From positions 122,045-186,044 of the forward strand of contig CADCJX010000006.1 in the NCBI GenBank assembly GCA_902801885.1: DNA of 64,000 nucleotides, written 5' to 3'. This document shows positions 1-64,000 of this stretch, piece after piece. The notes under the pieces are model-generated. The model did not search any database, was not told the DNA's origin, and worked only from the letters and a program-made list of their open reading frames with translations. Numbering within the stretch: the stretch's first letter is position 1; each line of letters begins with the position of its first letter. Position numbers and translations under genes: made by a program. The stretch comes from an uncultured Bacteroidia bacterium. Lineage in GTDB: Bacteria; Bacteroidota; Bacteroidia; Bacteroidales; UBA932.

Positions 1-388
1 CAGGACGGATACCCTTCTTGATTGCGATGTCTACGATGATAGGCATAAGGGTGTAAACCACATGGCCTGTGCCGACAAGCACGGTTAGGAAGAAGGTTGC
101 GAACGGAGCGAGGAAAGTAATCCTGTCCGGATGCTTTCTCAGAAGTTTCTCAGCCAGCTGTATGAGCCAGTCCATGCCACCGGAAGCCTGAAGGATACCT
201 GCACAGGTGACAGCTGCGATTATGATGTAGATAACATCCGTGGGAGGCGTCCCAGGCTTCATGCCGAAGCCAAAGACAAGGATAGCAAGCCCGAGGCCAG
301 AAATGGCACCCAGAGCCAGGCTGCCGTACCTGGAGCCCACATAAAGGGCTGCAAGAACGATCAGCAGCTGTATTATCATTAATGCCAT
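1..388 (-). CDS. dcuB: anaerobic C4-dicarboxylate transporter, DcuB-type (partial)
   Basis: The N-terminal 129 residues of an inner-membrane carrier; the rest lies beyond the left edge. The start MALMIIQLL is followed by hydrophobic helices and by motifs matching E. coli DcuB (from memory): a KPGTPPTDV segment, an LQASGGMDW segment, a KLLRKHP loop and GTGHVVYTLMPII. DcuA/DcuB carriers exchange fumarate, malate or aspartate for succinate in anaerobic fumarate respiration, which fits a succinate-producing Bacteroidales. DcuA has GTGN at the position where this protein has GTGH, so DcuB is preferred. It is the last visible gene of the greA-HIT-lipoprotein strand, 37 bases after the lipoprotein stop. 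Exchange direction and substrate cannot be read from the fragment. Confidence 0.88.
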   Translation of the reverse strand, partial: MALMIIQLLIVLAALYVGSRYGSLALGAISGLGLAILVFGFGMKPGTPPTDVIYIIIAAVTCAGILQASGGMDWLIQLAEKLLRKHPDRITFLAPFATFFLTVLVGTGHVVYTLMPIIVDIAIKKGIRP

Positions 389-425
389 AGGATCGTGTTA
401 TTGAATATATGGTTATGATTAGTGG

Positions 426-1538
426 TTATTTCAGGTTCGCAGCAAGGAAAGCCTTTATCTCCTTCTCAGAAGTAAGGGTCTCAGGCTTGAGATGGCCGTC
501 CAGGATCATGTAGGCGACAGGCAGACCATTGGAAAGGTTGTAAAGTGCAACCGCAGGAGTCGCTGCGCCGCGTCCGTCGCAGACATTGACCCAAGGCAGT
601 TCCTGGTTCCTGACAGCACTCGCCCAGACTCCCTTGTCAGCGTCGAGGGAAACGGAATAGATTTCAAATCCCTTTGGATGATAGGTCTTGTACAGGGGCA
701 GGAGGACATCCTGGTTGAACATTTTCTGAGCAGCCTCTGAAGCCTGCCAGAAATAGACCATGACGATCTTGGAGGAGATGTCGCTCAGCTTTATGTTCTT
801 TCCGTCAAGGCCAGGGAGCGACAGATCAGGGAAACCGGCTTCTTTGGCATTCTGGATCTGCTGTTCGAATGACAGGACGTTCATCCTGCGCTCGGCTTCT
901 TTGCCAAGAGCGGTGACATACTTCGAATCCGGATAGACAGTCATGAGGGAATCATGTATTCCCCTGAACAGGACTGCGTCCGTAGGCTGGGCGAACACCG
1001 GGAAATCCTCATTTATCTTCTGATAGAGGACAGGGATGACAGTGAGAGACTTGCTGTTGTCAAGAACATACTTCACACGGGAACGGTAGTATTCGACGTA
1101 CTTCCTGGAGACAGCAACGTTGTCACCAGACTGGACAGCAGATGAGATCTCGTCGAGAAAAGAAGAAAATTCATCCTCTACTTGCTTGAGCCTTGAGCAG
1201 TCATCCGAACCCTCAACCGTGTAACCCCCTTTGGCATCTGAGACGACCTTTACCTTGTCGCCCTTGCCAAGAAGCAGGGAAGCCAGTTTGGTGTCGCCGT
1301 CAAAGACATAGACGAATTCAGGCTGCCCTTCCTTCACTTCCATCGTGTAGGAATATGATCCCTTGGAATCTGTCTTGACGGTGTCGAGTACATTGAAAGT
1401 ATTTCCGGCCAGTTGCTTGATCACCACCTTGGAATCGGGAAGGCCTTCAACTGTTCCGTCTATACGGACCTTGTCCGTACATGAATAAGCGGCTGCCAGG
1501 AAGGCTGCCGCCAGAAGAATGTTCTTACAATTTTTCAT
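426..1538 (-). CDS. TlpA-like thioredoxin-fold lipoprotein lacking the CxxC motif
   Basis: A 370-residue predicted lipoprotein. The start ATG at 1538 lies inside the end of the HIT gene (14-base overlap) and gives a lipoprotein signal peptide with lipobox AYSC, Cys at residue 20; longer starts would put charged residues ahead of it. The first half (about 22-130) resembles the DUF4369 domain often found in front of Bacteroidota TlpA proteins, then a helical linker, then a thioredoxin-like domain (about 245-370) beginning DLSLPGLDGKNIKLSDI. Where TlpA proteins have WCxPC, this one reads YFWQASEAAQK, so both redox cysteines are missing; the only other cysteine seen in the domain is in NVCDG. It therefore probably does not act as a disulfide reductase. 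Coupled to the HIT gene. Confidence 0.8.
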   Translation of the reverse strand: MKNCKNILLAAAFLAAAYSCTDKVRIDGTVEGLPDSKVVIKQLAGNTFNVLDTVKTDSKGSYSYTMEVKEGQPEFVYVFDGDTKLASLLLGKGDKVKVVSDAKGGYTVEGSDDCSRLKQVEDEFSSFLDEISSAVQSGDNVAVSRKYVEYYRSRVKYVLDNSKSLTVIPVLYQKINEDFPVFAQPTDAVLFRGIHDSLMTVYPDSKYVTALGKEAERRMNVLSFEQQIQNAKEAGFPDLSLPGLDGKNIKLSDISSKIVMVYFWQASEAAQKMFNQDVLLPLYKTYHPKGFEIYSVSLDADKGVWASAVRNQELPWVNVCDGRGAATPAVALYNLSNGLPVAYMILDGHLKPETLTSEKEIKAFLAANLK

Positions 1539-1929
1539 ATTCATTGAAAATCGCCTGGGCGACCTTTTTGTTTTCATCATCACTGAAATGAAGCTTTTCC
1601 TTCCTGAAATCCAGGTCCGCCTCTGTCTGAAGCGGAACCAGATGGATGTGGGTATGGGGCACTTCCATGCCGAGGACAGCGACTCCTACCCTCTCGCAGG
1701 GCACCGCAGCCTTCAAGGCAACGGCAACCTTGCGGGCAAAAGCCCAAAGTCCGTCATAAGTCTCCCTGTCGAGATGGAAGATGTAGTCATCCTCCACATT
1801 CTTGGGAATCACCAGAGTGTGACCCTTAGCCAGAGGGTTGATGTCCAGGAAGGCGTAGAAATCCTCATTCTCAGCAACCTTATATGAAGGGATCTCACCC
1901 TTGGCTATCCTTGTGAAAATAGTTGCCAT
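1525..1929 (-). CDS. HIT family nucleotide hydrolase/transferase
   Basis: A 134-residue histidine-triad protein of the HinT/Hit type. The signature HTHIHLVPL carries the triad His92, His94 and His96; the N-terminal MATIFTRIAKGEIPSYKV is characteristic of the family. HIT enzymes hydrolyse nucleoside phosphoramidates or related nucleotides in the cytoplasm; the substrate here is unknown. It lies 4 bases after greA, a pairing common in Bacteroidota, and its end overlaps the start of the downstream lipoprotein gene, so all three are probably cotranscribed. Confidence 0.93.
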   Translation of the reverse strand: MATIFTRIAKGEIPSYKVAENEDFYAFLDINPLAKGHTLVIPKNVEDDYIFHLDRETYDGLWAFARKVAVALKAAVPCERVGVAVLGMEVPHTHIHLVPLQTEADLDFRKEKLHFSDDENKKVAQAIFNEYEKL

Positions 1930-1933
1930 GGTT

Positions 1934-2404
1934 TTAGAGTGAAATGTCGAGAATCTTGAACTTGATGACTCCTGAAGGAACCTTTGCCTCTACGACGTCC
2001 CCTTTGGCATGGCCGAGAAGGGCCTTGGCTATAGGGGTGGTAGCTGCAAGCTTGCCATGGGCGAAGTCAGCCTCAGTCTCGCCCACGATAGTGAACTCCA
2101 TGACCTGCTTCATCGACAGGTTCTCGACCTTCACCTTGTTGAGCATCTGTACCTTGTCGGTACTGACCAGGGACTCGTCGATGACCTTGGCATTAGCTAC
2201 CAGATCCTTGAGTTTGGCGATCTTTACTTCCAGGAGTCCCTGGGCGTCACGCGCCGCGTCGTATTCCGCATTCTCGGAGAGGTCACCCTTCTCCCTGGCC
2301 TCCGCGATCGCTGCGGAGATAACAGGACGCTGGGCAAGTGCCTCAGCGAGGTCTTTCTTAAGTTTGTCCAACCCTTCCTGGGTCATGTAATGGATATCTG
2401 CCAT
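1934..2404 (-). CDS. greA: transcription elongation factor GreA
   Basis: A 156-residue GreA. It has an N-terminal antiparallel coiled coil with the tip sequence GDLSENAEYDAARDAQG, whose acidic residues stimulate RNA cleavage in the RNA polymerase secondary channel, followed by the FKBP-like C-terminal domain. It rescues backtracked elongation complexes. The start MADIHYMTQEGLDKL is chosen because family members begin there; an upstream extension would be non-conserved. Head of the greA-HIT-lipoprotein-dcuB strand, with a candidate promoter around 2474-2481. Confidence 0.96.
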   Translation of the reverse strand: MADIHYMTQEGLDKLKKDLAEALAQRPVISAAIAEAREKGDLSENAEYDAARDAQGLLEVKIAKLKDLVANAKVIDESLVSTDKVQMLNKVKVENLSMKQVMEFTIVGETEADFAHGKLAATTPIAKALLGHAKGDVVEAKVPSGVIKFKILDISL

Positions 2405-2473
2405 AATTGTCTGTATTTCATTAAAAATTGAACGGAGTCCCGCCAATTCCGGCAGAACCCAGTTCACTGATTG

Positions 2474-2481
2474 CAAATATA
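2474..2481 (-). promoter_or_regulatory. candidate -7 box for greA
   Basis: On the minus strand these bases read TATATTTG, matching the Bacteroidota -7 consensus TAnnTTTG, 69 bases before the greA start. I do not see a clear TTTG -33 element at the expected distance, so this is a tentative call. Confidence 0.4.
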
Positions 2482-2538
2482 ATAAAAAAAACGAATATGG
2501 AGTTTTTTAGTTATCTTTACATTGAAAACAAACGACCA

Positions 2539-3759
2539 ATGAAAAGAATTCTAATTTCAGCATGCCTTCTCCTTGCGTCCCTTTCGCTTCTGGGACAGGA
2601 GCCTTCAACCACGACAACGGCAGCGGCACCGGTCCAGCCGTCAACCGTCAAATGTGTGAGCGGACCTTATCTCCAGAATGTTACGACTGACGGGTTTACA
2701 GTAATGTGGGTCTCTGACATCGATGCTCTCGGATGGGTGGAGCTCGCTCCTGACGACGGTACTCATTTCTACTACACCGACCGGCCGAAGTATTATGACA
2801 TGACCGGAGCCGGAATCAATCCCCTGACCAAGATCCACACGGTCCGCATCACTGGGCTCCAGCCAGGCACACGCTACCGCTACAGGATCATGATGAAGGG
2901 ACTCCGCGCCTTCAACGGAGAAAGGGACATCACGTTTACCAAGCCTTTCGGCGCCAATGTCTACACTGCAAATCCACCAGTGGTGACCACCTTGAAAAAA
3001 GACTATGACAAACTGCACATTGCAATAGTCAACGACATCCACGCCAATGGCGAAGACTTCAGTAAACTCTTTGCCGAGGCCCGTGGCAAATACGATTTCG
3101 TCGTGTTCAACGGAGACATGACAACTACGATCAACGACGAGATGCACATGTCCGTCTACGTCACTCCAGCATCCAAACTCTTCGCTGACGAGACTCCTCT
3201 TTACGTCACCAGGGGCAACCACGAATTCCGCGGCCTTTTCGCTCGTGATTGGCTGAAATGGTTCCAGACTCCTACCGGCATGCCTTACTACACCTTCCAG
3301 TGGGGCAAGTTCTTCTTCATCGCCCTGGACAGCGGAGAGGATAAACCCGATGACGACATCGAGTACCAGGGCATGTTGAGTATGGACCAGTACCTGCATG
3401 AGCAGGCTGAGTGGCTAAAGGGGGTCACAAAGTCCGAGGCTTTCAAGAATGCCGAAGTCAGGATCGTGTTCTCCCACATTCCTCCCAGGCTCAAGAGCTG
3501 GCATGGCAACAAGAACATCTGCGAAATCTTCGTTCCTATACTCAACGAGGCCGGAATCGACCTCATGATCTCAGGACACGAGCACAACTACAGCCTCTGC
3601 CCTGTCGGGACATCAAATGCCAACTTCCCAGTGATAGTAAACGACAACGTAGAATTGATGGTCCTCGACGTTGACGGCAAGACTATCAATTTCAAGACTA
3701 ACGATCCTTCAGGCGCACAGACTCACAAAGGATCTTTCCCCGTCAACGATAAAAAATAG
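2539..3759 (+). CDS. secreted calcineurin-like metallophosphatase with N-terminal Fn3-like domain
   Basis: A 406-residue exported phosphoesterase. The start MKRILISACLLLASLSLLGQ gives a clean signal peptide; an upstream in-frame extension would precede it and is rejected. Residues about 35-130 look like the fibronectin-III-like N-terminal domain of purple acid phosphatase-type proteins (SGPYLQNVTTDGFTVMW, TRYRYRIM). The catalytic domain shows metal-ligand motifs in order: NDIHANG, FNGDMT, TRGNHEFRG, FSHIPP and SGHEHNY. It is a close paralogue of the gene at 57805-58995. Substrate unknown; a periplasmic phosphomonoesterase or phosphodiesterase is plausible. Stands alone, divergent from greA. 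Confidence 0.9.
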   Translation: MKRILISACLLLASLSLLGQEPSTTTTAAAPVQPSTVKCVSGPYLQNVTTDGFTVMWVSDIDALGWVELAPDDGTHFYYTDRPKYYDMTGAGINPLTKIHTVRITGLQPGTRYRYRIMMKGLRAFNGERDITFTKPFGANVYTANPPVVTTLKKDYDKLHIAIVNDIHANGEDFSKLFAEARGKYDFVVFNGDMTTTINDEMHMSVYVTPASKLFADETPLYVTRGNHEFRGLFARDWLKWFQTPTGMPYYTFQWGKFFFIALDSGEDKPDDDIEYQGMLSMDQYLHEQAEWLKGVTKSEAFKNAEVRIVFSHIPPRLKSWHGNKNICEIFVPILNEAGIDLMISGHEHNYSLCPVGTSNANFPVIVNDNVELMVLDVDGKTINFKTNDPSGAQTHKGSFPVNDKK

Positions 3760-3782
3760 TTGCACGATCTAAAAATTTTTCT

Positions 3783-3790
3783 CATATTTG
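3783..3790 (+). promoter_or_regulatory. candidate promoter for the BlaI/M56 operon
   Basis: CATATTTG resembles the -7 consensus TAnnTTTG; a TTG at 3760-3762 lies about 20 bases upstream at the -33 position. The regulator ATG follows at 3818. A BlaI-type regulator normally represses its own promoter, so an operator could overlap here, but I see no convincing inverted repeat. Confidence 0.5.
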
Positions 3791-3817
3791 TCTCTGAACA
3801 CTAAATCAGAGCCAGAT

Positions 3818-4198
3818 ATGAGAAAATTGACCCGCAAGGAAGAAGAGATAATGAAACTGTTCTGGAAGAACGGTGGTATGTTTGTGAAGGACATGCTGCC
3901 GTTTTTTCCTGATCCCAAACCCCATGTCAACACTGTGTCCACCCAGGTCCGTATCCTTGAGAAGGACGGGTTCCTGGAGCACAAGCACTATGGCGGCAGT
4001 TTCCAGTATTTCCCTGCAGTCACCGAGAACCAGTACCGCAAGCAGTCCCTTTCGAGCCTGATAAGCAACTGGTTCGGCAATTCCTACATGAGCGCGGTGT
4101 CCACCCTCCTGAAGGACGAGAAGATCACCGTTGAAGAACTCAAGGAGCTGATCGCCGAGGTAGAGAACGCCGGCAAGAAAACCTCGGAGGAAGAATAA
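3818..4198 (+). CDS. BlaI/MecI/CopY family transcriptional regulator
   Basis: A 126-residue winged-helix repressor. It begins MRKLTRKEEEIMKLFWKNGG, the usual BlaI helix 1, and carries the recognition region PHVNTVSTQVRILEKDGFL. BlaI proteins bind as dimers and are inactivated when a partner M56 peptidase such as BlaR1 senses envelope stress or beta-lactam. The M56 gene follows after 13 bases, which supports a signalling pair. The start at 3818 is chosen over an upstream ATG that would overlap the promoter and add non-conserved residues. Confidence 0.93.
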   Translation: MRKLTRKEEEIMKLFWKNGGMFVKDMLPFFPDPKPHVNTVSTQVRILEKDGFLEHKHYGGSFQYFPAVTENQYRKQSLSSLISNWFGNSYMSAVSTLLKDEKITVEELKELIAEVENAGKKTSEEE

Positions 4199-4211
4199 TA
4201 AGCAGTTCATT

Positions 4212-5426
4212 ATGGGCGGATTGGTCATATATTCATTGAAGGTCGCCATACTCACTACGGCCTTCTACCTCTGCTGGCGGATGCTCCTAAGCAAGGAGAC
4301 GCTGCACCGGCTGAACAGGTTCGTCCTGGTCCTGATCCCGCCGGTGTCAATGATCCTGCCATTCTGCGTGATCACTTTCCACAAGACCGTTATTGTCCCC
4401 GCAACTGAAACAGCCGCGCAGGCAGGTGCGGCAATGGAGGCTTCCGCCCCATCAGCGCTCGGGGCTGGCATAGTGGCAGTTGCTGTTTACCTGGCTGGAG
4501 TCGCGCTTGTACTGTTCAGGATTCTATGGTCAATCTGGAAGATAGGCAGGCTGATAAGAAGCGGTTACCAAGTCCCCGTTGAGGGAGAGAAGTACCGTCT
4601 GGTGGTGACTGAGGAGGATGTCGAACCTTTCAGCTGGATGAGCTTCATTGTCCTGTCCAGAAAAGACTACGAAGCCGGCAATCCTGAAATCATCCTCCAC
4701 GAGCAGGCCCACATCAATCTGAGGCATTCACCGGACATCCTCATGACTGATGTGCTAACGGCCTTCCAGTGGTACAACCCCTTCGTCTGGATGCTTGGGA
4801 CCGACCTTCGTGGGATACACGAATATGAAGCCGATGAGGCTGTACTCAAACATGGCATCGATGCAACCCAATACCAACTATTCCTGATCATGAAGTCTGC
4901 GGCCGACCATGGCTACACGTTGGCAAACAGTCTCAGGTCAGGTACAATCAAAAACAGAATCAAGATGATGATCAAGAAAAAAACAAAAGCAGCCTCTTCA
5001 CTGAAGGCGCTGTTGCTGACCCCTATCATAGGGTTGTCACTCGCCGCCACGGCAAGGACCGTGACAGACTACCAGACTCCTCAGAATCCTGAGAAAAAGG
5101 CCCCGGAACCATTCCAGCTGGTTGAAGAAAAGCCCTCATTCAATGGCGGTAATGCAGCTGATTTTTCCAAGTGGGTGAATGAGCGCCTCGTTTATCCCAA
5201 AGAAGCTAAAGACAAAAAGATAGAAGGGAGGTTAGTATTGAGTTTCGTCATCACCGAAAAAGGGAAAATGACTGACGTAAGGGTTCTTCGCGGAGCCGAT
5301 CCCCTGCTTGACGCAGAGGCTGTCAGGGTAGTCTCCTCTTCTCCTGCATGGGTTCCCGGAAAGAACAAGGATGGAGAATATGTACCTGTAACCTACACCT
5401 TCCCGGTATTATTCAAACTCAGATGA
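4212..5426 (+). CDS. M56 (BlaR1-like) membrane peptidase with C-terminal TonB domain
   Basis: A 404-residue membrane protein. N-terminal hydrophobic helices (about 5-25, 35-55, 80-105) precede the zinc peptidase motif HEQAH (His163, Glu164, His167) and the downstream HEYEADEAV. A further hydrophobic helix near 270 is followed by a linker and a TonB C-terminal domain (about 305-404; FSKWVNERLVYPKEAKDKK, EGRLVLSFVITEKGKM, PVTYTFPVLFKLR). In BlaR1 the extracellular end is a penicillin-binding sensor; here it is TonB-like, an arrangement seen in many Bacteroidota. It may transmit an envelope signal by cleaving the BlaI partner. It overlaps the next gene by four bases (ATGA). Confidence 0.9.
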   Translation: MGGLVIYSLKVAILTTAFYLCWRMLLSKETLHRLNRFVLVLIPPVSMILPFCVITFHKTVIVPATETAAQAGAAMEASAPSALGAGIVAVAVYLAGVALVLFRILWSIWKIGRLIRSGYQVPVEGEKYRLVVTEEDVEPFSWMSFIVLSRKDYEAGNPEIILHEQAHINLRHSPDILMTDVLTAFQWYNPFVWMLGTDLRGIHEYEADEAVLKHGIDATQYQLFLIMKSAADHGYTLANSLRSGTIKNRIKMMIKKKTKAASSLKALLLTPIIGLSLAATARTVTDYQTPQNPEKKAPEPFQLVEEKPSFNGGNAADFSKWVNERLVYPKEAKDKKIEGRLVLSFVITEKGKMTDVRVLRGADPLLDAEAVRVVSSSPAWVPGKNKDGEYVPVTYTFPVLFKLR

Positions 5427-6733
5427 TAAAACCACGCCTCTTCTTGGCAGCCATGCTGCTTTTCCTGGCCGCAACCGGAGTTCACGCACAGCAAACCGAC
5501 AATCTCCAGGCGGCCAGGGAAGCCATGGCCAGGTACGAATATTCAAAGGCAATTGAACTTCTCGACAAGGCACTTGAGGCCGCTGCAGGAGATGACACTG
5601 CCATAAGGGATCTGTCCCTGCAGAAAGCACGCTGCCAGAAAAAGATACTCCGCTACGACGCCGCAGCCGAAACGCTCGCTTCTGTGATGAAGCCAGGAAT
5701 GCTGGACGTGGAAGTGGCGGGTGAACTTGCAGACTGCCATGTCAATTCCGGGAAGCTGGAGGATGCCCTCGGCCTTTATGGCATACTCTCGTTGCAGCAC
5801 CCGGACAACTTGTATTTCTCTATCCAAAAGGCTTCTCTCCTTTTCAAGGTCAACGACTTCCAAGGATGCGCAGAAGAAGGGATGGCTATCTGCAGGAGGG
5901 ATTCCATCCCGTCGATGCTGTCACTCGTAGGAGCCAGCCTGCTGAATATGGGACAGGTGGACTCTTCTCTTGCATATTACCGGAAATCATTGAGGCTCAA
6001 CCCCTCCAATCCGAACACGGTCACCAGCATATCGAATATCCTTCTCAGGAAGAAGGACTACGACGGAATCATCTCACTGACGAAAGCTTTTCTGGAACTG
6101 GTTCCCGACAACATGGGGGTAGCGCAGATACTTGGGGTGGCATATTACCTGAAAGAAGACCAGGATAACGCCTATGAGGTCTTCAAACAGCTCCGCAAGG
6201 ACGGCGACGATTCTTATGGGACCATGTACTATTCCGGTCTCAATGCATTGGCCCTCAACCGTTTCGAAGTTGCCCAGGACTGTTTTGAATCAGCCTGGCA
6301 GACCGATTCGACCGATGCCAAACTGGCTGTCAATTATGCCATATCCCTGGCAAAGGATGGCTTGATCCGAAGAAAGGATGGAGTCTTAATAGACAACACC
6401 AAGAAAGCGGTCAATCTATTCAAGAAGGCCTCTGAGCTGGCAGAACCTGATCCAGGCCTCATGTACAAGATCCACAATGGCTTAGGTCAGCTTTACTACC
6501 GCAACGAGAACATAAGCCTTGCCCTGCCTGAGTTCGAAAAAGCCTACAAATACAATCCTGACGACCTGGCCCTGCTGGTCTCGCTGGGTTACTGCCACGA
6601 AGTCCGCAAGGAGTACAAGCAGGCCCTCCAGTACTATGAGAAATACCTGAAACTGGGAAAAGAGGGTACGAAGAACTCCAACTTCGCCAAGCAGGGTGCA
6701 GCCCACGCCAAGAGCGAGCTGCACATGCAGTGA
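5423..6733 (+). CDS. exported TPR-repeat protein
   Basis: A 436-residue protein with a signal peptide (MIKPRLFLAAMLLFLAATGVHAQ) followed by about ten tetratricopeptide-like repeats, for example SLAYYRKSLRLNPSNPN, NAYEVFKQLRKDG and ALPEFEKAYKYNPDDLALL. TPR proteins are protein-interaction scaffolds; no catalytic motif is visible. The start ATG overlaps the M56-TonB stop codon (ATGA), so translation is probably coupled and the protein probably works with the BlaI/M56 pair in the envelope. Specific role unknown. Confidence 0.85.
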   Translation: MIKPRLFLAAMLLFLAATGVHAQQTDNLQAAREAMARYEYSKAIELLDKALEAAAGDDTAIRDLSLQKARCQKKILRYDAAAETLASVMKPGMLDVEVAGELADCHVNSGKLEDALGLYGILSLQHPDNLYFSIQKASLLFKVNDFQGCAEEGMAICRRDSIPSMLSLVGASLLNMGQVDSSLAYYRKSLRLNPSNPNTVTSISNILLRKKDYDGIISLTKAFLELVPDNMGVAQILGVAYYLKEDQDNAYEVFKQLRKDGDDSYGTMYYSGLNALALNRFEVAQDCFESAWQTDSTDAKLAVNYAISLAKDGLIRRKDGVLIDNTKKAVNLFKKASELAEPDPGLMYKIHNGLGQLYYRNENISLALPEFEKAYKYNPDDLALLVSLGYCHEVRKEYKQALQYYEKYLKLGKEGTKNSNFAKQGAAHAKSELHMQ

Positions 6734-6739
6734 TAAACT

Positions 6740-7618
6740 CTAGGCTTCCAGGCAGACTTTCCGGTCGTGCTCAAGCTGCGCCTTCAGTTCGTCCAGGGAG
6801 CTGAAGCGGCGTTCTTCCCTTATCTTCCTAAGGAAGGTGACCTTCAGGTCAAGTCCGTAGATGTCTTCGTCGAAGCCGAAGATGTTGGTTTCCACCGTCC
6901 TGTCCGTTCCGGCGTTGACTGTCGGCCTTGTGCCGATGTTGCACATTCCTCTGAACCGTCGTCCCAGGGATTCCACTTCCACCGAATAGACTCCGTTTCC
7001 TGGGAGAAGTTTCAGGGGCTCGTAAAGTCTCATGTTGGCTGTAGGGAAACCGATTGTCCTGCCAAGGTGATTGCCTGCCACGACCACTCCCACGAGGGAA
7101 TATTCATAACCGAGCATTGCAGCTGCAGACTCGACGTCTCCAGAGGAAATGGCTTCTCGGATCTTGGTAGAACTGACCACAATACCACCGGGAATCGACA
7201 CGCTGTCAGTCCGGATCACCTCCAGCCCGGTCCTTTTCGCCACGGTTTCAATCTCGTCAGGGGTGAGCAGGTCGCTCCCGACCCGGTTGTCGTAACCTAT
7301 GAGCACTGCCTTGCCACCGAAACGGCCGATAATATATTCCCGGAAATACTCCTCTGTAGTAAGACGGCTGAAAGCCCTGGTGAAAGGAAGGACCTCGACA
7401 CGGTCCACACCCAGTCCCAGGAGTATCTCTTTCTTTTCGGGAAGGGAGGTCAGCAGACGGAGGTTCCTGGCATCATCCTGCAGGACATTGCGTGGATGAG
7501 GCCAGAAGGTGACGACCATGCTTTCGTCCCCTCTGTCCCGGGCCTCCTTTACCAGTTGCCCTAAAACATGACGGTGCCCAAGGTGGACACCGTCGAAGAA
7601 GCCTGTGGCTATAACCAT
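6740..7618 (-). CDS. ribF: bifunctional riboflavin kinase/FAD synthetase
   Basis: A 292-residue RibF that converts riboflavin to FMN and then FAD. The N-terminal FAD synthetase half carries TGFFDGVHLGHRHVL (nucleotidyltransferase HxGH motif) and the SSTKIREAI motif; the C-terminal flavokinase half has HLGRTIGFPTANM and the GNGVYSVEV segment. It is the last gene of the glycogen strand, its start overlapping the synthase-phosphorylase fusion by 10 bases, so expression is probably coupled although no shared pathway is obvious. Confidence 0.95.
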   Translation of the reverse strand: MVIATGFFDGVHLGHRHVLGQLVKEARDRGDESMVVTFWPHPRNVLQDDARNLRLLTSLPEKKEILLGLGVDRVEVLPFTRAFSRLTTEEYFREYIIGRFGGKAVLIGYDNRVGSDLLTPDEIETVAKRTGLEVIRTDSVSIPGGIVVSSTKIREAISSGDVESAAAMLGYEYSLVGVVVAGNHLGRTIGFPTANMRLYEPLKLLPGNGVYSVEVESLGRRFRGMCNIGTRPTVNAGTDRTVETNIFGFDEDIYGLDLKVTFLRKIREERRFSSLDELKAQLEHDRKVCLEA

Positions 7619-10600
7619 TTCACAAGTTCAAAGTCCTGACGGTGAGGCATTGCAGGATTCTTGGCATACATCCTGGAAGCCACCTGGTACATACCTGTCT
7701 TGTCGGGGACGAAGGATGTCCGGTACTTTGCAATCCCATCGTTGAAATCTACCACTTCGTATTCGAATCTTTCCTGGATATGAAGCTTCTGCTTGCGGTC
7801 GGTAGTGGCGAGTATCAATTCGACTCCGATGTCCTCAGGAGAAAGGTCTCCGAGATTGAGGACAACCTCCTCGTTCAGGCTGTTGTGCATCGAAAGACTG
7901 TATGACGGGTCTAGCTGGGTGTGGGAGATAACCTCGATGTTCTTCCACTCACGGCGCAACTTCTTCTTCCAGGCGGAAATGCGGCGGGCAAGCCTGTAGT
8001 CATCGGAGACTATTTCCCCAGCACGCGCTGCCTGGGGCACATAGTACTGGTTCACATAGTCGGTCAACATCCTGTTGGTGGTGAAGTTGCTCGCAACCTT
8101 GGCTATGGTGTTCTTGATATAGCTGACCCAGACTGGAGAGAGGCCTGAAGACTTGTCGACTTCGTAATAAGCAGGAGCGATCTCGTTTTCAATGATCGTG
8201 TAGATAGTGGCAGCATCCAGTTCATTCTGGTACCTCTGGTCGTCATAGGACCTTTCACGAGGGAGGGCCCAGCCGGCACCTTCCTTGTAACCCTCTACCC
8301 ACCAGCCATCAAGTACTGAGAAATGCATGACGCCGTTCATGGAAGCCTTCTCACCGGAAGTACCTGAAGCTTCCTGAGGCCTGGTAGGATTGTTCATCCA
8401 GACATCAACTCCCTGGACAAGTCTCTTTGCCAGACGGATGTCGTAACCGGGAACAAAGACAATCTTTCCGATGAAACGGTCCTGCTTGGAGATCTCCACA
8501 ATCCTCTTGATCAGGTCCTGTCCGGCCTTGTCGGCAGGATGCGCCTTCCCGGCGAACAGGAACTGGACGGGACGTTCGGGATTGTTGACTATAGCATCAA
8601 GCCTGTCGAGATCGGTAAACAGGAGGGTACCCCTCTTGTAGGTAGCGAAACGGCGGGCGAAACCTATCGTGAGTACGTCATCCCTGAGATTCTCCTTGAT
8701 GGCCACGATCTGGCTTGGAGAATAGTGGTTGCAGGATGCAGGATCCGAGATAATTTCCTTGACGACCTTGATAAGCCGTTCCTTCAAGGTCTTCCTCGTC
8801 TCCCAAACTTCCTTGTCTGAAACCTTGTAGATTCCGTCGAAGCAGGACTTATCGTAGTGATGTGTCTTGAATTCGGGGCCGAAGACCCTGGAATGAATCT
8901 TCTGCCACTCGGCAGCAGTCCATGTAGGATAGTGGACTCCGTTGGTGACATAGCTGATGAACAGTTCCTCGGGAAGGTAACCAGGATACATCCTGCTGAA
9001 GATATCCTTGCTCACCTCGCCATGCAGCCAGGAAACTCCATTGACATTCTGGGAGAGGCTGGATGCAAGGAAACTCATGCTGAACTTCTCATGCTGGTCG
9101 GATCCGTCCGGTTTGCCCAAAGCCATCATGGTCTCCCAGTCGACCTTGAGTCTCTGGGGATAGTGGCCGATGTATTTCCTGAGCAGTCCTTCGTCGAAGG
9201 AGTCATGGCCGGCGGGAACGGGCGTGTGGGTAGTGAACAGGGACGAAGCCTTTACCACCTCGACTGCTTCTCCGAAATCAAGGTTGTCCTCCTGGACCAG
9301 TTCCCTCAACCTCTCGAGACCGGTAAATGCAGCATGTCCTTCGTTGCAATGATAGATCTGAGGATTTATTCCGAGGTTCCTGAGAGCCCTTATTCCACCT
9401 ACACCCAGAAGGAGTTCCTGCTTCAGGCGATTCTCCCAGTCACCACCGTAAAGATGGTAGGTTACCTGGCGGTCTTCTGGAATGTTGGCCTCATAGTCGG
9501 TGTCAAGAAGGTACAGGTCAGTACGTCCCACGGCAACTTTCCAGATCCTGGCTGTAATGTTTCTTCCAGGGAAGGCCACGCTGGCAGTCATCCAGTTGCC
9601 TGAGGAATCGAGTACAGGTTCGGCCGGGATCTTGGTGAAGTCCTGGGCATCGTACTGGGCTACCTGCTCTCCCTGGCCGGTAAGGACCTGGGTGAAATAG
9701 CCGTACCTGTAGAGGAAACCGACGGCTACGAGGTTGACGTTCATGTCGCTCGTCTCCTTGAGATAGTCACCGGCGAGGATTCCGAGGCCTCCGGAATAGA
9801 TCTTGAGTGATGTGTCGAGACCGTACTCCATGCAGAAGTAGCCGATCATGGGATCGGTACGTTCTGCCTTGAGAGCCATGTAGGCATTGAACTCGTTCAT
9901 CACACTCTTGTAATTTCCCATGAAATCCTCGTCCTTGGCAAGAGCCTTGAACCTCTTGAGACTCACTATGTCCAAAAGGGCCATAGGATTGTGTTTGGTG
10001 TCATGCCATACATCTGAATCGATGGATTTGAACAGGGACTTGGCAGATTCGTTCCAACACCACCATAGGTTCTTGGAAAGGGTTTCGAGTCCAGAGATCG
10101 CATCGGGAAGATGACGGGTCACCATCACGCTCTTCCATGCAGGGTTATTGATTTCTATCTTGTTGTAAGCCATTGATCTGTCTTTGTTAAGTTCATCGGG
10201 GAATGCCCCCTTGGAAGCCACCACCTTGCCCAGGGCTATCGAATAAGCTTCCTTGTAATACTTTATCTGGTTCTCCCAGAGGGCAATGGTGGAAATGTCC
10301 TGCGCGGAGGCCATCATGGCCTTCCTGCCATCGTCGTCGAGGGCCGCTATTTCCTTCACTCTCTCTACCACTCCGTCGACCACTTGGAAATAATTGGTAT
10401 CATTCCTCTCAAGAACCGTGAGTCCTGGATGCTCTTTCCCGTAATGGGAACGGACCCATTTCCCGAAACCGGAAAGACTTGTGGTCAGGGAAGGAATCCT
10501 GAACGCCAGGCTCTCCAGAGGGGTGTATCCCCAAGGCTCGTAATATGAAGGGAAGAGGGTGAGATCCAGACCGACCAGAAGGTCATAGTAGGTCTTGTTG

Positions 10601-11847
10601 AAAACCCCGTCGTTGCCGTTGAGGTAGGAAGGGATGAAATAGACCTTGACACGGCTGCCCTTGGAGTTGTTGAAGCCGAGTTCCCTGAAACGGCGTGTAA
10701 TGACATCCGACCAGGGATCCATCAGGTAATGCGAGGTCTGGGTAGTGTAGTCTGACTTGTTTCCGGCCAGTTTGGCCACCAGGTCCTTGTCAGCACCGTT
10801 GTGGCCTGAAGGAATCATGATGAAGGCCTGGATGTCACGGCCTGCCGGATCGGTGTCGGAAAGTTTCTTGAGAGCATCGATGAAAACATCGATACCCTTG
10901 TTCCTATATTCATAGCGTCCGCCTATTCCTATGAGGATGGCATCCTTCGAGACCGATTCGCCGGACATGGCGGCGGCGACCTCTATCAGCCTCGCCCTCG
11001 CAGCCTTGCGCTTTTCTTCAAAGAGTTCTGGTGTGGAAGGTGTGAAGCTGTTCTCGAATCCATTGGGAGTCACCACATCTACAGGACGACCGAGGAAATG
11101 CTCGCATTCCCTGGCCGTGATCTCGCTTACAGTAGTGAAAGCATCGGCATTCTGCGCGGAGATCTTCTCGATTGAGTGCCTGGCGACCACCCCGAACTGC
11201 TGGGCCTTCTGGTCTCCGTCATAGACCTCCATGGAATCATAGAGAGGCAGGTTGTTACCTGCAAGGCAGCGTCCCATCACGGTGGCATGGGTGGTGAAGA
11301 CCGTTGCTACAGGAAGTTCCGTACTCTTCAGATAAAGAAGTCCGGAACCGGTCTGCCACTCGTGGAACTGGGCCACGACCTTGTCAGAAGCATTGAGGTT
11401 GAAGCGGTAGAAACTCTCGATCACATGTCCGGCAGCATAACCGAAGAGGACATTCTCCTTGTAGTCCCAGTTGCCGGTGATGGAATCCACCCTGAAACGC
11501 TTCCAGTATTCGGTCAGGATGTCATCCTGCCTGGTAAGGTACTGTTTGAAGTCCACCAGAATCGCGATGGGCTTGCCAGGGACATTCCACCTTCCAAGCC
11601 GTACCCTGATTCCTTCAGAGGCGGCCTGGGCTTTCCATAGAGTGTAAAGGTGATTATCTTCTATGAAATCCGGATTGCTTTCGGTGTCCATCCAGACATC
11701 CGGTCCGATCAGAATGTGGTGCTTGTGGAGTTGCTGCTTGAGAAAGAGGGACTTAGTTGCGATCACTGTGTAGATGCCTCCAACCTTGTTGCAGACTTCC
11801 CAGCTGACTTCGAACAAGTAGTCCGGATTGATCAGTTCTTTTGTCAT
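7609..11847 (-). CDS. glycogen synthase (GT3)-glycogen phosphorylase (GT35) fusion
   Basis: A 1412-residue bifunctional protein. Residues 1 to about 550 are a GT3 (eukaryotic-type, UDP-glucose) glycogen synthase: opening FEVSWEVCNKVGGIYTVI, an AQFHEWQTG segment, and the E-x7-E motif YYEPWGYTPLES with Glu437 and Glu445. From about residue 559 (MAYNKIEINNPAWKSV) a full GT35 alpha-glucan phosphorylase follows, with MEYGLDTSLKIYSGGLG, FTTHTPVPAGHDSF and the pyridoxal-phosphate site EASGTSGEKASMNG (Lys1167). Each half matches the usual length of a stand-alone enzyme (about 550 and 850), so this looks like a stop-codon-loss fusion of adjacent genes. It joins chain extension and phosphorolysis in one chain. 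ATGA overlap with the GH57 gene upstream. Confidence 0.93.
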   Translation of the reverse strand: MTKELINPDYLFEVSWEVCNKVGGIYTVIATKSLFLKQQLHKHHILIGPDVWMDTESNPDFIEDNHLYTLWKAQAASEGIRVRLGRWNVPGKPIAILVDFKQYLTRQDDILTEYWKRFRVDSITGNWDYKENVLFGYAAGHVIESFYRFNLNASDKVVAQFHEWQTGSGLLYLKSTELPVATVFTTHATVMGRCLAGNNLPLYDSMEVYDGDQKAQQFGVVARHSIEKISAQNADAFTTVSEITARECEHFLGRPVDVVTPNGFENSFTPSTPELFEEKRKAARARLIEVAAAMSGESVSKDAILIGIGGRYEYRNKGIDVFIDALKKLSDTDPAGRDIQAFIMIPSGHNGADKDLVAKLAGNKSDYTTQTSHYLMDPWSDVITRRFRELGFNNSKGSRVKVYFIPSYLNGNDGVFNKTYYDLLVGLDLTLFPSYYEPWGYTPLESLAFRIPSLTTSLSGFGKWVRSHYGKEHPGLTVLERNDTNYFQVVDGVVERVKEIAALDDDGRKAMMASAQDISTIALWENQIKYYKEAYSIALGKVVASKGAFPDELNKDRSMAYNKIEINNPAWKSVMVTRHLPDAISGLETLSKNLWWCWNESAKSLFKSIDSDVWHDTKHNPMALLDIVSLKRFKALAKDEDFMGNYKSVMNEFNAYMALKAERTDPMIGYFCMEYGLDTSLKIYSGGLGILAGDYLKETSDMNVNLVAVGFLYRYGYFTQVLTGQGEQVAQYDAQDFTKIPAEPVLDSSGNWMTASVAFPGRNITARIWKVAVGRTDLYLLDTDYEANIPEDRQVTYHLYGGDWENRLKQELLLGVGGIRALRNLGINPQIYHCNEGHAAFTGLERLRELVQEDNLDFGEAVEVVKASSLFTTHTPVPAGHDSFDEGLLRKYIGHYPQRLKVDWETMMALGKPDGSDQHEKFSMSFLASSLSQNVNGVSWLHGEVSKDIFSRMYPGYLPEELFISYVTNGVHYPTWTAAEWQKIHSRVFGPEFKTHHYDKSCFDGIYKVSDKEVWETRKTLKERLIKVVKEIISDPASCNHYSPSQIVAIKENLRDDVLTIGFARRFATYKRGTLLFTDLDRLDAIVNNPERPVQFLFAGKAHPADKAGQDLIKRIVEISKQDRFIGKIVFVPGYDIRLAKRLVQGVDVWMNNPTRPQEASGTSGEKASMNGVMHFSVLDGWWVEGYKEGAGWALPRERSYDDQRYQNELDAATIYTIIENEIAPAYYEVDKSSGLSPVWVSYIKNTIAKVASNFTTNRMLTDYVNQYYVPQAARAGEIVSDDYRLARRISAWKKKLRREWKNIEVISHTQLDPSYSLSMHNSLNEEVVLNLGDLSPEDIGVELILATTDRKQKLHIQERFEYEVVDFNDGIAKYRTSFVPDKTGMYQVASRMYAKNPAMPHRQDFELVKWL

Positions 11848-13082
11848 TTAGTCTTTTTCTTTTTTACTGGTTTACGGACAGGTTCCTGTCCGGAGGTTGC
11901 GACGGCATCATCAATCCTGAGGATGAAGTCGCTGAGGGCATTCATATAGTTGATGAATGCCTCGTAGGGGGTGTTGTAGGGGTTGAAATAACGGTGCACT
12001 TCCCCGTCGGAGAAGAACTTGGTGCTCATGTAATAGAGGTGGTCGCTCTCCTGGAGATGGCCGAACTCTTCCCATAGGACAGGATTATTCAGAAGGGCGA
12101 GCTTCTCCGACTGCTCGTAGAGCTTGTTGAAAGCATCCTGCTGCAGCTCGTTGCCAAGCCAGGCGGTAACGTCCCTTTCTTCATCAGCCCAAGAGATCGG
12201 ATCGGGCACGTCTATTTCTGCGATGGCCTTGTACTTGCGAGTAGCGGCGGAAGGAGTGGTGAATTCGAAAGAACCATCACCCAAGACCACGTCAGGAAGG
12301 TAACGCATGAAATCGAAGATGCCGGAAGACTCCCTCTGATGCTCTCCGAAAGTTTCGTAGTCCATGAAGAGATTGATAATGTCTCCGTCGGCTGCCTTGA
12401 GCCAGGAAAGGAACTTCTCACCAGTCAGAGGCCAGTTGTCCCAACCCCTGTCGGAAAACCGGAAAGCGATGTCGTCACTCAGTGAATAGTTCCTCAGCAG
12501 AAGCTTGAGGCGATTCTCCAGGGGATCGGTGTAAACATAGTCAGGACTCTTCCATCCAAGGATATGCTTGGCACCTTCAGTCAGCATGGTCTTGAAACCA
12601 AGGGAATAAACCATCCTTCCTATGGAGTCGGAATAGATCATCTCCGTGTTGCGGAAGGCTTTCGGAGTAACTCCGAAATGGTCTTCGATCGTCTTGACAT
12701 GCTTTTCGACCTGGTGCTTGAACTCACCTTCGCTGGCAAGGGAAGACAGGGAGTGGTAATAGGTCTCGGCAAGGAACTCGACATTGCCCGTTGCGGCGAG
12801 CTCCCTGAAAGAGTCGACCACTTCAGGTTCGTACCTGTCGAATTGTTCAAGGGCGGAGCCTGTTATGGAGAAGGTCACCTTGAAGGCACCTCCGTGTTTT
12901 TTGATAAGGTCCAGCAGAATCCTGTTCATGGGAAGGTAGCATCTTTGTGCCACCCTGTGAAGGATGGTCCTGTTGGTGAAGTCATCGTAGTAATGGGAAT
13001 CCTTGCCGATATCGAAGAACCGGTACAGTCTCAGCCTGGTAGGCTGATGGACTTGGAAATACAAACAGATGCTCTTTTTCAT
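11844..13082 (-). CDS. GH57 family alpha-glucan hydrolase/transferase
   Basis: A 412-residue GH57 enzyme without signal peptide. The conserved GH57 regions appear in order: FQVHQPTR (region 1), GNVEFLAETYYHSL (region 2), FRNTEMIYSD with the likely nucleophile Glu147 (region 3), and FMDYETFGEH with the likely acid/base Asp241 (region 4). GH57 members include alpha-amylases, 4-alpha-glucanotransferases and branching enzymes; the short length and Bacteroides counterparts suggest an intracellular alpha-amylase acting on glycogen or maltodextrin. The C-terminus is lysine-rich (KPVKKKKTK). Its stop overlaps the start of the synthase-phosphorylase gene (ATGA). Confidence 0.9.
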   Translation of the reverse strand: MKKSICLYFQVHQPTRLRLYRFFDIGKDSHYYDDFTNRTILHRVAQRCYLPMNRILLDLIKKHGGAFKVTFSITGSALEQFDRYEPEVVDSFRELAATGNVEFLAETYYHSLSSLASEGEFKHQVEKHVKTIEDHFGVTPKAFRNTEMIYSDSIGRMVYSLGFKTMLTEGAKHILGWKSPDYVYTDPLENRLKLLLRNYSLSDDIAFRFSDRGWDNWPLTGEKFLSWLKAADGDIINLFMDYETFGEHQRESSGIFDFMRYLPDVVLGDGSFEFTTPSAATRKYKAIAEIDVPDPISWADEERDVTAWLGNELQQDAFNKLYEQSEKLALLNNPVLWEEFGHLQESDHLYYMSTKFFSDGEVHRYFNPYNTPYEAFINYMNALSDFILRIDDAVATSGQEPVRKPVKKKKTK

Positions 13083-13088
13083 GGCTTT

Positions 13089-14378
13089 TTATTTTATGAC
13101 GGATTCATAGACTTTCTTCATCTTCGCCGCAGCATGGTTCCATTTGAGGCGATTGACCTCTTCATAACCTTCCTTTGCGGCAAAGTCTGCAAGAGCTGGA
13201 TACTTGAGCAGGGCGTAGATGTCGTCCGCCATCGCGTCGACATCCCAGAAATCAACCTTGAATGCATACTTGAGGACTTCAGCAGCTCCGCTCTGGTTGG
13301 AAATGATCGAAGGGACATTGCTTCTCATGGCCTCAAGGGGAGAAATACCGAAAGGCTCGGAGACAGACGGCATGATGTACACATCGGACAAAGCGAACAT
13401 CTTCTGTACATCGGTGCCACGCAGGAAACCGGTGAAATGGAAACGGTCCGAAATGCCCAGGCGGGCAGCATGGCGGATGCAACGATTCATCATGTCTCCA
13501 CTGCCAGCCATGACGAAATGGACGTGGTCGGTCCTCTTCAAGACCTTGGCAGCCGCTTCGATGAAATATTCAGGTCCCTTCTGGAATGTGATCCTCCCGA
13601 GGAAGGTGACGACCTTGTCTTTCAGTCCCCTCTCTACCTGAAGGTTCTCCCTTCCGCTGAAATCCACGGCATTGTGTACGGTCACAACCTTGTCAGGGGA
13701 GATTCCGTACTTGTTTATGACTATGTTGCGGGTCAGGTCGCTGACTGCAATGACCTTGTCCGCTGCCTCCATTCCCCTCTTCTCTATGTCGAAGACCCGG
13801 GTGTCGATCATGTCCTCTGTCCCTCGGTCGAATGAGGTGGCATGGACATGGACCACGAGAGGTTTGCCGGTAAGTTCCTTCGCAGCTATTCCTGCCAGAT
13901 AGGTCAGCCAGTCATGGGCATGGATGAGGTCGAACTCGTCCTTGTGCTCCATGGCTATAGTACCACCTACCATAGCATAACGCGCTACCTCTTCCATGAG
14001 GTTGGAACCATACTTCCCTGAGAAACGGAACTTTTCACCTACATGCTTTTCCGTCGACTCTTCGCGAAGCCTCTTTTCCGCTTCCACCATCTCATGGAAC
14101 TGCTCAGGATCCACGTAAGGGATCATGTTCGTCCCGACCTTCATGAACTTTACCATATTCACGAAATCATCGACAGAAGAACTCGTGGAGACCACGGGGA
14201 CGTCGCTGGCGTTGATGATGGTAGCGACACTGCCGTCCTCATCGCCTGAAGCCGAAGGCATCACGAATATGGTCTGGACCCCGTTTTCGGCAAGGCCCTT
14301 GACGATGCCATAGCAAGCAGTTCCAAGACCGCCTGCGATGTGGGGAGGAAACTCCCATCCGAACATCAAGACTCTCAT
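13089..14378 (-). CDS. GT4 family glycosyltransferase (glycogen synthase-like)
   Basis: A 429-residue GT-B glycosyltransferase. The N-terminal glycine-rich acceptor region reads FGWEFPPHIAGGLGTACYG, typical of glycogen/starch synthase-like folds; a central DLIHAHDWLTYL follows; the C-terminal donor domain has FLGRITFQKGPEYFIEA and the E-x7-E motif SEPFGISPLEAM. It lies between the debranching enzyme and GH57 genes, as in Bacteroides glycogen clusters. A glucosyl donor (ADP- or UDP-glucose) is inferred, not shown. Its start overlaps the debranching enzyme stop (ATGA). Confidence 0.88.
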   Translation of the reverse strand: MRVLMFGWEFPPHIAGGLGTACYGIVKGLAENGVQTIFVMPSASGDEDGSVATIINASDVPVVSTSSSVDDFVNMVKFMKVGTNMIPYVDPEQFHEMVEAEKRLREESTEKHVGEKFRFSGKYGSNLMEEVARYAMVGGTIAMEHKDEFDLIHAHDWLTYLAGIAAKELTGKPLVVHVHATSFDRGTEDMIDTRVFDIEKRGMEAADKVIAVSDLTRNIVINKYGISPDKVVTVHNAVDFSGRENLQVERGLKDKVVTFLGRITFQKGPEYFIEAAAKVLKRTDHVHFVMAGSGDMMNRCIRHAARLGISDRFHFTGFLRGTDVQKMFALSDVYIMPSVSEPFGISPLEAMRSNVPSIISNQSGAAEVLKYAFKVDFWDVDAMADDIYALLKYPALADFAAKEGYEEVNRLKWNHAAAKMKKVYESVIK

Positions 14379-16321
14379 TTCTGATCCTCCTTGTATTTTG
14401 CAATCATGTAGTCCACCATCAACAGGGCGGAAGTACTGAGGGCCGATGAAATGGCCCCGTGAGGCTCATGAGGCGGGTCTCCGTCGTAAAGTTCGGAGAA
14501 TGCACCCACGCCATGCTTGTTGAGATCCTCGTAGAAACCTTCCACAAGCCATTCGGCCTTCTTTATGAAAGATGCTCCCTTCATGCGGAAACACACCCAG
14601 ATATAGGGTGCCAGGAGGAAAACCCTTGTACTGCCTCCATGGTAGGCAAGGTCCCTTTCGTGCTGGGTACCCTCGTAGACTCCCTTGTAGTCGATGCTGC
14701 GGGGCGAAAGCGTACGGATACCTCTCCTGGTCACCAGTTCGTTGTCGATCACATGAAGAACCGAACTCGCCACCTCGGGATCGACCGGCATGTCCTCTTC
14801 CACAAGGGCATAGAGCATGTTCGGCCGGACCTCCATGTGCTGACCGGAATTATCCACATAGTCAGCGAGGTACCCCGCCCTGGGATTCCAGAACACAGGC
14901 TGGAAGTTCTCCTTGACAAGGTTACGGATTCCGGTCCATCTCTCGATGAACTCCTTGTCCTTGCCTCCGCCATATCTTTTCTCCATGTCGAGTGTAATGG
15001 AGATCGAATGGTACCAGAAAGAATTGGTCTCTACCTGATAACCAGCCCTTTCTGTAACCGGACGACCGTCGATGTAGGCATTCATCCAGGACAGTGCCCA
15101 GCCTTCCATCTGTGCCCAGAGCAGGCCGTTGGGTTGCATGGCCACCTCTGCCCTTCTTCCGGGCAGGTAGCTTTCCAGGATACCCTTCAAGGTCGGACCG
15201 TACTTTTTCCAGACAGCCTTTCCGTCGCCGCCGAAGTCAATGTACTGCTTCAGGGCTCCCGCCAGTCTCAGAGGAGCCTCAACCTGGGTGGTCCTGTGGA
15301 AAAGCCTTTCCGGCTCATCGGCGATCAGGTTGTCTATGACGGCTTCGAAAGAGGCCTTGTCGCCGGTGGCGCAAAGAGTCAGGCCGGGAGCTGCCATGAT
15401 CGACTCACGGAGCAGGCCGGTGTACATCCAGGAGAAACCAGCTGTGATCTGCTTGCGGCCTCCCCGGTTCTGGATCAGCAGATCCGCACAACGTACAAGC
15501 TGGTCATGGAAAGATGTAACAGGCGGAATCTTTGCCAGAAGGGAGTCGAAGCGGCGCCTGAGCCCGGAGGGATTCATCTCTGACACGGAGGCTGAGAATA
15601 TGATTGATTCACCTTCCTTCATCTCTGCCTCGAAATGACCCGGAACATACAGGTCCTCCATGCAGTCGAAACCACGTCTGTACTCGTCTGAGTAGGTTAC
15701 TCCTTTGTACCAGCACGGAGTCTGGACAAACCTTACATCCTTGGTGTTGAACTGGAGGTTCAAGTCAGGAAAACCCTCATAAAGCTTCCATGCCATGCCT
15801 CCCTTGACTTCCCAACCTTCCGTCCTTGCATCGGGATTCTCCCTTGTCAGGGCATGGATGTCGCGGAAAGCAAGGAACGGCGTGAGAAGCAGACGCTCCT
15901 TCGCAGGTGAACTGACCATCTCATACTTGACCATTACCTGGTCGGCATCGGGGACAAGCATGATGGTTTTCGTGAATATGGTACTTCCGATCCTGTAAGT
16001 AATCTTAGGAACTGGATCCGCTTCGAAATCAATGATGTACTTGTGTCCCCTGGGCTCGTAGATGTCACCGTAGCAATGGATGCCAAGGTTGAACTGCTTT
16101 CCTCCCAGGATAAGGCTCTCGTCCATGGAGGAAAGCAGAAGGTGCTTCTTCCCTCCGAAATTGTCTACCGGCACGGCCAGGAGGCCATGGTAACGCCTGG
16201 TGTTGCAAGTCACTATGGAAGTGTTGCAATAGGCTCCGGTCTTGTTGGCGCTGATGATCTCCCTCTTAAGGGAATATGAGAGGTTCACCAGCTCGGACTT
16301 GTTGAATTTCAGAAAAGCCAT
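14375..16321 (-). CDS. glycogen debranching enzyme (amylo-alpha-1,6-glucosidase)
   Basis: A 648-residue cytoplasmic debranching enzyme. The N-terminal GDE_N-type domain has NKTGAYCNTSIVTCNTRRYHGLL and the C-terminal (alpha/alpha)6 domain has ADEPERLFHRTTQVEAPLRL, AQMEGWALSWMNAY and DGDPPHEPHGAISSALSTSA. It hydrolyses alpha-1,6 branches left after phosphorylase action. The start MAFLKFNKSELVNLSYS is preferred; a longer reading would start inside the glgB gene. It is 16 bases downstream of glgB and overlaps the GT4 gene by four bases. Confidence 0.93.
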   Translation of the reverse strand: MAFLKFNKSELVNLSYSLKREIISANKTGAYCNTSIVTCNTRRYHGLLAVPVDNFGGKKHLLLSSMDESLILGGKQFNLGIHCYGDIYEPRGHKYIIDFEADPVPKITYRIGSTIFTKTIMLVPDADQVMVKYEMVSSPAKERLLLTPFLAFRDIHALTRENPDARTEGWEVKGGMAWKLYEGFPDLNLQFNTKDVRFVQTPCWYKGVTYSDEYRRGFDCMEDLYVPGHFEAEMKEGESIIFSASVSEMNPSGLRRRFDSLLAKIPPVTSFHDQLVRCADLLIQNRGGRKQITAGFSWMYTGLLRESIMAAPGLTLCATGDKASFEAVIDNLIADEPERLFHRTTQVEAPLRLAGALKQYIDFGGDGKAVWKKYGPTLKGILESYLPGRRAEVAMQPNGLLWAQMEGWALSWMNAYIDGRPVTERAGYQVETNSFWYHSISITLDMEKRYGGGKDKEFIERWTGIRNLVKENFQPVFWNPRAGYLADYVDNSGQHMEVRPNMLYALVEEDMPVDPEVASSVLHVIDNELVTRRGIRTLSPRSIDYKGVYEGTQHERDLAYHGGSTRVFLLAPYIWVCFRMKGASFIKKAEWLVEGFYEDLNKHGVGAFSELYDGDPPHEPHGAISSALSTSALLMVDYMIAKYKEDQK

Positions 16322-16337
16322 ATATTCGTTCAATCTA

Positions 16338-18314
16338 TTATTCGCCGATAAGTACCAATGCACACCTGCTGGGGAGGTAGAGACGCAGTTCACCATCTAC
16401 GGTAAAATGCTCTCCATCGCTTTCCATGCGGGAAAAGCCGTCAAACTCAGCTGCATCGGAATCGAGCACTTTCACATACTTTCCGGCAGGGGCCTCGAAG
16501 CCATAATTGGTAAAAGAGTCTACCGGATTGAAATTCAGGGCAAAGATAAGGTTTTTGCGCCCAAATATCAAGATTTTCTTCTCCTCGTCGGCCCTAAGCA
16601 GGAAAGGGCGCGAACCCAGTATGCCGTAACGTTTGACAAGATGAATCATTTCCGCATCGAAGGCCTGAAGGCAGCCATATCTGAGGAAGCCGTTGTCAGC
16701 AAGGGACCAAAGTCTCCTGGCATGCTCGAAACTCCACCCATTGCCGGCTCGGGGGAAGTCTATCCATTCCGGATGGCCGAACTCATTTCCCATGAAATTG
16801 AGATACCCGTCCCCGGCGGTGCCGACAGTAGCCAGCCTGATCAGTTTGTGCAGGGCTATTCCCCTGTCTACCAGAAGGTTTTTGGAGTCCTTGTTCATCG
16901 AAAAATACATCTCCTTATCGATGAGGCGGAAGATGATCGTCTTGTCTCCTACCAGTGCCTGGTCATGGCACTCAGCATAGCTGATGGTCTTTTCATCAGC
17001 GCGCTTGTTGGTAAGCTCGTACCAGATCTCCCCCGGACTCCACTGCTCGTCAGTCCTTTCCTTGATCCATTTGATCCAATGGTCGGCGATCCCCATGGCC
17101 ATCCTGAAATCGAAACCAACTCCGCCGGAAGCGAAAGGGGCAGCAAGGCCGGCCATTCCGCTCACGTCTTCGGCTATGGTGATAGCAAAGGGGTTAATCT
17201 CCTTGATGAGCATGTTAGCCAGTCCGAGATAGGTAATTGCATTCTCATCCACCCCCTGGTCGAAGTACAAGGCATAGTCACCGAAATCTTTCCCAAGGCC
17301 ATGGTCCCAGTAAATCATGCTGGTGACACCGTCGAAACGGAAACCGTCAAGATGGTATTCCTCCATCCAGAACTTGCAGTTGGACAACAGGAAACGGACC
17401 ACTTCATCTTTCCCATAATCAAAACACCTCGAGCCCCATGCCGGATGGTGTCCTTGCGGGCCATGGTAGAAGTACAGGTCGTCCCTTCCGTCGAAAAGGC
17501 TGAGGCCTTCCGCCTCATTGTCCACACTGTGTGAATGAACGATATCCATCACCACCGCTATTCCCATCCCATGGGCTGTGTCTACCAGTTCCTTAAATTC
17601 TTCCGGAGTCCCGAAACGGGAACTCAGGGCGAAGAAATTGGAGACTTGATAACCGAAGGACCCATAATAAGGATGCTCCTGAAGGGCCATTATCTGGATG
17701 GTGTCATAGCCGAGCTTCTTCACCCTCGGCAGTACATTCTGGCGGAATTCACTGAAAGAAGCCACCTTCGGCTCTTCAGAGCTCATACCGATGTGGCACT
17801 CGTAGATCAGCGGATGCGGACGCCGGAATCCCTTGTCATGTTTCCATGAATATCGTTCCGCGGGATCCCAGACCTGGGCACAGAAGACCTTGGTCTCCGG
17901 ATCCTGGACGAGACGGGTGCAGTAGGCAGGAATCCTTTCTCCTCCTCCCCCAGGCCATTCTATGAATAACTTGTAAAGTTCCCCATGACTGAGGAACATT
18001 CCACCCAGGCGGAGTTCCCAGTTCCCATTGCCGACTGGCTTCAGTTCATAAGCCCCGGTTCTCTTCCAGTTATTGAAATCTCCGATCAAATAAATCCTGG
18101 AAGCGTTAGGAGCCCATTCGCGGATGACCCACGAACCATCTTCCTCCTTGTGGAGGCCGTAATAGAGATGATTGTTCACGGACTCAGCAAGCCGGCCGGT
18201 GCTGGAGCCTACGATTTTCGCCTTTGCGGAAAGGATCCTTGAATGCCTCGCCTCGATAGCGTCTTTGAATGGTTCCAGATAAGGGTCTGTTTCGTATATT
18301 TTCTTCAATTTCAT
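16338..18314 (-). CDS. glgB: 1,4-alpha-glucan branching enzyme (GH13_8 type)
   Basis: A 658-residue branching enzyme that transfers alpha-1,4 chains to O-6 positions of glycogen. An N-terminal CBM48-like region (VIREWAPNASRIYLIGDFNNW) precedes the TIM barrel with MDIVHSHSVDN, DGFRFDGVTSMIYWDHG (nucleophile Asp328), TIAEDVSGMAG (acid/base Glu382) and YAECHDQALVGDKT. These motifs match the eukaryotic/plant-like GH13_8 group rather than E. coli GlgB (GH13_9). The start MKLKKIYETDPYLEPFKDAI is chosen by homology. First gene of the glycogen operon; no glgC is present nearby, consistent with a UDP-glucose-using GT3 synthase. Confidence 0.95.
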   Translation of the reverse strand: MKLKKIYETDPYLEPFKDAIEARHSRILSAKAKIVGSSTGRLAESVNNHLYYGLHKEEDGSWVIREWAPNASRIYLIGDFNNWKRTGAYELKPVGNGNWELRLGGMFLSHGELYKLFIEWPGGGGERIPAYCTRLVQDPETKVFCAQVWDPAERYSWKHDKGFRRPHPLIYECHIGMSSEEPKVASFSEFRQNVLPRVKKLGYDTIQIMALQEHPYYGSFGYQVSNFFALSSRFGTPEEFKELVDTAHGMGIAVVMDIVHSHSVDNEAEGLSLFDGRDDLYFYHGPQGHHPAWGSRCFDYGKDEVVRFLLSNCKFWMEEYHLDGFRFDGVTSMIYWDHGLGKDFGDYALYFDQGVDENAITYLGLANMLIKEINPFAITIAEDVSGMAGLAAPFASGGVGFDFRMAMGIADHWIKWIKERTDEQWSPGEIWYELTNKRADEKTISYAECHDQALVGDKTIIFRLIDKEMYFSMNKDSKNLLVDRGIALHKLIRLATVGTAGDGYLNFMGNEFGHPEWIDFPRAGNGWSFEHARRLWSLADNGFLRYGCLQAFDAEMIHLVKRYGILGSRPFLLRADEEKKILIFGRKNLIFALNFNPVDSFTNYGFEAPAGKYVKVLDSDAAEFDGFSRMESDGEHFTVDGELRLYLPSRCALVLIGE

Positions 18315-18376
18315 CACAAATAACAATATTGCATAAATATACGAAATTATCTCGATTTTAGCCTCTCGGCTCAGGA

Positions 18377-18408
18377 TTTGTTGGAAAAAGGGAAAAACCT
18401 TAAATTTG
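18377..18408 (+). promoter_or_regulatory. promoter for the porin-mltF pair
   Basis: TTTG at 18377-18380, a 20-base spacer, and TAAATTTG at 18401-18408 match the Bacteroidota -33/-7 promoter well. The porin ATG follows at 18430, leaving a leader of about 15-20 bases. Confidence 0.75.
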
Positions 18409-18429
18409 TCGGATTATAGTCCGTTCCGG

Positions 18430-21087
18430 ATGAAAGAAGCGTTGAAAAGAATATGGTTCCCCCTGGCCGTGGTGTGTTTGATCTCACTCCACGCAGTCGG
18501 CATGGGAAACCGTCCTGCCGACGGTGATCCGGGCATAGGATTCATCAGCGCAGAAAAGCCTCAGCGACCTGACACGATCCGCTACAAGAATCCTTTTTCC
18601 AAGAAAGGCAGTACCGGCAAGGCAGATTCGGCTTTCCTCGCTCCTATAGATTCCGTACCGGCCCTGACTGCAAGGGACACCATATTCCCGCCCGATTCCC
18701 TAAAGGAGACCGACCCTTTCAGGTACAAGTACTATGTCGCCCTACTCGATTCTCTCACACATGCTTTTGTGAGCGATTCACTCAAGCAGGCCGGAGACTC
18801 TATCGACTGGCCTGTCCTGGATTCGCTATACAACCTGGAGTCCGCGGCCAGGAAGAAGGCCGCCTACGACGAATGGTATGCCAGCCTTACGCCCAACGAG
18901 AGAAAGAAGATCGAAGTCGAGAGCAAGGAAAGGATCAAAAGGCAGAAGGCGGATTCGCTACAGGCGAAAAGGGACAGTGTGGCCCTGATCCGGGACAGCA
19001 TCAGGGAGAACACCCCCAGGATACTCGAGACTTTCGCCTTCCCGGACTCCATGCAGTACAAGAGAATAGTACAATGGACCCATGAAAGGGAGTTCCACAA
19101 GATGGACATCAAGGGACCGGACACCAGCTACAACTTCCGTTTCTACGACTACCCTTTCTACCGCAAGGATGTCAATGCCACATGGCTTGGCGTGGCAGGA
19201 TCGCCGCTTCAGTACTACAACTACTTCAACAGATCCAGCGAGAACGGTGTCATGTTCTACGACGCTTATGAATCCTGGTCCTATTCGGCCAAGACAGTCC
19301 CGTCCTACAACACCAAGACCGCCTACACTGAGCTGGCCTACTTCGGCACCTTGTTCGCGAATTCCCAGAAAGAGTCCGACAACCTCCACATCCTTACTTC
19401 CCAGAACTTATTCCCGGAACTGAACTACACCCTGGAGTATAACAGGTTCGGAGGCAACGGAATAATGGAGAACGAAAAGACTGTCAACAAGACCCTTGCA
19501 GCGACAGTCAACTACCTAGGGAAGAAATACATGGTGCACGCCGGTTACATCCACAACAAGATCGTCCGGGGTGAGAACGGTGGTACCACGGACATTTCCA
19601 TGATCAGGGACACCACCCTTGATGCAAGGGAGTACCCGGTCCATTTCTCCAGTGCGTCGAGCACCACTACCAAGAAGACGGTCTTCCTGGACCAGCAGTA
19701 CAGGATTCCCTTCATGTTCATCAAGACCATGCAGGACAAGAAGGATGACAAATCCTTCCGCCAGAGGGTCATGTCTTCGGGAGACACAGCATTGATAGCT
19801 AAAATAGACAGCCTGGCCGCATGGCATGCTGCAGAGAGGGAAGCTGCCGACTCTACCGGAGACAGCAATGTCACAACTGCATTTATCGGTCACAGTTCCG
19901 AGTATTCAGTTTTCCGAAGGCTCTACAAGGACAACATCTCCAAGTCAGACAAGATAGGAAGAAGCTTCTACGGCGATAATTTCTTCTACAATCCAACCAG
20001 TACAAACGACTCGTCCAGGGTTTCCAAACTGGAAAACAGGGTGTTCCTGAGGCTCCAGCCATGGTCCGAGGAGGCCATCGTCTCCAAGCTAAACGGAGGA
20101 ATCGGAAACAGGATCACCTCATGGTATGACCTCGATCCGACCTTCCTTTCCGTAGCGTCGAACACGGTCTGGAATTCTACCTTCCTCTACGCAGGAGTCG
20201 AAGGACAGTTGCGGAACTATATCGCATGGGATGCCACCGGCGACTATGTCTTCCTTGGCAACGAAATGAACGATCTCTCCGTAAAAGCCAACGCAAGGCT
20301 TTCGATGTATCCTTTCAGGAAGGCCAAGACCAGCCCCATTTCCCTGAACCTGCATTTCGAAACCTCACTCAAGGAGCCCGAGCACTACCACAACCACTAT
20401 TTCTCAAACCACTACAAGTGGGACAATGAATTCGGCAAGGTGTCTTCTACAAAGCTCCAGGCCAGGGTCGACATCCCCCGATGGGACATAAGTGCCGAAG
20501 TCGGATACGCCCTGCTCGCCAACAACATCTATTTCGACTCACTCGCGGTGATCCGCCAGAACCCGGATCCGATGAGCGTGCTGAGTGCCTCACTGACCAA
20601 GAATTTTGCCTTCGGCCCCTTGCATCTGGACAACCGTGTCCTGTTCCAGATGTCTTCCAACCAGGACGTCGTCCCGGTTCCGACCCTTGCAGCCAATGCC
20701 AGGTGGTACCTCCAGCTGGACATTGCCAAGAATGTGATGCAGATGCAGATAGGTGCGAACGCCTGGTACAACACAAAGTACTATTCACCTGCCTGGAATC
20801 CAGCTGTCGGAGTATTCTACAACCAGAAGGTGCAGAAGTACAACAACGGCCCGGTTATCGATGCCTTCGTCAATGTCCAGTGGAAACGTGCCTGCATCTT
20901 CGTCAAGCTTGAGAATGCCGGACAGGGATGGCCTATGGACAAATTCGACTATTTCAGCGCCCACCGTTACATAAGGACCCAGAGAGCCATCAAATTCGGA
21001 GTCTACTGGCCATTCTATCTCCAGCCCAACCAGAACAGCGCCGTTTCCGCCGGATCCGGCCTTTCCGGTGGCTCCAGTCGCCATTAA
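18430..21087 (+). CDS. putative outer-membrane porin (Porin_10-like)
   Basis: An 885-residue exported protein. An N-terminal hydrophobic signal segment (MKEALKRIWFPLAVVCLISL) is followed by a low-complexity, charged region with many RDS/DSL tracts (about 40-200) containing a lysine/glutamate-rich coiled stretch, then a long region with alternating aromatic residues typical of beta strands (YNFRFYDYPFYRKDVNATWLG, SPLQYYNYFNRSS) up to the C-terminal FGVYWPFYLQP. This layout matches the Bacteroidota putative porin family. No transport substrate can be inferred. The lytic transglycosylase gene follows after 9 bases. The family call is from memory of sequence style. Confidence 0.7.
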   Translation: MKEALKRIWFPLAVVCLISLHAVGMGNRPADGDPGIGFISAEKPQRPDTIRYKNPFSKKGSTGKADSAFLAPIDSVPALTARDTIFPPDSLKETDPFRYKYYVALLDSLTHAFVSDSLKQAGDSIDWPVLDSLYNLESAARKKAAYDEWYASLTPNERKKIEVESKERIKRQKADSLQAKRDSVALIRDSIRENTPRILETFAFPDSMQYKRIVQWTHEREFHKMDIKGPDTSYNFRFYDYPFYRKDVNATWLGVAGSPLQYYNYFNRSSENGVMFYDAYESWSYSAKTVPSYNTKTAYTELAYFGTLFANSQKESDNLHILTSQNLFPELNYTLEYNRFGGNGIMENEKTVNKTLAATVNYLGKKYMVHAGYIHNKIVRGENGGTTDISMIRDTTLDAREYPVHFSSASSTTTKKTVFLDQQYRIPFMFIKTMQDKKDDKSFRQRVMSSGDTALIAKIDSLAAWHAAEREAADSTGDSNVTTAFIGHSSEYSVFRRLYKDNISKSDKIGRSFYGDNFFYNPTSTNDSSRVSKLENRVFLRLQPWSEEAIVSKLNGGIGNRITSWYDLDPTFLSVASNTVWNSTFLYAGVEGQLRNYIAWDATGDYVFLGNEMNDLSVKANARLSMYPFRKAKTSPISLNLHFETSLKEPEHYHNHYFSNHYKWDNEFGKVSSTKLQARVDIPRWDISAEVGYALLANNIYFDSLAVIRQNPDPMSVLSASLTKNFAFGPLHLDNRVLFQMSSNQDVVPVPTLAANARWYLQLDIAKNVMQMQIGANAWYNTKYYSPAWNPAVGVFYNQKVQKYNNGPVIDAFVNVQWKRACIFVKLENAGQGWPMDKFDYFSAHRYIRTQRAIKFGVYWPFYLQPNQNSAVSAGSGLSGGSSRH

Positions 21088-21096
21088 ACTCGTGCA

Positions 21097-22143
21097 ATGG
21101 GAGTCCGAAGAGTTTTCAAGAAATTCCTCAAGTATTTGATACCCACCTTGCTGGTACTGCTTATTATCCCTGTCACCGGGAGAAAGTACCAGTCCAGGAA
21201 ATCTTTGGACTCATTCAGGGAGAAGCCACTTCGCGCCGCTTTGGCTTTGGGGGACTTCGACATACTGCCGAGAGGTTACCTCACAGGTTTCAACTACGAA
21301 CTCCTCAAGACCTTCGCCGGGACCCACTGTGATTCTGTCAGGATATTCTTAGGGGAGAAAAATGTCCCCTACCTTGATTCGCTCAGGCTCGACAGCCTGG
21401 ACATACTCGTAGTTCCTTCAAGGGAGGTTACTGAAAGCCAGGACATAACCATACTCCATCCCATCGACACTTCAGTCGCCTGGGTGATCCGAAAGGATCC
21501 GTACCGCGGCCATGAGATCCTTAAATGGGCCTCCTTCATCAAGGCCTCACCCGACTACCAGCTGATGACCAGACGTTTTTTCCAAGGTTACAATCCTTAC
21601 CGAACAGGGAAGAAAGACCCTTCTATCATTAGCCCCTACGACCATATAATAAAGAAAAACGCCAAGCTTGTCGGCTGGGACTGGAGGCTTCTGGCTTCAA
21701 TGATATGGAATGAATCCATGTTCCACATCCAGGCCAGGTCGCCACGCGGTGCGATGGGACTCATGCAGATGATGCCAAGGACGGCCAAGAGTTTCGGACT
21801 GAGCGACATGCTTGATCCGGAAGAGAACATAGCAGCCGGTACAAGGTACATCCAGATGCTCCAGAAGACCTTCAGCGCCTTCAGCACGGATCCCGAAGTG
21901 GTCAGGAGACTTACCATAGCTGCATACAACTGCGGGGAAGGCAGGGCTCTCGAGGACCTCGACGGCAGGGAACAAAGTTCCGAAACGGCCGCCTACACGA
22001 AAGCCGTTCTCAATCTTTATGATTTCTTCAGGGGCGTGGAGCCCAAGCAGGACACCTTATTGGGCCCTGACAGTCTGGGCGGGATCGACCCTGGCGATGA
22101 ACATGCAAGGGATGAGGAGGAGCAGCATGATGACCAGGAATGA
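21097..22143 (+). CDS. MltF-like membrane-bound lytic transglycosylase
   Basis: A 348-residue envelope enzyme. An N-terminal membrane anchor (FLKYLIPTLLVLLIIPVTG) is followed by a solute-binding-protein-3-like domain (about 40-165; LRAALALGDFDILPRGYLTGF, SLDILVVPSREV) and a lysozyme-like SLT domain (about 185-310) with the catalytic Glu in MIWNESMFHIQARSPRGAMG, the GLMQMMPRTAKSFG motif and AAYNCGEGRA. This two-domain order is that of MltF. It cleaves peptidoglycan glycan chains to anhydromuropeptides. The very acidic C-terminal tail (DEEEQHDDQE) is encoded opposite the end of the convergent permease gene, overlapping by 87 bases. Confidence 0.9.
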   Translation: MGVRRVFKKFLKYLIPTLLVLLIIPVTGRKYQSRKSLDSFREKPLRAALALGDFDILPRGYLTGFNYELLKTFAGTHCDSVRIFLGEKNVPYLDSLRLDSLDILVVPSREVTESQDITILHPIDTSVAWVIRKDPYRGHEILKWASFIKASPDYQLMTRRFFQGYNPYRTGKKDPSIISPYDHIIKKNAKLVGWDWRLLASMIWNESMFHIQARSPRGAMGLMQMMPRTAKSFGLSDMLDPEENIAAGTRYIQMLQKTFSAFSTDPEVVRRLTIAAYNCGEGRALEDLDGREQSSETAAYTKAVLNLYDFFRGVEPKQDTLLGPDSLGGIDPGDEHARDEEEQHDDQE

Positions 22144-23232
22144 GATGACGTCGGCTGCAAGCACTCCGGGAAGGTTTAGATGCACCGGAACGAACGGCAC
22201 GAAATAGTTTTCAGGATTAAGTTTAAGTACATGGGTCCATTTCTGGATCCCGCAAAGCAGCAGGGCGGCTGCATTCCCGATCAGCAGTCCTTTCAGGACG
22301 ATTACGGAAGCCACTTTCAGGAAGACCTTGGCAATCGAACGGTCAGTCATGCCCAGTGACTTGAGCGTACCTATGGTTGAAATGTTCCTGAACAGCATTA
22401 TAAGCAGGCCGGAAATCATGTTGAAACCTGCGACGATAGTCATCAGTATCAGGATGATAAGGACGTTGAAGTCAATCAGGGTAAGCCAGTCGAATATCTG
22501 CGGATAGCGGCTGATCACCGATGCGGCCACAAGGTTGTCGTCATCATCGGTAGCTTTTTCCAGGGTAATCATCCCGACCTCGTCGGTAGCCCTCCGCATC
22601 CCCGCCACGTCCCTTGAATATGGGGCCAGTGCGAGTTCTATCGTCGAGACCTCGTCACTATCCCAACCGTTCAGGCGCTGGAGATCAGCTATGTCAGCCA
22701 TCACGACGATGTTGTCGGTACCGTCCATGATACCCTCATAGACATCCTTGATGTTGAAATTGCGGACCTTGACATTCTCTCCGACAAAATAGGTCAGCAT
22801 CTTGTCCCCGGCATGGAGGTCCAGCAGGTCGCTCAGCCTGGTCGGAATAGAAACACCGAGCCTGACAGTGTCTGTCACGGAAGAGTCCCTGGGAACGCCT
22901 TTGAACAGTACACCATGGATGTTCTCTCCCTTCTTTACGATTCCAGCACGGTACACGGCAGGGGTGACACCCTTGACTTCAGGAATGGCCATGATGTCCC
23001 CAATGTAACTTGGATTGGAAGAAATGGGAGAATCCTCGTTGATGTAATTCATGTCCACGCTCATCAGCTGGATGTCCCCGGTCAAATCGGAGATGCCGTT
23101 GCGGATCTCGGCACGGAAACCGGCCGAGACCGAAACAGCGATTATCATGACAAGGAAGGAGATCGCGATGGAAACCATCGCGATCTTCCCTCCAAATCGG
23201 AGACGTCGGGCTATGAAGCCGGAAGCGTCCAT
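22057..23232 (-). CDS. FtsX/LolE-like ABC transporter permease
   Basis: A 391-residue inner-membrane permease of the MacB/LolC/E type: one N-terminal helix (GKIAMVSIAISFLVMIIAVS), a large periplasmic domain (about 45-240), and three C-terminal helices (LIDFNVLIILILMTIVAGF, VLKGLLIGNAAALLLCG, VISFLVIMLLLLIPCMF). Such permeases release lipoproteins to the carrier LolA; the ATPase partner is not in the window. The start MDASGFIARRLRFGGKIAM is typical of the family and lies 19 bases after the M13 peptidase stop. Its 3' end overlaps mltF. Confidence 0.85.
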   Translation of the reverse strand: MDASGFIARRLRFGGKIAMVSIAISFLVMIIAVSVSAGFRAEIRNGISDLTGDIQLMSVDMNYINEDSPISSNPSYIGDIMAIPEVKGVTPAVYRAGIVKKGENIHGVLFKGVPRDSSVTDTVRLGVSIPTRLSDLLDLHAGDKMLTYFVGENVKVRNFNIKDVYEGIMDGTDNIVVMADIADLQRLNGWDSDEVSTIELALAPYSRDVAGMRRATDEVGMITLEKATDDDDNLVAASVISRYPQIFDWLTLIDFNVLIILILMTIVAGFNMISGLLIMLFRNISTIGTLKSLGMTDRSIAKVFLKVASVIVLKGLLIGNAAALLLCGIQKWTHVLKLNPENYFVPFVPVHLNLPGVLAADVISFLVIMLLLLIPCMFIARVDPAQTVRAQ

Positions 23233-23251
23233 GAATATCTTACCGGATTTG

Positions 23252-25282
23252 TTACCAGATGTGAACCCTTTCGCTATCAGGACGCCACATGGGATCGCCT
23301 TCCTTGATTCCGAAGGCATCGAAGAAGCTCTGGAAGTTCTTCACAGAGACATTCACCCTGTTGACTGCCAGGGAGTGGACGTCGAGCCTTGTCCTGCGGG
23401 CGATCTCCTCGTCAGTGATGTTCTGGGCCCAGACAGCTGCATAAGCGATGTAGAACCTCTGGTCGGGAGTGAATCCGTCGATGAGGCCTGGTTCCTTGCC
23501 GGCGATGGCGTTGTGCATGGCAGTGTAGGCTATGCTCAGGCCGCCGTGGTCACCAATGTTCTCGCCGAGTGAAAGCTGGCCGTTGGCCATGAGGGCGGGT
23601 TTGCCGTCCTTTGCAGGAAGCACCTCGACTGCATCGAACTGGGCAGCCAGGACCTGGGCCTTCGCATTGAACTTGGCAGCATCCTCTTCGGTCCACCAGT
23701 TGGTCATGTTTCCAACCTTGTCGAAGAGACGGCCCTGGTCATCGAAGCCATGAGACATCTCGTGGCCGATCACGACACCGATTCCGCCGTAGTTAACCGG
23801 ATCGTCAGCATCAGGATTGAAGAACGGAGGCTGGAGGATTGCAGCAGGGAAACAGATCTCGTTGGTCGAAGGATTATAATAGGCATTTACGGTCTGGGGA
23901 GACATACCCCATTCAGTCCTGTCAGTAGGTTTGCCGAGTTTGGAAAGGTTCTCAGCCACACGCCAGCGGCTTGCAGCCCTGAGGTTCTCATAATAGCTCT
24001 TGGCAGGATCGATCTCAAGTTCGGAATAATCCTTCCATTTGTCTGGATAGCCGATCTTGACAGTGAAATTGTCGAGCTTCTCATGGGCCTTGACCTTGGT
24101 CTCAGGGCTCATCCAGTCGAGTTCGTCAATGTGCTGTCCGAATGCGATCTTAAGGTTGTCTACGAGGGTGATCATCTTCTCCTTGGAAGATGCCGGGAAG
24201 TACTTCTCCACGTACATCTTGCCGACAGCTTCTCCGAGAATGCCGTTAGGAACCTGCATAGCCCTCTTCCAGCGAGGCCTCTGCTCCTTGATTCCAGACA
24301 TCTGGGTGCTGAAGAAATCGAAGTTGGCAGCATAGAAATCGTCTCCCAGGGAGCTTGACGCCCCACTGACAAGCTGGGCGGCGAGGTAATCCTTCAGCAC
24401 GGGAAGGTCCTCGTTGGAGAAATACTCTCCGAATTTCTGGAAGAAATCAGGCTCGGCCACGACAAGTTTGTCTTGTGCAGGGATTCCGCGGGCATCCAGG
24501 TAAGCCTTCCAGTCGAAGCCGGGGAAACTGCTGGCAAGGGTTTCGCTGCTGTAGACATTGTACTGTGCCTGGACATCCCTCTCCTTGACGCTGTCCCATG
24601 AATTAAGGGCAAGGACATCTTCCACTGCGAGAGCATTGTCAGCGACCTTTGCCGGAGAATCGATACCTGCGAGTCCGATGACTTTGGCCAGATAGGCCCG
24701 ATAACCTTCCTTGATCGCAGAGTTGGAAGCCTCGACATAGTAGTCACGGTCCCCTATTCCCAGGCCACCCTGGCCGAAATAAAGGATTTGGCTGTCGCTG
24801 TCAGTCATGTCAGAACTGACATAGGCCCCGAAGAAGCCGCCCTGGCCGTTGTTGTGCATCTTGGCAATGAGTTCGACAAGCCCGGCCTTGTCAGAGACTG
24901 AATAGATATCGTCGAGATAAGCCTTGAGCGGAGCGGCGCCCTCACTGTTGAGCCTGACAGAGTCGAGTCCCTGCTTATAGAGGTCGGCAATCTTCTGTTC
25001 CACAGAACCCTTGACAGTCTTCATGGTAGTCATGGAGGCGAACAGGTCATTGAGTCTCTCAACATTGTTCTCACGAAGCTGGTCGAAAGAACCGAAACGT
25101 GCGAATTCAGGCTTCAGGGGATTGTTTTTCTGCCATCCACCTGTAGCATACTGGTAGAAGTCGACGGCCGGAGAAACGGTCGTGTCAAGGTTGGAAAGGT
25201 CGATTGCAGGAACCTTTTCCTGCTTCTGACCGCATGCCATAAAGGCAATAGCTGTAGCCATCATCAAAAACGCTTTTTTCAT
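23252..25282 (-). CDS. M13 family zinc metallopeptidase, lipoprotein (PepO-like)
   Basis: A 676-residue lipoprotein: signal MKKAFLMMATAIAFMACGQ with lipobox FMAC. The mature protein follows the neprilysin/PepO plan: N-terminal M13_N domain (DFYQYATGGWQKNNP), NAYYNPSTNEICFPAAILQPP, the zinc site VIGHEMSHGFDDQG, the second helix LGENIGDHGGLSIAY and the C-terminal PMWRPDSERVHIW, all conserved in active enzymes. It degrades oligopeptides, presumably at the cell envelope. Upstream gene of the permease, 19 bases apart. Confidence 0.95.
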   Translation of the reverse strand: MKKAFLMMATAIAFMACGQKQEKVPAIDLSNLDTTVSPAVDFYQYATGGWQKNNPLKPEFARFGSFDQLRENNVERLNDLFASMTTMKTVKGSVEQKIADLYKQGLDSVRLNSEGAAPLKAYLDDIYSVSDKAGLVELIAKMHNNGQGGFFGAYVSSDMTDSDSQILYFGQGGLGIGDRDYYVEASNSAIKEGYRAYLAKVIGLAGIDSPAKVADNALAVEDVLALNSWDSVKERDVQAQYNVYSSETLASSFPGFDWKAYLDARGIPAQDKLVVAEPDFFQKFGEYFSNEDLPVLKDYLAAQLVSGASSSLGDDFYAANFDFFSTQMSGIKEQRPRWKRAMQVPNGILGEAVGKMYVEKYFPASSKEKMITLVDNLKIAFGQHIDELDWMSPETKVKAHEKLDNFTVKIGYPDKWKDYSELEIDPAKSYYENLRAASRWRVAENLSKLGKPTDRTEWGMSPQTVNAYYNPSTNEICFPAAILQPPFFNPDADDPVNYGGIGVVIGHEMSHGFDDQGRLFDKVGNMTNWWTEEDAAKFNAKAQVLAAQFDAVEVLPAKDGKPALMANGQLSLGENIGDHGGLSIAYTAMHNAIAGKEPGLIDGFTPDQRFYIAYAAVWAQNITDEEIARRTRLDVHSLAVNRVNVSVKNFQSFFDAFGIKEGDPMWRPDSERVHIW

Positions 25283-25367
25283 ATCGCTTGACTTTATGAA
25301 TATTCATTATGCCAACTTACAAAGTTATCAATTATTTTACGATATTTGCACTCCGTTTTTTAGGAGC

Positions 25368-26330
25368 ATGGGAAGAATCATCACTTTATTGAAGAACTGG
25401 ATGCTGCCAGTGGCGATCGTCACCGGAATCCTGCTGTGCCTGGCCGTGCATTTCTTCGCCGGTCCCGGCAGCAATGCCGAGCAAGATATCACGGGGATAG
25501 TCAAGGAACTGCAGCCTTTCCTGGTCGCCTTGATGCTCTTCCTTCAGTTCAACAAGATCTCCCCTTCCGATCTCAAGCTCAGAAGATGGCATCTCTGGAT
25601 CCTCTTGTTCCAGATCCTGACTTTCATCGCCCTTGCCCTGGTCACAACCGCCATACCTCACGGCAACACAAGGATTCTGATCGAATGCGCAATGCTCTGC
25701 TTCGTCTGTCCCACTGCAGCAGCGGCCGGAGTGATAACCGACAAATTGGGAGGAAGCCTCTCTGAGACCGTGACCTATGTAGTCCTGATCAATTTCTTTG
25801 CAGCTATTGTCATTCCTCTGGTCATCCCTATTGTACACCCTTCAGGGGAAAGCACTTTCTTCGTCAGGTTCGCCTCGATCTGCATGAGGGTTTTCCCTCT
25901 GCTGGTTTTCCCTCTGCTGGTCGCCTGGCTCATCCGTTACACCATGAAAAAGTTCCACGACTGGCTGGTACAGTTCGCCGGGTGGGCCTTCTATGTCTGG
26001 GGAGTTACTCTCTGCCTTTCGATCTACCTGGCTACAGGAGCACTGCTCAAGAGCGGAGTATCTGCATGGATGTTCCTCATGATCTGCATTGTCTCGCTGA
26101 TCTGCACGTTCATCCAGTTCAAGTTCGGAAGGAAGGTTGGAAGGACGATCAATGGTGACCCGATCACTGCAGGCCAAGCACTCGGCCAGAAGAATTCCGG
26201 ATTCCTTATCTGGCTGGGTTACTCATGGATGACCCCGGTGTCTTCAGTTGCCGGTGGCCTCTACAGCATCTGGCAGAACCTATTCAATGCCCTGGAGCTC
26301 TACAACCAGAGACATCAGAAACAAGGCTAA
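25368..26330 (+). CDS. BASS-type (bile acid:sodium symporter-like) transporter
   Basis: A 320-residue integral membrane protein with about nine or ten hydrophobic helices, for example LPVAIVTGILLCLAVHFF, LWILLFQILTFIALALV and WAFYVWGVTLCLSIYLATG. The segment ECAMLCFVCPTAAAAGVITD and the later GQALGQKNSGFLIWLGYSW resemble the crossover motifs of the BASS family, and Bacteroides carry a similar transporter. The substrate is unknown (organic anions or keto acids are typical). The start ATG at 25368 is preceded directly by AGGAG, an unusually good Shine-Dalgarno for this group, and a GATATTTG -7-like box lies at 25341-25348. Ends convergently with the TPR gene, overlapping four bases. Confidence 0.75.
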   Translation: MGRIITLLKNWMLPVAIVTGILLCLAVHFFAGPGSNAEQDITGIVKELQPFLVALMLFLQFNKISPSDLKLRRWHLWILLFQILTFIALALVTTAIPHGNTRILIECAMLCFVCPTAAAAGVITDKLGGSLSETVTYVVLINFFAAIVIPLVIPIVHPSGESTFFVRFASICMRVFPLLVFPLLVAWLIRYTMKKFHDWLVQFAGWAFYVWGVTLCLSIYLATGALLKSGVSAWMFLMICIVSLICTFIQFKFGRKVGRTINGDPITAGQALGQKNSGFLIWLGYSWMTPVSSVAGGLYSIWQNLFNALELYNQRHQKQG

Positions 26331-27253
26331 AGATTAGAAAGGCGGACCTGGGAAGCGGCCCTTTCTGTTTCATCCTCCGTGACCTTGATCAGCATGGGAA
26401 GATACTTCTTCTCCAGTTTCACATTCTTGTCATTGCGGGCCAGAAGAACACAGTTCTTGATGGTAGCGTAATCGTCCGGTTTTTTCTTGAGTACCTTGTT
26501 GTACATCTTGAGGGCATTCTTGCTGTCATGTTTGTACACAAGGTAGTAGGACCCGATGTTCGTCATATATTCATAGGAATCGGGATAATAGGAAAGCATC
26601 TTCTCGGAGAGTTCCTTGAAGGCTTCGTACGACGAGGGTGTGCCGATAAGGAAGAAAGAGTAGCAGCAATCCTGCATCAGGGAAGGGAACAGGTTCTTGT
26701 CAGATTCATATCCCGGATACTCCCATGCCGGATGGCTGTGCCCGTCGTAATCTATGATGGCTATCAAGCTGGAGAGAGCCATGTCGGGGCTGTCCTTCTC
26801 ATAGTCCAGCAGGGCCGAGATCTTGTAGAGCCGGAAATCCAGGCGGTTCTGGTTGAGTTCTATAGCCTTGTCGATAGCCTGCGTGGCAATCCCGAAAAGC
26901 TCGTCGTCATAGGTGTTGATCTGAAAATAGTTGACATCCTTACCGAGGGAATCTTTCAAGGAGATCGCCGGAGCTTTTCCAAGGTATCGGTTCCCATCCC
27001 TGACTTCATAGCTCTCGGTACGGCTCTTGGAAAGATAGTAGGAAAATTTTCCAAGAAGCATGTCAGTGTCTTCGGGATAGTCTTTCTCCCAATTCTTGAG
27101 GTGTGTTTCAATTCCTACCCCCTTGGGGCCGAGCTTCGACACCAGAAGATTATAGCGGTCGGAATAATCCTTCTGAGTGGGTTTGGTCTGGGCGGCTGCA
27201 GGCAGCAAGGCAGCGATTGCAGCAACGATCAATACTATTCTTTTCATTTTCAT
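26327..27253 (-). CDS. exported TPR-like protein of unknown function
   Basis: A 308-residue protein with a signal peptide (MKMKRIVLIVAAIAALLPAAAQ) and a helical, TPR-like body (YYPDSYEYMTNIGSYYLVY, NALKMYNKVLKKKPDDYA). No catalytic motifs are visible. The start ATG at 27253 overlaps the stop of the rRNA methyltransferase gene (ATGA); an internal Met two residues later at 27247 is equally plausible. It closes the pyrE strand and converges with the transporter gene. Confidence 0.75.
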   Translation of the reverse strand: MKMKRIVLIVAAIAALLPAAAQTKPTQKDYSDRYNLLVSKLGPKGVGIETHLKNWEKDYPEDTDMLLGKFSYYLSKSRTESYEVRDGNRYLGKAPAISLKDSLGKDVNYFQINTYDDELFGIATQAIDKAIELNQNRLDFRLYKISALLDYEKDSPDMALSSLIAIIDYDGHSHPAWEYPGYESDKNLFPSLMQDCCYSFFLIGTPSSYEAFKELSEKMLSYYPDSYEYMTNIGSYYLVYKHDSKNALKMYNKVLKKKPDDYATIKNCVLLARNDKNVKLEKKYLPMLIKVTEDETERAASQVRLSNL

Positions 27254-28743
27254 AAGTCGATTCTTATCCTTCTGTTCTGGGGATGGAGGTTGTTCCACCT
27301 CCGTCCGATATTCTTGACGAAGCCGAGAGGATGGCCCTCGTGGCAGACGATCAGGAACCCTTCGGGTTGTCCTTCAATGAATATGCCATCGCGGTGAAGG
27401 TACCTAAGGGAAGTTTCCCTGTCCAATTCAACCGCCGGATACCGATCCAATGGAGGGAATATGCTCAGTGCCCAGTCGGCAGAGGGCACAAGGTCCTTCC
27501 CTTTCATGACTCCTTTATCAAGGCCGCTTCGGAGCGGATGAAGGATCCCGGGATCCTGTCTTGTAGATCCTGACGGCGAAGTCTTCCCAATCACCGAGAC
27601 GAACTGGCCTTCCCCTTCAACGAAGCCGGGGACCAGAAGGCCGCCTGTCCGGGTCGGGATCACTCCCGGGAGGCCTGAATAGTTATATTCCTTGACCTCC
27701 GCTCCAAGTTCGGAGACAGTCCATTCAACGTTTGAGTCGTTTTCTGCTTCCTCGAAAGAGCAGGTCGAATAGACGAGAAGTCCTCCCGTCCTTAGGGCGG
27801 GCCATACGTCGGCAAGGATCCTTTTCTGTCTTGAGGCACAGAGATTGACGGCTTCGGGCGACCAGTCTTCGACTGCCTTGGGATCCTTGCGGAACATTCC
27901 TTCACCAGAACAAGGGACATCGGTGACGATAATGTCGAAGTAGCCCTCAAGCCTGGCGAAGGCCTTGGGGTCGCAACTGGTCACGATCACGTTGGGGTCG
28001 CCCCAGACTGCTACGTTGTCGCAGAGGACAGAAGCCCTCTGGCGCATCACTTCATTGGCTACCAGTTGGAAGCCATCGCCGAAGCGTTCCCTGAGCGAGG
28101 CTGCAAGGTCGGTTGTCTTTCCTCCGGGAGCTGCGCAGAGGTCAAGTACCCTGACGGGACGGCCAAGGCCTTCGAACCGGTCAAGATGCTCCCGTACCAT
28201 GTGGCCGACAACCATGGCGGATGAATCCTGCACATAATAGCACCCGGCGTGGAACAGAGGATCCATCACGAACCGTGGCCTCTCCCCCAGCATCACCCCG
28301 TACCTGTTCCAAGGGACCTCACGATAGCCTGACCATGGTTGATCCTTTCCTGAAGGCAACGGTTGTTCCGGACAGCCGTCCGTGCCCGGCCGAGTCCATC
28401 CTCGCTCCGCTGCGGCTGAGTACGGCCTAAGCCCGGCGGCTGCTCCGGAAGGTTCAGGCCCTTCGGTCATGGAGGCAGTGGCCAACGAGGACAATGCCAC
28501 CCTCGGCACTAGAGGGGGGACCGGAGCGGAACGAAGTGGAGCGAGCGGTGGGGCCGAGCGCAGCGAGGCGTCCGAGTGGTCACTGCTTCCATGACCACAT
28601 GTATCGAAGTTTACCTTGAACGGGTTGAGACGGATAGAGACTGAAGGTGGAAGGGAAAAGGCGGGGAAGGCGGCACGGGCGCGTTCCGGCCCGACCGCAC
28701 GGGACAAAATGTCCATCAGCACCCCGTCATCCAACCCCAGCAT
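27250..28743 (-). CDS. RsmF/RsmB-like rRNA cytosine-C5 methyltransferase with inserted repeat
   Basis: A 497-residue NOL1/NOP2/Sun-family RNA m5C methyltransferase. The N-terminal LPPSVSIRLNPFK leads, after an abnormal insertion, into DPLFHAGCYYVQDSSAM, the SAM-binding VLDLCAAPGGKTTDLA, the catalytic motif IVTDVPCSGEGMFRKDP and YSTCSFEEAENDSNVE (second cysteine), then an RsmF-like C-terminal domain. Relatives I recall have about 20 residues between the RLNPFK segment and VPWNRYGVML; here there are about 100, rich in Ser, Pro, Ala and Arg, of which residues 50-93 are encoded by the repeat at 28465-28596 and about 98-126 by a second hairpin. The start lies one base after the SRPBCC stop (TAGGATG). 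Confidence 0.92.
   Translation of the reverse strand: MLGLDDGVLMDILSRAVGPERARAAFPAFSLPPSVSIRLNPFKVNFDTCGHGSSDHSDASLRSAPPLAPLRSAPVPPLVPRVALSSLATASMTEGPEPSGAAAGLRPYSAAAERGWTRPGTDGCPEQPLPSGKDQPWSGYREVPWNRYGVMLGERPRFVMDPLFHAGCYYVQDSSAMVVGHMVREHLDRFEGLGRPVRVLDLCAAPGGKTTDLAASLRERFGDGFQLVANEVMRQRASVLCDNVAVWGDPNVIVTSCDPKAFARLEGYFDIIVTDVPCSGEGMFRKDPKAVEDWSPEAVNLCASRQKRILADVWPALRTGGLLVYSTCSFEEAENDSNVEWTVSELGAEVKEYNYSGLPGVIPTRTGGLLVPGFVEGEGQFVSVIGKTSPSGSTRQDPGILHPLRSGLDKGVMKGKDLVPSADWALSIFPPLDRYPAVELDRETSLRYLHRDGIFIEGQPEGFLIVCHEGHPLGFVKNIGRRWNNLHPQNRRIRIDL
28366..28450. repeat. second inverted-repeat element inside the rsmF-like gene
   Basis: TTCCGGACAGCCG at 28366-28378 pairs with CGGCTGCTCCGGAA at 28437-28450 (one extra base), closing a core of about 58 bases. 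It encodes roughly residues 98-126 of the methyltransferase, again in the loop that is short in relatives. It sits 14 bases from the larger element at 28465-28596. Relationship to that element is uncertain; the core contains a similar CGC/GAG-rich text on the opposite strand. Confidence 0.55.
28465..28596 (+). repeat. in-frame palindromic repeat element, copy A (in rsmF-like gene)
   Basis: A 132-base element (44 codons) with 19-base inverted arms: GGTCATGGAGGCAGTGGCC at 28465-28483 and GGTCACTGCTTCCATGACC at 28578-28596, pairing at 17 of 19 positions plus two G-T wobbles on the plus strand. The core from GCCACCCTCGGCAC to GCGAGGCG is about 92 percent identical to copy B in ispH. The host gene reads it on the minus strand as residues 50-93, including SDASLRSAPP. 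It is oriented here by similarity to copies B and C. Confidence 0.85.
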
Positions 28744-28744
28744 C

Positions 28745-29227
28745 CTACTGCCCCTGTCTCCTGGCAAGCTCCTCCTGCATCCTCCGCATGGTCTCCTCGT
28801 CGATACCCTCCGGCATCCTGCCCTCGGAGACTGACACAAGACCATCCACGACCTTGTCAAGAGCCTCACGGATCTTTCCGGAAAGCATCATCTTCATCAT
28901 GAGGTTGAGGTCGGCATGGAACTCGATGTGGAAATCCGTCTTGTTAGGTTCAGAAGGGGCGGCATCGAAATGCAATGAGCCGCCGAAACTGAACGGAGCC
29001 CCGCTGTCTATGAATTCTATCCTTGAATACGGTACCCGGTCCTTGACCATGATGCCGATCTTGAATCCCTGGACCGTGGCAGTTATGGTATCGTAGTCTG
29101 CCACGACGTCCTGCCTTTTGTCCTCAGGAAGCATCTGAACGAAATTCCTCATGTCCACGAAGGCCATGTAGAGTTCGAACGGCGACTTGGACACAAGTCC
29201 GTGCTTGCTTGTTATCTCTGTTGACAT
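28745..29227 (-). CDS. SRPBCC (START-like) family protein
   Basis: A 160-residue small protein of the helix-grip/SRPBCC type: it begins MSTEITSKHGLVSKSPFELY, with a membrane/ligand-cavity-like beta region (GFKIGIMVKDRVPYSRIEF) and a C-terminal amphipathic helix (MMKMMLSGKIREALDKVVDG). Bacteroidota carry such a gene next to pyrE; function and ligand are unknown. The start at 29227 is inside the end of pyrE (12-base overlap), so it is translationally linked to pyrE upstream and to the rRNA methyltransferase one base downstream. Confidence 0.82.
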   Translation of the reverse strand: MSTEITSKHGLVSKSPFELYMAFVDMRNFVQMLPEDKRQDVVADYDTITATVQGFKIGIMVKDRVPYSRIEFIDSGAPFSFGGSLHFDAAPSEPNKTDFHIEFHADLNLMMKMMLSGKIREALDKVVDGLVSVSEGRMPEGIDEETMRRMQEELARRQGQ

Positions 29228-29238
29228 ATTCCTTGATC

Positions 29239-29871
29239 TTATCTGTTCCATGTTGACGGATTCTCACGCCAGCGGCCAAGCACTTCGGCATCATCCGGCT
29301 TGATGTACCCTGATGCCGCGGCTTCCTGGATGAGGGCTCCGTAGTTTGACAAGGTGGTCAGGGAGACCCCCTTGGCGGCGAAAGCTTCTTCCGCGACCCC
29401 GAATCCGTAGGTGAATACGGCCACCATGCCGAGCACCTCGGCTCCGGCAGCCCTGAGGGCATCAACCGCTGCCAGGCTGCTCATTCCCGTGGACACAAGG
29501 TCCTCGATCACAACCACCTTAGCCCCCTCGGGGAGAGTCCCCTCGATCTGCGACTGGGTCCCGTGATCCTTCGGCTTGGGACGGACATAGACGAAAGGCT
29601 TGCCCATCCTGTCAGCGGCGAGTACGCCATGGGCTATCGCCCCGGTAGCCACTCCGGCCACGACCTCTGCATCAGGATAAAGCTCGGAAGCCTTCTCCGC
29701 CAGAGACTCCGCCACGAATGACCGGAGTGCAGGATCGGAGAATATCCGTCGGTTGTCGCAATAGATGGGTGAATGCCAGCCGGACGCCCAGGTGAAGGGT
29801 TCATCAGGCCTGAGGAGTACGGCTCCGATGCGCAGCAGGCCCGCTGCCAGTTTTCTCTCAATGGAATCCAT
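29239..29871 (-). CDS. pyrE: orotate phosphoribosyltransferase
   Basis: A 210-residue type I phosphoribosyltransferase that converts orotate and PRPP to OMP in pyrimidine synthesis. It shows FTWASGWHSPIYCDNRRIF, AGVATGAIAHGV, the flexible loop YVRPKPKDHGTQSQIEG and the PRPP-binding VVVIEDLVSTGMSSL. First gene of a minus-strand unit with the SRPBCC protein and rRNA methyltransferase, divergent from a NUDIX gene, an arrangement familiar from Bacteroides. A TATATTTG box on the minus strand at 29911-29918 is a likely -7 element. Confidence 0.96.
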   Translation of the reverse strand: MDSIERKLAAGLLRIGAVLLRPDEPFTWASGWHSPIYCDNRRIFSDPALRSFVAESLAEKASELYPDAEVVAGVATGAIAHGVLAADRMGKPFVYVRPKPKDHGTQSQIEGTLPEGAKVVVIEDLVSTGMSSLAAVDALRAAGAEVLGMVAVFTYGFGVAEEAFAAKGVSLTTLSNYGALIQEAAASGYIKPDDAEVLGRWRENPSTWNR

Positions 29872-29890
29872 GTTCTTTCAAATGATTTGC

Positions 29891-29918
29891 TAAATTTGCA
29901 GCCTAGCTTACAAATATA
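29891..29918. promoter_or_regulatory. facing -7 boxes between pyrE and the NUDIX gene
   Basis: TAAATTTG on the plus strand (29891-29898) and TATATTTG on the minus strand (29911-29918) both match TAnnTTTG and point toward each other across 12 bases. If both are used, the two start sites would nearly coincide. No clear -33 element was found for either. Confidence 0.45.
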
Positions 29919-29937
29919 GCAATTTTATACCTCAAGA

Positions 29938-30548
29938 TGCACAAGATCTACCTTGAAAAGAGATGTATCCTGATCTGCCCGCCCGATGATCCGGCCCTTT
30001 CCGACCCCAATTCGATCGAGCTGCATCTGGGAACGGCTCCTGACATCGCCTCTATCGTGGATATGTTCGAGACTTCAGCATCCCTTTCTAGGGTGTATAT
30101 TCCGACTGATGACATCGAGGAAACTTACCACGGCTTCTGCGCACAGTTCAAGGAGGTGAATGCCGCGGGAGGGTTAGTGTCCAACCGCAGGGGCGACGTA
30201 CTGCTGATCAGGAGGAACGACCTCTGGGATCTTCCGAAAGGGCATCAGGAACAGGGGGAGGACATCAGCGTCACCGCCCTGCGAGAGGTGCAGGAAGAGA
30301 CCGGAGTCCTGAACCTCGAACTCAAGGGACTGATCTGCATCACCGACCACTGCTACCGCCGCGACGGCATCTGGCACCTCAAGCATACATGGTGGTACGA
30401 CATGCTATACATGGATCCGGTGGACCTCACGCCCCAGCGGGAAGAGGACATCACAAAGGCGGCCTGGGTTGCCCGCTCAGGTCTCTCGCCCTATCTAAAG
30501 AACACCTATCCCTCGATCGTAGAGGTCTTCCGTGAGGCAAGGGGATAA
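29938..30548 (+). CDS. NUDIX hydrolase
   Basis: A 203-residue NUDIX protein. The complete Nudix box is present at about residues 101-122: Gly, five residues, Glu (in GHQEQGE), seven residues, then REVQEETGV, giving the metal-binding REUXEEXG pattern. The N-terminal 75 residues (start MHKIYLEKRCILICPP) form an extra domain seen in Bacteroidota homologues next to pyrE. It presumably hydrolyses a nucleoside diphosphate derivative; the substrate is unknown. Confidence 0.92.
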
Positions 30549-30613
30549 TCTTCCAGGCATGATGAAACATTTTTCCGGGAAGAACCGTATATTAAAGGTA
30601 TCGGAATAATTAT

Positions 30614-31663
30614 ATGAAACTTTCTCAATTCCAATTCCTCCTTCCGAAGGAGCGCGTGGCCCAGGAGCCTACAAGGTGGCGCGACGAATGCAAACTCATG
30701 GTTGTCCATAAGGACACAGGCGAGATCGAGCACAGGATTTTCAAGGACATCATCGATTATTTCGGAAAGGGCGACACCTTCGTGTTCAATGACACTAAGG
30801 TTTTCCCCGCAAGGCTTTACGGCAAGAAGGAAAAGACCGGAGCAGACATCATGGTGTTCCTCCTGAGGGAGCTCAACCGCGAGCAGCATCTCTGGGACGT
30901 AATCGTGGATCCTGCAAGGAAGATAAGGATTGGCAACAAACTCTATTTCGGTGACGACCAGAGCCTCGTAGCTGAGGTGATCGATAACACCACCTCAAGG
31001 GGACGTACCCTGCGATTCCTCTATGACGGTCCTTACGAGGACTTCAAGCAGTCACTCTTCAGCCTCGGCGAACTGCCCGTGCCGAAGTGGGTAAAGAACA
31101 AGGTAACCCCTGAGGATAACGAGAACTACCAGACGATCTTCGCAAAGAACGAAGGCGCCGTGGCAGTGCCGGCAGCCGGAACCCATTTCAGCCGTGAACT
31201 CTTCAACCGAATGATCCTCAAGGACATTGAGAAGGCTTTCATCACAGTCCACATGGGTATAGGTCAGTTCCGCAGGGTTGACGTGGAGGACCTCTCGAAG
31301 CACAGGATGGACTCTGAAAGGATCATCATCCAGCCTGAGGCATGCGAGATCATCAACAAGGCCAAGAATTCAGGCCACAAGGTGGTCGCCATCGGAACCA
31401 CGGTTGTCCGCGGACTTGAGACCTATGTGACTACTACACACGAAGTCAAGCCCTACGACGGATGGACCAACAAGTTCATCTTCCCTCCCTACGATTTTTC
31501 CGTCCCTGACGCCATCGTCTCCGGATTCCATCTTCCGGAATCAACCATGCTCATGGCAGTGGCCGCGTTCGGAGGATTCGACAATGTCATGAATGCCTAC
31601 AAGGTCGCACTCGACAGTGACTACCGGTTCGGACCCTATGGCGATGCGATGCTCGTAATCTAA
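30614..31663 (+). CDS. queA: S-adenosylmethionine:tRNA ribosyltransferase-isomerase
   Basis: A 349-residue QueA, which adds the ribosyl part of S-adenosylmethionine to 7-aminomethyl-7-deazaguanine in tRNA to form epoxyqueuosine. Characteristic segments are [71 protein letters not shown] and [12 protein letters not shown]. It is separated from the NUDIX gene by 65 bases and from dprA by 30, so it may have its own promoter (TATATTAAAG lies at about 30588-30597). Confidence 0.95.
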
Positions 31664-31693
31664 ACTTCAATCTAAACCAACTTATTATGGAAT

Positions 31694-32863
31694 ATGGAAA
31701 ACTTCAACGACGAGAAAGTGTGCCTGTGCGCACTCAACCGGATCTTCGGGTTCGAGCCGAAGATCGGACGGATGCTGGTGGAAGCCTTCGGCGGTGCGGC
31801 CGAAGTCTTCCGTCAAACCAGTAAGGATATTTCTGAAGCCCTAGGGGCATATTCAAGGACCAGATACGCTTCGGCAATCACCGTGAGTGCCTGTGAGTCT
31901 GCAGCCATGGAGCTTGAAAAGCTCGATGGCGAAGGATGCACGTTCATGGGCATGGGTGAACCAGGCTACCCGTCCCTGCTCCTCGAATGCGAGGATCCTC
32001 CCCTTGGACTCTATTTCAAAGGTTCTTCACTTCCTGAACATGTTTTCGACCTGAGGCCGCAGGTGGCGATAGTCGGGACAAGGAGCATGTCCTACTATGG
32101 CAGGGACTGGTGCCGCCTGATGGTCGAAGCGATGTCCAAAGCAAAGGTCAAACCATTGATCGTGAGCGGCCTGGCAATAGGTATCGATGCAACCGCCCAT
32201 AAAGCGGCACTCGACTTCGGACTCCCCACCGTCGCTGTGATGGCCACCGGGATCGACCTGATCTATCCACCCAGGAACAACAGGCTTGGTGAAAGGATAG
32301 CCTCTACCGAAGGCTGTGCCCTTATCACGGATTATCCCCCGGGGACCGAGGCTGTCAGGATCAATTTCCTCCGCAGGAACAGGATCATCGCAGGGATCTG
32401 CAAGGCTACCATCCTGGCAGAGTCCAAGATCAAGGGAGGAGGAATGATGACGGCCAGGCTGGCCGGTTCTTACGACAGAGACGTATTTGCCCTCCCAGGA
32501 AGGGTGGACGATCCTCTCTCCCAGGGCTGCAACCTATTGATAAAAGAGAATATAGCCGCACCGATAGGAAACCTTTCCGACCTTGTCTCCAAGCTCGGGC
32601 TCGGAGACTCCGGCATCCGGCGGAAAGAAGACTTCAGGGCAGCGGTCGCAGAATGCTATTCGCAGATTCCGGATGAGGAGAGGGAAGACCTGCTGAAGGC
32701 GGCCATGAAGATAAAGAGCCGCAGAGGAATCGCCGTGGACGAGCTGTGCTCATCCCTGGGCTGGGCCTATAGCAAGGCTAGCAGGATCATAACCACCCTA
32801 GAGTGTGACGGATTAATCTCCGTAGACCTGCTTCAACATTGTTCCCCGAGATTGGACAAGTAA
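31694..32863 (+). CDS. dprA: DNA processing protein DprA
   Basis: A 389-residue DprA, which loads RecA on incoming single-stranded DNA during natural transformation and protects it. An N-terminal SAM-like helical region is followed by the Rossmann domain with VAIVGTRSMSYYGRDW, IVSGLAIGIDATAHKAAL, NNRLGERI, NFLRRNRIIAGI and FALPGRVDDPLSQGCN, then a C-terminal winged-helix region (RRGIAVDELCSSLGWAYSKA). Intact and of normal length. Its end is followed within about 25 bases by tatD. Confidence 0.95.
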   Translation: MENFNDEKVCLCALNRIFGFEPKIGRMLVEAFGGAAEVFRQTSKDISEALGAYSRTRYASAITVSACESAAMELEKLDGEGCTFMGMGEPGYPSLLLECEDPPLGLYFKGSSLPEHVFDLRPQVAIVGTRSMSYYGRDWCRLMVEAMSKAKVKPLIVSGLAIGIDATAHKAALDFGLPTVAVMATGIDLIYPPRNNRLGERIASTEGCALITDYPPGTEAVRINFLRRNRIIAGICKATILAESKIKGGGMMTARLAGSYDRDVFALPGRVDDPLSQGCNLLIKENIAAPIGNLSDLVSKLGLGDSGIRRKEDFRAAVAECYSQIPDEEREDLLKAAMKIKSRRGIAVDELCSSLGWAYSKASRIITTLECDGLISVDLLQHCSPRLDK

Positions 32864-32884
32864 TCGGGAAAATGAGTATCTTTG
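32852..32884 (+). promoter_or_regulatory. promoter for tatD-ansA, nearly leaderless
   Basis: TTGG at 32852-32855 and TATCTTTG at 32877-32884 fit a Bacteroidota promoter with a 21-base spacer. The preferred tatD ATG begins at 32890, only five bases after the -7 box, so the transcript would start at or next to the start codon. Confidence 0.6.
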
Positions 32885-32889
32885 AAGAC

Positions 32890-33651
32890 ATGTTCTTCAT
32901 TGACACCCATTGTCACATCTCTGACGAGGCATTTTCCTGCGAGGAGGATGCCTATATCTCCCGTGCACTTGAAGCAGGCGTGGGCATGATGCTCCAGCCG
33001 GACGTAGACAGCTCTGAAAGGGACGCCATGTTCGCCCTTACGGACCGCTATCCCGAAGTCCTTCGACCCATGCTCGGGCTGTACCCGGGATCCGTGGACG
33101 GTAACTGGAGAGACGAAATCGACAGGATGCTTGAATATTCCGACCGCCCTGTAGTTGCAATAGGCGAGATCGGACTGGACTACCATGAGGGCCGCGAATT
33201 CGAGAAAGAGCAGAAAGAAGCCCTCAGATGGCAGTTCGAATACGCCAAGAGCAAGGGTCTGCCGGTGAACATCCATCTCAGGGATGCCATGGGCGACTTC
33301 CTGGATGTCGTGCGCGAACACCCCGGCCTTCGTGGGAACATGCACGCCTACAGCGGAAGCTATGAGAGTTTCCTGGAACTCCAGAGACTCGGGGACTGGT
33401 ACATCGGTGTCGGAGGCGTGGTAACATTCAAGAACGCTTCACTCGCCGAAGTAGTGAAGAAGGTTCCTCTTGAAAGGATTGTCCTCGAGACCGACGCTCC
33501 CTACCTCACCCCGGTTCCCTACCGGGGAAAGAGAAACGAGAGCTCATACATCCCGATAATCGCCGCAAAGGTGGCGGAACTCAAAGGCATCTCCGTCGAG
33601 GAGGTCGCAGAAACAACTACGAACAACGCTAAAAATCTTTTCGGAATATGA
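32890..33651 (+). CDS. TatD family metal-dependent DNase
   Basis: A 253-residue TatD-type hydrolase. The metal-binding motif FIDTHCHI opens the protein, followed by GEIGLDYHEG, NIHLRDA, MHAYSGS and the ETDAPYLTP motif. The family acts as 3'-5' exonuclease or metal-dependent hydrolase in DNA quality control. An upstream in-frame ATG at 32872 would add six residues across the apparent -7 box, so 32890 is preferred. Its stop overlaps the ansA start (ATGA). Confidence 0.92.
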   Translation: MFFIDTHCHISDEAFSCEEDAYISRALEAGVGMMLQPDVDSSERDAMFALTDRYPEVLRPMLGLYPGSVDGNWRDEIDRMLEYSDRPVVAIGEIGLDYHEGREFEKEQKEALRWQFEYAKSKGLPVNIHLRDAMGDFLDVVREHPGLRGNMHAYSGSYESFLELQRLGDWYIGVGGVVTFKNASLAEVVKKVPLERIVLETDAPYLTPVPYRGKRNESSYIPIIAAKVAELKGISVEEVAETTTNNAKNLFGI

Positions 33652-34682
33652 CAGGCTCCTCAATTCTGATGATCTACACCGGTGGCACCATCGGCATGAA
33701 ACAGGATCCCAAGGACCAAACCCTGAAGCCATTCGACTTCAGCCAGATCCTCGAGGAAGTACCCGAGTTGGGCAAATATGCCCTCAATATCGATTCCTAC
33801 ACCTTCAATCCACTTATCGACTCTTCCGACGTGGAGCCGTCGCTATGGCAATCGCTGGCGACCCTCATAAAGGACCGATATGATGAGTACGACGGATTCG
33901 TGGTCCTTCACGGAACCGACACGATGGCATATTCAGCTTCCGCACTGAGTTTCATGCTGGACAACCTCACGAAGCCGGTGATCTTCACCGGAAGCCAGCT
34001 TCCCATCGGTGTACCAAGGACGGATGGGAAGGAAAACCTCATTTCTGCCGTGGAGATTGCTGCAGCTAAAGACGAGGATGGTCATTCCCTGGTTCCGGAA
34101 GTCTGCATATTCTTTGATTCCCAACTCCTCAGGGGCAACAGGTGCACAAAGGTCAGCTCAGAGGAATTCCGAGCCTTCCGCTCGCCTAACTACCCTGCCC
34201 TCGCCGAAGCCGGGATCAACATCAGATACAACCGCAAGGCGATTGCCGAACCACAGGACTGGTCAGCCCCGATCCGTATTTCAACAAACCTGGACACCAG
34301 GGTGTCGATCCTCAAGGTCCACCCTGGGATCACTCCGCAGGTGATGAGGTACTTCCTTTGCGGAGACGGGACAAGGGCAGTCATCCTCGAAACCTACGGT
34401 TCCGGGAACGCTCCTTCAAGCCAGTGGTTCCTGGACATTGTGAGGGAGGCTGCAGCCATGGGCAAGGTTCTGATGAATGTCACCCAATGCCTTTCAGGTT
34501 CCGTGGATATGGACCTCTACGCCACTGGAAAGGCTCTGGAAAAGATAGGCGTGGTCTCCGGCAGGGACATAACGACGGAAAGCGCGCTGGCAAAGCTGTT
34601 CTGCCTGATGGGGGACAGCAAGGACAACGAATGGGTAAAGAACCGGCTCGGGGACAATCTTAAAGGAGAAATTTCAAAGTAA
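33648..34682 (+). CDS. ansA: type I L-asparaginase
   Basis: A 344-residue cytoplasmic asparaginase that hydrolyses asparagine to aspartate and ammonia. The first nucleophile motif IYTGGTIGMKQ and the second motif VVLHGTDTMAYSASAL are both intact, and IFTGSQLPIG and ILETYGSGNAP follow the type I pattern. No signal peptide. Translationally coupled to tatD by an ATGA overlap. Confidence 0.94.
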   Translation: MTGSSILMIYTGGTIGMKQDPKDQTLKPFDFSQILEEVPELGKYALNIDSYTFNPLIDSSDVEPSLWQSLATLIKDRYDEYDGFVVLHGTDTMAYSASALSFMLDNLTKPVIFTGSQLPIGVPRTDGKENLISAVEIAAAKDEDGHSLVPEVCIFFDSQLLRGNRCTKVSSEEFRAFRSPNYPALAEAGINIRYNRKAIAEPQDWSAPIRISTNLDTRVSILKVHPGITPQVMRYFLCGDGTRAVILETYGSGNAPSSQWFLDIVREAAAMGKVLMNVTQCLSGSVDMDLYATGKALEKIGVVSGRDITTESALAKLFCLMGDSKDNEWVKNRLGDNLKGEISK

Positions 34683-34685
34683 CCC

Positions 34686-34714
34686 TTGCCTTTTGAAAAT
34701 AAATTAGTAAATTG
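34686..34714 (+). promoter_or_regulatory. candidate promoter for the ExbB/ExbD operon
   Basis: TTGCC at 34686 and TAAATTG at 34708-34714 resemble the -33/-7 pair with an 18-19 base spacer, though the -7 box is one T short. It is followed by a leader of about 85 bases containing a small inverted repeat (GGAGGG at about 34727 with CCCCCTC near 34741-34747). Confidence 0.5.
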
Positions 34715-34807
34715 CAACGGTTTTTTGGAGGGTTTCCCGACCCCCTCAATGAGTCAGAACGAATTAACTATTTAATACTTTATTAATTAAAACACACGAA
34801 AACGGTT

Positions 34808-35605
34808 ATGAAAAAGTTTTTCATGTTCTTGGCAGTAGCAGGTGCTCTCACCCTCTCTGCTAGCATCGCGTCCGCACAGGACCAGGCCGCTGCAGCTCCT
34901 GCTACCGAGCAGGCCGCTCCCCAGCAGCTCTCCGCTGAGGATCTCCTCAAAGGTACCGGCGAGGATGTTCCTTTCCACCAGCAGATCAAGTCCTACTTCA
35001 TCCAGGGAGGTCCGGCCTTCATGTCCGCAATCATCCTCTGCTTGGTCCTCGGTCTTGCTCTCGCAATTGAAAGGATCCTCTACCTGTCGCTCGCAAAGAC
35101 CAACACCAAGAAGCTCATCGCCAAGGTCGAGGAAGCTCTCGCCGAAGGTGGTGTAGAGAAGGCAAAGGATCTCTGCCGCAACACCAAGGGTCCCGTCGCC
35201 AGCATCTTCTACGATGGTCTGCTTCACTATGATGAAGGACTCGATGTGGTCGAAAAGAGAATCGCTTCTGCCGGTGGCGTCCAGATGAGCCTTATGGAGA
35301 ACAACCTTTCCTGGATCTCCCTGTTCATCGCAATCGCCCCTTCACTCGGATTCTTGGGAACAGTTATCGGTATGGTCAAGGCCTTCGATGCTATCGAGGC
35401 TGCGGGTGACATCTCCCCGAACATCGTCGCTGGAGGTATGAAGGTCGCCCTTATCACCACCGTCGGTGGTCTTATCGTGGCTATGATTCTCCAGGTGTTC
35501 TACAACTATATTCTTTCCAGGATCGATGCTCTTTCGATCGACATGGAGGAGGCTTCCATCAACCTCGTCGACGCTCTTGCAAAGTACGAGAAGAAGTCCA
35601 AATAA
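34808..35605 (+). CDS. exbB: MotA/TolQ/ExbB proton channel protein
   Basis: A 265-residue ExbB-type protein. An N-terminal signal-like helix (MKKFFMFLAVAGALTLSASI) and an Ala/Gln/Pro-rich linker precede the three core helices: FMSAIILCLVLGLALAIERI, SWISLFIAIAPSLGFLGTVI and KVALITTVGGLIVAMILQVF. It forms the proton-driven channel that energises TonB at the inner membrane. Followed by a small membrane protein and two ExbD genes, a set common in Bacteroidota. Strong use of abundant codons suggests high expression. Confidence 0.93.
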   Translation: MKKFFMFLAVAGALTLSASIASAQDQAAAAPATEQAAPQQLSAEDLLKGTGEDVPFHQQIKSYFIQGGPAFMSAIILCLVLGLALAIERILYLSLAKTNTKKLIAKVEEALAEGGVEKAKDLCRNTKGPVASIFYDGLLHYDEGLDVVEKRIASAGGVQMSLMENNLSWISLFIAIAPSLGFLGTVIGMVKAFDAIEAAGDISPNIVAGGMKVALITTVGGLIVAMILQVFYNYILSRIDALSIDMEEASINLVDALAKYEKKSK

Positions 35606-35644
35606 TTATAGTATAGTTAGAATCACTCTTTAGAATCTGTTGAA

Positions 35645-36067
35645 ATGAACAAATTATCCAAGATAATCGGCTGGGTGCTGGGTATTGTAGGCATCGTGCT
35701 GGGAGTCTGGTGTCTTGCCAAAGGCGAGGCAACAAACGAAGGCCCGGTGAACGTGCTCCTCAGGTACAGCTATTTCCTGCTTATCGCAGCAATAGTTATC
35801 CTGCTCGGACTTGCCCTCATCATGGCCGCTAAGAACAATCCGAAGAGCCTTATCAGGGCGCTGATCATCCTGGTCGGCATCGCGATAGTCGTAGGCATCG
35901 CCTATGCCCTGGCTCCCGGCACTCCTGCCGCCAACGTGAGAGAGCAGCCTAGCACATCACTGCTCAAGCTTACTGACACTTGGCTTATTCTGGTCTACAT
36001 CCTCGGAGGTGCAGCAATTGTGTCCATCCTCTTCGGTGTTATCAGAAACGCTATCACCAACAAATAA
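35645..36067 (+). CDS. small membrane protein of the ExbB/ExbD cassette
   Basis: A 140-residue protein with four hydrophobic helices: IIGWVLGIVGIVLGVWCLA, YFLLIAAIVILLGLALIM, LIILVGIAIVVGIAYAL and LILVYILGGAAIVSILFGV. No enzymatic motif. It lies between exbB and exbD, 39 bases after the former and 9 before the latter, and similar proteins occupy this place in other Bacteroidota, so it is probably an accessory subunit of the energising complex; this role is inferred. Confidence 0.8.
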   Translation: MNKLSKIIGWVLGIVGIVLGVWCLAKGEATNEGPVNVLLRYSYFLLIAAIVILLGLALIMAAKNNPKSLIRALIILVGIAIVVGIAYALAPGTPAANVREQPSTSLLKLTDTWLILVYILGGAAIVSILFGVIRNAITNK

Positions 36068-36076
36068 TTTTCGGCT

Positions 36077-36655
36077 ATGGCTAAAAAGAAAACTCCGGGT
36101 CTGAACACCCAATCAACAGCCGACATCGCTTTCCTTCTGTTGTGCTACTTCCTGATGGTTTCCACCATGGACCAGCAGTCCGGTCTTGTACGCCGTCTGC
36201 CCCAGATGCCTGACAAGAACCAGAAGACAGAAGACACGAAGGTCAACAGGCGCAATATCATCATCGTGAAGATCAACTCTTCCGACAGGCTGTTTGCAGG
36301 TGACCAGCTCATGGATGTTAGCCAGCTCAAGGACAAGATCAAGGAATTCATGACGAATCCCAACGAAGACCCTAACCTTCCTGAGAAGGAAGTCAAGAAC
36401 ATCGAGGGATTCGGTGATTATCCGGTTACCAAGGGAGTCATATCTCTTCAGAATGACCGCGGAACAAGTTACAAGGCTTACATAGCAGTTCAGAACGAAC
36501 TCGTAAAGGCTATCAACGAGATCCGTGACGACTTCTGCCGCCAGAACTTCGGAAGGGTGTACAACGCCTGCTCCGAGGATCAGCAGAAGATTGCCAGGGA
36601 AGCTATTCCGCAGAACATTTCCGAAGCAGAGCCTAAGGACGTAACCAAAAAGTAA
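36077..36655 (+). CDS. ExbD/TolR family biopolymer transport protein (first copy)
   Basis: A 192-residue ExbD/TolR protein. The single N-terminal helix STADIAFLLLCYFLMVSTMD contains the conserved membrane aspartate that takes part in proton flow; the rest is periplasmic and unusually long, with an extra C-terminal region (NFGRVYNACSEDQQKIAREA). It works with ExbB. Confidence 0.93.
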   Translation: MAKKKTPGLNTQSTADIAFLLLCYFLMVSTMDQQSGLVRRLPQMPDKNQKTEDTKVNRRNIIIVKINSSDRLFAGDQLMDVSQLKDKIKEFMTNPNEDPNLPEKEVKNIEGFGDYPVTKGVISLQNDRGTSYKAYIAVQNELVKAINEIRDDFCRQNFGRVYNACSEDQQKIAREAIPQNISEAEPKDVTKK

Positions 36656-36672
36656 TTCAGGAGGATAAGAAT

Positions 36673-37134
36673 ATGCCTATTTTCAAAAGAAGTGGTAAGA
36701 AAGACATGCCCGAGCTTGGAACAAGCTCCGACATCGTGTTCATGTTCCTGTTCTTCTTCATGGTGACCACCCAGATGCGTTCCAGTGAAGTGAAGGTCAG
36801 GGTACATCTTCCTGAAGCTACCGAGGTTGCGAAACTTGAAAGGAAAGACTTGGCATCCTACATCTACATCGGTTCCCCTAACGCCCAGTATCAGGGCCAG
36901 TACGGTACCGAGGCCAGGATCCAGCTCAACGACTCCTTCAAGACAACCAATGACATCCGCGACTTTATCGCCGCCGAGCGCGACGCCATGAGCGAGGCCG
37001 ACAGACAGTTGATGCAGGTTTCAATCAAAGCTGACGAGGATGTCAGGATGGGTATCGTTACGGACGTGAAGCAGGAGCTGAGGCGCTGCTCCGCCCTTAA
37101 GATCATGTACGCCGCCCGCAAGGCCGGACAGTAA
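36673..37134 (+). CDS. ExbD/TolR family biopolymer transport protein (second copy)
   Basis: A 153-residue ExbD/TolR protein. The helix SSDIVFMFLFFFMVTTQMR carries the conserved membrane aspartate; the periplasmic domain ends with VKQELRRCSALKIMYAARKA. Seventeen bases separate it from the first exbD, and a terminator follows directly. The two ExbD proteins differ strongly, so the complex probably contains a heteromeric ExbD component. Confidence 0.93.
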   Translation: MPIFKRSGKKDMPELGTSSDIVFMFLFFFMVTTQMRSSEVKVRVHLPEATEVAKLERKDLASYIYIGSPNAQYQGQYGTEARIQLNDSFKTTNDIRDFIAAERDAMSEADRQLMQVSIKADEDVRMGIVTDVKQELRRCSALKIMYAARKAGQ

Positions 37135-37154
37135 CCCGTCAGGACATAAGAATG

Positions 37155-37187
37155 AAAAAAGGACGCACGCAAGTGTGTCCTTTTTTG
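37155..37187 (+). terminator. intrinsic terminator after the ExbB/ExbD operon
   Basis: AAAAAAGGACGCAC, loop GCAA, GTGTGTCCTTTTTT: a stem of about 8 strong pairs (one G-T) followed by a T run, with A-tract on the other side, so it could also end transcription from the opposite direction. Confidence 0.88.
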
Positions 37188-37199
37188 TGTGTCAATCTC

Positions 37200-37230
37200 T
37201 TTGTCTTGGCTGAATTTTATAGTAACTTTG
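37200..37230 (+). promoter_or_regulatory. promoter of the asnS operon
   Basis: TTTG at 37200-37203, a 19-base spacer and TAACTTTG at 37223-37230 form an exact match to the Bacteroidota TTTG/TAnnTTTG promoter. It follows the Exb terminator and precedes the asnS ATG (37256) by 25 bases. Confidence 0.85.
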
Positions 37231-37255
37231 TATGATTATGTAATAATTGGCAACA

Positions 37256-38671
37256 ATGAGCGAAATTATCAGGACAAAGGTAAAGGACATGCTTAAGTCA
37301 GCTCCAGGACAAGAGGTTCTGGCTAAGGGCTGGGTAAGGACAAAGAGAGGAAACAAACAGATCAAGTTCGTCGCACTCAACGACGGCTCGACAGTTTACA
37401 ACATACAGATCGTAGTGGACATGGCCTCATTCGACGAGGCTCTGGTAGCAAAGATCACCACCGGAGCCAGCCTTGCAGTAAAAGGTACCCTGGTCGAGTC
37501 TGTAGGCAGCGGCCAGGCCGTCGAGATTCAGGCAAAGGAAATCGAAGTGCTGGGAGAGTGCGATCCTATGAGGTATCCCCTTCAGAAGAAAGACACTTCT
37601 CTTGAATACCTCCGTACGGTAGCCCACATGCGTCCCAGGACCAACACCTTCGGTGCTATCCTCAGGATACGCCATGCCATGGCTTTCGCAATCCACAAAT
37701 TCTTCAACGACAAGGGCTTTGTCTATCTCAATACCCCCCTCATCACCGAATCCGATGCTGAAGGAGCAGGAGACATGTTCCAGGTCACGACACTGAATCT
37801 GGAGAACGTCCCCAAGAAAGACAATGGCAAAGTCGATTTCAGCAAGGATTTCTTCGGCAAAAAGACCAGTCTCACTGTGAGCGGACAGCTCGAAGGTGAA
37901 CTCGGCGCAACTGCAGTCGGCGAGATCTACACTTTCGGTCCTACCTTCAGGGCGGAGAACTCCAACACTCCAAGGCATCTCGCCGAATTTTGGATGATCG
38001 AACCCGAGATGGCATTCTACGACATCAATGACAACATGGTCCTGGCCGAGGAATTCGTGAAGTACCTCGTCCAGTACGCTTTGGACAACTGCATGGACGA
38101 CCTGCAGTTCCTGAACAACAAATACGACGAAGGCCTTATCGAAAGGCTTCGCAGCGTCCTTGGCATAGAGTTCCAGAGACTTACCTACACCGATGCAGTA
38201 GAGATTCTCGAAGAGGCAGTCAGGAACGGCGTTCAGTTCGAGTTCCCTGTCAGCTGGGGAACTGACTTCCAGAGCGAGCATGAGCGCTACCTCGTCGAGA
38301 AACACTTCGGCAAGCCGGTCATCCTTACAGACTTCCCGATGGCAATCAAGGCCTTCTATATGAAGCAGAACGAAGGCTGTGCCCCCGGACGTGAGACCGT
38401 CAGAGGCATGGATGTCCTGTTCCCGAAGATCGGTGAGATCATAGGCGGCTCCGAAAGGGAGGCTTCCCTCGAGAAACTCGAAAAGAGGATCACAGACCTT
38501 GGCATGAGTCGCAAGAACCTCGAATGGTACATCGACACCCGCCGCTTCGGTACCGTTCCTCACAGCGGCTTCGGACTTGGTTTTGAAAGGCTGCTGCTGT
38601 TCGTGACCGGCATGGCCAACATCCGTGACGTCATACCCTTCCCCAGGACACCAAAGAACGCAGAATTCTAA
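37256..38671 (+). CDS. asnS: asparagine-tRNA ligase
   Basis: A 471-residue class IIb aminoacyl-tRNA synthetase. The OB-fold anticodon-binding domain ([20 protein letters not shown]) is followed by the catalytic core with [29 protein letters not shown] (motif 2) and [17 protein letters not shown] (motif 3). The [14 protein letters not shown] stretch is characteristic of AsnRS. The ATG at 37256 ([12 protein letters not shown]) is used; an upstream TTG at 37247 is less likely. First gene of a long plus-strand run. Confidence 0.96.
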
Positions 38672-38683
38672 TTAATAACAGAT

Positions 38684-39313
38684 ATGCTAGTCATAGGAAT
38701 AGCCGGAGGTTCCGGCTCAGGAAAAACCACGGTGGTGAATGCAATCACGAGCAAGCTCAAGGAAAAGGTCGTGATCATCCCCCAGGACTCGTACTATAAG
38801 GATTCGAGCCATCTCCCTATGGAAGAAAGGCAGCAGATCAATTTCGACCATCCTGACGCCATCGACTTCAAACTGCTCTGCCAGCAGCTTGCCGAACTCA
38901 AGGAAGGCCACACCATCGAGCAGCCCGTCTATTCCTACATCACCTGCTCAAGGTCCAAGACCGAGACGGTGACAGTGGCGCCGGCAGACGTGATCATCAT
39001 CGAAGGTATCCTCATCTTCACCTGCAAGGAACTCAGGGACCAGATGGACATAAAGATATTCGTGGATGCAGATGATGATGACCGCCTGATGAGGGTCATG
39101 GCCAGGGACATCCTCGAAAGGGGCAAGACCGTCGAGACCGTGATAGAAAGGTACACAAAGACGGTCAAGCCGATGTACCTCCAGTTCATAGAGCCAAGCA
39201 AGCGTTACGCCGACATCATAATCCCCCAGGGAGGACATAACAAGGTGGCTGTCGATGTAATCTCAGCCACAGTCGAGAAGTCCATTCAGGAAAAGAAAGC
39301 AGTAAACGAATAA
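38684..39313 (+). CDS. udk: uridine kinase
   Basis: A 209-residue uridine/cytidine kinase, which phosphorylates uridine and cytidine to their monophosphates in pyrimidine salvage. P-loop GGSGSGKT at residues 8-15, then IIPQDSYYKDSSHLPMEER, NFDHPDAIDF, VIIIEGILIF and the lid RVMARDILERGKT. Twelve bases after asnS. Confidence 0.95.
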   Translation: MLVIGIAGGSGSGKTTVVNAITSKLKEKVVIIPQDSYYKDSSHLPMEERQQINFDHPDAIDFKLLCQQLAELKEGHTIEQPVYSYITCSRSKTETVTVAPADVIIIEGILIFTCKELRDQMDIKIFVDADDDDRLMRVMARDILERGKTVETVIERYTKTVKPMYLQFIEPSKRYADIIIPQGGHNKVAVDVISATVEKSIQEKKAVNE

Positions 39314-39322
39314 ACAAGGCAC

Positions 39323-40030
39323 ATGCAGAGCGAAGACAGGGCAGGACTCTACATTACGGTGATATTCCATCTTGTGATTATCATCATTCTCCTGGCCTGC
39401 CAAATCGGAGCTGTGCTGAGGCGTGACAACACCTTTGTCCTGGATTTCTCCAAGCAGGAAGAGGTAGAGAAACAGAAGGCAGAAGAGAATTTCAAGGAGG
39501 AAGTCAGTGACCGTCTTGACCAGCTGCTTGCATCTTCAGCCGGAGTTCCGATACGCAACATTGCCGTAGACAGGAGTTCCGCCCTTAAAGACGACCGTAA
39601 CACCAACGCCGAACAACTCTACAAGGATGCAGAGAGGCTGGCCCAGGAACTCAAGGACGGATTCAAGGCTGATGAGCCTGACGATGACTATGTAGCCATC
39701 AGCAAGCCTGTCCAGCCAAAAAAGGAAGACCCGAAGAAACAGACCTACAGCGGTCCTTCGGTGGTCTCGTACGCACTCGAAGGGAGAAAAGCCAGCAGAC
39801 TTTCCATCCCTGCCTACAGATGTCTTGGTGCAGGCCACGTGACCGTGATCATCACGGTCGACCCGTCCGGGAACGTGATCGGGGCCAAGGTCCAGGAAGA
39901 CGCATCTTCCAATGACAAGTGTCTCAGGGATTTCGCCATCAGGGCAGCCAGGCTTTCAAAGTTCTCGGCTTCGACCTCGGCACCCGCAAGGCAACTTGGG
40001 AACATTGTCTACATGTTCATCGCGCAATGA
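39323..40030 (+). CDS. TonB-like membrane-anchored protein
   Basis: A 235-residue protein: N-terminal membrane helix (YITVIFHLVIIIILLACQIG), a charged coiled-coil (SKQEEVEKQKAEENFKEEV, LYKDAERLAQELKDGF), a Pro/Lys linker (KPVQPKKEDPKK) and a C-terminal domain with AGHVTVIITVDPSGNVIGAK, the pattern of TonB C-terminal domains. It may be an energy transducer or a structural relative. It is followed by a large membrane-anchored protein whose ATG overlaps its TGA stop. Confidence 0.72.
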   Translation: MQSEDRAGLYITVIFHLVIIIILLACQIGAVLRRDNTFVLDFSKQEEVEKQKAEENFKEEVSDRLDQLLASSAGVPIRNIAVDRSSALKDDRNTNAEQLYKDAERLAQELKDGFKADEPDDDYVAISKPVQPKKEDPKKQTYSGPSVVSYALEGRKASRLSIPAYRCLGAGHVTVIITVDPSGNVIGAKVQEDASSNDKCLRDFAIRAARLSKFSASTSAPARQLGNIVYMFIAQ

Positions 40031-42216
40031 CCAGAAAAACCCTCTACCTGCTGACCGCACTGGCCGTAGTCCTGATCGCAGGGATTATTGTGGCTCTTAC
40101 GTCACTCTATTCCGGGACAGATCGGAAATCCCGTCCCGTTGAGACAGGGCAGATTGTGGAACACCACGCTCTCATCGAAGCCGTACCCTCAGATGCAGCT
40201 ATAGTGCTCTGCATGAAGGATTTCGGAAGAGCGGTAGACTATCTTTGCGACACAGTGGCAGTGTTCAATGAACTCACCTCAGGCAAATTCGATTTCCTGG
40301 CTGAAGAGTCTTTCGGAAGCATCCGCAGAGCTCCAGCGGTGGTCTCGATCCACTATAGCAAGGACATGCCTCCCCTTCTGGTTGTCAAGGCTCCAGGCGA
40401 GATTACGGATTCCACAGCAACCGATTTCAACCGCCTCAAGGCTGCTGCAGACACAGCCGGACTTTTTACCAAAGTGGATGGCAGCCTGCTGCTGATCTCA
40501 TCATCCGAGACAATCATCAACTCTTCTATAAGGCACATGGCTGAAGGGCACTCCATCCTAGAAGCCAACGGGTTTGCTGAGATCTCATCCAAGGTAGCCG
40601 GAAGCGACATCCTTTTCGCATGTAATTCCTACACGGACAACATCCTGGAGACTTATTTCTCAAGGAAATTCCGGAAGACAGGCACGTTCTTCAAGGAACT
40701 TGCCGGATGGACTGCCTTCAGCATCACAAAGCATTCCGAGCAGGAAGTAGTCCTTGACGGTGACCTCCTCTATGAAAGCGATCCGTCCTATTACATGAAC
40801 GTACTACGCCATGCAGGCACCTCATCGGTTGGAGTCGCAGAGGCTGTCCCTGCCCACACGGATTTCATCATAGATCTCCCGATCGGAAGTATCGCATCTT
40901 ACATCAAGGCGTACCGCAATTACCTGGATGCCAAGACAAGTCTTGACAAATACGAAACCATCCTCTCAAAGCAGAAGAAAGAGACAGGCAAGTCCGCGGA
41001 AGACTGGGCAAAAGCAATCGATCTCAAGGAAGTTGCCGTGGCCAACATCCACTTCGGTGACAAACTAAGGCAACTTCTCCTAATCAAGCCAGGCAGCAAG
41101 CAGGACATGGACGGAGTCGTTGACTTCAGTTCCCATGCCGGTTTCACGAAGACCTTGTTCGGAGACATATTCACAGGAGAAGACGAGAATGCCGCAACCC
41201 TCATGAAGGGATGGATAGTGGTTGGATCAAGGGGTTGCGTAGAGGAGTATTCAAAACTGATGGGTGAGACTCTCAAGGAGAGACTCTCAGACAACGGTCT
41301 TGGTGGGCAGATTCCGCAGAAAGGCTGTGGATTCTGGATGTACCACTCTCTCAGCGAGGACCCGAACTTGATCGACGCCACTTTCAGTCCAATGATGGCC
41401 AAGGGAGTCCGCAACGTAATCAAGGGCGTAACCTTCGTCCCGGTAACCCTTGCCGCAATGTCCAAAGGTGACAAGATGGGACTCGAACTCATCCTTTCCA
41501 GGACCAACATCACCAAAAGCAAGGCACCTGATGTTCAGGCTGCGGACAGGGACACGGCAATCGTAGTTCCGGCAGGTCCTTTCAAGGTCTTGAACAGTGC
41601 GACCGGCAAGGAAAACACCTTCTACCAGAACAGTCACCTTTCCCTGTGCCTCCAGGACGAGAACGGAAAGGATGTCTGGGGAATACCTTTCAAGTTCCCG
41701 GTCCTTGGATATGTCCAGGAGGTTGATTATTACAACAATGGGAAATTGCAGTACCTCTTCGCTGCAGACAGCAAACTATACCTGATCGACAGGCTCGGCC
41801 GCTTTGTAGGAGGCTTCCCCGTCGACTTAGGCAAGAAAATTGCGGTCGGTCCGAAGGTGTATGACTTCACGGGAGCAAAGCTCTACACTGCGATGGTCCT
41901 ACACAAGGACAACACTGTCGGGCTTTACGACCTTCACGGGAAGAAAGCGGCCTCCTGGAACGGCATAACGGCAAAAGAGACTATCAAGAGCCTGCCTGAA
42001 CTTCTGGAAGGAAAGAATAAGAAATACTGGGTGGTCAGGACTTCAAGACAGACCCTGGTTTACCCTTTCGAAGGCGGGGAACCGCTGGTGAAAGGTGAAG
42101 GGAACAAGATAATCCGGCCTGACAGCGGGATCACCATAAACGAGAAAGGTGCTGTCTCTGCCAAATGCTACGACGGCAAGGAAAGGACCTTCAAGTTGGA
42201 AAATGAAAAACGATAA
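40027..42216 (+). CDS. large membrane-anchored protein of unknown function
   Basis: A 729-residue protein with an N-terminal anchor (LYLLTALAVVLIAGIIVALT), a long extracytoplasmic region that begins with a DUF3352-like style segment (AVPSDAAIVLCMKDFGRAV, the resemblance is weak), and a C-terminal part (about 530-729) with repeated strand/turn units such as WGIPFKFPVLGYVQEV and DSKLYLIDRLGRFVGGFPVD that suggest a beta-propeller. The start overlaps the stop of the TonB-like gene, so the two products probably act together in the envelope. I do not recognise a function. Confidence 0.75.
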   Translation: MTRKTLYLLTALAVVLIAGIIVALTSLYSGTDRKSRPVETGQIVEHHALIEAVPSDAAIVLCMKDFGRAVDYLCDTVAVFNELTSGKFDFLAEESFGSIRRAPAVVSIHYSKDMPPLLVVKAPGEITDSTATDFNRLKAAADTAGLFTKVDGSLLLISSSETIINSSIRHMAEGHSILEANGFAEISSKVAGSDILFACNSYTDNILETYFSRKFRKTGTFFKELAGWTAFSITKHSEQEVVLDGDLLYESDPSYYMNVLRHAGTSSVGVAEAVPAHTDFIIDLPIGSIASYIKAYRNYLDAKTSLDKYETILSKQKKETGKSAEDWAKAIDLKEVAVANIHFGDKLRQLLLIKPGSKQDMDGVVDFSSHAGFTKTLFGDIFTGEDENAATLMKGWIVVGSRGCVEEYSKLMGETLKERLSDNGLGGQIPQKGCGFWMYHSLSEDPNLIDATFSPMMAKGVRNVIKGVTFVPVTLAAMSKGDKMGLELILSRTNITKSKAPDVQAADRDTAIVVPAGPFKVLNSATGKENTFYQNSHLSLCLQDENGKDVWGIPFKFPVLGYVQEVDYYNNGKLQYLFAADSKLYLIDRLGRFVGGFPVDLGKKIAVGPKVYDFTGAKLYTAMVLHKDNTVGLYDLHGKKAASWNGITAKETIKSLPELLEGKNKKYWVVRTSRQTLVYPFEGGEPLVKGEGNKIIRPDSGITINEKGAVSAKCYDGKERTFKLENEKR

Positions 42217-42220
42217 GACA

Positions 42221-43891
42221 ATGAGCGAATTCGAATTCCAATCGGTCAACAAGATGATCGAGAAGAGCTTCAGGGACAACTGGGACAGGCTGGCCCTCTC
42301 GAACTATCAGGGAGTCAGCTTGTGCTACAGGGATGTAGCCAGGAGAATTGAGAAACTCCACATAGCCTTCGAAAAGTGCTTCCTGCACAAGGGAGACAAG
42401 GTCGCCATCTGCGCCCGCAACCAGGTCAACTGGGCCGTGAGTTATCTCGCCACCATGACCTACGGAGCCGTCGTGGTACCAATCCTTCACGAATTCAAGC
42501 CTGGAAACATCCATTACCTCGTCAACCACTCCGAGGCCAAGGTACTCTTCGTTGACGACGTTATCTGGGAAGGTCTCAGCCCCGACGAGATGCCCGGGGT
42601 GTACGCAGTTGTAAGGATCAACACCTTCCAACTGCTCTACGCCAAGAACGACCGCATCATCGAGGCCCGTGAGCACATGAATGAGTATTTCGGAAAGCGT
42701 CATCCCAACGCCTTCCTCCCGGAGGATCTCTGCTACTACAAGGACTCCCCCAACGAACTGGCAATGATCAACTACACCTCCGGTACCTCCGGTTTCTCGA
42801 AGGGCGTCATGATCCCCTACAGGGCACTATGTTCCAACATCCAGTTCGCGAAGCATGTGTTACCTGAATTGGGCAACACATCCAACGTGGTCTCGATGCT
42901 TCCGACTGCACACATGTACGGAATGATGTTCGAGTTCCTCTTCGAGATGACCATCGGAATGCATGTCCATTTCCTCACGAGGGTGCCCAGCCCTAAGATC
43001 ATCATGCAGGCGCTCCAGGAAGTTAAACCCAACATCATCATTGCTGTTCCGCTGATCATCGAGAAGGTCTACAAGTCCAAGATCCAGAAGATGATCGAGA
43101 AAGGCAGCATCAAGACGATGCTCAGGATCCCCGTCCTGAACGACATGGTCCGCAAGAAGATCCGCACAGAACTGGTGAATGCTTTCGGAGGCAACTTCGT
43201 GGAAGTCATCATGGGAGGGGCTGCCTTCAACAAGGAGGTGGAGAAGTTCTTCTGGGACATTGACTTCCCCTACACCGTGGGCTATGGGATGACAGAGTGC
43301 GCCCCGATCATCGCCTACGACCACTTCAACGACAAGAAACTCTATTCCTGCGGTAAGGCAGCCTACAACATGCAGATCAAGATCGATTCCGACGATCCGC
43401 AGCACATCGAGGGTGAGATCCTATGCAAGGGACCCAACACCGCTCTTGGCTACTACAAGAACGAGGAGGCTACTGCCAGCCTGTTCACCGAGGACGGCTG
43501 GATGAGGACCGGAGACATGGGTATCATCGACAAGGACGGCTACCTCTTCATCAGGGGCCGAAGCAAGTGCATGATACTGGGTCCCAACGGCCAGAACATC
43601 TATCCTGAGGAACTTGAGACCGTGATCAACGCCGTAACCTATGTCGTCGATTCCCTCGTTATCGAAGACAATGGCGGCCTCACAGCCCTTATCTATCCGG
43701 ACTACCACCAGGCTGAACTGGACGGACTCAGCCGTACCGAGCTTGAGAAGAACATCACGGCCCTCCTTCCCGAGATCAACAAGGAGATTCCCGGCTATGC
43801 GCAGATCCGCAAGATCGAGTTCATGCCTGAAGACTTCGAAAGGACCCCGAAGCGTTCAATCAAGAGATACCTCTACCAGAGAAACGGATAG
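42221..43891 (+). CDS. AMP-dependent long-chain acyl-CoA synthetase
   Basis: A 556-residue ANL-superfamily adenylating enzyme. The P-loop-like INYTSGTSGFSKGVM (motif A3), the YGMTECAPIIAYD motif (A5), WMRTGDMGIIDKDGYLFIRG (A7/A8) and a C-terminal RTPKRSIKRYLYQ lysine motif are all visible. It activates a fatty acid to acyl-CoA, or possibly an acyl-ACP-like thioester; the chain length is unknown. The ATG at 42221 (MSEFEFQSVNKMIEKSF) is used; an ATG at 42203 would overlap the upstream gene. Confidence 0.9.
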   Translation: MSEFEFQSVNKMIEKSFRDNWDRLALSNYQGVSLCYRDVARRIEKLHIAFEKCFLHKGDKVAICARNQVNWAVSYLATMTYGAVVVPILHEFKPGNIHYLVNHSEAKVLFVDDVIWEGLSPDEMPGVYAVVRINTFQLLYAKNDRIIEAREHMNEYFGKRHPNAFLPEDLCYYKDSPNELAMINYTSGTSGFSKGVMIPYRALCSNIQFAKHVLPELGNTSNVVSMLPTAHMYGMMFEFLFEMTIGMHVHFLTRVPSPKIIMQALQEVKPNIIIAVPLIIEKVYKSKIQKMIEKGSIKTMLRIPVLNDMVRKKIRTELVNAFGGNFVEVIMGGAAFNKEVEKFFWDIDFPYTVGYGMTECAPIIAYDHFNDKKLYSCGKAAYNMQIKIDSDDPQHIEGEILCKGPNTALGYYKNEEATASLFTEDGWMRTGDMGIIDKDGYLFIRGRSKCMILGPNGQNIYPEELETVINAVTYVVDSLVIEDNGGLTALIYPDYHQAELDGLSRTELEKNITALLPEINKEIPGYAQIRKIEFMPEDFERTPKRSIKRYLYQRNG

Positions 43892-43893
43892 CA

Positions 43894-44298
43894 ATGGAAA
43901 AATTCGACGAAAGATACCTTGAAATGGCCGGAATATGGGCCAAGAATTCCTACTGCAAGAGGCGTCAGGTCGGAGCCTTGATCGTCAAAGACAAGATGAT
44001 CATCTCCGACGGCTACAACGGGACTCCATCAGGCTTCGAAAACATCTGCGAAGATGAGAACGGAGTGACAAAGCCTTATGTCCTCCACGCAGAGGCCAAT
44101 GCAATCACAAAGGTGGCGAAATCCGGCAACAGCAGTGAGAATGCAACTCTCTACGTGACTGCATCTCCATGCCTTGAGTGCTCGAAACTGATCATCCAGT
44201 CAGGCATTAAGAGAGTTGTCTACAAGGACGAGTACCGCCTTACGGACGGAGTCGACCTGCTCAGAAGGGCAGGGATAGAAGTTGAAAAGATCGACTAG
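43894..44298 (+). CDS. dCMP deaminase family protein
   Basis: A 134-residue zinc-dependent deaminase. The zinc site is complete: HAEANAI with His65 and Glu67, and PCLECSK with Cys93 and Cys96. The N-terminal YCKRRQVGALIVKDKMIISDGYNG is typical of dCMP deaminase/ComEB. It converts dCMP to dUMP for thymidylate synthesis. Two bases after the acyl-CoA synthetase and one before the protease gene. Confidence 0.93.
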   Translation: MEKFDERYLEMAGIWAKNSYCKRRQVGALIVKDKMIISDGYNGTPSGFENICEDENGVTKPYVLHAEANAITKVAKSGNSSENATLYVTASPCLECSKLIIQSGIKRVVYKDEYRLTDGVDLLRRAGIEVEKID

Positions 44299-44299
44299 G

Positions 44300-45874
44300 A
44301 TGAAACGCTATTTCCCTGTACTGATTGCTGTCCTGGGCATAATAGTAGGAGCCCTTTCTGTGGCCACCTACAACACCTGGCTGCAAAAAAAGAATTTCTA
44401 TAAAACCCAGTACGGGGAGTGGCGGAAGCTCAACCTCATCCTGGAACAGGTCGACAAGAACTATGTAGACACCGTCGACAACGAGAAGGTGACCGATGCA
44501 GCCATCGTAGCGGCACTTGCCGAACTGGATCCACATTCGGTCTACATGCCACCGGTGGAACTGGACGCTGCCGAGACCGACCTTGCTGGCAATTTCGACG
44601 GAATCGGAATCCAGTTCAACGTCCCCAATGACACCGCTATCGTCCTGGAAGTCATTCCCGGAGGTCCCTCCGAGAAGGCAGGCCTTCTTCAGGGAGACAG
44701 GATCCTTAAGGTAGGAGACAAGGTGATCGCCGGCGTGAACTTTCCCCAGGACAGCATGGTCCGCAGAATGAAGGGGCCTGCCGGATCAAAAGTCGAAATC
44801 CTTATCGGAAGGGGCAAGGAACAAATCCCCTTCGAAATCACCAGGGGCAAGGTCCCGGTCCACTGTGTCGATGCGGCCTTCATGGTGGACGACACCACTG
44901 CCTACCTGAAGCTCTCCAAGTTCTCCAAGACCACTTACCAGGAAGTCAACCATGCTGCCACGAAGCTCCTCGCACAGGGTATGAAGAAGCTGATTTTCGA
45001 CCTCCGCGACAACAGCGGCGGCTATTTCGACCAGGCACTCCTTCTCGGAAACATGTTCCTTGAGAAGGGAGATGACATCGTCTACATGCAGGGACTCCAC
45101 CGCAAGAAGGAAGATTACAAAGCCGACGGAAGGGGTATATTGAAGGATATTACCTTGGACGTACTGATCAATGAATCAACTGCATCCTCAAGCGAGATCT
45201 TCGCCGGTGCGATCCAGGACAATGACAGGGGCAGGATTATCGGAAGACGTTCCTTCGGAAAGGGCCTCGTCCAGGAGCCTATCTATTTCAACGACGGTTC
45301 AGGAGTCAGGCTGACAGTCGCAAGATTCTACACTCCCTCAGGACGCTGCATCCAGAAACCATATTCAGACGACTACCGCTACGACATCTACAAGCGCTAC
45401 TCCGGCGGGGAGATGTATGATGCAGACAGTATAAAAGTGGACTCCAGCGCGGTCTTCAAGACCGTCGGAGAAAGGACAGTCTATGGCGGCGGTGGAATCA
45501 TTCCGGACATATTCGTTCCTCTGGACACTACCCGTGCCAGCAATTTCTTCATTGCATGCAACCGCAAGACCACCCAGATGAGGTTCGCCTCGGCAATGTT
45601 CGACCGTTACAGGGAATCCTTATCAGGGATAAGCGACTTCGGAGAACTCGAACTTTTCCTCAACAAGATGGACATTCCTTCGAAGTTCCGTCAATATGCT
45701 TCCGCAACCGACGGCATCACCTGTTCGGACCAGGAATGGAAGGATACCGAAAACTACCTGCTTCCCCAGCTCCGCGCCCTTGTAGGACGCTACTCCAAAC
45801 TAGGGGAGGATGCCTTCTACAAACTCTATCTGGGAGTCGATACTACAGTAAAGAAAGCTATTGGATCGGAGTGA
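44300..45874 (+). CDS. S41 family C-terminal processing protease
   Basis: A 524-residue periplasmic CtpA/Prc-type protease. A membrane/signal helix (YFPVLIAVLGIIVGALSVA) precedes a PDZ domain (about 90-180; IVLEVIPGGPSEKAGLLQGD) and the tail-specific protease domain with FDLRDNSGGYFDQALLL, the catalytic serine region NESTASSSEIFAGAIQD and RSFGKGLVQEP containing the catalytic lysine. It cleaves C-terminal tails of envelope proteins. The ATG at 44300 follows the dCMP deaminase TAG by one base. Its end overlaps the convergent regulator gene by 17 bases. Confidence 0.95.
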   Translation: MKRYFPVLIAVLGIIVGALSVATYNTWLQKKNFYKTQYGEWRKLNLILEQVDKNYVDTVDNEKVTDAAIVAALAELDPHSVYMPPVELDAAETDLAGNFDGIGIQFNVPNDTAIVLEVIPGGPSEKAGLLQGDRILKVGDKVIAGVNFPQDSMVRRMKGPAGSKVEILIGRGKEQIPFEITRGKVPVHCVDAAFMVDDTTAYLKLSKFSKTTYQEVNHAATKLLAQGMKKLIFDLRDNSGGYFDQALLLGNMFLEKGDDIVYMQGLHRKKEDYKADGRGILKDITLDVLINESTASSSEIFAGAIQDNDRGRIIGRRSFGKGLVQEPIYFNDGSGVRLTVARFYTPSGRCIQKPYSDDYRYDIYKRYSGGEMYDADSIKVDSSAVFKTVGERTVYGGGGIIPDIFVPLDTTRASNFFIACNRKTTQMRFASAMFDRYRESLSGISDFGELELFLNKMDIPSKFRQYASATDGITCSDQEWKDTENYLLPQLRALVGRYSKLGEDAFYKLYLGVDTTVKKAIGSE

Positions 45875-47015
45875 CGTAGAGTTTTACGTCCTCTGCGCTG
45901 ATCGGATTCCCGCCCAGTATCATCAGGCGTTCCACCACATTGTTCAGCTCACGGATGTTTCCGGGCCAGGTCTTCTCCTGGAGGAGCTTTATGGCTTCTG
46001 GAGAGAACTCCTTGGCCGGCATGCCAGACTCCGTACTTACCTGCTTGATGAAATAATCCACAAGTAGAGGAATGTCATCCTTGCGTTCGTCAAGCGAGGG
46101 GACATTGATGACAATCACACTCAGACGGTGATAAAGGTCCTCCCTGAAATTCCCTTTTTCGATCTCCTTACGCAAGTCTTTGTTCGTGGCAGCGACGACC
46201 CTGACGTCCACGACTATATCCTTGTCGCTTCCGACCCTGGAGAGTTTCTTTTCCTGAAGGACACGCAGGACCTTGGCCTGCGCGGCGAGACTCATGTCTC
46301 CGATTTCATCAAGGAAAAGGGTACCTCCGTCGGCCTGTTCGAACTTTCCCTTATGCTGCTTGATGGCAGAGGTGAAAGACCCTTTCTCATGACCGAATAG
46401 CTCACTCTCAATCAGTTCAGAGGGGATGGCTGCGCAGTTGACTTCGATGTAGGGCATCCCGCTGCGGGTGCTCTGCTCATAAAGGCTCCTGGCCACGAGC
46501 TCTTTACCGGAGCCGTTGGGGCCTATGATAAGCACCCTGGCATCAGTAGGAGCTACTTTCGTAATCATGTCACGGATGTGTTGCATCGGCTCGGACTCGC
46601 CTATCATCTTCTGGCCATAGACCTTTTTCTTGAGCTGTCGGTTCTCCTTTACAATGCTGACCTTGTCGGTAGCATTCTTTATGGTAATCAAGATCCGGTT
46701 GAGATCCAAGGGCTTCTGGATGAAATCAAAGGCTCCTTTCTTGATGCACTCCACGGCTGTCTCGATGTCACCGTGGCCTGAGATCATTACGACAGCGGAG
46801 TCGACTCCGTCAGCCACGATCTTCTCAAGGACCTCAGTTCCGTCCATCCCGGGCATCTTGATGTCGCAGAAAATCACATCGAACTTTTCCTTGTCAACCT
46901 TGGCAAGGGCGGAAGGCCCGTCCTCTGCTACATCCACATCATAACCTTCGTCACCAAGGATCTCCTTGAGGGAATTCCTGATGGCCCTTTCATCGTCAAC
47001 TATGAGAATCTTCAT
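45858..47015 (-). CDS. sigma-54 activator response regulator lacking a DNA-binding domain
   Basis: A 385-residue NtrC-family regulator. The receiver domain (1-120) has the acidic pocket VDDE and phosphoacceptor Asp51 in FCDIKMPGMDG; the AAA+ domain has Walker A IIGPNGSGKELVARS, the L1 loop HEKGSFTSAIKQ where most activators have GAFTGA, and Walker B GGTLFLDEIGD. The protein ends at the R-finger/linker region (NIRELNNVVERLMILGGNP) without the Fis-type helix-turn-helix of about 70 residues. It would activate sigma-54 RNA polymerase from solution, as FlgR does. No histidine kinase is adjacent. The start at 47015 is preferred over 47036, which lies too close to the -7 box. Confidence 0.88.
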   Translation of the reverse strand: MKILIVDDERAIRNSLKEILGDEGYDVDVAEDGPSALAKVDKEKFDVIFCDIKMPGMDGTEVLEKIVADGVDSAVVMISGHGDIETAVECIKKGAFDFIQKPLDLNRILITIKNATDKVSIVKENRQLKKKVYGQKMIGESEPMQHIRDMITKVAPTDARVLIIGPNGSGKELVARSLYEQSTRSGMPYIEVNCAAIPSELIESELFGHEKGSFTSAIKQHKGKFEQADGGTLFLDEIGDMSLAAQAKVLRVLQEKKLSRVGSDKDIVVDVRVVAATNKDLRKEIEKGNFREDLYHRLSVIVINVPSLDERKDDIPLLVDYFIKQVSTESGMPAKEFSPEAIKLLQEKTWPGNIRELNNVVERLMILGGNPISAEDVKLYVTPIQ

Positions 47016-47043
47016 TTCGGATTGTTTTTCATTCACTCTTTAT

Positions 47044-47051
47044 GCAAATAT
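47044..47051 (-). promoter_or_regulatory. candidate -7 box for the sigma-54 activator gene
   Basis: GATATTTG on the minus strand, close to TAnnTTTG, about 29 bases before the chosen start codon. Back-to-back with the cmk promoter, which lies 25 bases to the right on the plus strand. Confidence 0.4.
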
Positions 47052-47075
47052 CGGACATTTTTCTCGGAATTTTGA

Positions 47076-47083
47076 TATTTTTG
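47076..47083 (+). promoter_or_regulatory. -7 box of cmk, nearly leaderless
   Basis: TATTTTTG matches the TAnnTTTG consensus and ends five bases before the cmk ATG (47089). The predicted start site falls at or next to the start codon. No convincing -33 TTTG is visible. Confidence 0.55.
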
Positions 47084-47088
47084 TCTTT

Positions 47089-47775
47089 ATGAACATACCT
47101 GATATCATCATAGCCGTCGACGGCTACTCATCAACCGGCAAGAGCACATTCGCAAAGCTTGTCGCGGAAAAATATTCATTCCTTTACCTCGACTCCGGAG
47201 CGCTCTACAGAGGCGTTACGCTCTACGCCCTGGAGAACGGCCTTATCGATCCCGAAGGGAAGATCGACGATGATGGATTAAGGGCTGCCCTGCCTTCCCT
47301 CGCTTTGGATTTCAGGCCGGAGGGAACCTTCATAGGAGACCGCTGCGTCGAGAAAGAGATCCGTACCCTGGAGGTTTCCAGTCATGTCAGTCCGGTTTCT
47401 GCCATCCCCTTCGTAAGGAATTTCGTTGATGACAGGCTGCATGCCTTCGGCCTTCGCAAGAGGGTCATCATGGACGGCAGGGACATAGGAACGACAGTTT
47501 TCCCCGAAGCCGAGATCAAGATATTCATGATCGCCACACCCGAAGTGAGGGCACAGAGGCGTTTTGACGAAATGAAGGCCAAGGGGCAGGATCCGGTGTT
47601 TGAGGACGTCATGAAGAACCTTCTGGAGAGGGACTATATCGACTCCCACAGGGAGGTATCTCCTCTCTCACGCGCCGATGATGCCTACGTCATGGACAAT
47701 TCCGACATGACTCTCCACGAGGAAACCGTCTGGTTCCAGGGGCTTTGCCAGGGCAAGTTCGGAATCCTTGAATAA
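47089..47775 (+). CDS. cmk: cytidylate kinase
   Basis: A 228-residue CMP/dCMP kinase. P-loop AVDGYSSTGKSTFAKLVA, then YLDSGALYRGVTLYAL, GRDIGTTVFPEAEIKIF, EVRAQRRFDEM and a typical C-terminal end. It phosphorylates CMP and dCMP to the diphosphates. Its stop TAA shares a base with the ispH ATG (TAATG), and this cmk-ispH order is also common in Bacteroidota. Confidence 0.95.
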   Translation: MNIPDIIIAVDGYSSTGKSTFAKLVAEKYSFLYLDSGALYRGVTLYALENGLIDPEGKIDDDGLRAALPSLALDFRPEGTFIGDRCVEKEIRTLEVSSHVSPVSAIPFVRNFVDDRLHAFGLRKRVIMDGRDIGTTVFPEAEIKIFMIATPEVRAQRRFDEMKAKGQDPVFEDVMKNLLERDYIDSHREVSPLSRADDAYVMDNSDMTLHEETVWFQGLCQGKFGILE

Positions 47776-48794
47776 TGGCTCTTTCCGTTGAGATAGAAAA
47801 ACATTCCGGTTTCTGCGGCGGGGTCATAAGGGCTATCGGCCGGGCCGAGAAGTTCCTGGATTCCAACCCGGGAAAGAAGCTCTATTCCCTTGGTGCGATA
47901 GTACATAACGAGGCAGAACTCTCACGCCTCGGGGCCAGGGGGCTGGTTACTATTGGCCATGAAGACATCGGGAATATTCCTGAGCCTGATGAAGAGACAC
48001 TGCTCATCCGTGCCCACGGAGAGCCGCCTGAGACCTACGAACTAGCACGCAAAACCGGCATCGATGTCATCGACTGCACTTGTCCCGTGGTACTGAAACT
48101 GCAGAAAGACATCCGTGACGCATATTTTCGACTTCAAGCCATCAAGGCAGGTCAGGCTAGCGAGACCACTGCCACCCTCGGCACGTTAAGAGGGGGGACC
48201 GGAGCGGAACGAAGTGGAGCGAACGGTGGGGCCGAGAGGAGCGAGGCGGTCGAGCAGTCTGGACCTGCCTTGACGGCGAAAGGGCAAGTATTAGTTTTCG
48301 GGAAGATCGGTCACGCGGAAGTACTGGGGCTGCTGGGACAGGTCGGAGGCGACGCCGTGGTTATTGAGAACATGGGCATGCTCCTATCCGCCCTTGAAAA
48401 AGGAGAAATCAGGACAGACGTTCCGCTGGAGATCTTCTCCCAGACTACGAAAAGTCCAATTGAATATTCAGAGATCTGCGCTGTCCTCTCTGAAAAGGCC
48501 CAAGCCGGACTGACTGTCCACAACACTATCTGTTCGCAGGTTGCATCAAGGCATGAAGAGCTTTCTTCCTTCGCCCAGTCCCACGACATAATCATTTTCG
48601 TATCAGGGGCTTCCAGTTCAAACGGGAAAGTCCTGTGCGACCTTTGCAGGTCGAGGAATCCAAGGACCTATCACATCTCTTCTCCTGACGACATCGACCC
48701 GGCCTGGTTCGGTCCCGACGACAGGGTCGGCATCTGCGGAGCCACCTCTACCCCACGCTGGCTTCTCGAGCAAGTCGCGGAAGCTGTGCGCTAA
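47775..48794 (+). CDS. ispH: 4-hydroxy-3-methylbut-2-enyl diphosphate reductase with inserted repeat
   Basis: A 339-residue IspH, the [4Fe-4S] enzyme that makes IPP and DMAPP in the last step of the MEP pathway. The three iron-sulfur cysteines are in SGFCGGVIRAIGRAE, DVIDCTCPVVLKLQK and HNTICSQVASRHEEL; RAHGEPPETY and GKIGHAEVLGLLGQ are conserved. Homologues in Bacteroides are about 290 residues; the excess is the stretch of about 47 residues (122-168), rich in Gly, Ala, Glu, Arg and Ser, encoded by the repeat at 48138-48277. It sits in a surface loop between KDIRDAY and GQVLVFGKIGH, outside the catalytic motifs, so activity is probably kept. Confidence 0.93.
   Translation: MALSVEIEKHSGFCGGVIRAIGRAEKFLDSNPGKKLYSLGAIVHNEAELSRLGARGLVTIGHEDIGNIPEPDEETLLIRAHGEPPETYELARKTGIDVIDCTCPVVLKLQKDIRDAYFRLQAIKAGQASETTATLGTLRGGTGAERSGANGGAERSEAVEQSGPALTAKGQVLVFGKIGHAEVLGLLGQVGGDAVVIENMGMLLSALEKGEIRTDVPLEIFSQTTKSPIEYSEICAVLSEKAQAGLTVHNTICSQVASRHEELSSFAQSHDIIIFVSGASSSNGKVLCDLCRSRNPRTYHISSPDDIDPAWFGPDDRVGICGATSTPRWLLEQVAEAVR
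48138..48277 (+). repeat. in-frame palindromic repeat element, copy B (in ispH)
   Basis: Inverted arms GCCATCAAGGCAGGTC (48138-48153) and GACCTGCCTTGACGGC (48262-48277) pair at 15 of 16 positions. The core starts GCCACCCTCGGCAC and includes GGGGGGACCGGAGCGGAACG; relative to copy A it has one 3-base insertion and about five substitutions in 66 aligned bases. It is read in the plus direction as ispH residues 122-168 (…ERSGANGGAERSEAVEQ…) without a stop. Confidence 0.87.
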
Positions 48795-48800
48795 AGTATA

Positions 48801-48832
48801 TTTGGAAGAAAAGTCGCAAATAATTAAATTTG
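48801..48832 (+). promoter_or_regulatory. promoter of efp
   Basis: TTTG at 48801-48804, a 20-base spacer and TAAATTTG at 48825-48832 match the Bacteroidota promoter. The efp ATG is at 48868. Confidence 0.8.
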
Positions 48833-48867
48833 CATGATTGAATATTAGAATTTTAACTCATTAGTAT

Positions 48868-49434
48868 ATGGCAACAACTGCAGATTTCAAGAACGGACTG
48901 TTCATCAACTACAACGGCAAGCCTTGCCAGGTAGTCTATTTCCAGCATGTAAAACCGGGCAAGGGCCCTGCTTTCGTCAAGACGAAGCTCCGCAACCTTG
49001 AGAACGGAAGGATCCTCGAGAACACTTTCACCGCCGGTATGAAGATCGATGTCATCACCGTCGAAAGGCGTCCCTACCAGTTCCTCTATTCAGATGAGGA
49101 CGGATTCAACTTCATGCATGAGGAGACTTACGAGCAGATCCATCTCCCTCACGACGTGGTCGAGAATGCCGACCTCATGAAAGAAGGCCAGCATGTGGAG
49201 ATGATGTTCGTACTCGAGCCTGAGGAGAGGTGCCTCACCTGCGAGCTCCCTACCTATGTCGAGCTTGAGGTCACCTACGCCGAACCCGCAGTCAAGGGCA
49301 ACACAGCTTCCACCAGCGCTCTCAAGGAAGTCACCCTGGAGACCGGTGCAAAGGTGATGGTTCCGCTCTTCATCAACCAGGGAGAGAAGATCACCGTCAA
49401 CACTTCCGACCGCAGCTACGGCCAGAGGGTCTAG
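48868..49434 (+). CDS. efp: elongation factor P
   Basis: A 188-residue EF-P, which relieves ribosome stalling at polyproline. The KOW-like N-terminal domain has the tip loop HVKPGKGPAF with Lys32 at the position that is modified in many bacteria; two OB domains follow, ending in EKITVNTSDRSYGQRV. No EpmA or EarP gene is visible in the window, so the type of modification is unknown. Monocistronic: own promoter and terminator. Confidence 0.96.
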   Translation: MATTADFKNGLFINYNGKPCQVVYFQHVKPGKGPAFVKTKLRNLENGRILENTFTAGMKIDVITVERRPYQFLYSDEDGFNFMHEETYEQIHLPHDVVENADLMKEGQHVEMMFVLEPEERCLTCELPTYVELEVTYAEPAVKGNTASTSALKEVTLETGAKVMVPLFINQGEKITVNTSDRSYGQRV

Positions 49435-49451
49435 GAACAATAGCTAATCAC

Positions 49452-49487
49452 AAAAAAACGGGTGGATGATTGTCCACCCGTTTTTTG
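49452..49487 (+). terminator. intrinsic terminator after efp
   Basis: AAAAAAACGGGTGGA, loop TGATT, then GTCCACCCGTTTTTTG: a strong 8-pair GC stem flanked by A and T tracts. The TTG at 49470-49472 in its loop is positioned as a -33 element for the next gene. Confidence 0.9.
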
Positions 49488-49499
49488 TAATTATCTTTG
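49470..49499 (+). promoter_or_regulatory. promoter of the C69/sialidase-like gene, embedded in the efp terminator
   Basis: TTG at 49470-49472 (terminator loop), a 19-base spacer and TATCTTTG at 49492-49499. The ATG at 49505 begins five bases later, so the transcript is probably leaderless. Confidence 0.6.
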
Positions 49500-49504
49500 G
49501 GAAT

Positions 49505-51697
49505 ATGAGCAACTTATTACTGGCCATCCTTTTAAGTTTCGGAATTATCGCCGGTTCCAAGGCGACGACGGACGGATATGTCTATCTTGGGCACAATGTG
49601 GACTTGAGCGGAGAAAAGATGCTGAACATCTACAATGTACCCCCTTCAAAAAACGGGATGGCCGGATTGTGGTTCGAATTCCCTGGCCGGATCGATGACA
49701 GCTATGTCAACGAAAACGGAGTTTGCATAGCTTCGCACGAAACACCTTCAATGGAAAATGGCCGTGCAGGCAGACATTTGTACAAGTTACAGACAAAGGC
49801 TTTCAGGAAGGCCAGGAGCGCAAGGGAAGCAGTAAGGATCATAGGGACGGGACTAAGATGGAAGGCTTGCCAAGAGTCCGGCAGAACCTTTCTGATAGCC
49901 GACTCAAGGGAAGGCTGGGTCCTCTCAGTAGTAAAGGGCCGGACATGGGTGGCCCAAAGGGTCCCGGACGACGAGATCATGATCATCTCCGGAAGATTCA
50001 ACATCCAGGAGACAGACCTTAGGGACACAGCAAATTTCATTGGCAGCAAGAGACTGGCCCGGAAGGCCAGAAGGGAGGGATGGAATTTCGCAAAAACATA
50101 TTCGGCACCATCTATCTTGCCCAGTCCTGAGTACACCGAAGCCTATGCAAAAGCCAGGAAACTCTTTTTCGGAGACAGCCTGAGTCTGGAGGAAGCTCCT
50201 TTTTCCGGCAGACCTGTGAGGAAGTTCCATCGGAGGGACCTGTCCAAATTGCTTTCTGATGCCCCTATTCATAACGAGAATACTGCACTCACTACAATAT
50301 TCACCCTCAATCCAAACTATCCTGCCGCGAAAGGCACAGTGATCTGGGTCGGGTTCCCGGGCCAGGATGCTGCCAACCATAACCAGTGGACTATATTCAC
50401 GAAGTCTCCCGAATCCTGCCATCGGTACGACGACGCCTCCACGGCGATGGACAGGCATTTCCTGGACACCGGCGGTTTCAGGGAACGTTGGCCCGAACAT
50501 TTCTACTGGCACTATCTATTTCCCGAGACCAACATCAATGTCATTCCCCATGACCACACTGTCTACGTCCCTGAGAGTCAGCGTGGTGGGCATGACTCAT
50601 TCAACGACCACTTCCATGTCCTCGGAGACGAAAAGAGAGGGTTGCTTCATGCTTTCTGGACTCAGGGATCGTACGAGGCTGCGGATGACGAGAAGGTGGT
50701 GTACTCCAGCAGCGCAGACGGAGGAAAAACCTGGACGGAGCCGGTCATGATCGCTGGTTCGCCTTCCATCGAAGACCCGCAACCTGTGGCTGCCTGGCAA
50801 CAGCCAATGATCAGCAGGAGCGGGAGGCTCTACTGCCTGTGGAACCAAGAAACTACTGTAAAGAAACATCTATGCGGCCTCATGTTCGGCAGATACTCAG
50901 ATGACGGCGGAAAGACTTGGAGCAAGCCGGAACAAGTACCCTTCCCCATCAGGTTCAAGGCTGATCCTGAAGACCCTTCAGTCCCTCCGACCTGGTGCAT
51001 GTGGCAGAGGCCCCTTCGTCTCGGGAAGGATGGACGCTACATTGCAGGCTGCTCACGTTACGGCTCCGACGGCATAAGCAAGGTGGAATTCTGGCAATAC
51101 GAGAACATTGATGAGGATCCGGAGATAAAGAATATCAGAATCTCATTTTTCAATACGGACGAGGATGCATTCGACGCTGGTAAGGTTACAAACGACCACG
51201 ACTATTCCCCTAGGGATGGCCATAGAGTAGAGGAAGCATGCTTGACCGGACTCCCGGACGGAAGGCTTTTCGCCGTAATGCGCACGACTATAGGTCATCC
51301 TATCTGGTCCGTCAGTTCTGACGATGGCGAAACCTGGAGCAGGCCCGAGATCCTACGTATGAGAGATGATGGGGAACCTATCCTGCAGCCATGTTCCCCT
51401 TGCCCGATCTACGACTACGAAGGCCCTGAAGCCAGAAGCGGAAAGTACTTCCTGATGGTACACAACACCTTCGACTTCAATGGTTTGACATCCTACCAGA
51501 ACCGCGGTCCAGTCTACAAACTGGACGGGGAGTTCGTCCCTGGGGCCCACCAGCCTGTATGGTTCGAAGAGGCAGGCATATTCTCACCTCGGGATTCCGG
51601 GAACTCACTCTACACCAGCTATACTGTCTTTGACCGCGAGGGAGTACTCTGGTTCGGTGACCAGAAATACTACCTCTTCGGTAAGAAGATGCGGTGA
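49505..51697 (+). CDS. C69 dipeptidase-like domain fused to a sialidase-like BNR domain
   Basis: A 730-residue chimera. Residues 1 to about 320 resemble family C69 (PepD) Ntn-hydrolases: GSKATTDGYVYLGHNVDLSG, then WVAQRVPDDEIMIISGRF and NIQETDLRD. In C69 enzymes the catalytic cysteine lies 13 residues before the glycine of ATxDG; here that position is Ser11 and no cysteine is near, within a hydrophobic N-terminus (MSNLLLAILLSFGIIAGS). From about residue 340 the protein is sialidase/neuraminidase-like, with Asp-box repeats SADGGKTWTEP, SDDGGKTWSKP and SDDGETWSRP. The first part may be inactive or use serine. The second could act on or bind glycans. An upstream in-frame ATG at 49466 lies inside the efp terminator and is rejected. 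Confidence 0.72.
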   Translation: MSNLLLAILLSFGIIAGSKATTDGYVYLGHNVDLSGEKMLNIYNVPPSKNGMAGLWFEFPGRIDDSYVNENGVCIASHETPSMENGRAGRHLYKLQTKAFRKARSAREAVRIIGTGLRWKACQESGRTFLIADSREGWVLSVVKGRTWVAQRVPDDEIMIISGRFNIQETDLRDTANFIGSKRLARKARREGWNFAKTYSAPSILPSPEYTEAYAKARKLFFGDSLSLEEAPFSGRPVRKFHRRDLSKLLSDAPIHNENTALTTIFTLNPNYPAAKGTVIWVGFPGQDAANHNQWTIFTKSPESCHRYDDASTAMDRHFLDTGGFRERWPEHFYWHYLFPETNINVIPHDHTVYVPESQRGGHDSFNDHFHVLGDEKRGLLHAFWTQGSYEAADDEKVVYSSSADGGKTWTEPVMIAGSPSIEDPQPVAAWQQPMISRSGRLYCLWNQETTVKKHLCGLMFGRYSDDGGKTWSKPEQVPFPIRFKADPEDPSVPPTWCMWQRPLRLGKDGRYIAGCSRYGSDGISKVEFWQYENIDEDPEIKNIRISFFNTDEDAFDAGKVTNDHDYSPRDGHRVEEACLTGLPDGRLFAVMRTTIGHPIWSVSSDDGETWSRPEILRMRDDGEPILQPCSPCPIYDYEGPEARSGKYFLMVHNTFDFNGLTSYQNRGPVYKLDGEFVPGAHQPVWFEEAGIFSPRDSGNSLYTSYTVFDREGVLWFGDQKYYLFGKKMR

Positions 51698-51715
51698 AAA
51701 GAAGTGAAATAATGC

Positions 51716-51723
51716 TATATTTG
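51716..51723 (+). promoter_or_regulatory. -7 box of dnaX, nearly leaderless
   Basis: TATATTTG, an exact TAnnTTTG match, ends six bases before the dnaX ATG at 51730. No clear -33 element is seen. Confidence 0.55.
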
Positions 51724-51729
51724 TATGTT

Positions 51730-53475
51730 ATGTCAGACTATATAGTATCAGCCAGGAAGTACCGTCCGGACTCGTTTGAAACCCTGATCGGACAGGACAA
51801 CATAGCCCAGACCCTGAAGAACTCGATCATCAGGGGAAAGCTGGCACATGCCTACCTTTTCTGCGGTCCCAGAGGAGTGGGAAAGACCACTACTGCAAGG
51901 ATTTTCGCAAAGGCTATCAACTGCGCCCATCCATCCGAGGACATGGAGCCCTGCGGCGAATGCGAATCCTGCATATCCTTCCAGGAAGGCCGTTCCTACT
52001 GCATCCATGAACTGGATGCCGCCTCCAACAACGGAGTGGAAGACATCAAGAACCTGATGGACCAGGTCCAGATTCCTCCACAGGTCGGAAAGTACAGCGT
52101 CTACATCATCGATGAGGTCCACATGCTGTCAACGGCTGCCTTCAACGCCTTCCTAAAGACCTTGGAGGAACCACCGGCACATGCAATATTCATCCTGGCT
52201 ACCACAGAGAAACATAAGATCCTTCCGACCATCCTCTCCCGCTGCCAGACTTACGACTTCAACAGGATTTCCATTCCCGACATAGTCAGGAACCTGAGGA
52301 TGATCGCAGAAAAGGAAAATGTCACCATAGACGACGAATCCCTCCATGTGATAGCCCAGAAGGCTGACGGAGCAATGCGTGATGCCCTCACCATCTTCGA
52401 CCAGACAGTGGCATTCTGCGGTACGGATGTCAAATACGCGGACGTGATCAGGAACCTGAACGTCCTGGATTATGACTATTCCTTCGGCCTGGTGGAAGAT
52501 TTCCTGGCCGGAGATTATGGCAAGGCCCTGCTGACCTTCGATGAAGTCTTGTCGAAGGGATTCAATGCCCTACATTTCTGCGCTGCCCTGAGTTCACATT
52601 TCAGGGACCTCATGGTGACCAAGAACGGAGGACTGGATTCACTCCTCGAACTTCCCGAATCGCTGAAAAAGAGATATATCGACCAGGCTGCCCGTTGCCC
52701 GCTTAAGTTCCTGTACGACGCCCTGAGCATCACGACTGCCTGCGAGGCCGGTTACAAGATGGCAGTCAACCCCAGGCTCCACATCGAATTCGCCTTGATG
52801 AAGCTCAGCTTCCTCCTCAAGGCCCCAGCCGCGGTTCCTGCAACGACTCCTGTCGCATCGATGGACTCAAGGATCGTGTCCAGCCGACAGAGAGTTGAGA
52901 GTGAGGACGCTGCCGCCCGCGTCACCAGCGGAGGGACCATGAGCGGAACGAATGGTGGGGCCGACCGAAGTGAGGCGTCCGAACCGCAGCACCGCGAACG
53001 CCGCAGGCCTCCTAAGAGCGGATCCGCCCTCTCGCTCAACGCTATCCTAGAAGAGGAAGAAAGCAAAAAATCCAAGGAAAAAGTCCTCGCAGTCTCCGAC
53101 GAACTTCCACAGGACGAAAGTATCCTGAAGGCCTGGGCTACGGTACCTGAGGAGTATTCATCTAGCCCCAGGCTCGCCAACACCCTAAAGAACGCCGAAG
53201 TCGAGATTGAAACCTCCGAAGGCATGAAGGTCTTGACTTTCAAGGTCAGCAATCTGTCCCAGCAGAAATGGATCCAAGAGAACAGGCTCCTGGCACTGGA
53301 AGGAAATTTGCAGAAGAAAGTCGGCTCCTCCAGGATCCGCCTCGAAGTCGGAGTGATTCCCATGGAAGAAAAGGAAAGGCAGCCCTACACCGACCAGGAA
53401 AAGGCGACAGCCCTCATGGGCAAGAATGGAGAGATCCAGAACCTTATCAAGGATTTCGGCCTTGAAACCAAGTAA
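51730..53475 (+). CDS. dnaX: DNA polymerase III subunit gamma/tau with inserted repeat
   Basis: A 581-residue clamp-loader ATPase. Walker A GPRGVGKT at residues 46-53, the zinc-binding cysteines (INCAHPSED, then CGECESC), Walker B YIIDEVHMLS and the sensor ATTEKHKILPTILSRCQ are intact. A poorly conserved linker (about 375-430) follows domain III and contains the repeat at 52905-52986 (about residues 392-420), then a short C-terminal domain. The start at 51730 (MSDYIVSARKYRPDSFETLI) is the family start; longer readings would cross the -7 box. It loads the beta clamp at the replication fork. Confidence 0.95.
   Translation: MSDYIVSARKYRPDSFETLIGQDNIAQTLKNSIIRGKLAHAYLFCGPRGVGKTTTARIFAKAINCAHPSEDMEPCGECESCISFQEGRSYCIHELDAASNNGVEDIKNLMDQVQIPPQVGKYSVYIIDEVHMLSTAAFNAFLKTLEEPPAHAIFILATTEKHKILPTILSRCQTYDFNRISIPDIVRNLRMIAEKENVTIDDESLHVIAQKADGAMRDALTIFDQTVAFCGTDVKYADVIRNLNVLDYDYSFGLVEDFLAGDYGKALLTFDEVLSKGFNALHFCAALSSHFRDLMVTKNGGLDSLLELPESLKKRYIDQAARCPLKFLYDALSITTACEAGYKMAVNPRLHIEFALMKLSFLLKAPAAVPATTPVASMDSRIVSSRQRVESEDAAARVTSGGTMSGTNGGADRSEASEPQHRERRRPPKSGSALSLNAILEEEESKKSKEKVLAVSDELPQDESILKAWATVPEEYSSSPRLANTLKNAEVEIETSEGMKVLTFKVSNLSQQKWIQENRLLALEGNLQKKVGSSRIRLEVGVIPMEEKERQPYTDQEKATALMGKNGEIQNLIKDFGLETK
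52905..52986 (+). repeat. in-frame repeat element, copy C (in dnaX), shortened
   Basis: A shorter relative of copies A and B: GAGCGGAACGAA then GGTGGGGCCGA and a GAGGCGTCCGA end are shared, but about 12 bases between the first two blocks are missing. GGACGC (52905-52910) and GCGTCC (52975-52980) form short inverted ends. Read in frame as about residues 392-420 of dnaX, in the variable linker. On the opposite strand it would read SDASLRSAPP, the same peptide that copy A encodes in the rsmF-like protein. Confidence 0.7.
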
Positions 53476-53498
53476 TTTGAATTAACAGAAAACACAAG

Positions 53499-54284
53499 AT
53501 GAAGCTTCGCTGCGAAAACCTAGTCAAGAAATACGGCATCAGGACAGTTGTTAAAGGCGTTTCCATGGAAATCGTCCAGGGAGAGATCGTGGGCTTCCTC
53601 GGCCCGAACGGCGCCGGCAAGACCACCAGTTTCTACATGATAACCGGCCAGATCGTGCCGAACGGCGGCAGGGTATATCTCGACGACGAGGACATAACCG
53701 ACCTCCCGATGTACAAGAGGGCGCAGAAAGGCATCGGCTACCTTCCGCAGGAAGCCTCGGTTTTCCGCAAGATGTCCGTGGAGGACAACATCATGTCAGT
53801 TATGGAGATGTCGGACATGACCAAGGAAGAAAGGAGGGAAAGGCTTGAGAGCCTTATCGACGAGTTCAACCTGTCAAAGGTCCGCAAGAGCCTGGGCATC
53901 CAACTTTCCGGAGGTGAAAGGCGCCGTTGTGAGATCGCACGCGCACTGGCGATCGATCCCAAGTTCATCCTTCTGGACGAACCTTTCGCTGGAGTCGACC
54001 CGATCGCCGTAGAAGACATCCAGTTCATCATTGCCAAGCTTAAGTACAAGGACATCGGAGTTATAATCACTGACCACAATGTGGGTGAAACCCTCGCCAT
54101 CACCGACAGGGCTTACCTGCTCTACGAAGGTACCATCCTGCAGCAAGGTACACCTGAAGCCTTGGCTGCTGACGAGGATGTCCGCACCAAGTACCTTGGC
54201 TCGGGATTTGCTCTCAAGAAGTCTGTCTCCGTCGAAAAGGCAAGGGCGGAGTACATGGAACAACTTAAAAAGCAATCACTATGA
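53499..54284 (+). CDS. lptB: LptB-type ABC transporter ATPase (LPS export)
   Basis: A 261-residue ATPase that powers lipopolysaccharide extraction from the inner membrane with LptFG. Walker [18 protein letters not shown]-loop region [17 protein letters not shown] (characteristic of LptB), signature [16 protein letters not shown], Walker [19 protein letters not shown] and the H-loop [17 protein letters not shown]. The C-terminal extension (about 235-261) is charged. Its end overlaps the next gene by four bases. Confidence 0.95.
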
Positions 54285-55135
54285 AAAGTAAACTTGCAAT
54301 AATCATCTGCCTGCTTGCAGGGGTACTGCTCCCGGCCGAAATGTTCGGACAGGCACAGATCTACACCCGGAAAGAAAAGCTCAAGGACATCACCGCCAAG
54401 ACCACGAAGGTCGTCCTCAGCGGAGATGAGATGCTGGACGAAGCAATGAAGGAAAGCATTGCTGCCTCATGGACCATGTCACCCTACGAATTCTGCTCCA
54501 TGGAAGAATTCGAGAAGATCAAGACCAGCGACAAGTTCTACTTCCTCCTCATCGTCAAGGGCCAGCAGAGAAAAGAATCGGAGCCTGGAATCGACCTCCT
54601 CACCCTGGTGAAAGGAGGAGAAGGGGCTTCGAAATCAATAAACGACATGCTGGAAGTCGTAACCTTCCCTCTTCGTTCAGCAAGCGAACCTTCCGGAAGG
54701 GAATTCGTACTTTTGCCAGCTTTCCTGACGATCATCCAGGACCATGCTCAGAGTCTTATCAGTTCCGAGGTCAAGGCCTATTCCACCCTGAGCGCCGAGG
54801 ACACCAAGAAACTGGCAATCAAAAGAATTTATTTCAGCAAGGAGGACTTTGCCCCCCAGGTGGACGATAAGGCCATCGCATCCCTTGACGAGGACATAAT
54901 TGTCGAAGAAGATGAAGACAAGGTTGACGAGGTGTTCTCGGACGGGACTTACAATGCTGTCATCAGCTATGTGGTAGCCCCGAGCGAACCCGTCAACGGC
55001 TCCGTGTGCTACAAGCTCCTCATCGGTGCTGACAATCACAAACTCTACTGGTACAAAAAGCACCGGATCTCCGCCCGCAGCGGCAGCGGATTCATGCCCG
55101 GTGACCTGCGTGCCATAACCCAGATCAGGAAATAA
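54281..55135 (+). CDS. exported protein of unknown function
   Basis: A 284-residue protein with a signal peptide ([20 protein letters not shown], cleavage likely after MFGQA). The mature part is rich in Lys, Glu and Asp, with an acidic tract ([15 protein letters not shown]) near 208-222. I do not recognise a domain. It overlaps lptB by four bases (ATGA) and the M16 peptidase by one (TAATG), so it probably belongs to an envelope-biogenesis operon. Confidence 0.8.
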
Positions 55136-56364
55136 TGCTAATCGGCAAGGCAGCCTGCGGGCTGCAATACGCTGTCAAACGAAGCGGCAATGCTGTCGGC
55201 TATTGTTCGCTAACTATCAAATGCGGAACCCGCGACGAAGGAGACTTCCACAGCGGGATCGCACATTTTACGGAACACACAATCTTCAAGGGTACCGGAC
55301 ACAAGAGTTCACGTGTAATCAACGGCTACCTGGACCGCTTGGGAGGAGACCTCAACGCCTTCACTACCAAGGAGGAGATAGTACTCCACGCAACTGTCCT
55401 GAAAGAAGATCTTGGTAAAGCCGCATCCCTTCTTCTGGAGCTCGCCACCTGTCCCACTTTCCCGGAGGACGAAATCGAGATCGAGAAAGGAGTGGTAATC
55501 GACGAAATCAACTCTTACAAGGACTCCCCGGCTGACGACGTCTACGACAAATTTGAAGAGGCCCTGCTCGCAGGCCACCCCCTGGGTCGACCGATCCTCG
55601 GAACAGCTGCCAGCGTGAGGAAGATCACAAGCAAGGAACTCAGGAAGTTTGTCGAAGAAAGATTCACTCCCGGTAACATGGCCCTCGCCGTAGTCGCCGA
55701 CGTAGACGAGAAAAAGATGGAGCAGGGTGTCCTGAAGCTTGCAGAAAAAGTCTTCGACGGCACCTGGAAGGCTTCGCTTGAAAGATCGCTGCAGGAAACA
55801 GGAACGCCGGAAGTGTTCCACCGTACGGTGGAAAAGAGGAATCACGAAGTCAACGCCGTAATAGGCGGACTTGCTCCTTCTCTCTACGACAAGGAAGGAA
55901 GGTTCCCCGCTATCCTTTTGGGGAATATAATCGGTGGTCCGGCCTCGAACTCAAAGCTCAATGACCTCTTACGAGAAAGGAACGGATGGGTGTACGGTGC
56001 GGAAACATCTTACACACAGTATGCTGAAACCGGAGTAATGGCAATTTCACTGGGATGCGAAAGAGGCAATCTTGAAAAATGCCTCAAGGGAGTGGATAAG
56101 GTCATCCGCAAGATGCAGGACGAACGGATGAGCGAATCTGCCCTCAAGGCAGCCAAGAAGCAGCTTCTCGGTCAGTTGGCAATCAGCTCCGACAATGGGG
56201 AGACCCAATGCCTTTCAATGGGAAAGAGCCTGGTCTCTTTCGGGACGGTATCTACCGACTCCCAGAACCGGGAGGCAATCGAAGCGATCACCCCTGAGAA
56301 GTTGCTCCAGGCCGCCCAGGACATCTTCAATCCAGAGACAACGTCTTCACTCATATTCCTTTAG
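55135..56364 (+). CDS. M16 family zinc peptidase (pitrilysin/processing-peptidase-like)
   Basis: A 409-residue M16 peptidase. The inverted zinc motif HFTEH (His44, Glu47, His48) and the downstream glutamate in EIEKGVVIDEINSYKD are present, followed by the second M16 half (NHEVNAVIGGLAPSLYDKEG, LNDLLRERNGWVYGAETSY). Length and motifs match single-chain bacterial processing peptidases such as YmxG/PqqL-like proteins. No signal peptide, so it is probably cytoplasmic. The next gene, a GH29 fucosidase, follows after 20 bases. Confidence 0.93.
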   Translation: MLIGKAACGLQYAVKRSGNAVGYCSLTIKCGTRDEGDFHSGIAHFTEHTIFKGTGHKSSRVINGYLDRLGGDLNAFTTKEEIVLHATVLKEDLGKAASLLLELATCPTFPEDEIEIEKGVVIDEINSYKDSPADDVYDKFEEALLAGHPLGRPILGTAASVRKITSKELRKFVEERFTPGNMALAVVADVDEKKMEQGVLKLAEKVFDGTWKASLERSLQETGTPEVFHRTVEKRNHEVNAVIGGLAPSLYDKEGRFPAILLGNIIGGPASNSKLNDLLRERNGWVYGAETSYTQYAETGVMAISLGCERGNLEKCLKGVDKVIRKMQDERMSESALKAAKKQLLGQLAISSDNGETQCLSMGKSLVSFGTVSTDSQNREAIEAITPEKLLQAAQDIFNPETTSSLIFL

Positions 56365-56384
56365 ACAAAAGAATCAGTGAATAT

Positions 56385-57827
56385 ATGAACGTCAGAACCA
56401 TCATCTTATCACTTGCAGCGGTGGCAGTCGCAGCAGCATGCCAGAATGCTCCCTCTCCCGAACCTTACGGTCCGATACCTTCTCCACAGCAGGTCGAATG
56501 GCAGAAAATGGAGATGAACATGTTCTCCCATTTCGGTCCCAACACATTCACTGGCAGGGAATGGGGGCTGGGAACAGAGGCTGAAGACATCTTCAATCCC
56601 ACTGACCTTGACTGCGGACAATGGGCTTCAGTCGCCAAGGCTGCAGGATTCAAGGGAATCATCATCACAGGCAAGCACCACGACGGATTCTGCCTTTGGC
56701 CCAACCCCATGAGTACCCACACAGTCGCTTCCAGTCCATGGAAGGATGGCAAGGGCGACGTCTTGAAGGAACTCTCCGAGGCTTGCGCCGCAGAGGGCCT
56801 GAAGTTCGGTGTCTACATCTCCCCCTGGGACCGCAACGATCCCCATTACGGCACTCCTGAGTACAATGACGTATATGTCAAGACCCTTGAGAGCGTACAC
56901 GACGGCAGATATGGCGAGGTCTTCGAACAATGGTTCGACGGAGCCAACGGCGAAGGACCCAACGGCAAGAAGCAGGTCTACGACTGGCCTCTCTTCCATG
57001 AGACCGTCCTGAAATACAGTCCAAATGCGATAATGTTCAGCGATGTAGGTCCTGGCTGCCGTTGGGTAGGAAATGAGAGAGGGGTTGCCGGCAGGACCAA
57101 CTGGAGTCTCCTCGACATCGAAGGCTTCACTCCCGGAGCTGGGGCTCCTCCTACCGACACCCTCAACTGCGGAAACGTCCATGGCAATTCATGGATTCCT
57201 GCCGAGACCGATGTCTCGATCCGTCCGGGCTGGTTCTGGAAGGAGAGTGAGAACGATAAGGTGAAATCAGTCAACGATCTCCTCGGAATCTATTACACCA
57301 GTGTAGGCCGTAATTCCCTCCTTCTCCTGAACGTTCCTCCGGACACTACCGGCCGCCTCCATCCTGTGGACTCCGCCAGGCTTCTCGAATTCAAGGATGC
57401 ACTCGGTGAAATATTCAAAGACAACCTGGCAGACGGAGCAAAGGCAACCGCTTCATCCACAAGGGGTCGCAACTTCAAGGCACAGAACATCCTGGAAGGT
57501 GGTTATGATGCTTTCTGGGCAGCTAAGGACGGCGTCTGCGAATCCTCCGTGACCATCGACCTAAACGGCAAGAAGACATTCAACAGGGTCATGCTTCAGG
57601 AATATATTCCCCTGGGACAGAGGGTCAAGTCTTTCAGCATAGAAGCTATGGCTGAAGACGGCAGTTGGAAAAACATCGCAGAAGAGACCACGATCGGCTA
57701 CAAGAGAATCGTCCTTACAGAAAAGGTCACCACGGACAAAGTCCGGGTGACCGTCAAAGCCTATGCCCCACCCGTATTGAACGGATTCGGGCTCTTCATG
57801 GACACTATCTATACTGGCCGACCTTGA
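56385..57827 (+). CDS. GH29 alpha-L-fucosidase, lipoprotein
   Basis: A 480-residue lipoprotein (signal MNVRTIILSLAAVAVAAAC, Cys19). GH29 features: FSHFGPNTFTGREWG, GIIITGKHHDGFCLWP, FGVYISPWDRNDPHYG and the nucleophile Asp185 in EQWFDGANGEG; NSLLLLNVPPDTTGRL closes the barrel. The segment after about residue 350 (ASSTRGRNFKAQNILEGGYD) looks like an F5/8-type C carbohydrate-binding domain. The layout is that of GH29-B alpha-1,3/1,4-fucosidases of the gut Bacteroidota. It lies upstream of a SusCD pair and overlaps the convergent metallophosphatase gene by 23 bases. Confidence 0.92.
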   Translation: MNVRTIILSLAAVAVAAACQNAPSPEPYGPIPSPQQVEWQKMEMNMFSHFGPNTFTGREWGLGTEAEDIFNPTDLDCGQWASVAKAAGFKGIIITGKHHDGFCLWPNPMSTHTVASSPWKDGKGDVLKELSEACAAEGLKFGVYISPWDRNDPHYGTPEYNDVYVKTLESVHDGRYGEVFEQWFDGANGEGPNGKKQVYDWPLFHETVLKYSPNAIMFSDVGPGCRWVGNERGVAGRTNWSLLDIEGFTPGAGAPPTDTLNCGNVHGNSWIPAETDVSIRPGWFWKESENDKVKSVNDLLGIYYTSVGRNSLLLLNVPPDTTGRLHPVDSARLLEFKDALGEIFKDNLADGAKATASSTRGRNFKAQNILEGGYDAFWAAKDGVCESSVTIDLNGKKTFNRVMLQEYIPLGQRVKSFSIEAMAEDGSWKNIAEETTIGYKRIVLTEKVTTDKVRVTVKAYAPPVLNGFGLFMDTIYTGRP

Positions 57828-58995
57828 ACTCCAACTTGCGCTGAAGCACGTGATTCTCATTGAAGAACGTCAGCTTGATCTTTGAGTTATCCACGTCAGT
57901 GATCATCAATTCCCGGTTCTTGTTGCAGACTACCGGGAATTTTGCATTGGTAGTACCTGGTTCATAGTATTTGTACTGGTGGATGTGGCCGCAAAGCATG
58001 AGGTCTATTCCTGCTTCATTAAGCATGGGAACGAATTTCTCGGCCACGACACGGTTCCCGAACCAACTCTTGGGATCAGGCTGGATGTGTGAGAACACTA
58101 TCCTTACCTCTGACTCCTTGAAATCCTTGCTCTCGAGGACTTCCTTGAGCCACTCAGCCTCCTTGTCAGTGTACTTGTCAGTCATTATGACGCCCAAGTT
58201 GCGGATGTCGCCGTCATATTTGTCTTCACCGGAATCCAGGAATATGAAGAAAAACTTGCCGTACTTGTGTGTGAAATAGGGCATTCCTCCAGGATTGCTG
58301 TGATAGTCATGCCATTTGAGGGCGTCGTTGCCACGGAACTCATGGTTGCCACGAGTGATCATGATCGGAGTGCAGTAACCGAAAAGATCAGAAGCAGAAC
58401 TCATGTAGTGTTTCGCAATATCTTCCTCATGGTCGATTGCCGAAGTCATGTCGCCATTGAACACGACGAAATCATACTTCTGCTCTAGGGCGTCACTCAT
58501 CAGCATCCTGAACAGGGAATCGCTCTCGTGCATATCATTCACCATCCCGAAGTGAAGCTTGTCATAATCCTCCGCCAGGGTCTTGCACCATGTGGGATGG
58601 CTCTTCACGTCCAGGCCATAGCCGGGAGTGAAGATCACTCCTGCCCTGTTATACTGGGCAGTCACGCCTTCCATCATGATGCGATAACGGTATTTTGTGT
58701 CAGGCTGCAGGCCGTCCACCGTGACATGGTGAACCTTTGTGATGGGACGGCGCCCCAGTCCACGCTCGTCATAAAACTTTTTCCTCTCACAGTTGTTCCA
58801 GTTGGTGCCGTCGTCAGGAGCTATCTCAACCCATGAAACGGCATCCATGTCGGTGGTCCAGATGGCAGTGAAACTATTCGTTGTGACATTCTGGAGGTAA
58901 GGGCCGCAAACTTGCCTGACACTGACCATACCGTCCTGTGCTTCAATCATAAAGGGGAAAGAAAGCAGAATAAGGATGAATAAAAATCGTTTCAT
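57805..58995 (-). CDS. secreted calcineurin-like metallophosphatase (second paralogue)
   Basis: A 396-residue exported phosphoesterase with signal peptide MKRFLFILILLSFPFMIEAQ. It shares the whole plan of the gene at 2539-3759: N-terminal CGPYLQNVTTNSFTAIWTTD domain, then VNDMHESDS, FNGDMTSAID, TRGNHEFRG, FSHIQPDPKSW and CGHIHQYKYY. Roughly half the residues appear identical by eye. Some positions differ (HESDS for HANGE). An upstream in-frame ATG at 59031 lies within the promoter and is not used. Probably periplasmic; substrate unknown. Confidence 0.88.
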   Translation of the reverse strand: MKRFLFILILLSFPFMIEAQDGMVSVRQVCGPYLQNVTTNSFTAIWTTDMDAVSWVEIAPDDGTNWNNCERKKFYDERGLGRRPITKVHHVTVDGLQPDTKYRYRIMMEGVTAQYNRAGVIFTPGYGLDVKSHPTWCKTLAEDYDKLHFGMVNDMHESDSLFRMLMSDALEQKYDFVVFNGDMTSAIDHEEDIAKHYMSSASDLFGYCTPIMITRGNHEFRGNDALKWHDYHSNPGGMPYFTHKYGKFFFIFLDSGEDKYDGDIRNLGVIMTDKYTDKEAEWLKEVLESKDFKESEVRIVFSHIQPDPKSWFGNRVVAEKFVPMLNEAGIDLMLCGHIHQYKYYEPGTTNAKFPVVCNKNRELMITDVDNSKIKLTFFNENHVLQRKLEFKVGQYR

Positions 58996-59028
58996 GGATA
59001 CTATTGTTTGGTGTGTGATTACAAAATA

Positions 59029-59048
59029 CAAAAATATACTTATTTTTG
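59029..59048. promoter_or_regulatory. abutting divergent -7 boxes for phosphatase and susC
   Basis: CAAAAATA-TACT-TATTTTTG is an exact inverted repeat with a 4-base spacer. The right half is TATTTTTG on the plus strand (59041-59048) for susC and the left half reads TATTTTTG on the minus strand (59029-59036) for the phosphatase. Both match TAnnTTTG. -33 elements are not clear. Confidence 0.5.
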
Positions 59049-59085
59049 TAATACATATAGCTACTAAACCAACTTCTATATTTTT

Positions 59086-62000
59086 ATGATTTCACAAACC
59101 AATGCTATGGGATGGTGGTGCAAAAGGATTTCTGCCACCATTTTGTTCTTGTGCATTACCTTTGCCGGTTTCGCCCAGCGAAACACCGTCAGAGGAACTG
59201 TCACAGATGAAGAGGGCAACCCCGTGGTCGGAGCATTCGTCACCGTCCAAGGCGTGTCAGGCGGTACGTCCACCGATGTCGATGGACGTTATCAGATTGA
59301 TGCTCCAGCCGGCAGTACCCTCGTGTTCTCATTCATCGGATTCCGCACACAGCAGGTTCCTGCCAGCAACGCTGCCAACATCGTACTGGTACAGGACCGC
59401 ACCAGCCTCGACGAATCAGTCGTCGTCGCTTACGGTGTCCAGAAGAAACGCGACATCGTCGGTGCTGTCGAGAACCTCTCCACAAAGGAGATCGAGTCCC
59501 GTACAGGCAACACGATGAACATCTCCAGGGCACTCCAGGGAACAATCCCCGGATTGAACCTGACCTTCTCTGATGGTAAACCTAACCGTAACGCTACCGT
59601 CCAGATCCGTGGTACCGTCAACTCCATCGGTTCAGGCGGATCCGCCCTCGTGCTCATCGACGGTATCGAAGGCGACATGAACAGCGTCAACCCTGATGAC
59701 ATTGAGTCCGTGACCGTCCTCAAGGACGCTTCCTCGGCCGCTGTCTACGGTTCCCGCGGTACCTTCGGCGTCATCCTCCTCACCACAAAGAGCGGAGGAA
59801 ACAGCCAGCCCAAGGTCACCTACAGCAACGCTTTCAACATCTACACCCGTACAGTCAAGCCCCAGATGGTGACAAACGGCCTCCAGTGGACCACATCTTT
59901 CCTCGAGGCTTACCGCGCACGTACCACATCCGACCCTGCAAACATCAACAACGTGTTCGCATTCTCACGACAGTGGTATGAGAATCTCAAGCAGTGGGAC
60001 CAGGACAAGACCACTCCCAACTCAGAGCGTTACGATGTCAATCCTGCCAACGGTAGGTGGCGCTACTACGGCAACACCAGTTGGTACGACATCATCTTCC
60101 GCGACTACACCTCCGGCCAGACACACAACCTGACCGTATCAGGTGGCAGCGACAAGGCCAATTACTTCATTTCCGGAAGGTTCTTCACCCAAAACGGTAT
60201 CTATAATGCCGGAGATGAGAAGTTCAACCAGTACAACGTCCGTGCAAAGGGATCCCTCAAGATCCGTCCCTGGCTCAGGCTCGACAACAACACCGACTTC
60301 ACCAAGCGTGACTCACACCAGCCACTTGGCTTCACCGGCTACGGTGAGACCCCTGTGAACATATTCCGTATGCTCAACCACCAGGGCTACCCGATGACCC
60401 TCGAGAAGAACCCTGACGGGTCATGGACTGAGGCTGCAGTCTACATCGGCTGGGCCGGTTTCAATGAGGGTAACTCCTGGAGGAATGACAACATGTTCAA
60501 CCTCAAGAACCTGAGCACTCTCACCATCGACCTTGTAAAGGATGTCCTCGTGGCACGTGCCAATTATGCATTCTATTATGAGAACGGCGACAGGAGCCAG
60601 GTGGTTGTTCCTTATTTCTCCAAGAACGGCCCCAACCTCTCCGAGGCTATGCGTCCCGCAAACTCCAGGTACTCTGAGTTCCCTTGGACCAGGCAGCGCC
60701 AGACAGCTGACGCCACCTTGACCTTCACTCCAAACCTCGGCCCCAACAACGCCCTCACTGTCATGGGTGGTTGGAACATCGAGGACGTGGTCTATAAGAG
60801 AAACCACTTCACCCGCACCGAACTGCTCATGTACGACAGGCCCAACTGGTCCCTTCTCAATGGCGAGGACATGACTCTCGCTGACGGAGGCTCATGGGAT
60901 TCTGCACTGAACGGTTTCTTCGGACGTATCAGCTACAGCTACAAAGGCAAGTACCTCGCCGAGATCAGCGGTCGTTACGACGGCAACTCACGTTTCCCTT
61001 CAAACCAGCGCTGGGGATTCTTCCCTTCTGCTTCGTTCGGATGGCGCATCTCCGAGGAAGGCTTCCTCAAAAATGCCGAATGGCTTGACAACCTCAAGCT
61101 CCGCTTCTCTGCCGGTACCGCAGGAAACGGTCTGATCTCAAACGCCTACGCCTACATGTCCACCATGAGCGTGACCAAGTCCTCCGTCCTGAGCAATGGC
61201 AACACCTTCTCAAGGACTGCAGCTCCCGCTCCTATTCCTGATGGACTGACTTGGGAGAAGGCTACCACCTATGACCTGGGTCTCGACTTCGAAGCCCTCA
61301 ACGGTAGGCTCAACTTCGTCGCCGACGTCTATCGCAAGGCTACCACTGACATGTACGTCTCCGGTGACGAGCTCCCTGCAGTCTATGGAAATGCTGCTCC
61401 TAAGGGCAACTACGCCGACATGCAGACCGACGGTTGGGAAGTCAGCCTCGGCTGGAGGAACTCCCACTCAGTTGGCGGCCACACCCTTTCCTACTCGATC
61501 AAGGGAATGGTCTACGACGCAATGAGCAAGATCACAAGGTACACTTCAAAGACCAACAAACTCCCGTCTATTTACTCAACCAACTACTATGAGGGTATGA
61601 CCATCGGAGAAATCTGGGGACACAGGATTGCCGGTTTCATCACAGAAGCTGACAAGGCTGCCGGAAACATTGTTCCGATTGTCTATAAGAACAGTTCCTG
61701 GAAGCAGGATGTAGGTGACCTTCAGTTCATCGACCTCGACGGTTCAGGTCGTGTAGACTATGGTGACGAGACCCTGGCCAACCACGGTGACCTCGTGAAG
61801 ATCGGTAACATGACCCCTCGCTACAACTACAGCCTCAACATGAATGTCAACTGGAACGGCATCGGACTCAGCATGATGTGGATGGGTGTCGGCAAGCGCG
61901 ACTGGTATCCTGCAAAGGAATCCGGTTGGTTCTGGGGACAGTACGGACGTCCTTATTCGATGTCCATGCCTTGGCATAGCGAGCGTGCCGCCATCTACGA

Positions 62001-62400
62001 CGACACCAGCACCACGCTGCTCTCAACCAACTACGATGCCTACTGGCCCCGTCTCGTCAGTTACATCACTCAGGGAGCAAACAACCCTTACGGCCGTGCC
62101 AATGACTATTTCCTCCAGAAAGCTAGTTTCCTCCGTCTGAAGAACCTCACCCTGGACTACACACTTCCGAAGAAGTGGGTTGACGCAATCAACTTCGAGA
62201 GCATCAAGTTCTATATCTCGGGAGACAACCTCTTCACCCTTACCCCTCTGAAGAAACACGCTCCCAACTACGATCCTGAAGGACTCTATCCCGGAGACGC
62301 CGACTGGGCTACCAACAACGTCGGTGGTGACAACTACGGTGACGGTGACGGTTATCCCGTCATGAGGGTCTATACTTTCGGTGTGAACATTACTTTCTAA
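59086..62400 (+). CDS. SusC-type TonB-dependent outer-membrane transporter
   Basis: An 1104-residue SusC/RagA protein. A signal peptide (MGWWCKRISATILFLCITFA, start may be 59107; 59086 adds seven residues) is followed by a CarboxypepD_reg-like domain (RGTVTDEEGNPVVGAFVTVQ), a TonB-box region (LDESVVVAYGVQKKRDIVGA), the plug (ALQGTIPGLNLTFSDGKPN, IRGTVNSIGSGGSALVLIDG, SVTVLKDASSAAVYGSRG) and a beta-barrel ending YPVMRVYTFGVNITF. It imports a glycan or other large substrate together with the SusD lipoprotein. Typical first gene of a polysaccharide utilisation locus. Confidence 0.96.
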   Translation: MISQTNAMGWWCKRISATILFLCITFAGFAQRNTVRGTVTDEEGNPVVGAFVTVQGVSGGTSTDVDGRYQIDAPAGSTLVFSFIGFRTQQVPASNAANIVLVQDRTSLDESVVVAYGVQKKRDIVGAVENLSTKEIESRTGNTMNISRALQGTIPGLNLTFSDGKPNRNATVQIRGTVNSIGSGGSALVLIDGIEGDMNSVNPDDIESVTVLKDASSAAVYGSRGTFGVILLTTKSGGNSQPKVTYSNAFNIYTRTVKPQMVTNGLQWTTSFLEAYRARTTSDPANINNVFAFSRQWYENLKQWDQDKTTPNSERYDVNPANGRWRYYGNTSWYDIIFRDYTSGQTHNLTVSGGSDKANYFISGRFFTQNGIYNAGDEKFNQYNVRAKGSLKIRPWLRLDNNTDFTKRDSHQPLGFTGYGETPVNIFRMLNHQGYPMTLEKNPDGSWTEAAVYIGWAGFNEGNSWRNDNMFNLKNLSTLTIDLVKDVLVARANYAFYYENGDRSQVVVPYFSKNGPNLSEAMRPANSRYSEFPWTRQRQTADATLTFTPNLGPNNALTVMGGWNIEDVVYKRNHFTRTELLMYDRPNWSLLNGEDMTLADGGSWDSALNGFFGRISYSYKGKYLAEISGRYDGNSRFPSNQRWGFFPSASFGWRISEEGFLKNAEWLDNLKLRFSAGTAGNGLISNAYAYMSTMSVTKSSVLSNGNTFSRTAAPAPIPDGLTWEKATTYDLGLDFEALNGRLNFVADVYRKATTDMYVSGDELPAVYGNAAPKGNYADMQTDGWEVSLGWRNSHSVGGHTLSYSIKGMVYDAMSKITRYTSKTNKLPSIYSTNYYEGMTIGEIWGHRIAGFITEADKAAGNIVPIVYKNSSWKQDVGDLQFIDLDGSGRVDYGDETLANHGDLVKIGNMTPRYNYSLNMNVNWNGIGLSMMWMGVGKRDWYPAKESGWFWGQYGRPYSMSMPWHSERAAIYDDTSTTLLSTNYDAYWPRLVSYITQGANNPYGRANDYFLQKASFLRLKNLTLDYTLPKKWVDAINFESIKFYISGDNLFTLTPLKKHAPNYDPEGLYPGDADWATNNVGGDNYGDGDGYPVMRVYTFGVNITF

Positions 62401-62403
62401 AGA

Positions 62404-64000
62404 ATGAAGATTATGAAAAAGATAGTTATACTCGCATCGGCAATCCTGCTTTTCGCTTCCTGCAGCGATTTCCTCCAGAGGGATCCTGACGCAAAGCTCA
62501 ACTCCGAGACCTATTTCGCTAATGAGACTGCTCTGCAGACCTACATCAACGGCTTCATCAACAGCTACACTCCTACTTCCGCTCTCGCACGCGAGGACGG
62601 TTCGGACATCATTGCTGTGACTAGGACCGCCTACTACATCGACGACTGGAATCCCAATGTACAGGGTGGTTGGAGCTCAAGCGACTGGAATGCCATTTAC
62701 AACATCAACTATTTCCTGGTACACCTGAGGGATGTCCCAGGACTCTCTGAGGCAACATACAACCACTATGAGGCTACCGGAAGGTTCTGGAGGGCTCTCC
62801 AGTACTGGAACAAGGTTCGCACTTTCGGTGGCGTTCCCTACTATTTCGCTCCTATTGACGCAGATGACGAGGAGATGCTTTACAAGCCCCGCGACAGCCG
62901 TGAGGCTACCATGCAGTACATCCTCGACGACCTCAATTTCGCATGCGAAAACCTTTCAACGGATTCAAAGTGGGTGAACAATGCCAACATCAGCAGGTAC
63001 ATCGCCCTGGCAATCAAATCCAGGATCTGCCTCTTCGAAGGCACCTACCGCAAGTACCACGCAACCAATCCTGAGACCGGAAGCGCATGGACGACCAATG
63101 AGGCCAACAAGTACCTCACCGAGGCTGCCGATGCAGCGCAGAAGCTGATGGCCACCGGACGGTACAGCATCGCTACCGACTACCGCGGTATCTTCACAAA
63201 GGAAGCTCCAAGCTACACCGAGGGAATATGGTTCCATCAGTACAATACGGCGGCTGCACACACCCATGACCTGACATGGTATTTCACTTCCGGCTCAATG
63301 GGTTCCAAGTGGAGCGGCGACCAGGACTTCATCCAGTCCTACCTCAACCTCGACGGAACTCCTCATACCACCACAGAGGAATGGGCACAGGAATTCCAGA
63401 ACAGGGACAAGCGTCTTGCCGCCACCTTCATGCCGCCGACCTACACCAAGAAGATCGCGGGTGCATCGGTGACCACAGCGCCTGATTTCGCTGTCACCTA
63501 CACCGGTTACCAGCCCATCAAGTGGAACATCGACGACAATGCCTACGACAATGCGTCCATATCCAACAACTCGGTTCCTATCATCCGCTACGGTGAGGTC
63601 CTGCTGAACTATGCAGAGGCCAAGGCCGAACTCGGACAGTTCACCGAGGCAGACTGGAACAATACCATCGCAATCCTCAGGAAGAACCATGGTGGAATCA
63701 CCAACACAGCCTATCCGACTACTGCCGATCCTGTCCTCGCAGAATACTACAAGCTCAGCGATCCGGTCCTTCTCGAGATCCGCCGCGAGCGTGCTATCGA
63801 ACTCGTGTTCGAAGGCCACAGGGTCAATGACCTCATGCGTTGGGCAAGGGCTGACCTGATCAACAAGCAGTGGTACGGACTGTACATCCCTGAGGTCAAC
63901 AAGTCCTACGACCTCAACGGTGACGGTACCATGGACATCAACGTCTACAACAAGGCCGACGGCAACGGCGGCAGGGCCGGTACTCCGGTCATGATCAGCA
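62404..64000 (+). CDS. SusD/RagB-type glycan-binding lipoprotein (partial)
   Basis: The first 532 codons; the gene continues past the right edge. A lipoprotein signal ends in LLFASCSDFLQRDPDAKLNS (lipid-modified Cys; start may be 62413, two codons... MKKIV). SusD helices are visible: YWNKVRTFGGVPYYFAPIDA, LDDLNFACENL, IALAIKSRICLFEGTYRKYH, PIIRYGEVLLNYAEAKAELG and ERAIELVFEGHRVNDLMRW. It binds substrate on the cell surface and caps the SusC barrel. Three bases after susC. Confidence 0.95.
   Translation, partial: MKIMKKIVILASAILLFASCSDFLQRDPDAKLNSETYFANETALQTYINGFINSYTPTSALAREDGSDIIAVTRTAYYIDDWNPNVQGGWSSSDWNAIYNINYFLVHLRDVPGLSEATYNHYEATGRFWRALQYWNKVRTFGGVPYYFAPIDADDEEMLYKPRDSREATMQYILDDLNFACENLSTDSKWVNNANISRYIALAIKSRICLFEGTYRKYHATNPETGSAWTTNEANKYLTEAADAAQKLMATGRYSIATDYRGIFTKEAPSYTEGIWFHQYNTAAAHTHDLTWYFTSGSMGSKWSGDQDFIQSYLNLDGTPHTTTEEWAQEFQNRDKRLAATFMPPTYTKKIAGASVTTAPDFAVTYTGYQPIKWNIDDNAYDNASISNNSVPIIRYGEVLLNYAEAKAELGQFTEADWNNTIAILRKNHGGITNTAYPTTADPVLAEYYKLSDPVLLEIRRERAIELVFEGHRVNDLMRWARADLINKQWYGLYIPEVNKSYDLNGDGTMDINVYNKADGNGGRAGTPVMIS

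Follow-up and report, generated by a model that had tools for sequence, protein, structure and literature searches.

P1, a dispersed palindromic DNA element with in-frame copies in unrelated genes of uncultured Bacteroidales

The genome of an uncultured Bacteroidales bacterium (G000, 2.46 Mb) carries 24 curated copies of a small palindromic repeat, here named P1, which is a dispersed and spreading element, is inserted in frame in unrelated genes and is missing from many of their orthologues. Rickettsia and Wolbachia provide the best-known examples of in-frame palindromic elements, and P1 represents a differently built family across uncultured gut and rumen Bacteroidales. The inverted arms that surround its folded core, and that differ from one site to another, are its most unusual part. 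At about 120-140 bp, P1 is probably a small selfish element, which would move as folded single-stranded DNA and have its arms renewed by template switching. It accounts for odd insertions of 40-50 residues in otherwise conserved proteins of the genomes that carry it, a matter relevant to annotation and to structure prediction. Moreover, with its fixed core and jointly changing arms, P1 offers a natural test of how compensatory hairpin changes come about, whether through selection or through template switching.

Copies in the window and across genomes

The window, i.e. the whole 64-kb stretch of DNA that was analysed, holds three copies (A, B and C; Table 1), which a sequence-only reading had described as a repeat shared by three unrelated housekeeping genes; Pfam identifies the hosts as RsmF-like, IspH/LytB and DnaX. 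A repeat search of the window matches positions 28511-28581 to 48189-48259 (90%) and also recovers copy C (62%). With copy A as query, blastn against its own genome returns B (E = 4e-26) and, more weakly, C (E = 1e-7), and covariance model R1, built from other species, detects all three copies in the window. Individual short motifs are near chance when two to three mismatches are allowed; their joint match is above chance. The 3-base indel between A and B that had been noted is present, and the outer coordinates given for these two copies mark the limits of a long inverted repeat that encloses a common core. As was also noted, the element is opposite to its host gene in A and on the same strand as its host in B and C. 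The statement that no reading gives a stop proved wrong: the whole stem-loop is open in only two of the six frames in A and in one of six in B, the frames read by the hosts included. Placement in a surface loop is favoured in IspH, where alignment to a solved chain leaves 48 additional residues between aligned positions; a single-sequence structure prediction was poor (mean pLDDT 45) and went unused. Two further repeats of the same genus, P2 and P3, are unrelated to P1; P2 is lacking from the rsmF orthologue of genome G017.

Table 1. Positions of P1 copies, their host genes and a second repeat in the window.
Feature	Position	Strand	Remarks
P1 copy A, entire stem-loop (core and outer arms)	28465..28596	+	inside rsmF (rsmF read on - strand)
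Copy A folded core, subtype 1, 87 nt	28488..28574	+	model R1 match 28486-28576, E 2e-8
P1 copy B, entire stem-loop	48138..48277	+	inside ispH (+ strand)
Copy B folded core, subtype 2, 90 nt	48163..48252	+	model R1 match 48161-48254, E 1e-12
P1 copy C in the dnaX linker; core degenerate, outer stem missing	52902..52983	+	model R1 E 0.0014; blastn E 1e-7
RsmB/F-type rRNA methyltransferase (rsmF-like), host of copy A	27250..28869	-	Pfam PF01189, PF17125, PF13636
ispH (LytB), host of copy B; two aligned stretches flank the insert	47775..48794	+	Pfam and alignment to solved chain
dnaX, host of copy C; insert C-terminal to domain III, whose match stops at residue 376	51694..53475	+	Pfam
P2, second palindromic repeat, unrelated to P1, inside rsmF adjoining copy A	28349..28468	-	

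The genome-wide number of copies sets aside an origin confined to these three loci. It excludes three short matches (L020, L023 and L026, E 6e-4 to 1.2) and includes one locus, L049, that was added by a further search. P1 is present in 36 of 61 genomes of the genus, G000 among them, with 17-23 copies in G000, G049, G064 and G065, and the 80 loci listed in a wider search all come from Bacteroidales or Bacteroidia. Hosts include ispH, dnaX, miaA, ftsK, recQ, argC and argD; the copies often lie in essential genes, which they leave unbroken. Reversed-pattern controls gave no matches, an exact-pattern search of viral contigs found no P1, and none was found in phage records. Partial matches, about 35 nt long, turned up in eight Azospirillum records of a plasmid search; two of these records were inspected and not taken as P1. 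A literature search returned no description of the family; most subscription papers were outside its scope, and absence from the literature is therefore unproven.

In some genomes the orthologues of argD, argC, ispH, miaA, dinF, recQ and manA are without P1, as is dnaX of G017. In argC, where the loci of 15 of 29 relatives were tried and two (G570 and G438) were dropped with a single flank placed, P1 is missing from 12 of the 13 relatives with both flanks placed. Some insertions, in argD, dinF, E2, rsmF and ispH (with G017), were inherited in common within the genus; relatives are empty at several of the sites in G000, and the same insertion by descent throughout, which would have told against a spreading element, was not the outcome. 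Comparison of near-identical genomes revealed no new P1 insertion, hence the joining step was not observed.

A conserved fold without a conserved peptide

The core of P1, its presumed working part, spans about 80 nt and folds as a single strand into a stem, NNNTGCC/GGCANNN, two more hairpins, most of them with GNA triloops, and a closing stem, AAACC/GGTTT. The core stem covaries: 143 cells changed on both sides against a shuffled mean of 42.6, none of 500 shuffles was as high and slid controls gave 15-58, with two of five covariation measures not above the shuffles (pairs changed on both sides, 9 vs 8.1; further pair types, 22 vs 23.5). Alignment A2 comprised 64 of 76 extracted cores and omitted odd, long or near-duplicate ones (L093, L101, L116, L120, L128, L139, L146, L155, L160, L161, L166 and L169). 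Covariation of the core and the lack of matches for reversed patterns oppose a low-complexity origin. The loop of the NNNTGCC/GGCANNN stem, CCCTC, can possibly pair with GAGGG shortly downstream to form a putative pseudoknot, the pairs of which never vary. The loop of the third hairpin, parsed in 86 of 105 cores, is C[GNA]G in 77 of these 86. Such triloops, which are very stable in single-stranded DNA, number 149 in 9,927 core bases and 240 in 137,594 flank bases, counts that are not independent given that the copies are related. CNC triloops are likewise frequent in cores (121, vs 214 in flanks), which is attributed to the invariant CCCTCGG.

In G000, 15 of the 24 copies are in frame, within 14 genes, and the remaining nine are outside long open frames; elsewhere, 47 of 80 copies fall within frames of at least 200 codons and 33 outside long open frames. 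Five of the six possible frames are used (the 47 genic copies split 15, 14, 8, 6 and 4), and the mRNA carries the antisense strand of P1 in 24 of the 47. Several of the non-genic copies are no more than about 20 nt from the point where a long open frame ends. The peptide encoded by P1 is thus not conserved, and the conserved object is the folded core. For this reason the description of P1 as a protein-coding element is unsupported; the view of it as a mobile or spreading element, and its likeness in idea to the Rickettsia palindromic elements (RPEs), are upheld.

Site-specific arms

The core is the tip of an inverted repeat of 18-46 pairs, which differs from site to site. An outer stem is found in 23 of the 24 G000 copies, and in other genomes 79 of 82 pattern matches have one of 18-46 pairs (none was found for L121 and L125, and only 6 pairs for L128). 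At eight shared sites, positions paired in both folds comprise 150 unchanged pairs, 39 changed on both sides and 5 changed on one side; the count leaves out 42 aligned positions that lack a partner in at least one fold, and also the ispH and rsmF pairs of G000/G017, two of the ten shared-site pairs, whose arms are unalignable. The orientation of the core relative to the host is flipped at two of the ten shared sites (ispH in G000/G017, and L106/L129), a count that covers the ten pairs examined, with the ribF-like and E2 shared sites unscored. In different species, one and the same site can have entirely different arms.

The arms share a weak consensus within about 24 nt of the core, and are therefore not wholly derived from the site; two copies in one genome, G238 (L250 and L254), have near-identical arms. 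The sites in recQ, miaA and L054 suggested that the arms come solely from an inverted duplication of the host flank; this was dropped as a general rule because the core-proximal parts of the arms have this consensus of their own and because a direct duplication explains L054 equally well. Template switching between inverted repeats has two outcomes stated in work on yeast genes (PMC8604942), namely homogenisation of the arms and inversion of the spacer; the joint changes of the arms and the flips of the core match this published signature of polymerase template switching.

Proposed mechanism, rival explanations and related elements

Movement as folded single-stranded DNA is the most likely route for P1. 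At a replication fork, the core would hold the flanking strands as a hairpin, and template switching of the polymerase between the arms would repeatedly copy one arm onto the other, which would keep drifting arms complementary, could lengthen them and would sometimes flip the core. The mover would be some enzyme or host process, and P1 would persist where hairpin DNA is tolerated, either in intergenic DNA or in parts of genes that encode protein loops, provided that the frame is kept open. The argument for a DNA form from the GNA loops is indirect, as RNA could use such loops too, and selection on pairing is an alternative source of paired changes in the arms. It is doubtful that P1, P2 and P3 together form a class of mobile DNA without a transposase of its own, the folded strands of which would multiply, settle, and build and renew arms through template switching at the replication fork; if this were true, essential genes of such gut bacteria would be continually remodelled by replication-driven hairpins.

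The inverted arms might instead have existed beforehand, with P1 inserting into the tips of hairpins. Genes of argC free of P1 do hold other palindromes, ATGCCCGATCTGGTCGGGCAT in G017, G506 and G590 and CCCTGAGCTTGTCGAAGGG in G456 and G049, and the empty sites of argC (G017, G506, G590 and G440), miaA (three genomes) and recQ fold more stably than at least 87% of random windows (shares 0.00-0.13, among 26 empty sites examined). However, other empty sites are unremarkable, the mean share over the 26 being 0.39 against 0.5 expected by chance, and the complete difference of arms between species at one site also speaks against pre-existing hairpins, which makes this account rather unlikely. Selection could also keep the arms paired, for example through a role of the hairpin in ending transcription or in shielding the insert within mRNA. 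The excess of two-sided over one-sided changes would fit, as would the non-genic copies near the ends of long frames; however, pairing is maintained inside coding regions as well, where a strong hairpin ought to be costly, and core flips are predicted by template switching and not by selection. By eye, three of the nine non-genic G000 copies are terminator-like (L011, L025 and L049) and six are not, the run of T after the stem being missing in these six, so that insertion into terminator loops was rejected. Selection is an unlikely keeper of the arms.

As a non-autonomous MITE, P1 would have terminal inverted repeats on which a DDE transposase from another locus acts, and it is indeed short and dispersed, with inverted ends, a weak arm consensus and the near-identical arms in G238. 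The direct similarity of stem ends slightly exceeds that of mismatched pairs (mean 5.15 vs 4.87, one-sided p 0.012), although no target-site duplication of fixed length was found among 78 copies tested. A MITE origin is decidedly unlikely, given that conservation is inverted, with a nearly fixed core and ends that vary by site, and that direct duplication has no common length. For spread of a structured RNA or retro-element through reverse transcription, which is very unlikely, the folding and covariation of the core resemble structured RNA. On the other hand, RVT_1, found in 18 of 61 genomes, is absent from G000, G049, G064 and G065 (E <= 1e-8), about half of the genic copies (24 of 47) place the antisense strand in mRNA, and Rfam gave no match: 11 of 35 loci searched with the Rfam 15 covariance models returned one chance match at E 4.3. 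P1 might also be of REP type, with a Y1 tyrosine (RAYT/IS200-like) transposase that moves it by acting on the folded single strand. The design of P1 would suit this, and intragenic REPs are known (PMC3733652), yet it is highly improbable: Y1_Tnp has no match in G000 (99% complete) or in the copy-rich G017 and G058 (E <= 1e-8), and the variable ends offer no fixed GTAG or CGTC. At that threshold Y1_Tnp occurs in 4 of 61 genomes, three without a P1 match and a fourth, G060, with seven. Y1 transposase and reverse transcriptase were both rejected as movers, neither being matched in G000 at E <= 1e-8.

Among described elements, RPEs and the Wolbachia palindromic elements are reported as palindromes of about 100-150 bp in several families, inserted in frame in unrelated genes (PMC10969869, PMC3767692), and RPEs are reported to encode a conserved peptide (PMC10969869). 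P1 is likewise an in-frame palindrome in unrelated genes, but it uses five frames with no conserved peptide and has a near-invariant folded core with site-specific arms. By the features tested and the descriptions of RPEs, P1 appears to work like them yet to form a separate family with an architecture of its own. CGTC repeats, seemingly without a dedicated transposase, have been reported in Bacteroidetes, and REPs, some of which are in genes, are described as a single stem, 5-13 bp long, with an end marked by a fixed tetranucleotide (PMC3733652). P1 resembles REPs as small palindromic DNA with some genic copies, and differs in its multi-hairpin core, its longer outer stems and its lack of a fixed end. 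In MITEs the ends are the conserved part; P1, equally small and dispersed with inverted ends, has a fixed core and ends that vary save for the weak consensus near the core. Coding palindromes, as inverted repeats within functional genes, are described in mitochondria of Nematomorpha (PMC6649704), and template switching with homogenised arms and inverted spacers in yeast genes (PMC8604942). P1 shares with these the inverted repeats within working genes, the homogenised arms and the inverted spacer; however, they are not, as described, dispersed elements with a common core, and P1 is.

P1 copies and the folded core

An earlier sequence-only reading had described a short repeat lying in frame in three unrelated housekeeping genes, and the repeat common to copies A and B is borne out as a 71-nt block in which the two are 90% identical; for copy C the figure is 62%. 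The outer limits drawn for A and B coincide with the ends of an inverted repeat that encloses this block. With copy A as query against all of G000, the genome that holds the window, 26 places were found, and E was 1e-7 or lower for 19. A core pattern that allowed at most three mismatches occurred at 14 places, and its reversed control at none. Three short matches were taken out and one pattern-scan copy was put in, giving a working set of 24 copies of this dispersed palindromic family, P1, of which copy C is a degenerate member according to model R1, a covariance model of the core built from other species.

Each copy was put in a common orientation and then folded. A long outer stem, whose sequence varies by site, encloses the core in 23 of the 24 G000 copies. 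A pattern scan of species genomes detected at least 117 stretches with the core pattern; among the matches listed, all 80 loci are labelled Bacteroidales or Bacteroidia, and an outer stem of 18–46 pairs surrounds 79 of the 82 P1 matches at these loci. In an alignment of 64 cores, GCCACCCTCGGC and AAGAGGG are invariant, and the stem NNNTGCC/GGCANNN, around ACCCTC, covaries, its outer pairs showing three or four Watson–Crick types; the closing stem AAACC/GGTTT also has compensations. For the whole core structure, picked post hoc with the alignment already in view, two-sided changes were counted in 143 cells (mean of the shuffles, 42.6) and pairing in 93.2% of cells (slid controls, 35.6–55.7%); two coarser covariation measures (pairs with two-sided change, and pair-type count) were not above shuffles. 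CCCTC is complementary to a downstream GAGGG, both being invariant across the aligned cores, and on this complementarity a pseudoknot is only possible. Hairpin 2 seems to tolerate extra sequence, since it is lengthened to a long hairpin in L049 (core 118 nt), L096 and L122.

Host genes and orthologous sites

Fifteen of the 24 G000 copies lie inside an open frame of 340–812 codons that spans the entire stem-loop. The hosts recognized by Pfam are rsmF, argD, recQ, argC, ispH, miaA, ftsK, dnaX, a PLD-type (cardiolipin-synthase-like) gene, a MatE transporter, 2-oxoacid dehydrogenase E2, glycoside hydrolase 3, mannose-6-phosphate isomerase, and a periplasmic binding protein gene that holds two of the copies; argD, argC, manA and dinF, among others, are names that we assign from the Pfam families. 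Against solved chains, IspH and MiaA carry inserts of 48 and 41 residues, respectively, each placed between two neighbouring residues of the alignment. Of 80 copies in other genomes, 47 are in frames of at least 200 codons, 23 in the direction of the gene and 24 in the opposite one. Because these genic copies are read in five frames (15, 14, 8, 6 and 4 copies), P1 keeps no particular peptide; the frame with a conserved TAA is used by none of the 47, as expected when ‘coding’ is defined by an open frame. Several copies outside genes (L106, L109, L120, L126 and L157 among them) fill the intergenic gap, with long open frames ending less than about 20 nt from the stem, and these may act as terminators.

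Same-genus orthologues of argD (G013, G008) and argC (G017, G013, G008) are without P1, as are orthologues of ispH (G016, G003, G008, G019), miaA (G003, G016, G008) and dinF (G003), and recQ, manA and dnaX of G017. G000 and G017 have the P1 site in common in argD, dinF, E2, rsmF and ispH. The glycoside hydrolase of G017 holds a related P1 subtype, and its miaA (L072) has kept the right half of P1, the left half being replaced by another palindromic, C-rich insert. Both argC flanks could be placed in 13 relatives, and P1 is present in one of these (G366). By eye, argC holds palindromes of the type ATGCCCGATC..GTCGGGCAT together with ATTCC..GGAAT in G017, G506, G590 and G440, CCCTGAGCTTGTCGAAGGG in G456 and G049, and a short linker without these palindromes in G058, G483, G384, G065, G060 and G497. 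Across 26 empty sites, local folds are only modestly stabler than those of windows drawn at random from that gene or locus (mean share of windows equally stable or more so, 0.39), the effect being strongest for argC (four genomes), miaA (three) and recQ (one). Given the argC palindromes and these stabilities, hairpins of several kinds are attracted to some sites, most of all to argC, and other sites are without sign of a hairpin before insertion. One ArgC protein loop holds differing palindromes by species, including CCCTGAGCTTGTCGAAGGG and an ATTCCC..GGGAAT palindrome (L261, L265–L267, L269, L272); our impression is that the latter resembles CGTC-type REPs. One apparent site, in a gene presumably ribF-like, has P1 in five genomes (L095, L100, L103, L117, L165) with entirely different arms.

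Arms and working form

The arms diverge jointly at shared sites: among 194 aligned pairs from eight orthologous pairs, counted where paired in both species (the count excludes 42 further positions that lack a partner in at least one species), 150 are unchanged; a single side has changed in 5 and both sides in 39. The core is flipped relative to the host at two of ten shared sites examined, ispH (G000/G017) and L106/L129. Polymerase template switching between inverted repeats is described as leading to arm homogenisation and spacer inversion, coding DNA included (PMC8604942). Joint arm change and core flips match these two outcomes, so that template switching is taken as the likelier cause of the arms; the main rival is selection on pairing, which would keep the arms complementary. 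Near the core the arms show a weak consensus of about GGRGGGG..T..CYYC.GAAAC, and each arm is to some degree complementary to itself (mean z over 101 arms, -0.74; over 154 flank windows, -0.01).

The loop of the third hairpin is C[GNA]G in 77 of 86 parsed cores. Such triloops number 149 in 9,927 core bases versus 240 in 137,594 flank bases, in counts that come from related copies and are hence non-independent, and their middle base is free (GAA 85, GGA 27, GCA 23, GTA 13); CNC triloops are enriched too (121 versus 214 in flanks), an excess attributed to the invariant CCCTCGG. GNA loops with G-C closing pairs are reported to form extraordinarily stable DNA mini-hairpins (PMC4686876). As GNA triloops dominate P1 hairpins and are very stable in DNA, we infer that single-stranded DNA is the more probable working form and RNA the less probable one.

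Distribution and neighbouring repeats

Model R1 detected P1 in 36 of 61 same-genus genomes, with at most 27 copies each, and in 4 of 295 genomes of an order-wide sample; besides G000, the carriers are a genus in its family and two outside that family. The P1 design recurs in G268 and G238. No match to P1 was obtained in the viral contigs and phages searched, nor to Y1 transposase or RVT_1 in G000 at E <= 1e-8, and no length of target duplication common to the P1 copies was found. As a phenomenon P1 is like both Rickettsia palindromic elements (RPEs) and intragenic REPs; it differs from RPEs in having no conserved peptide, and from intragenic REPs in having no fixed tag and no RAYT. By the features tested, P1 is neither RPE nor REP but a palindromic element inserted in frame, whose folded core is fixed and whose arms are specific to the site and change together.

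Repeat features of the window and of related loci
Feature	Position or loci	Strand	Remarks
P1 copy A	28465-28596		in rsmF
P1 copy B	48138-48277		in ispH
P1 copy C	52902-52983		in dnaX
P2 repeat	28349-28468	-	unrelated to P1; further copies among L208-L236
P3 repeat	L209, L217-L219, L229-L231		begins CTACCCCCCTGCACCCCC

P2, whose core lies near GGCCGTACTCAGCCGCAGCGNAGCGAGGATGGACTCGGCC, has a GNA-type loop and outer stems of its own that vary by site, with 12 matches in G000 and 27 in G017. P3 has four matches in G000, and by eye a site-specific hairpin in the host sequence precedes P3 at five of seven loci.
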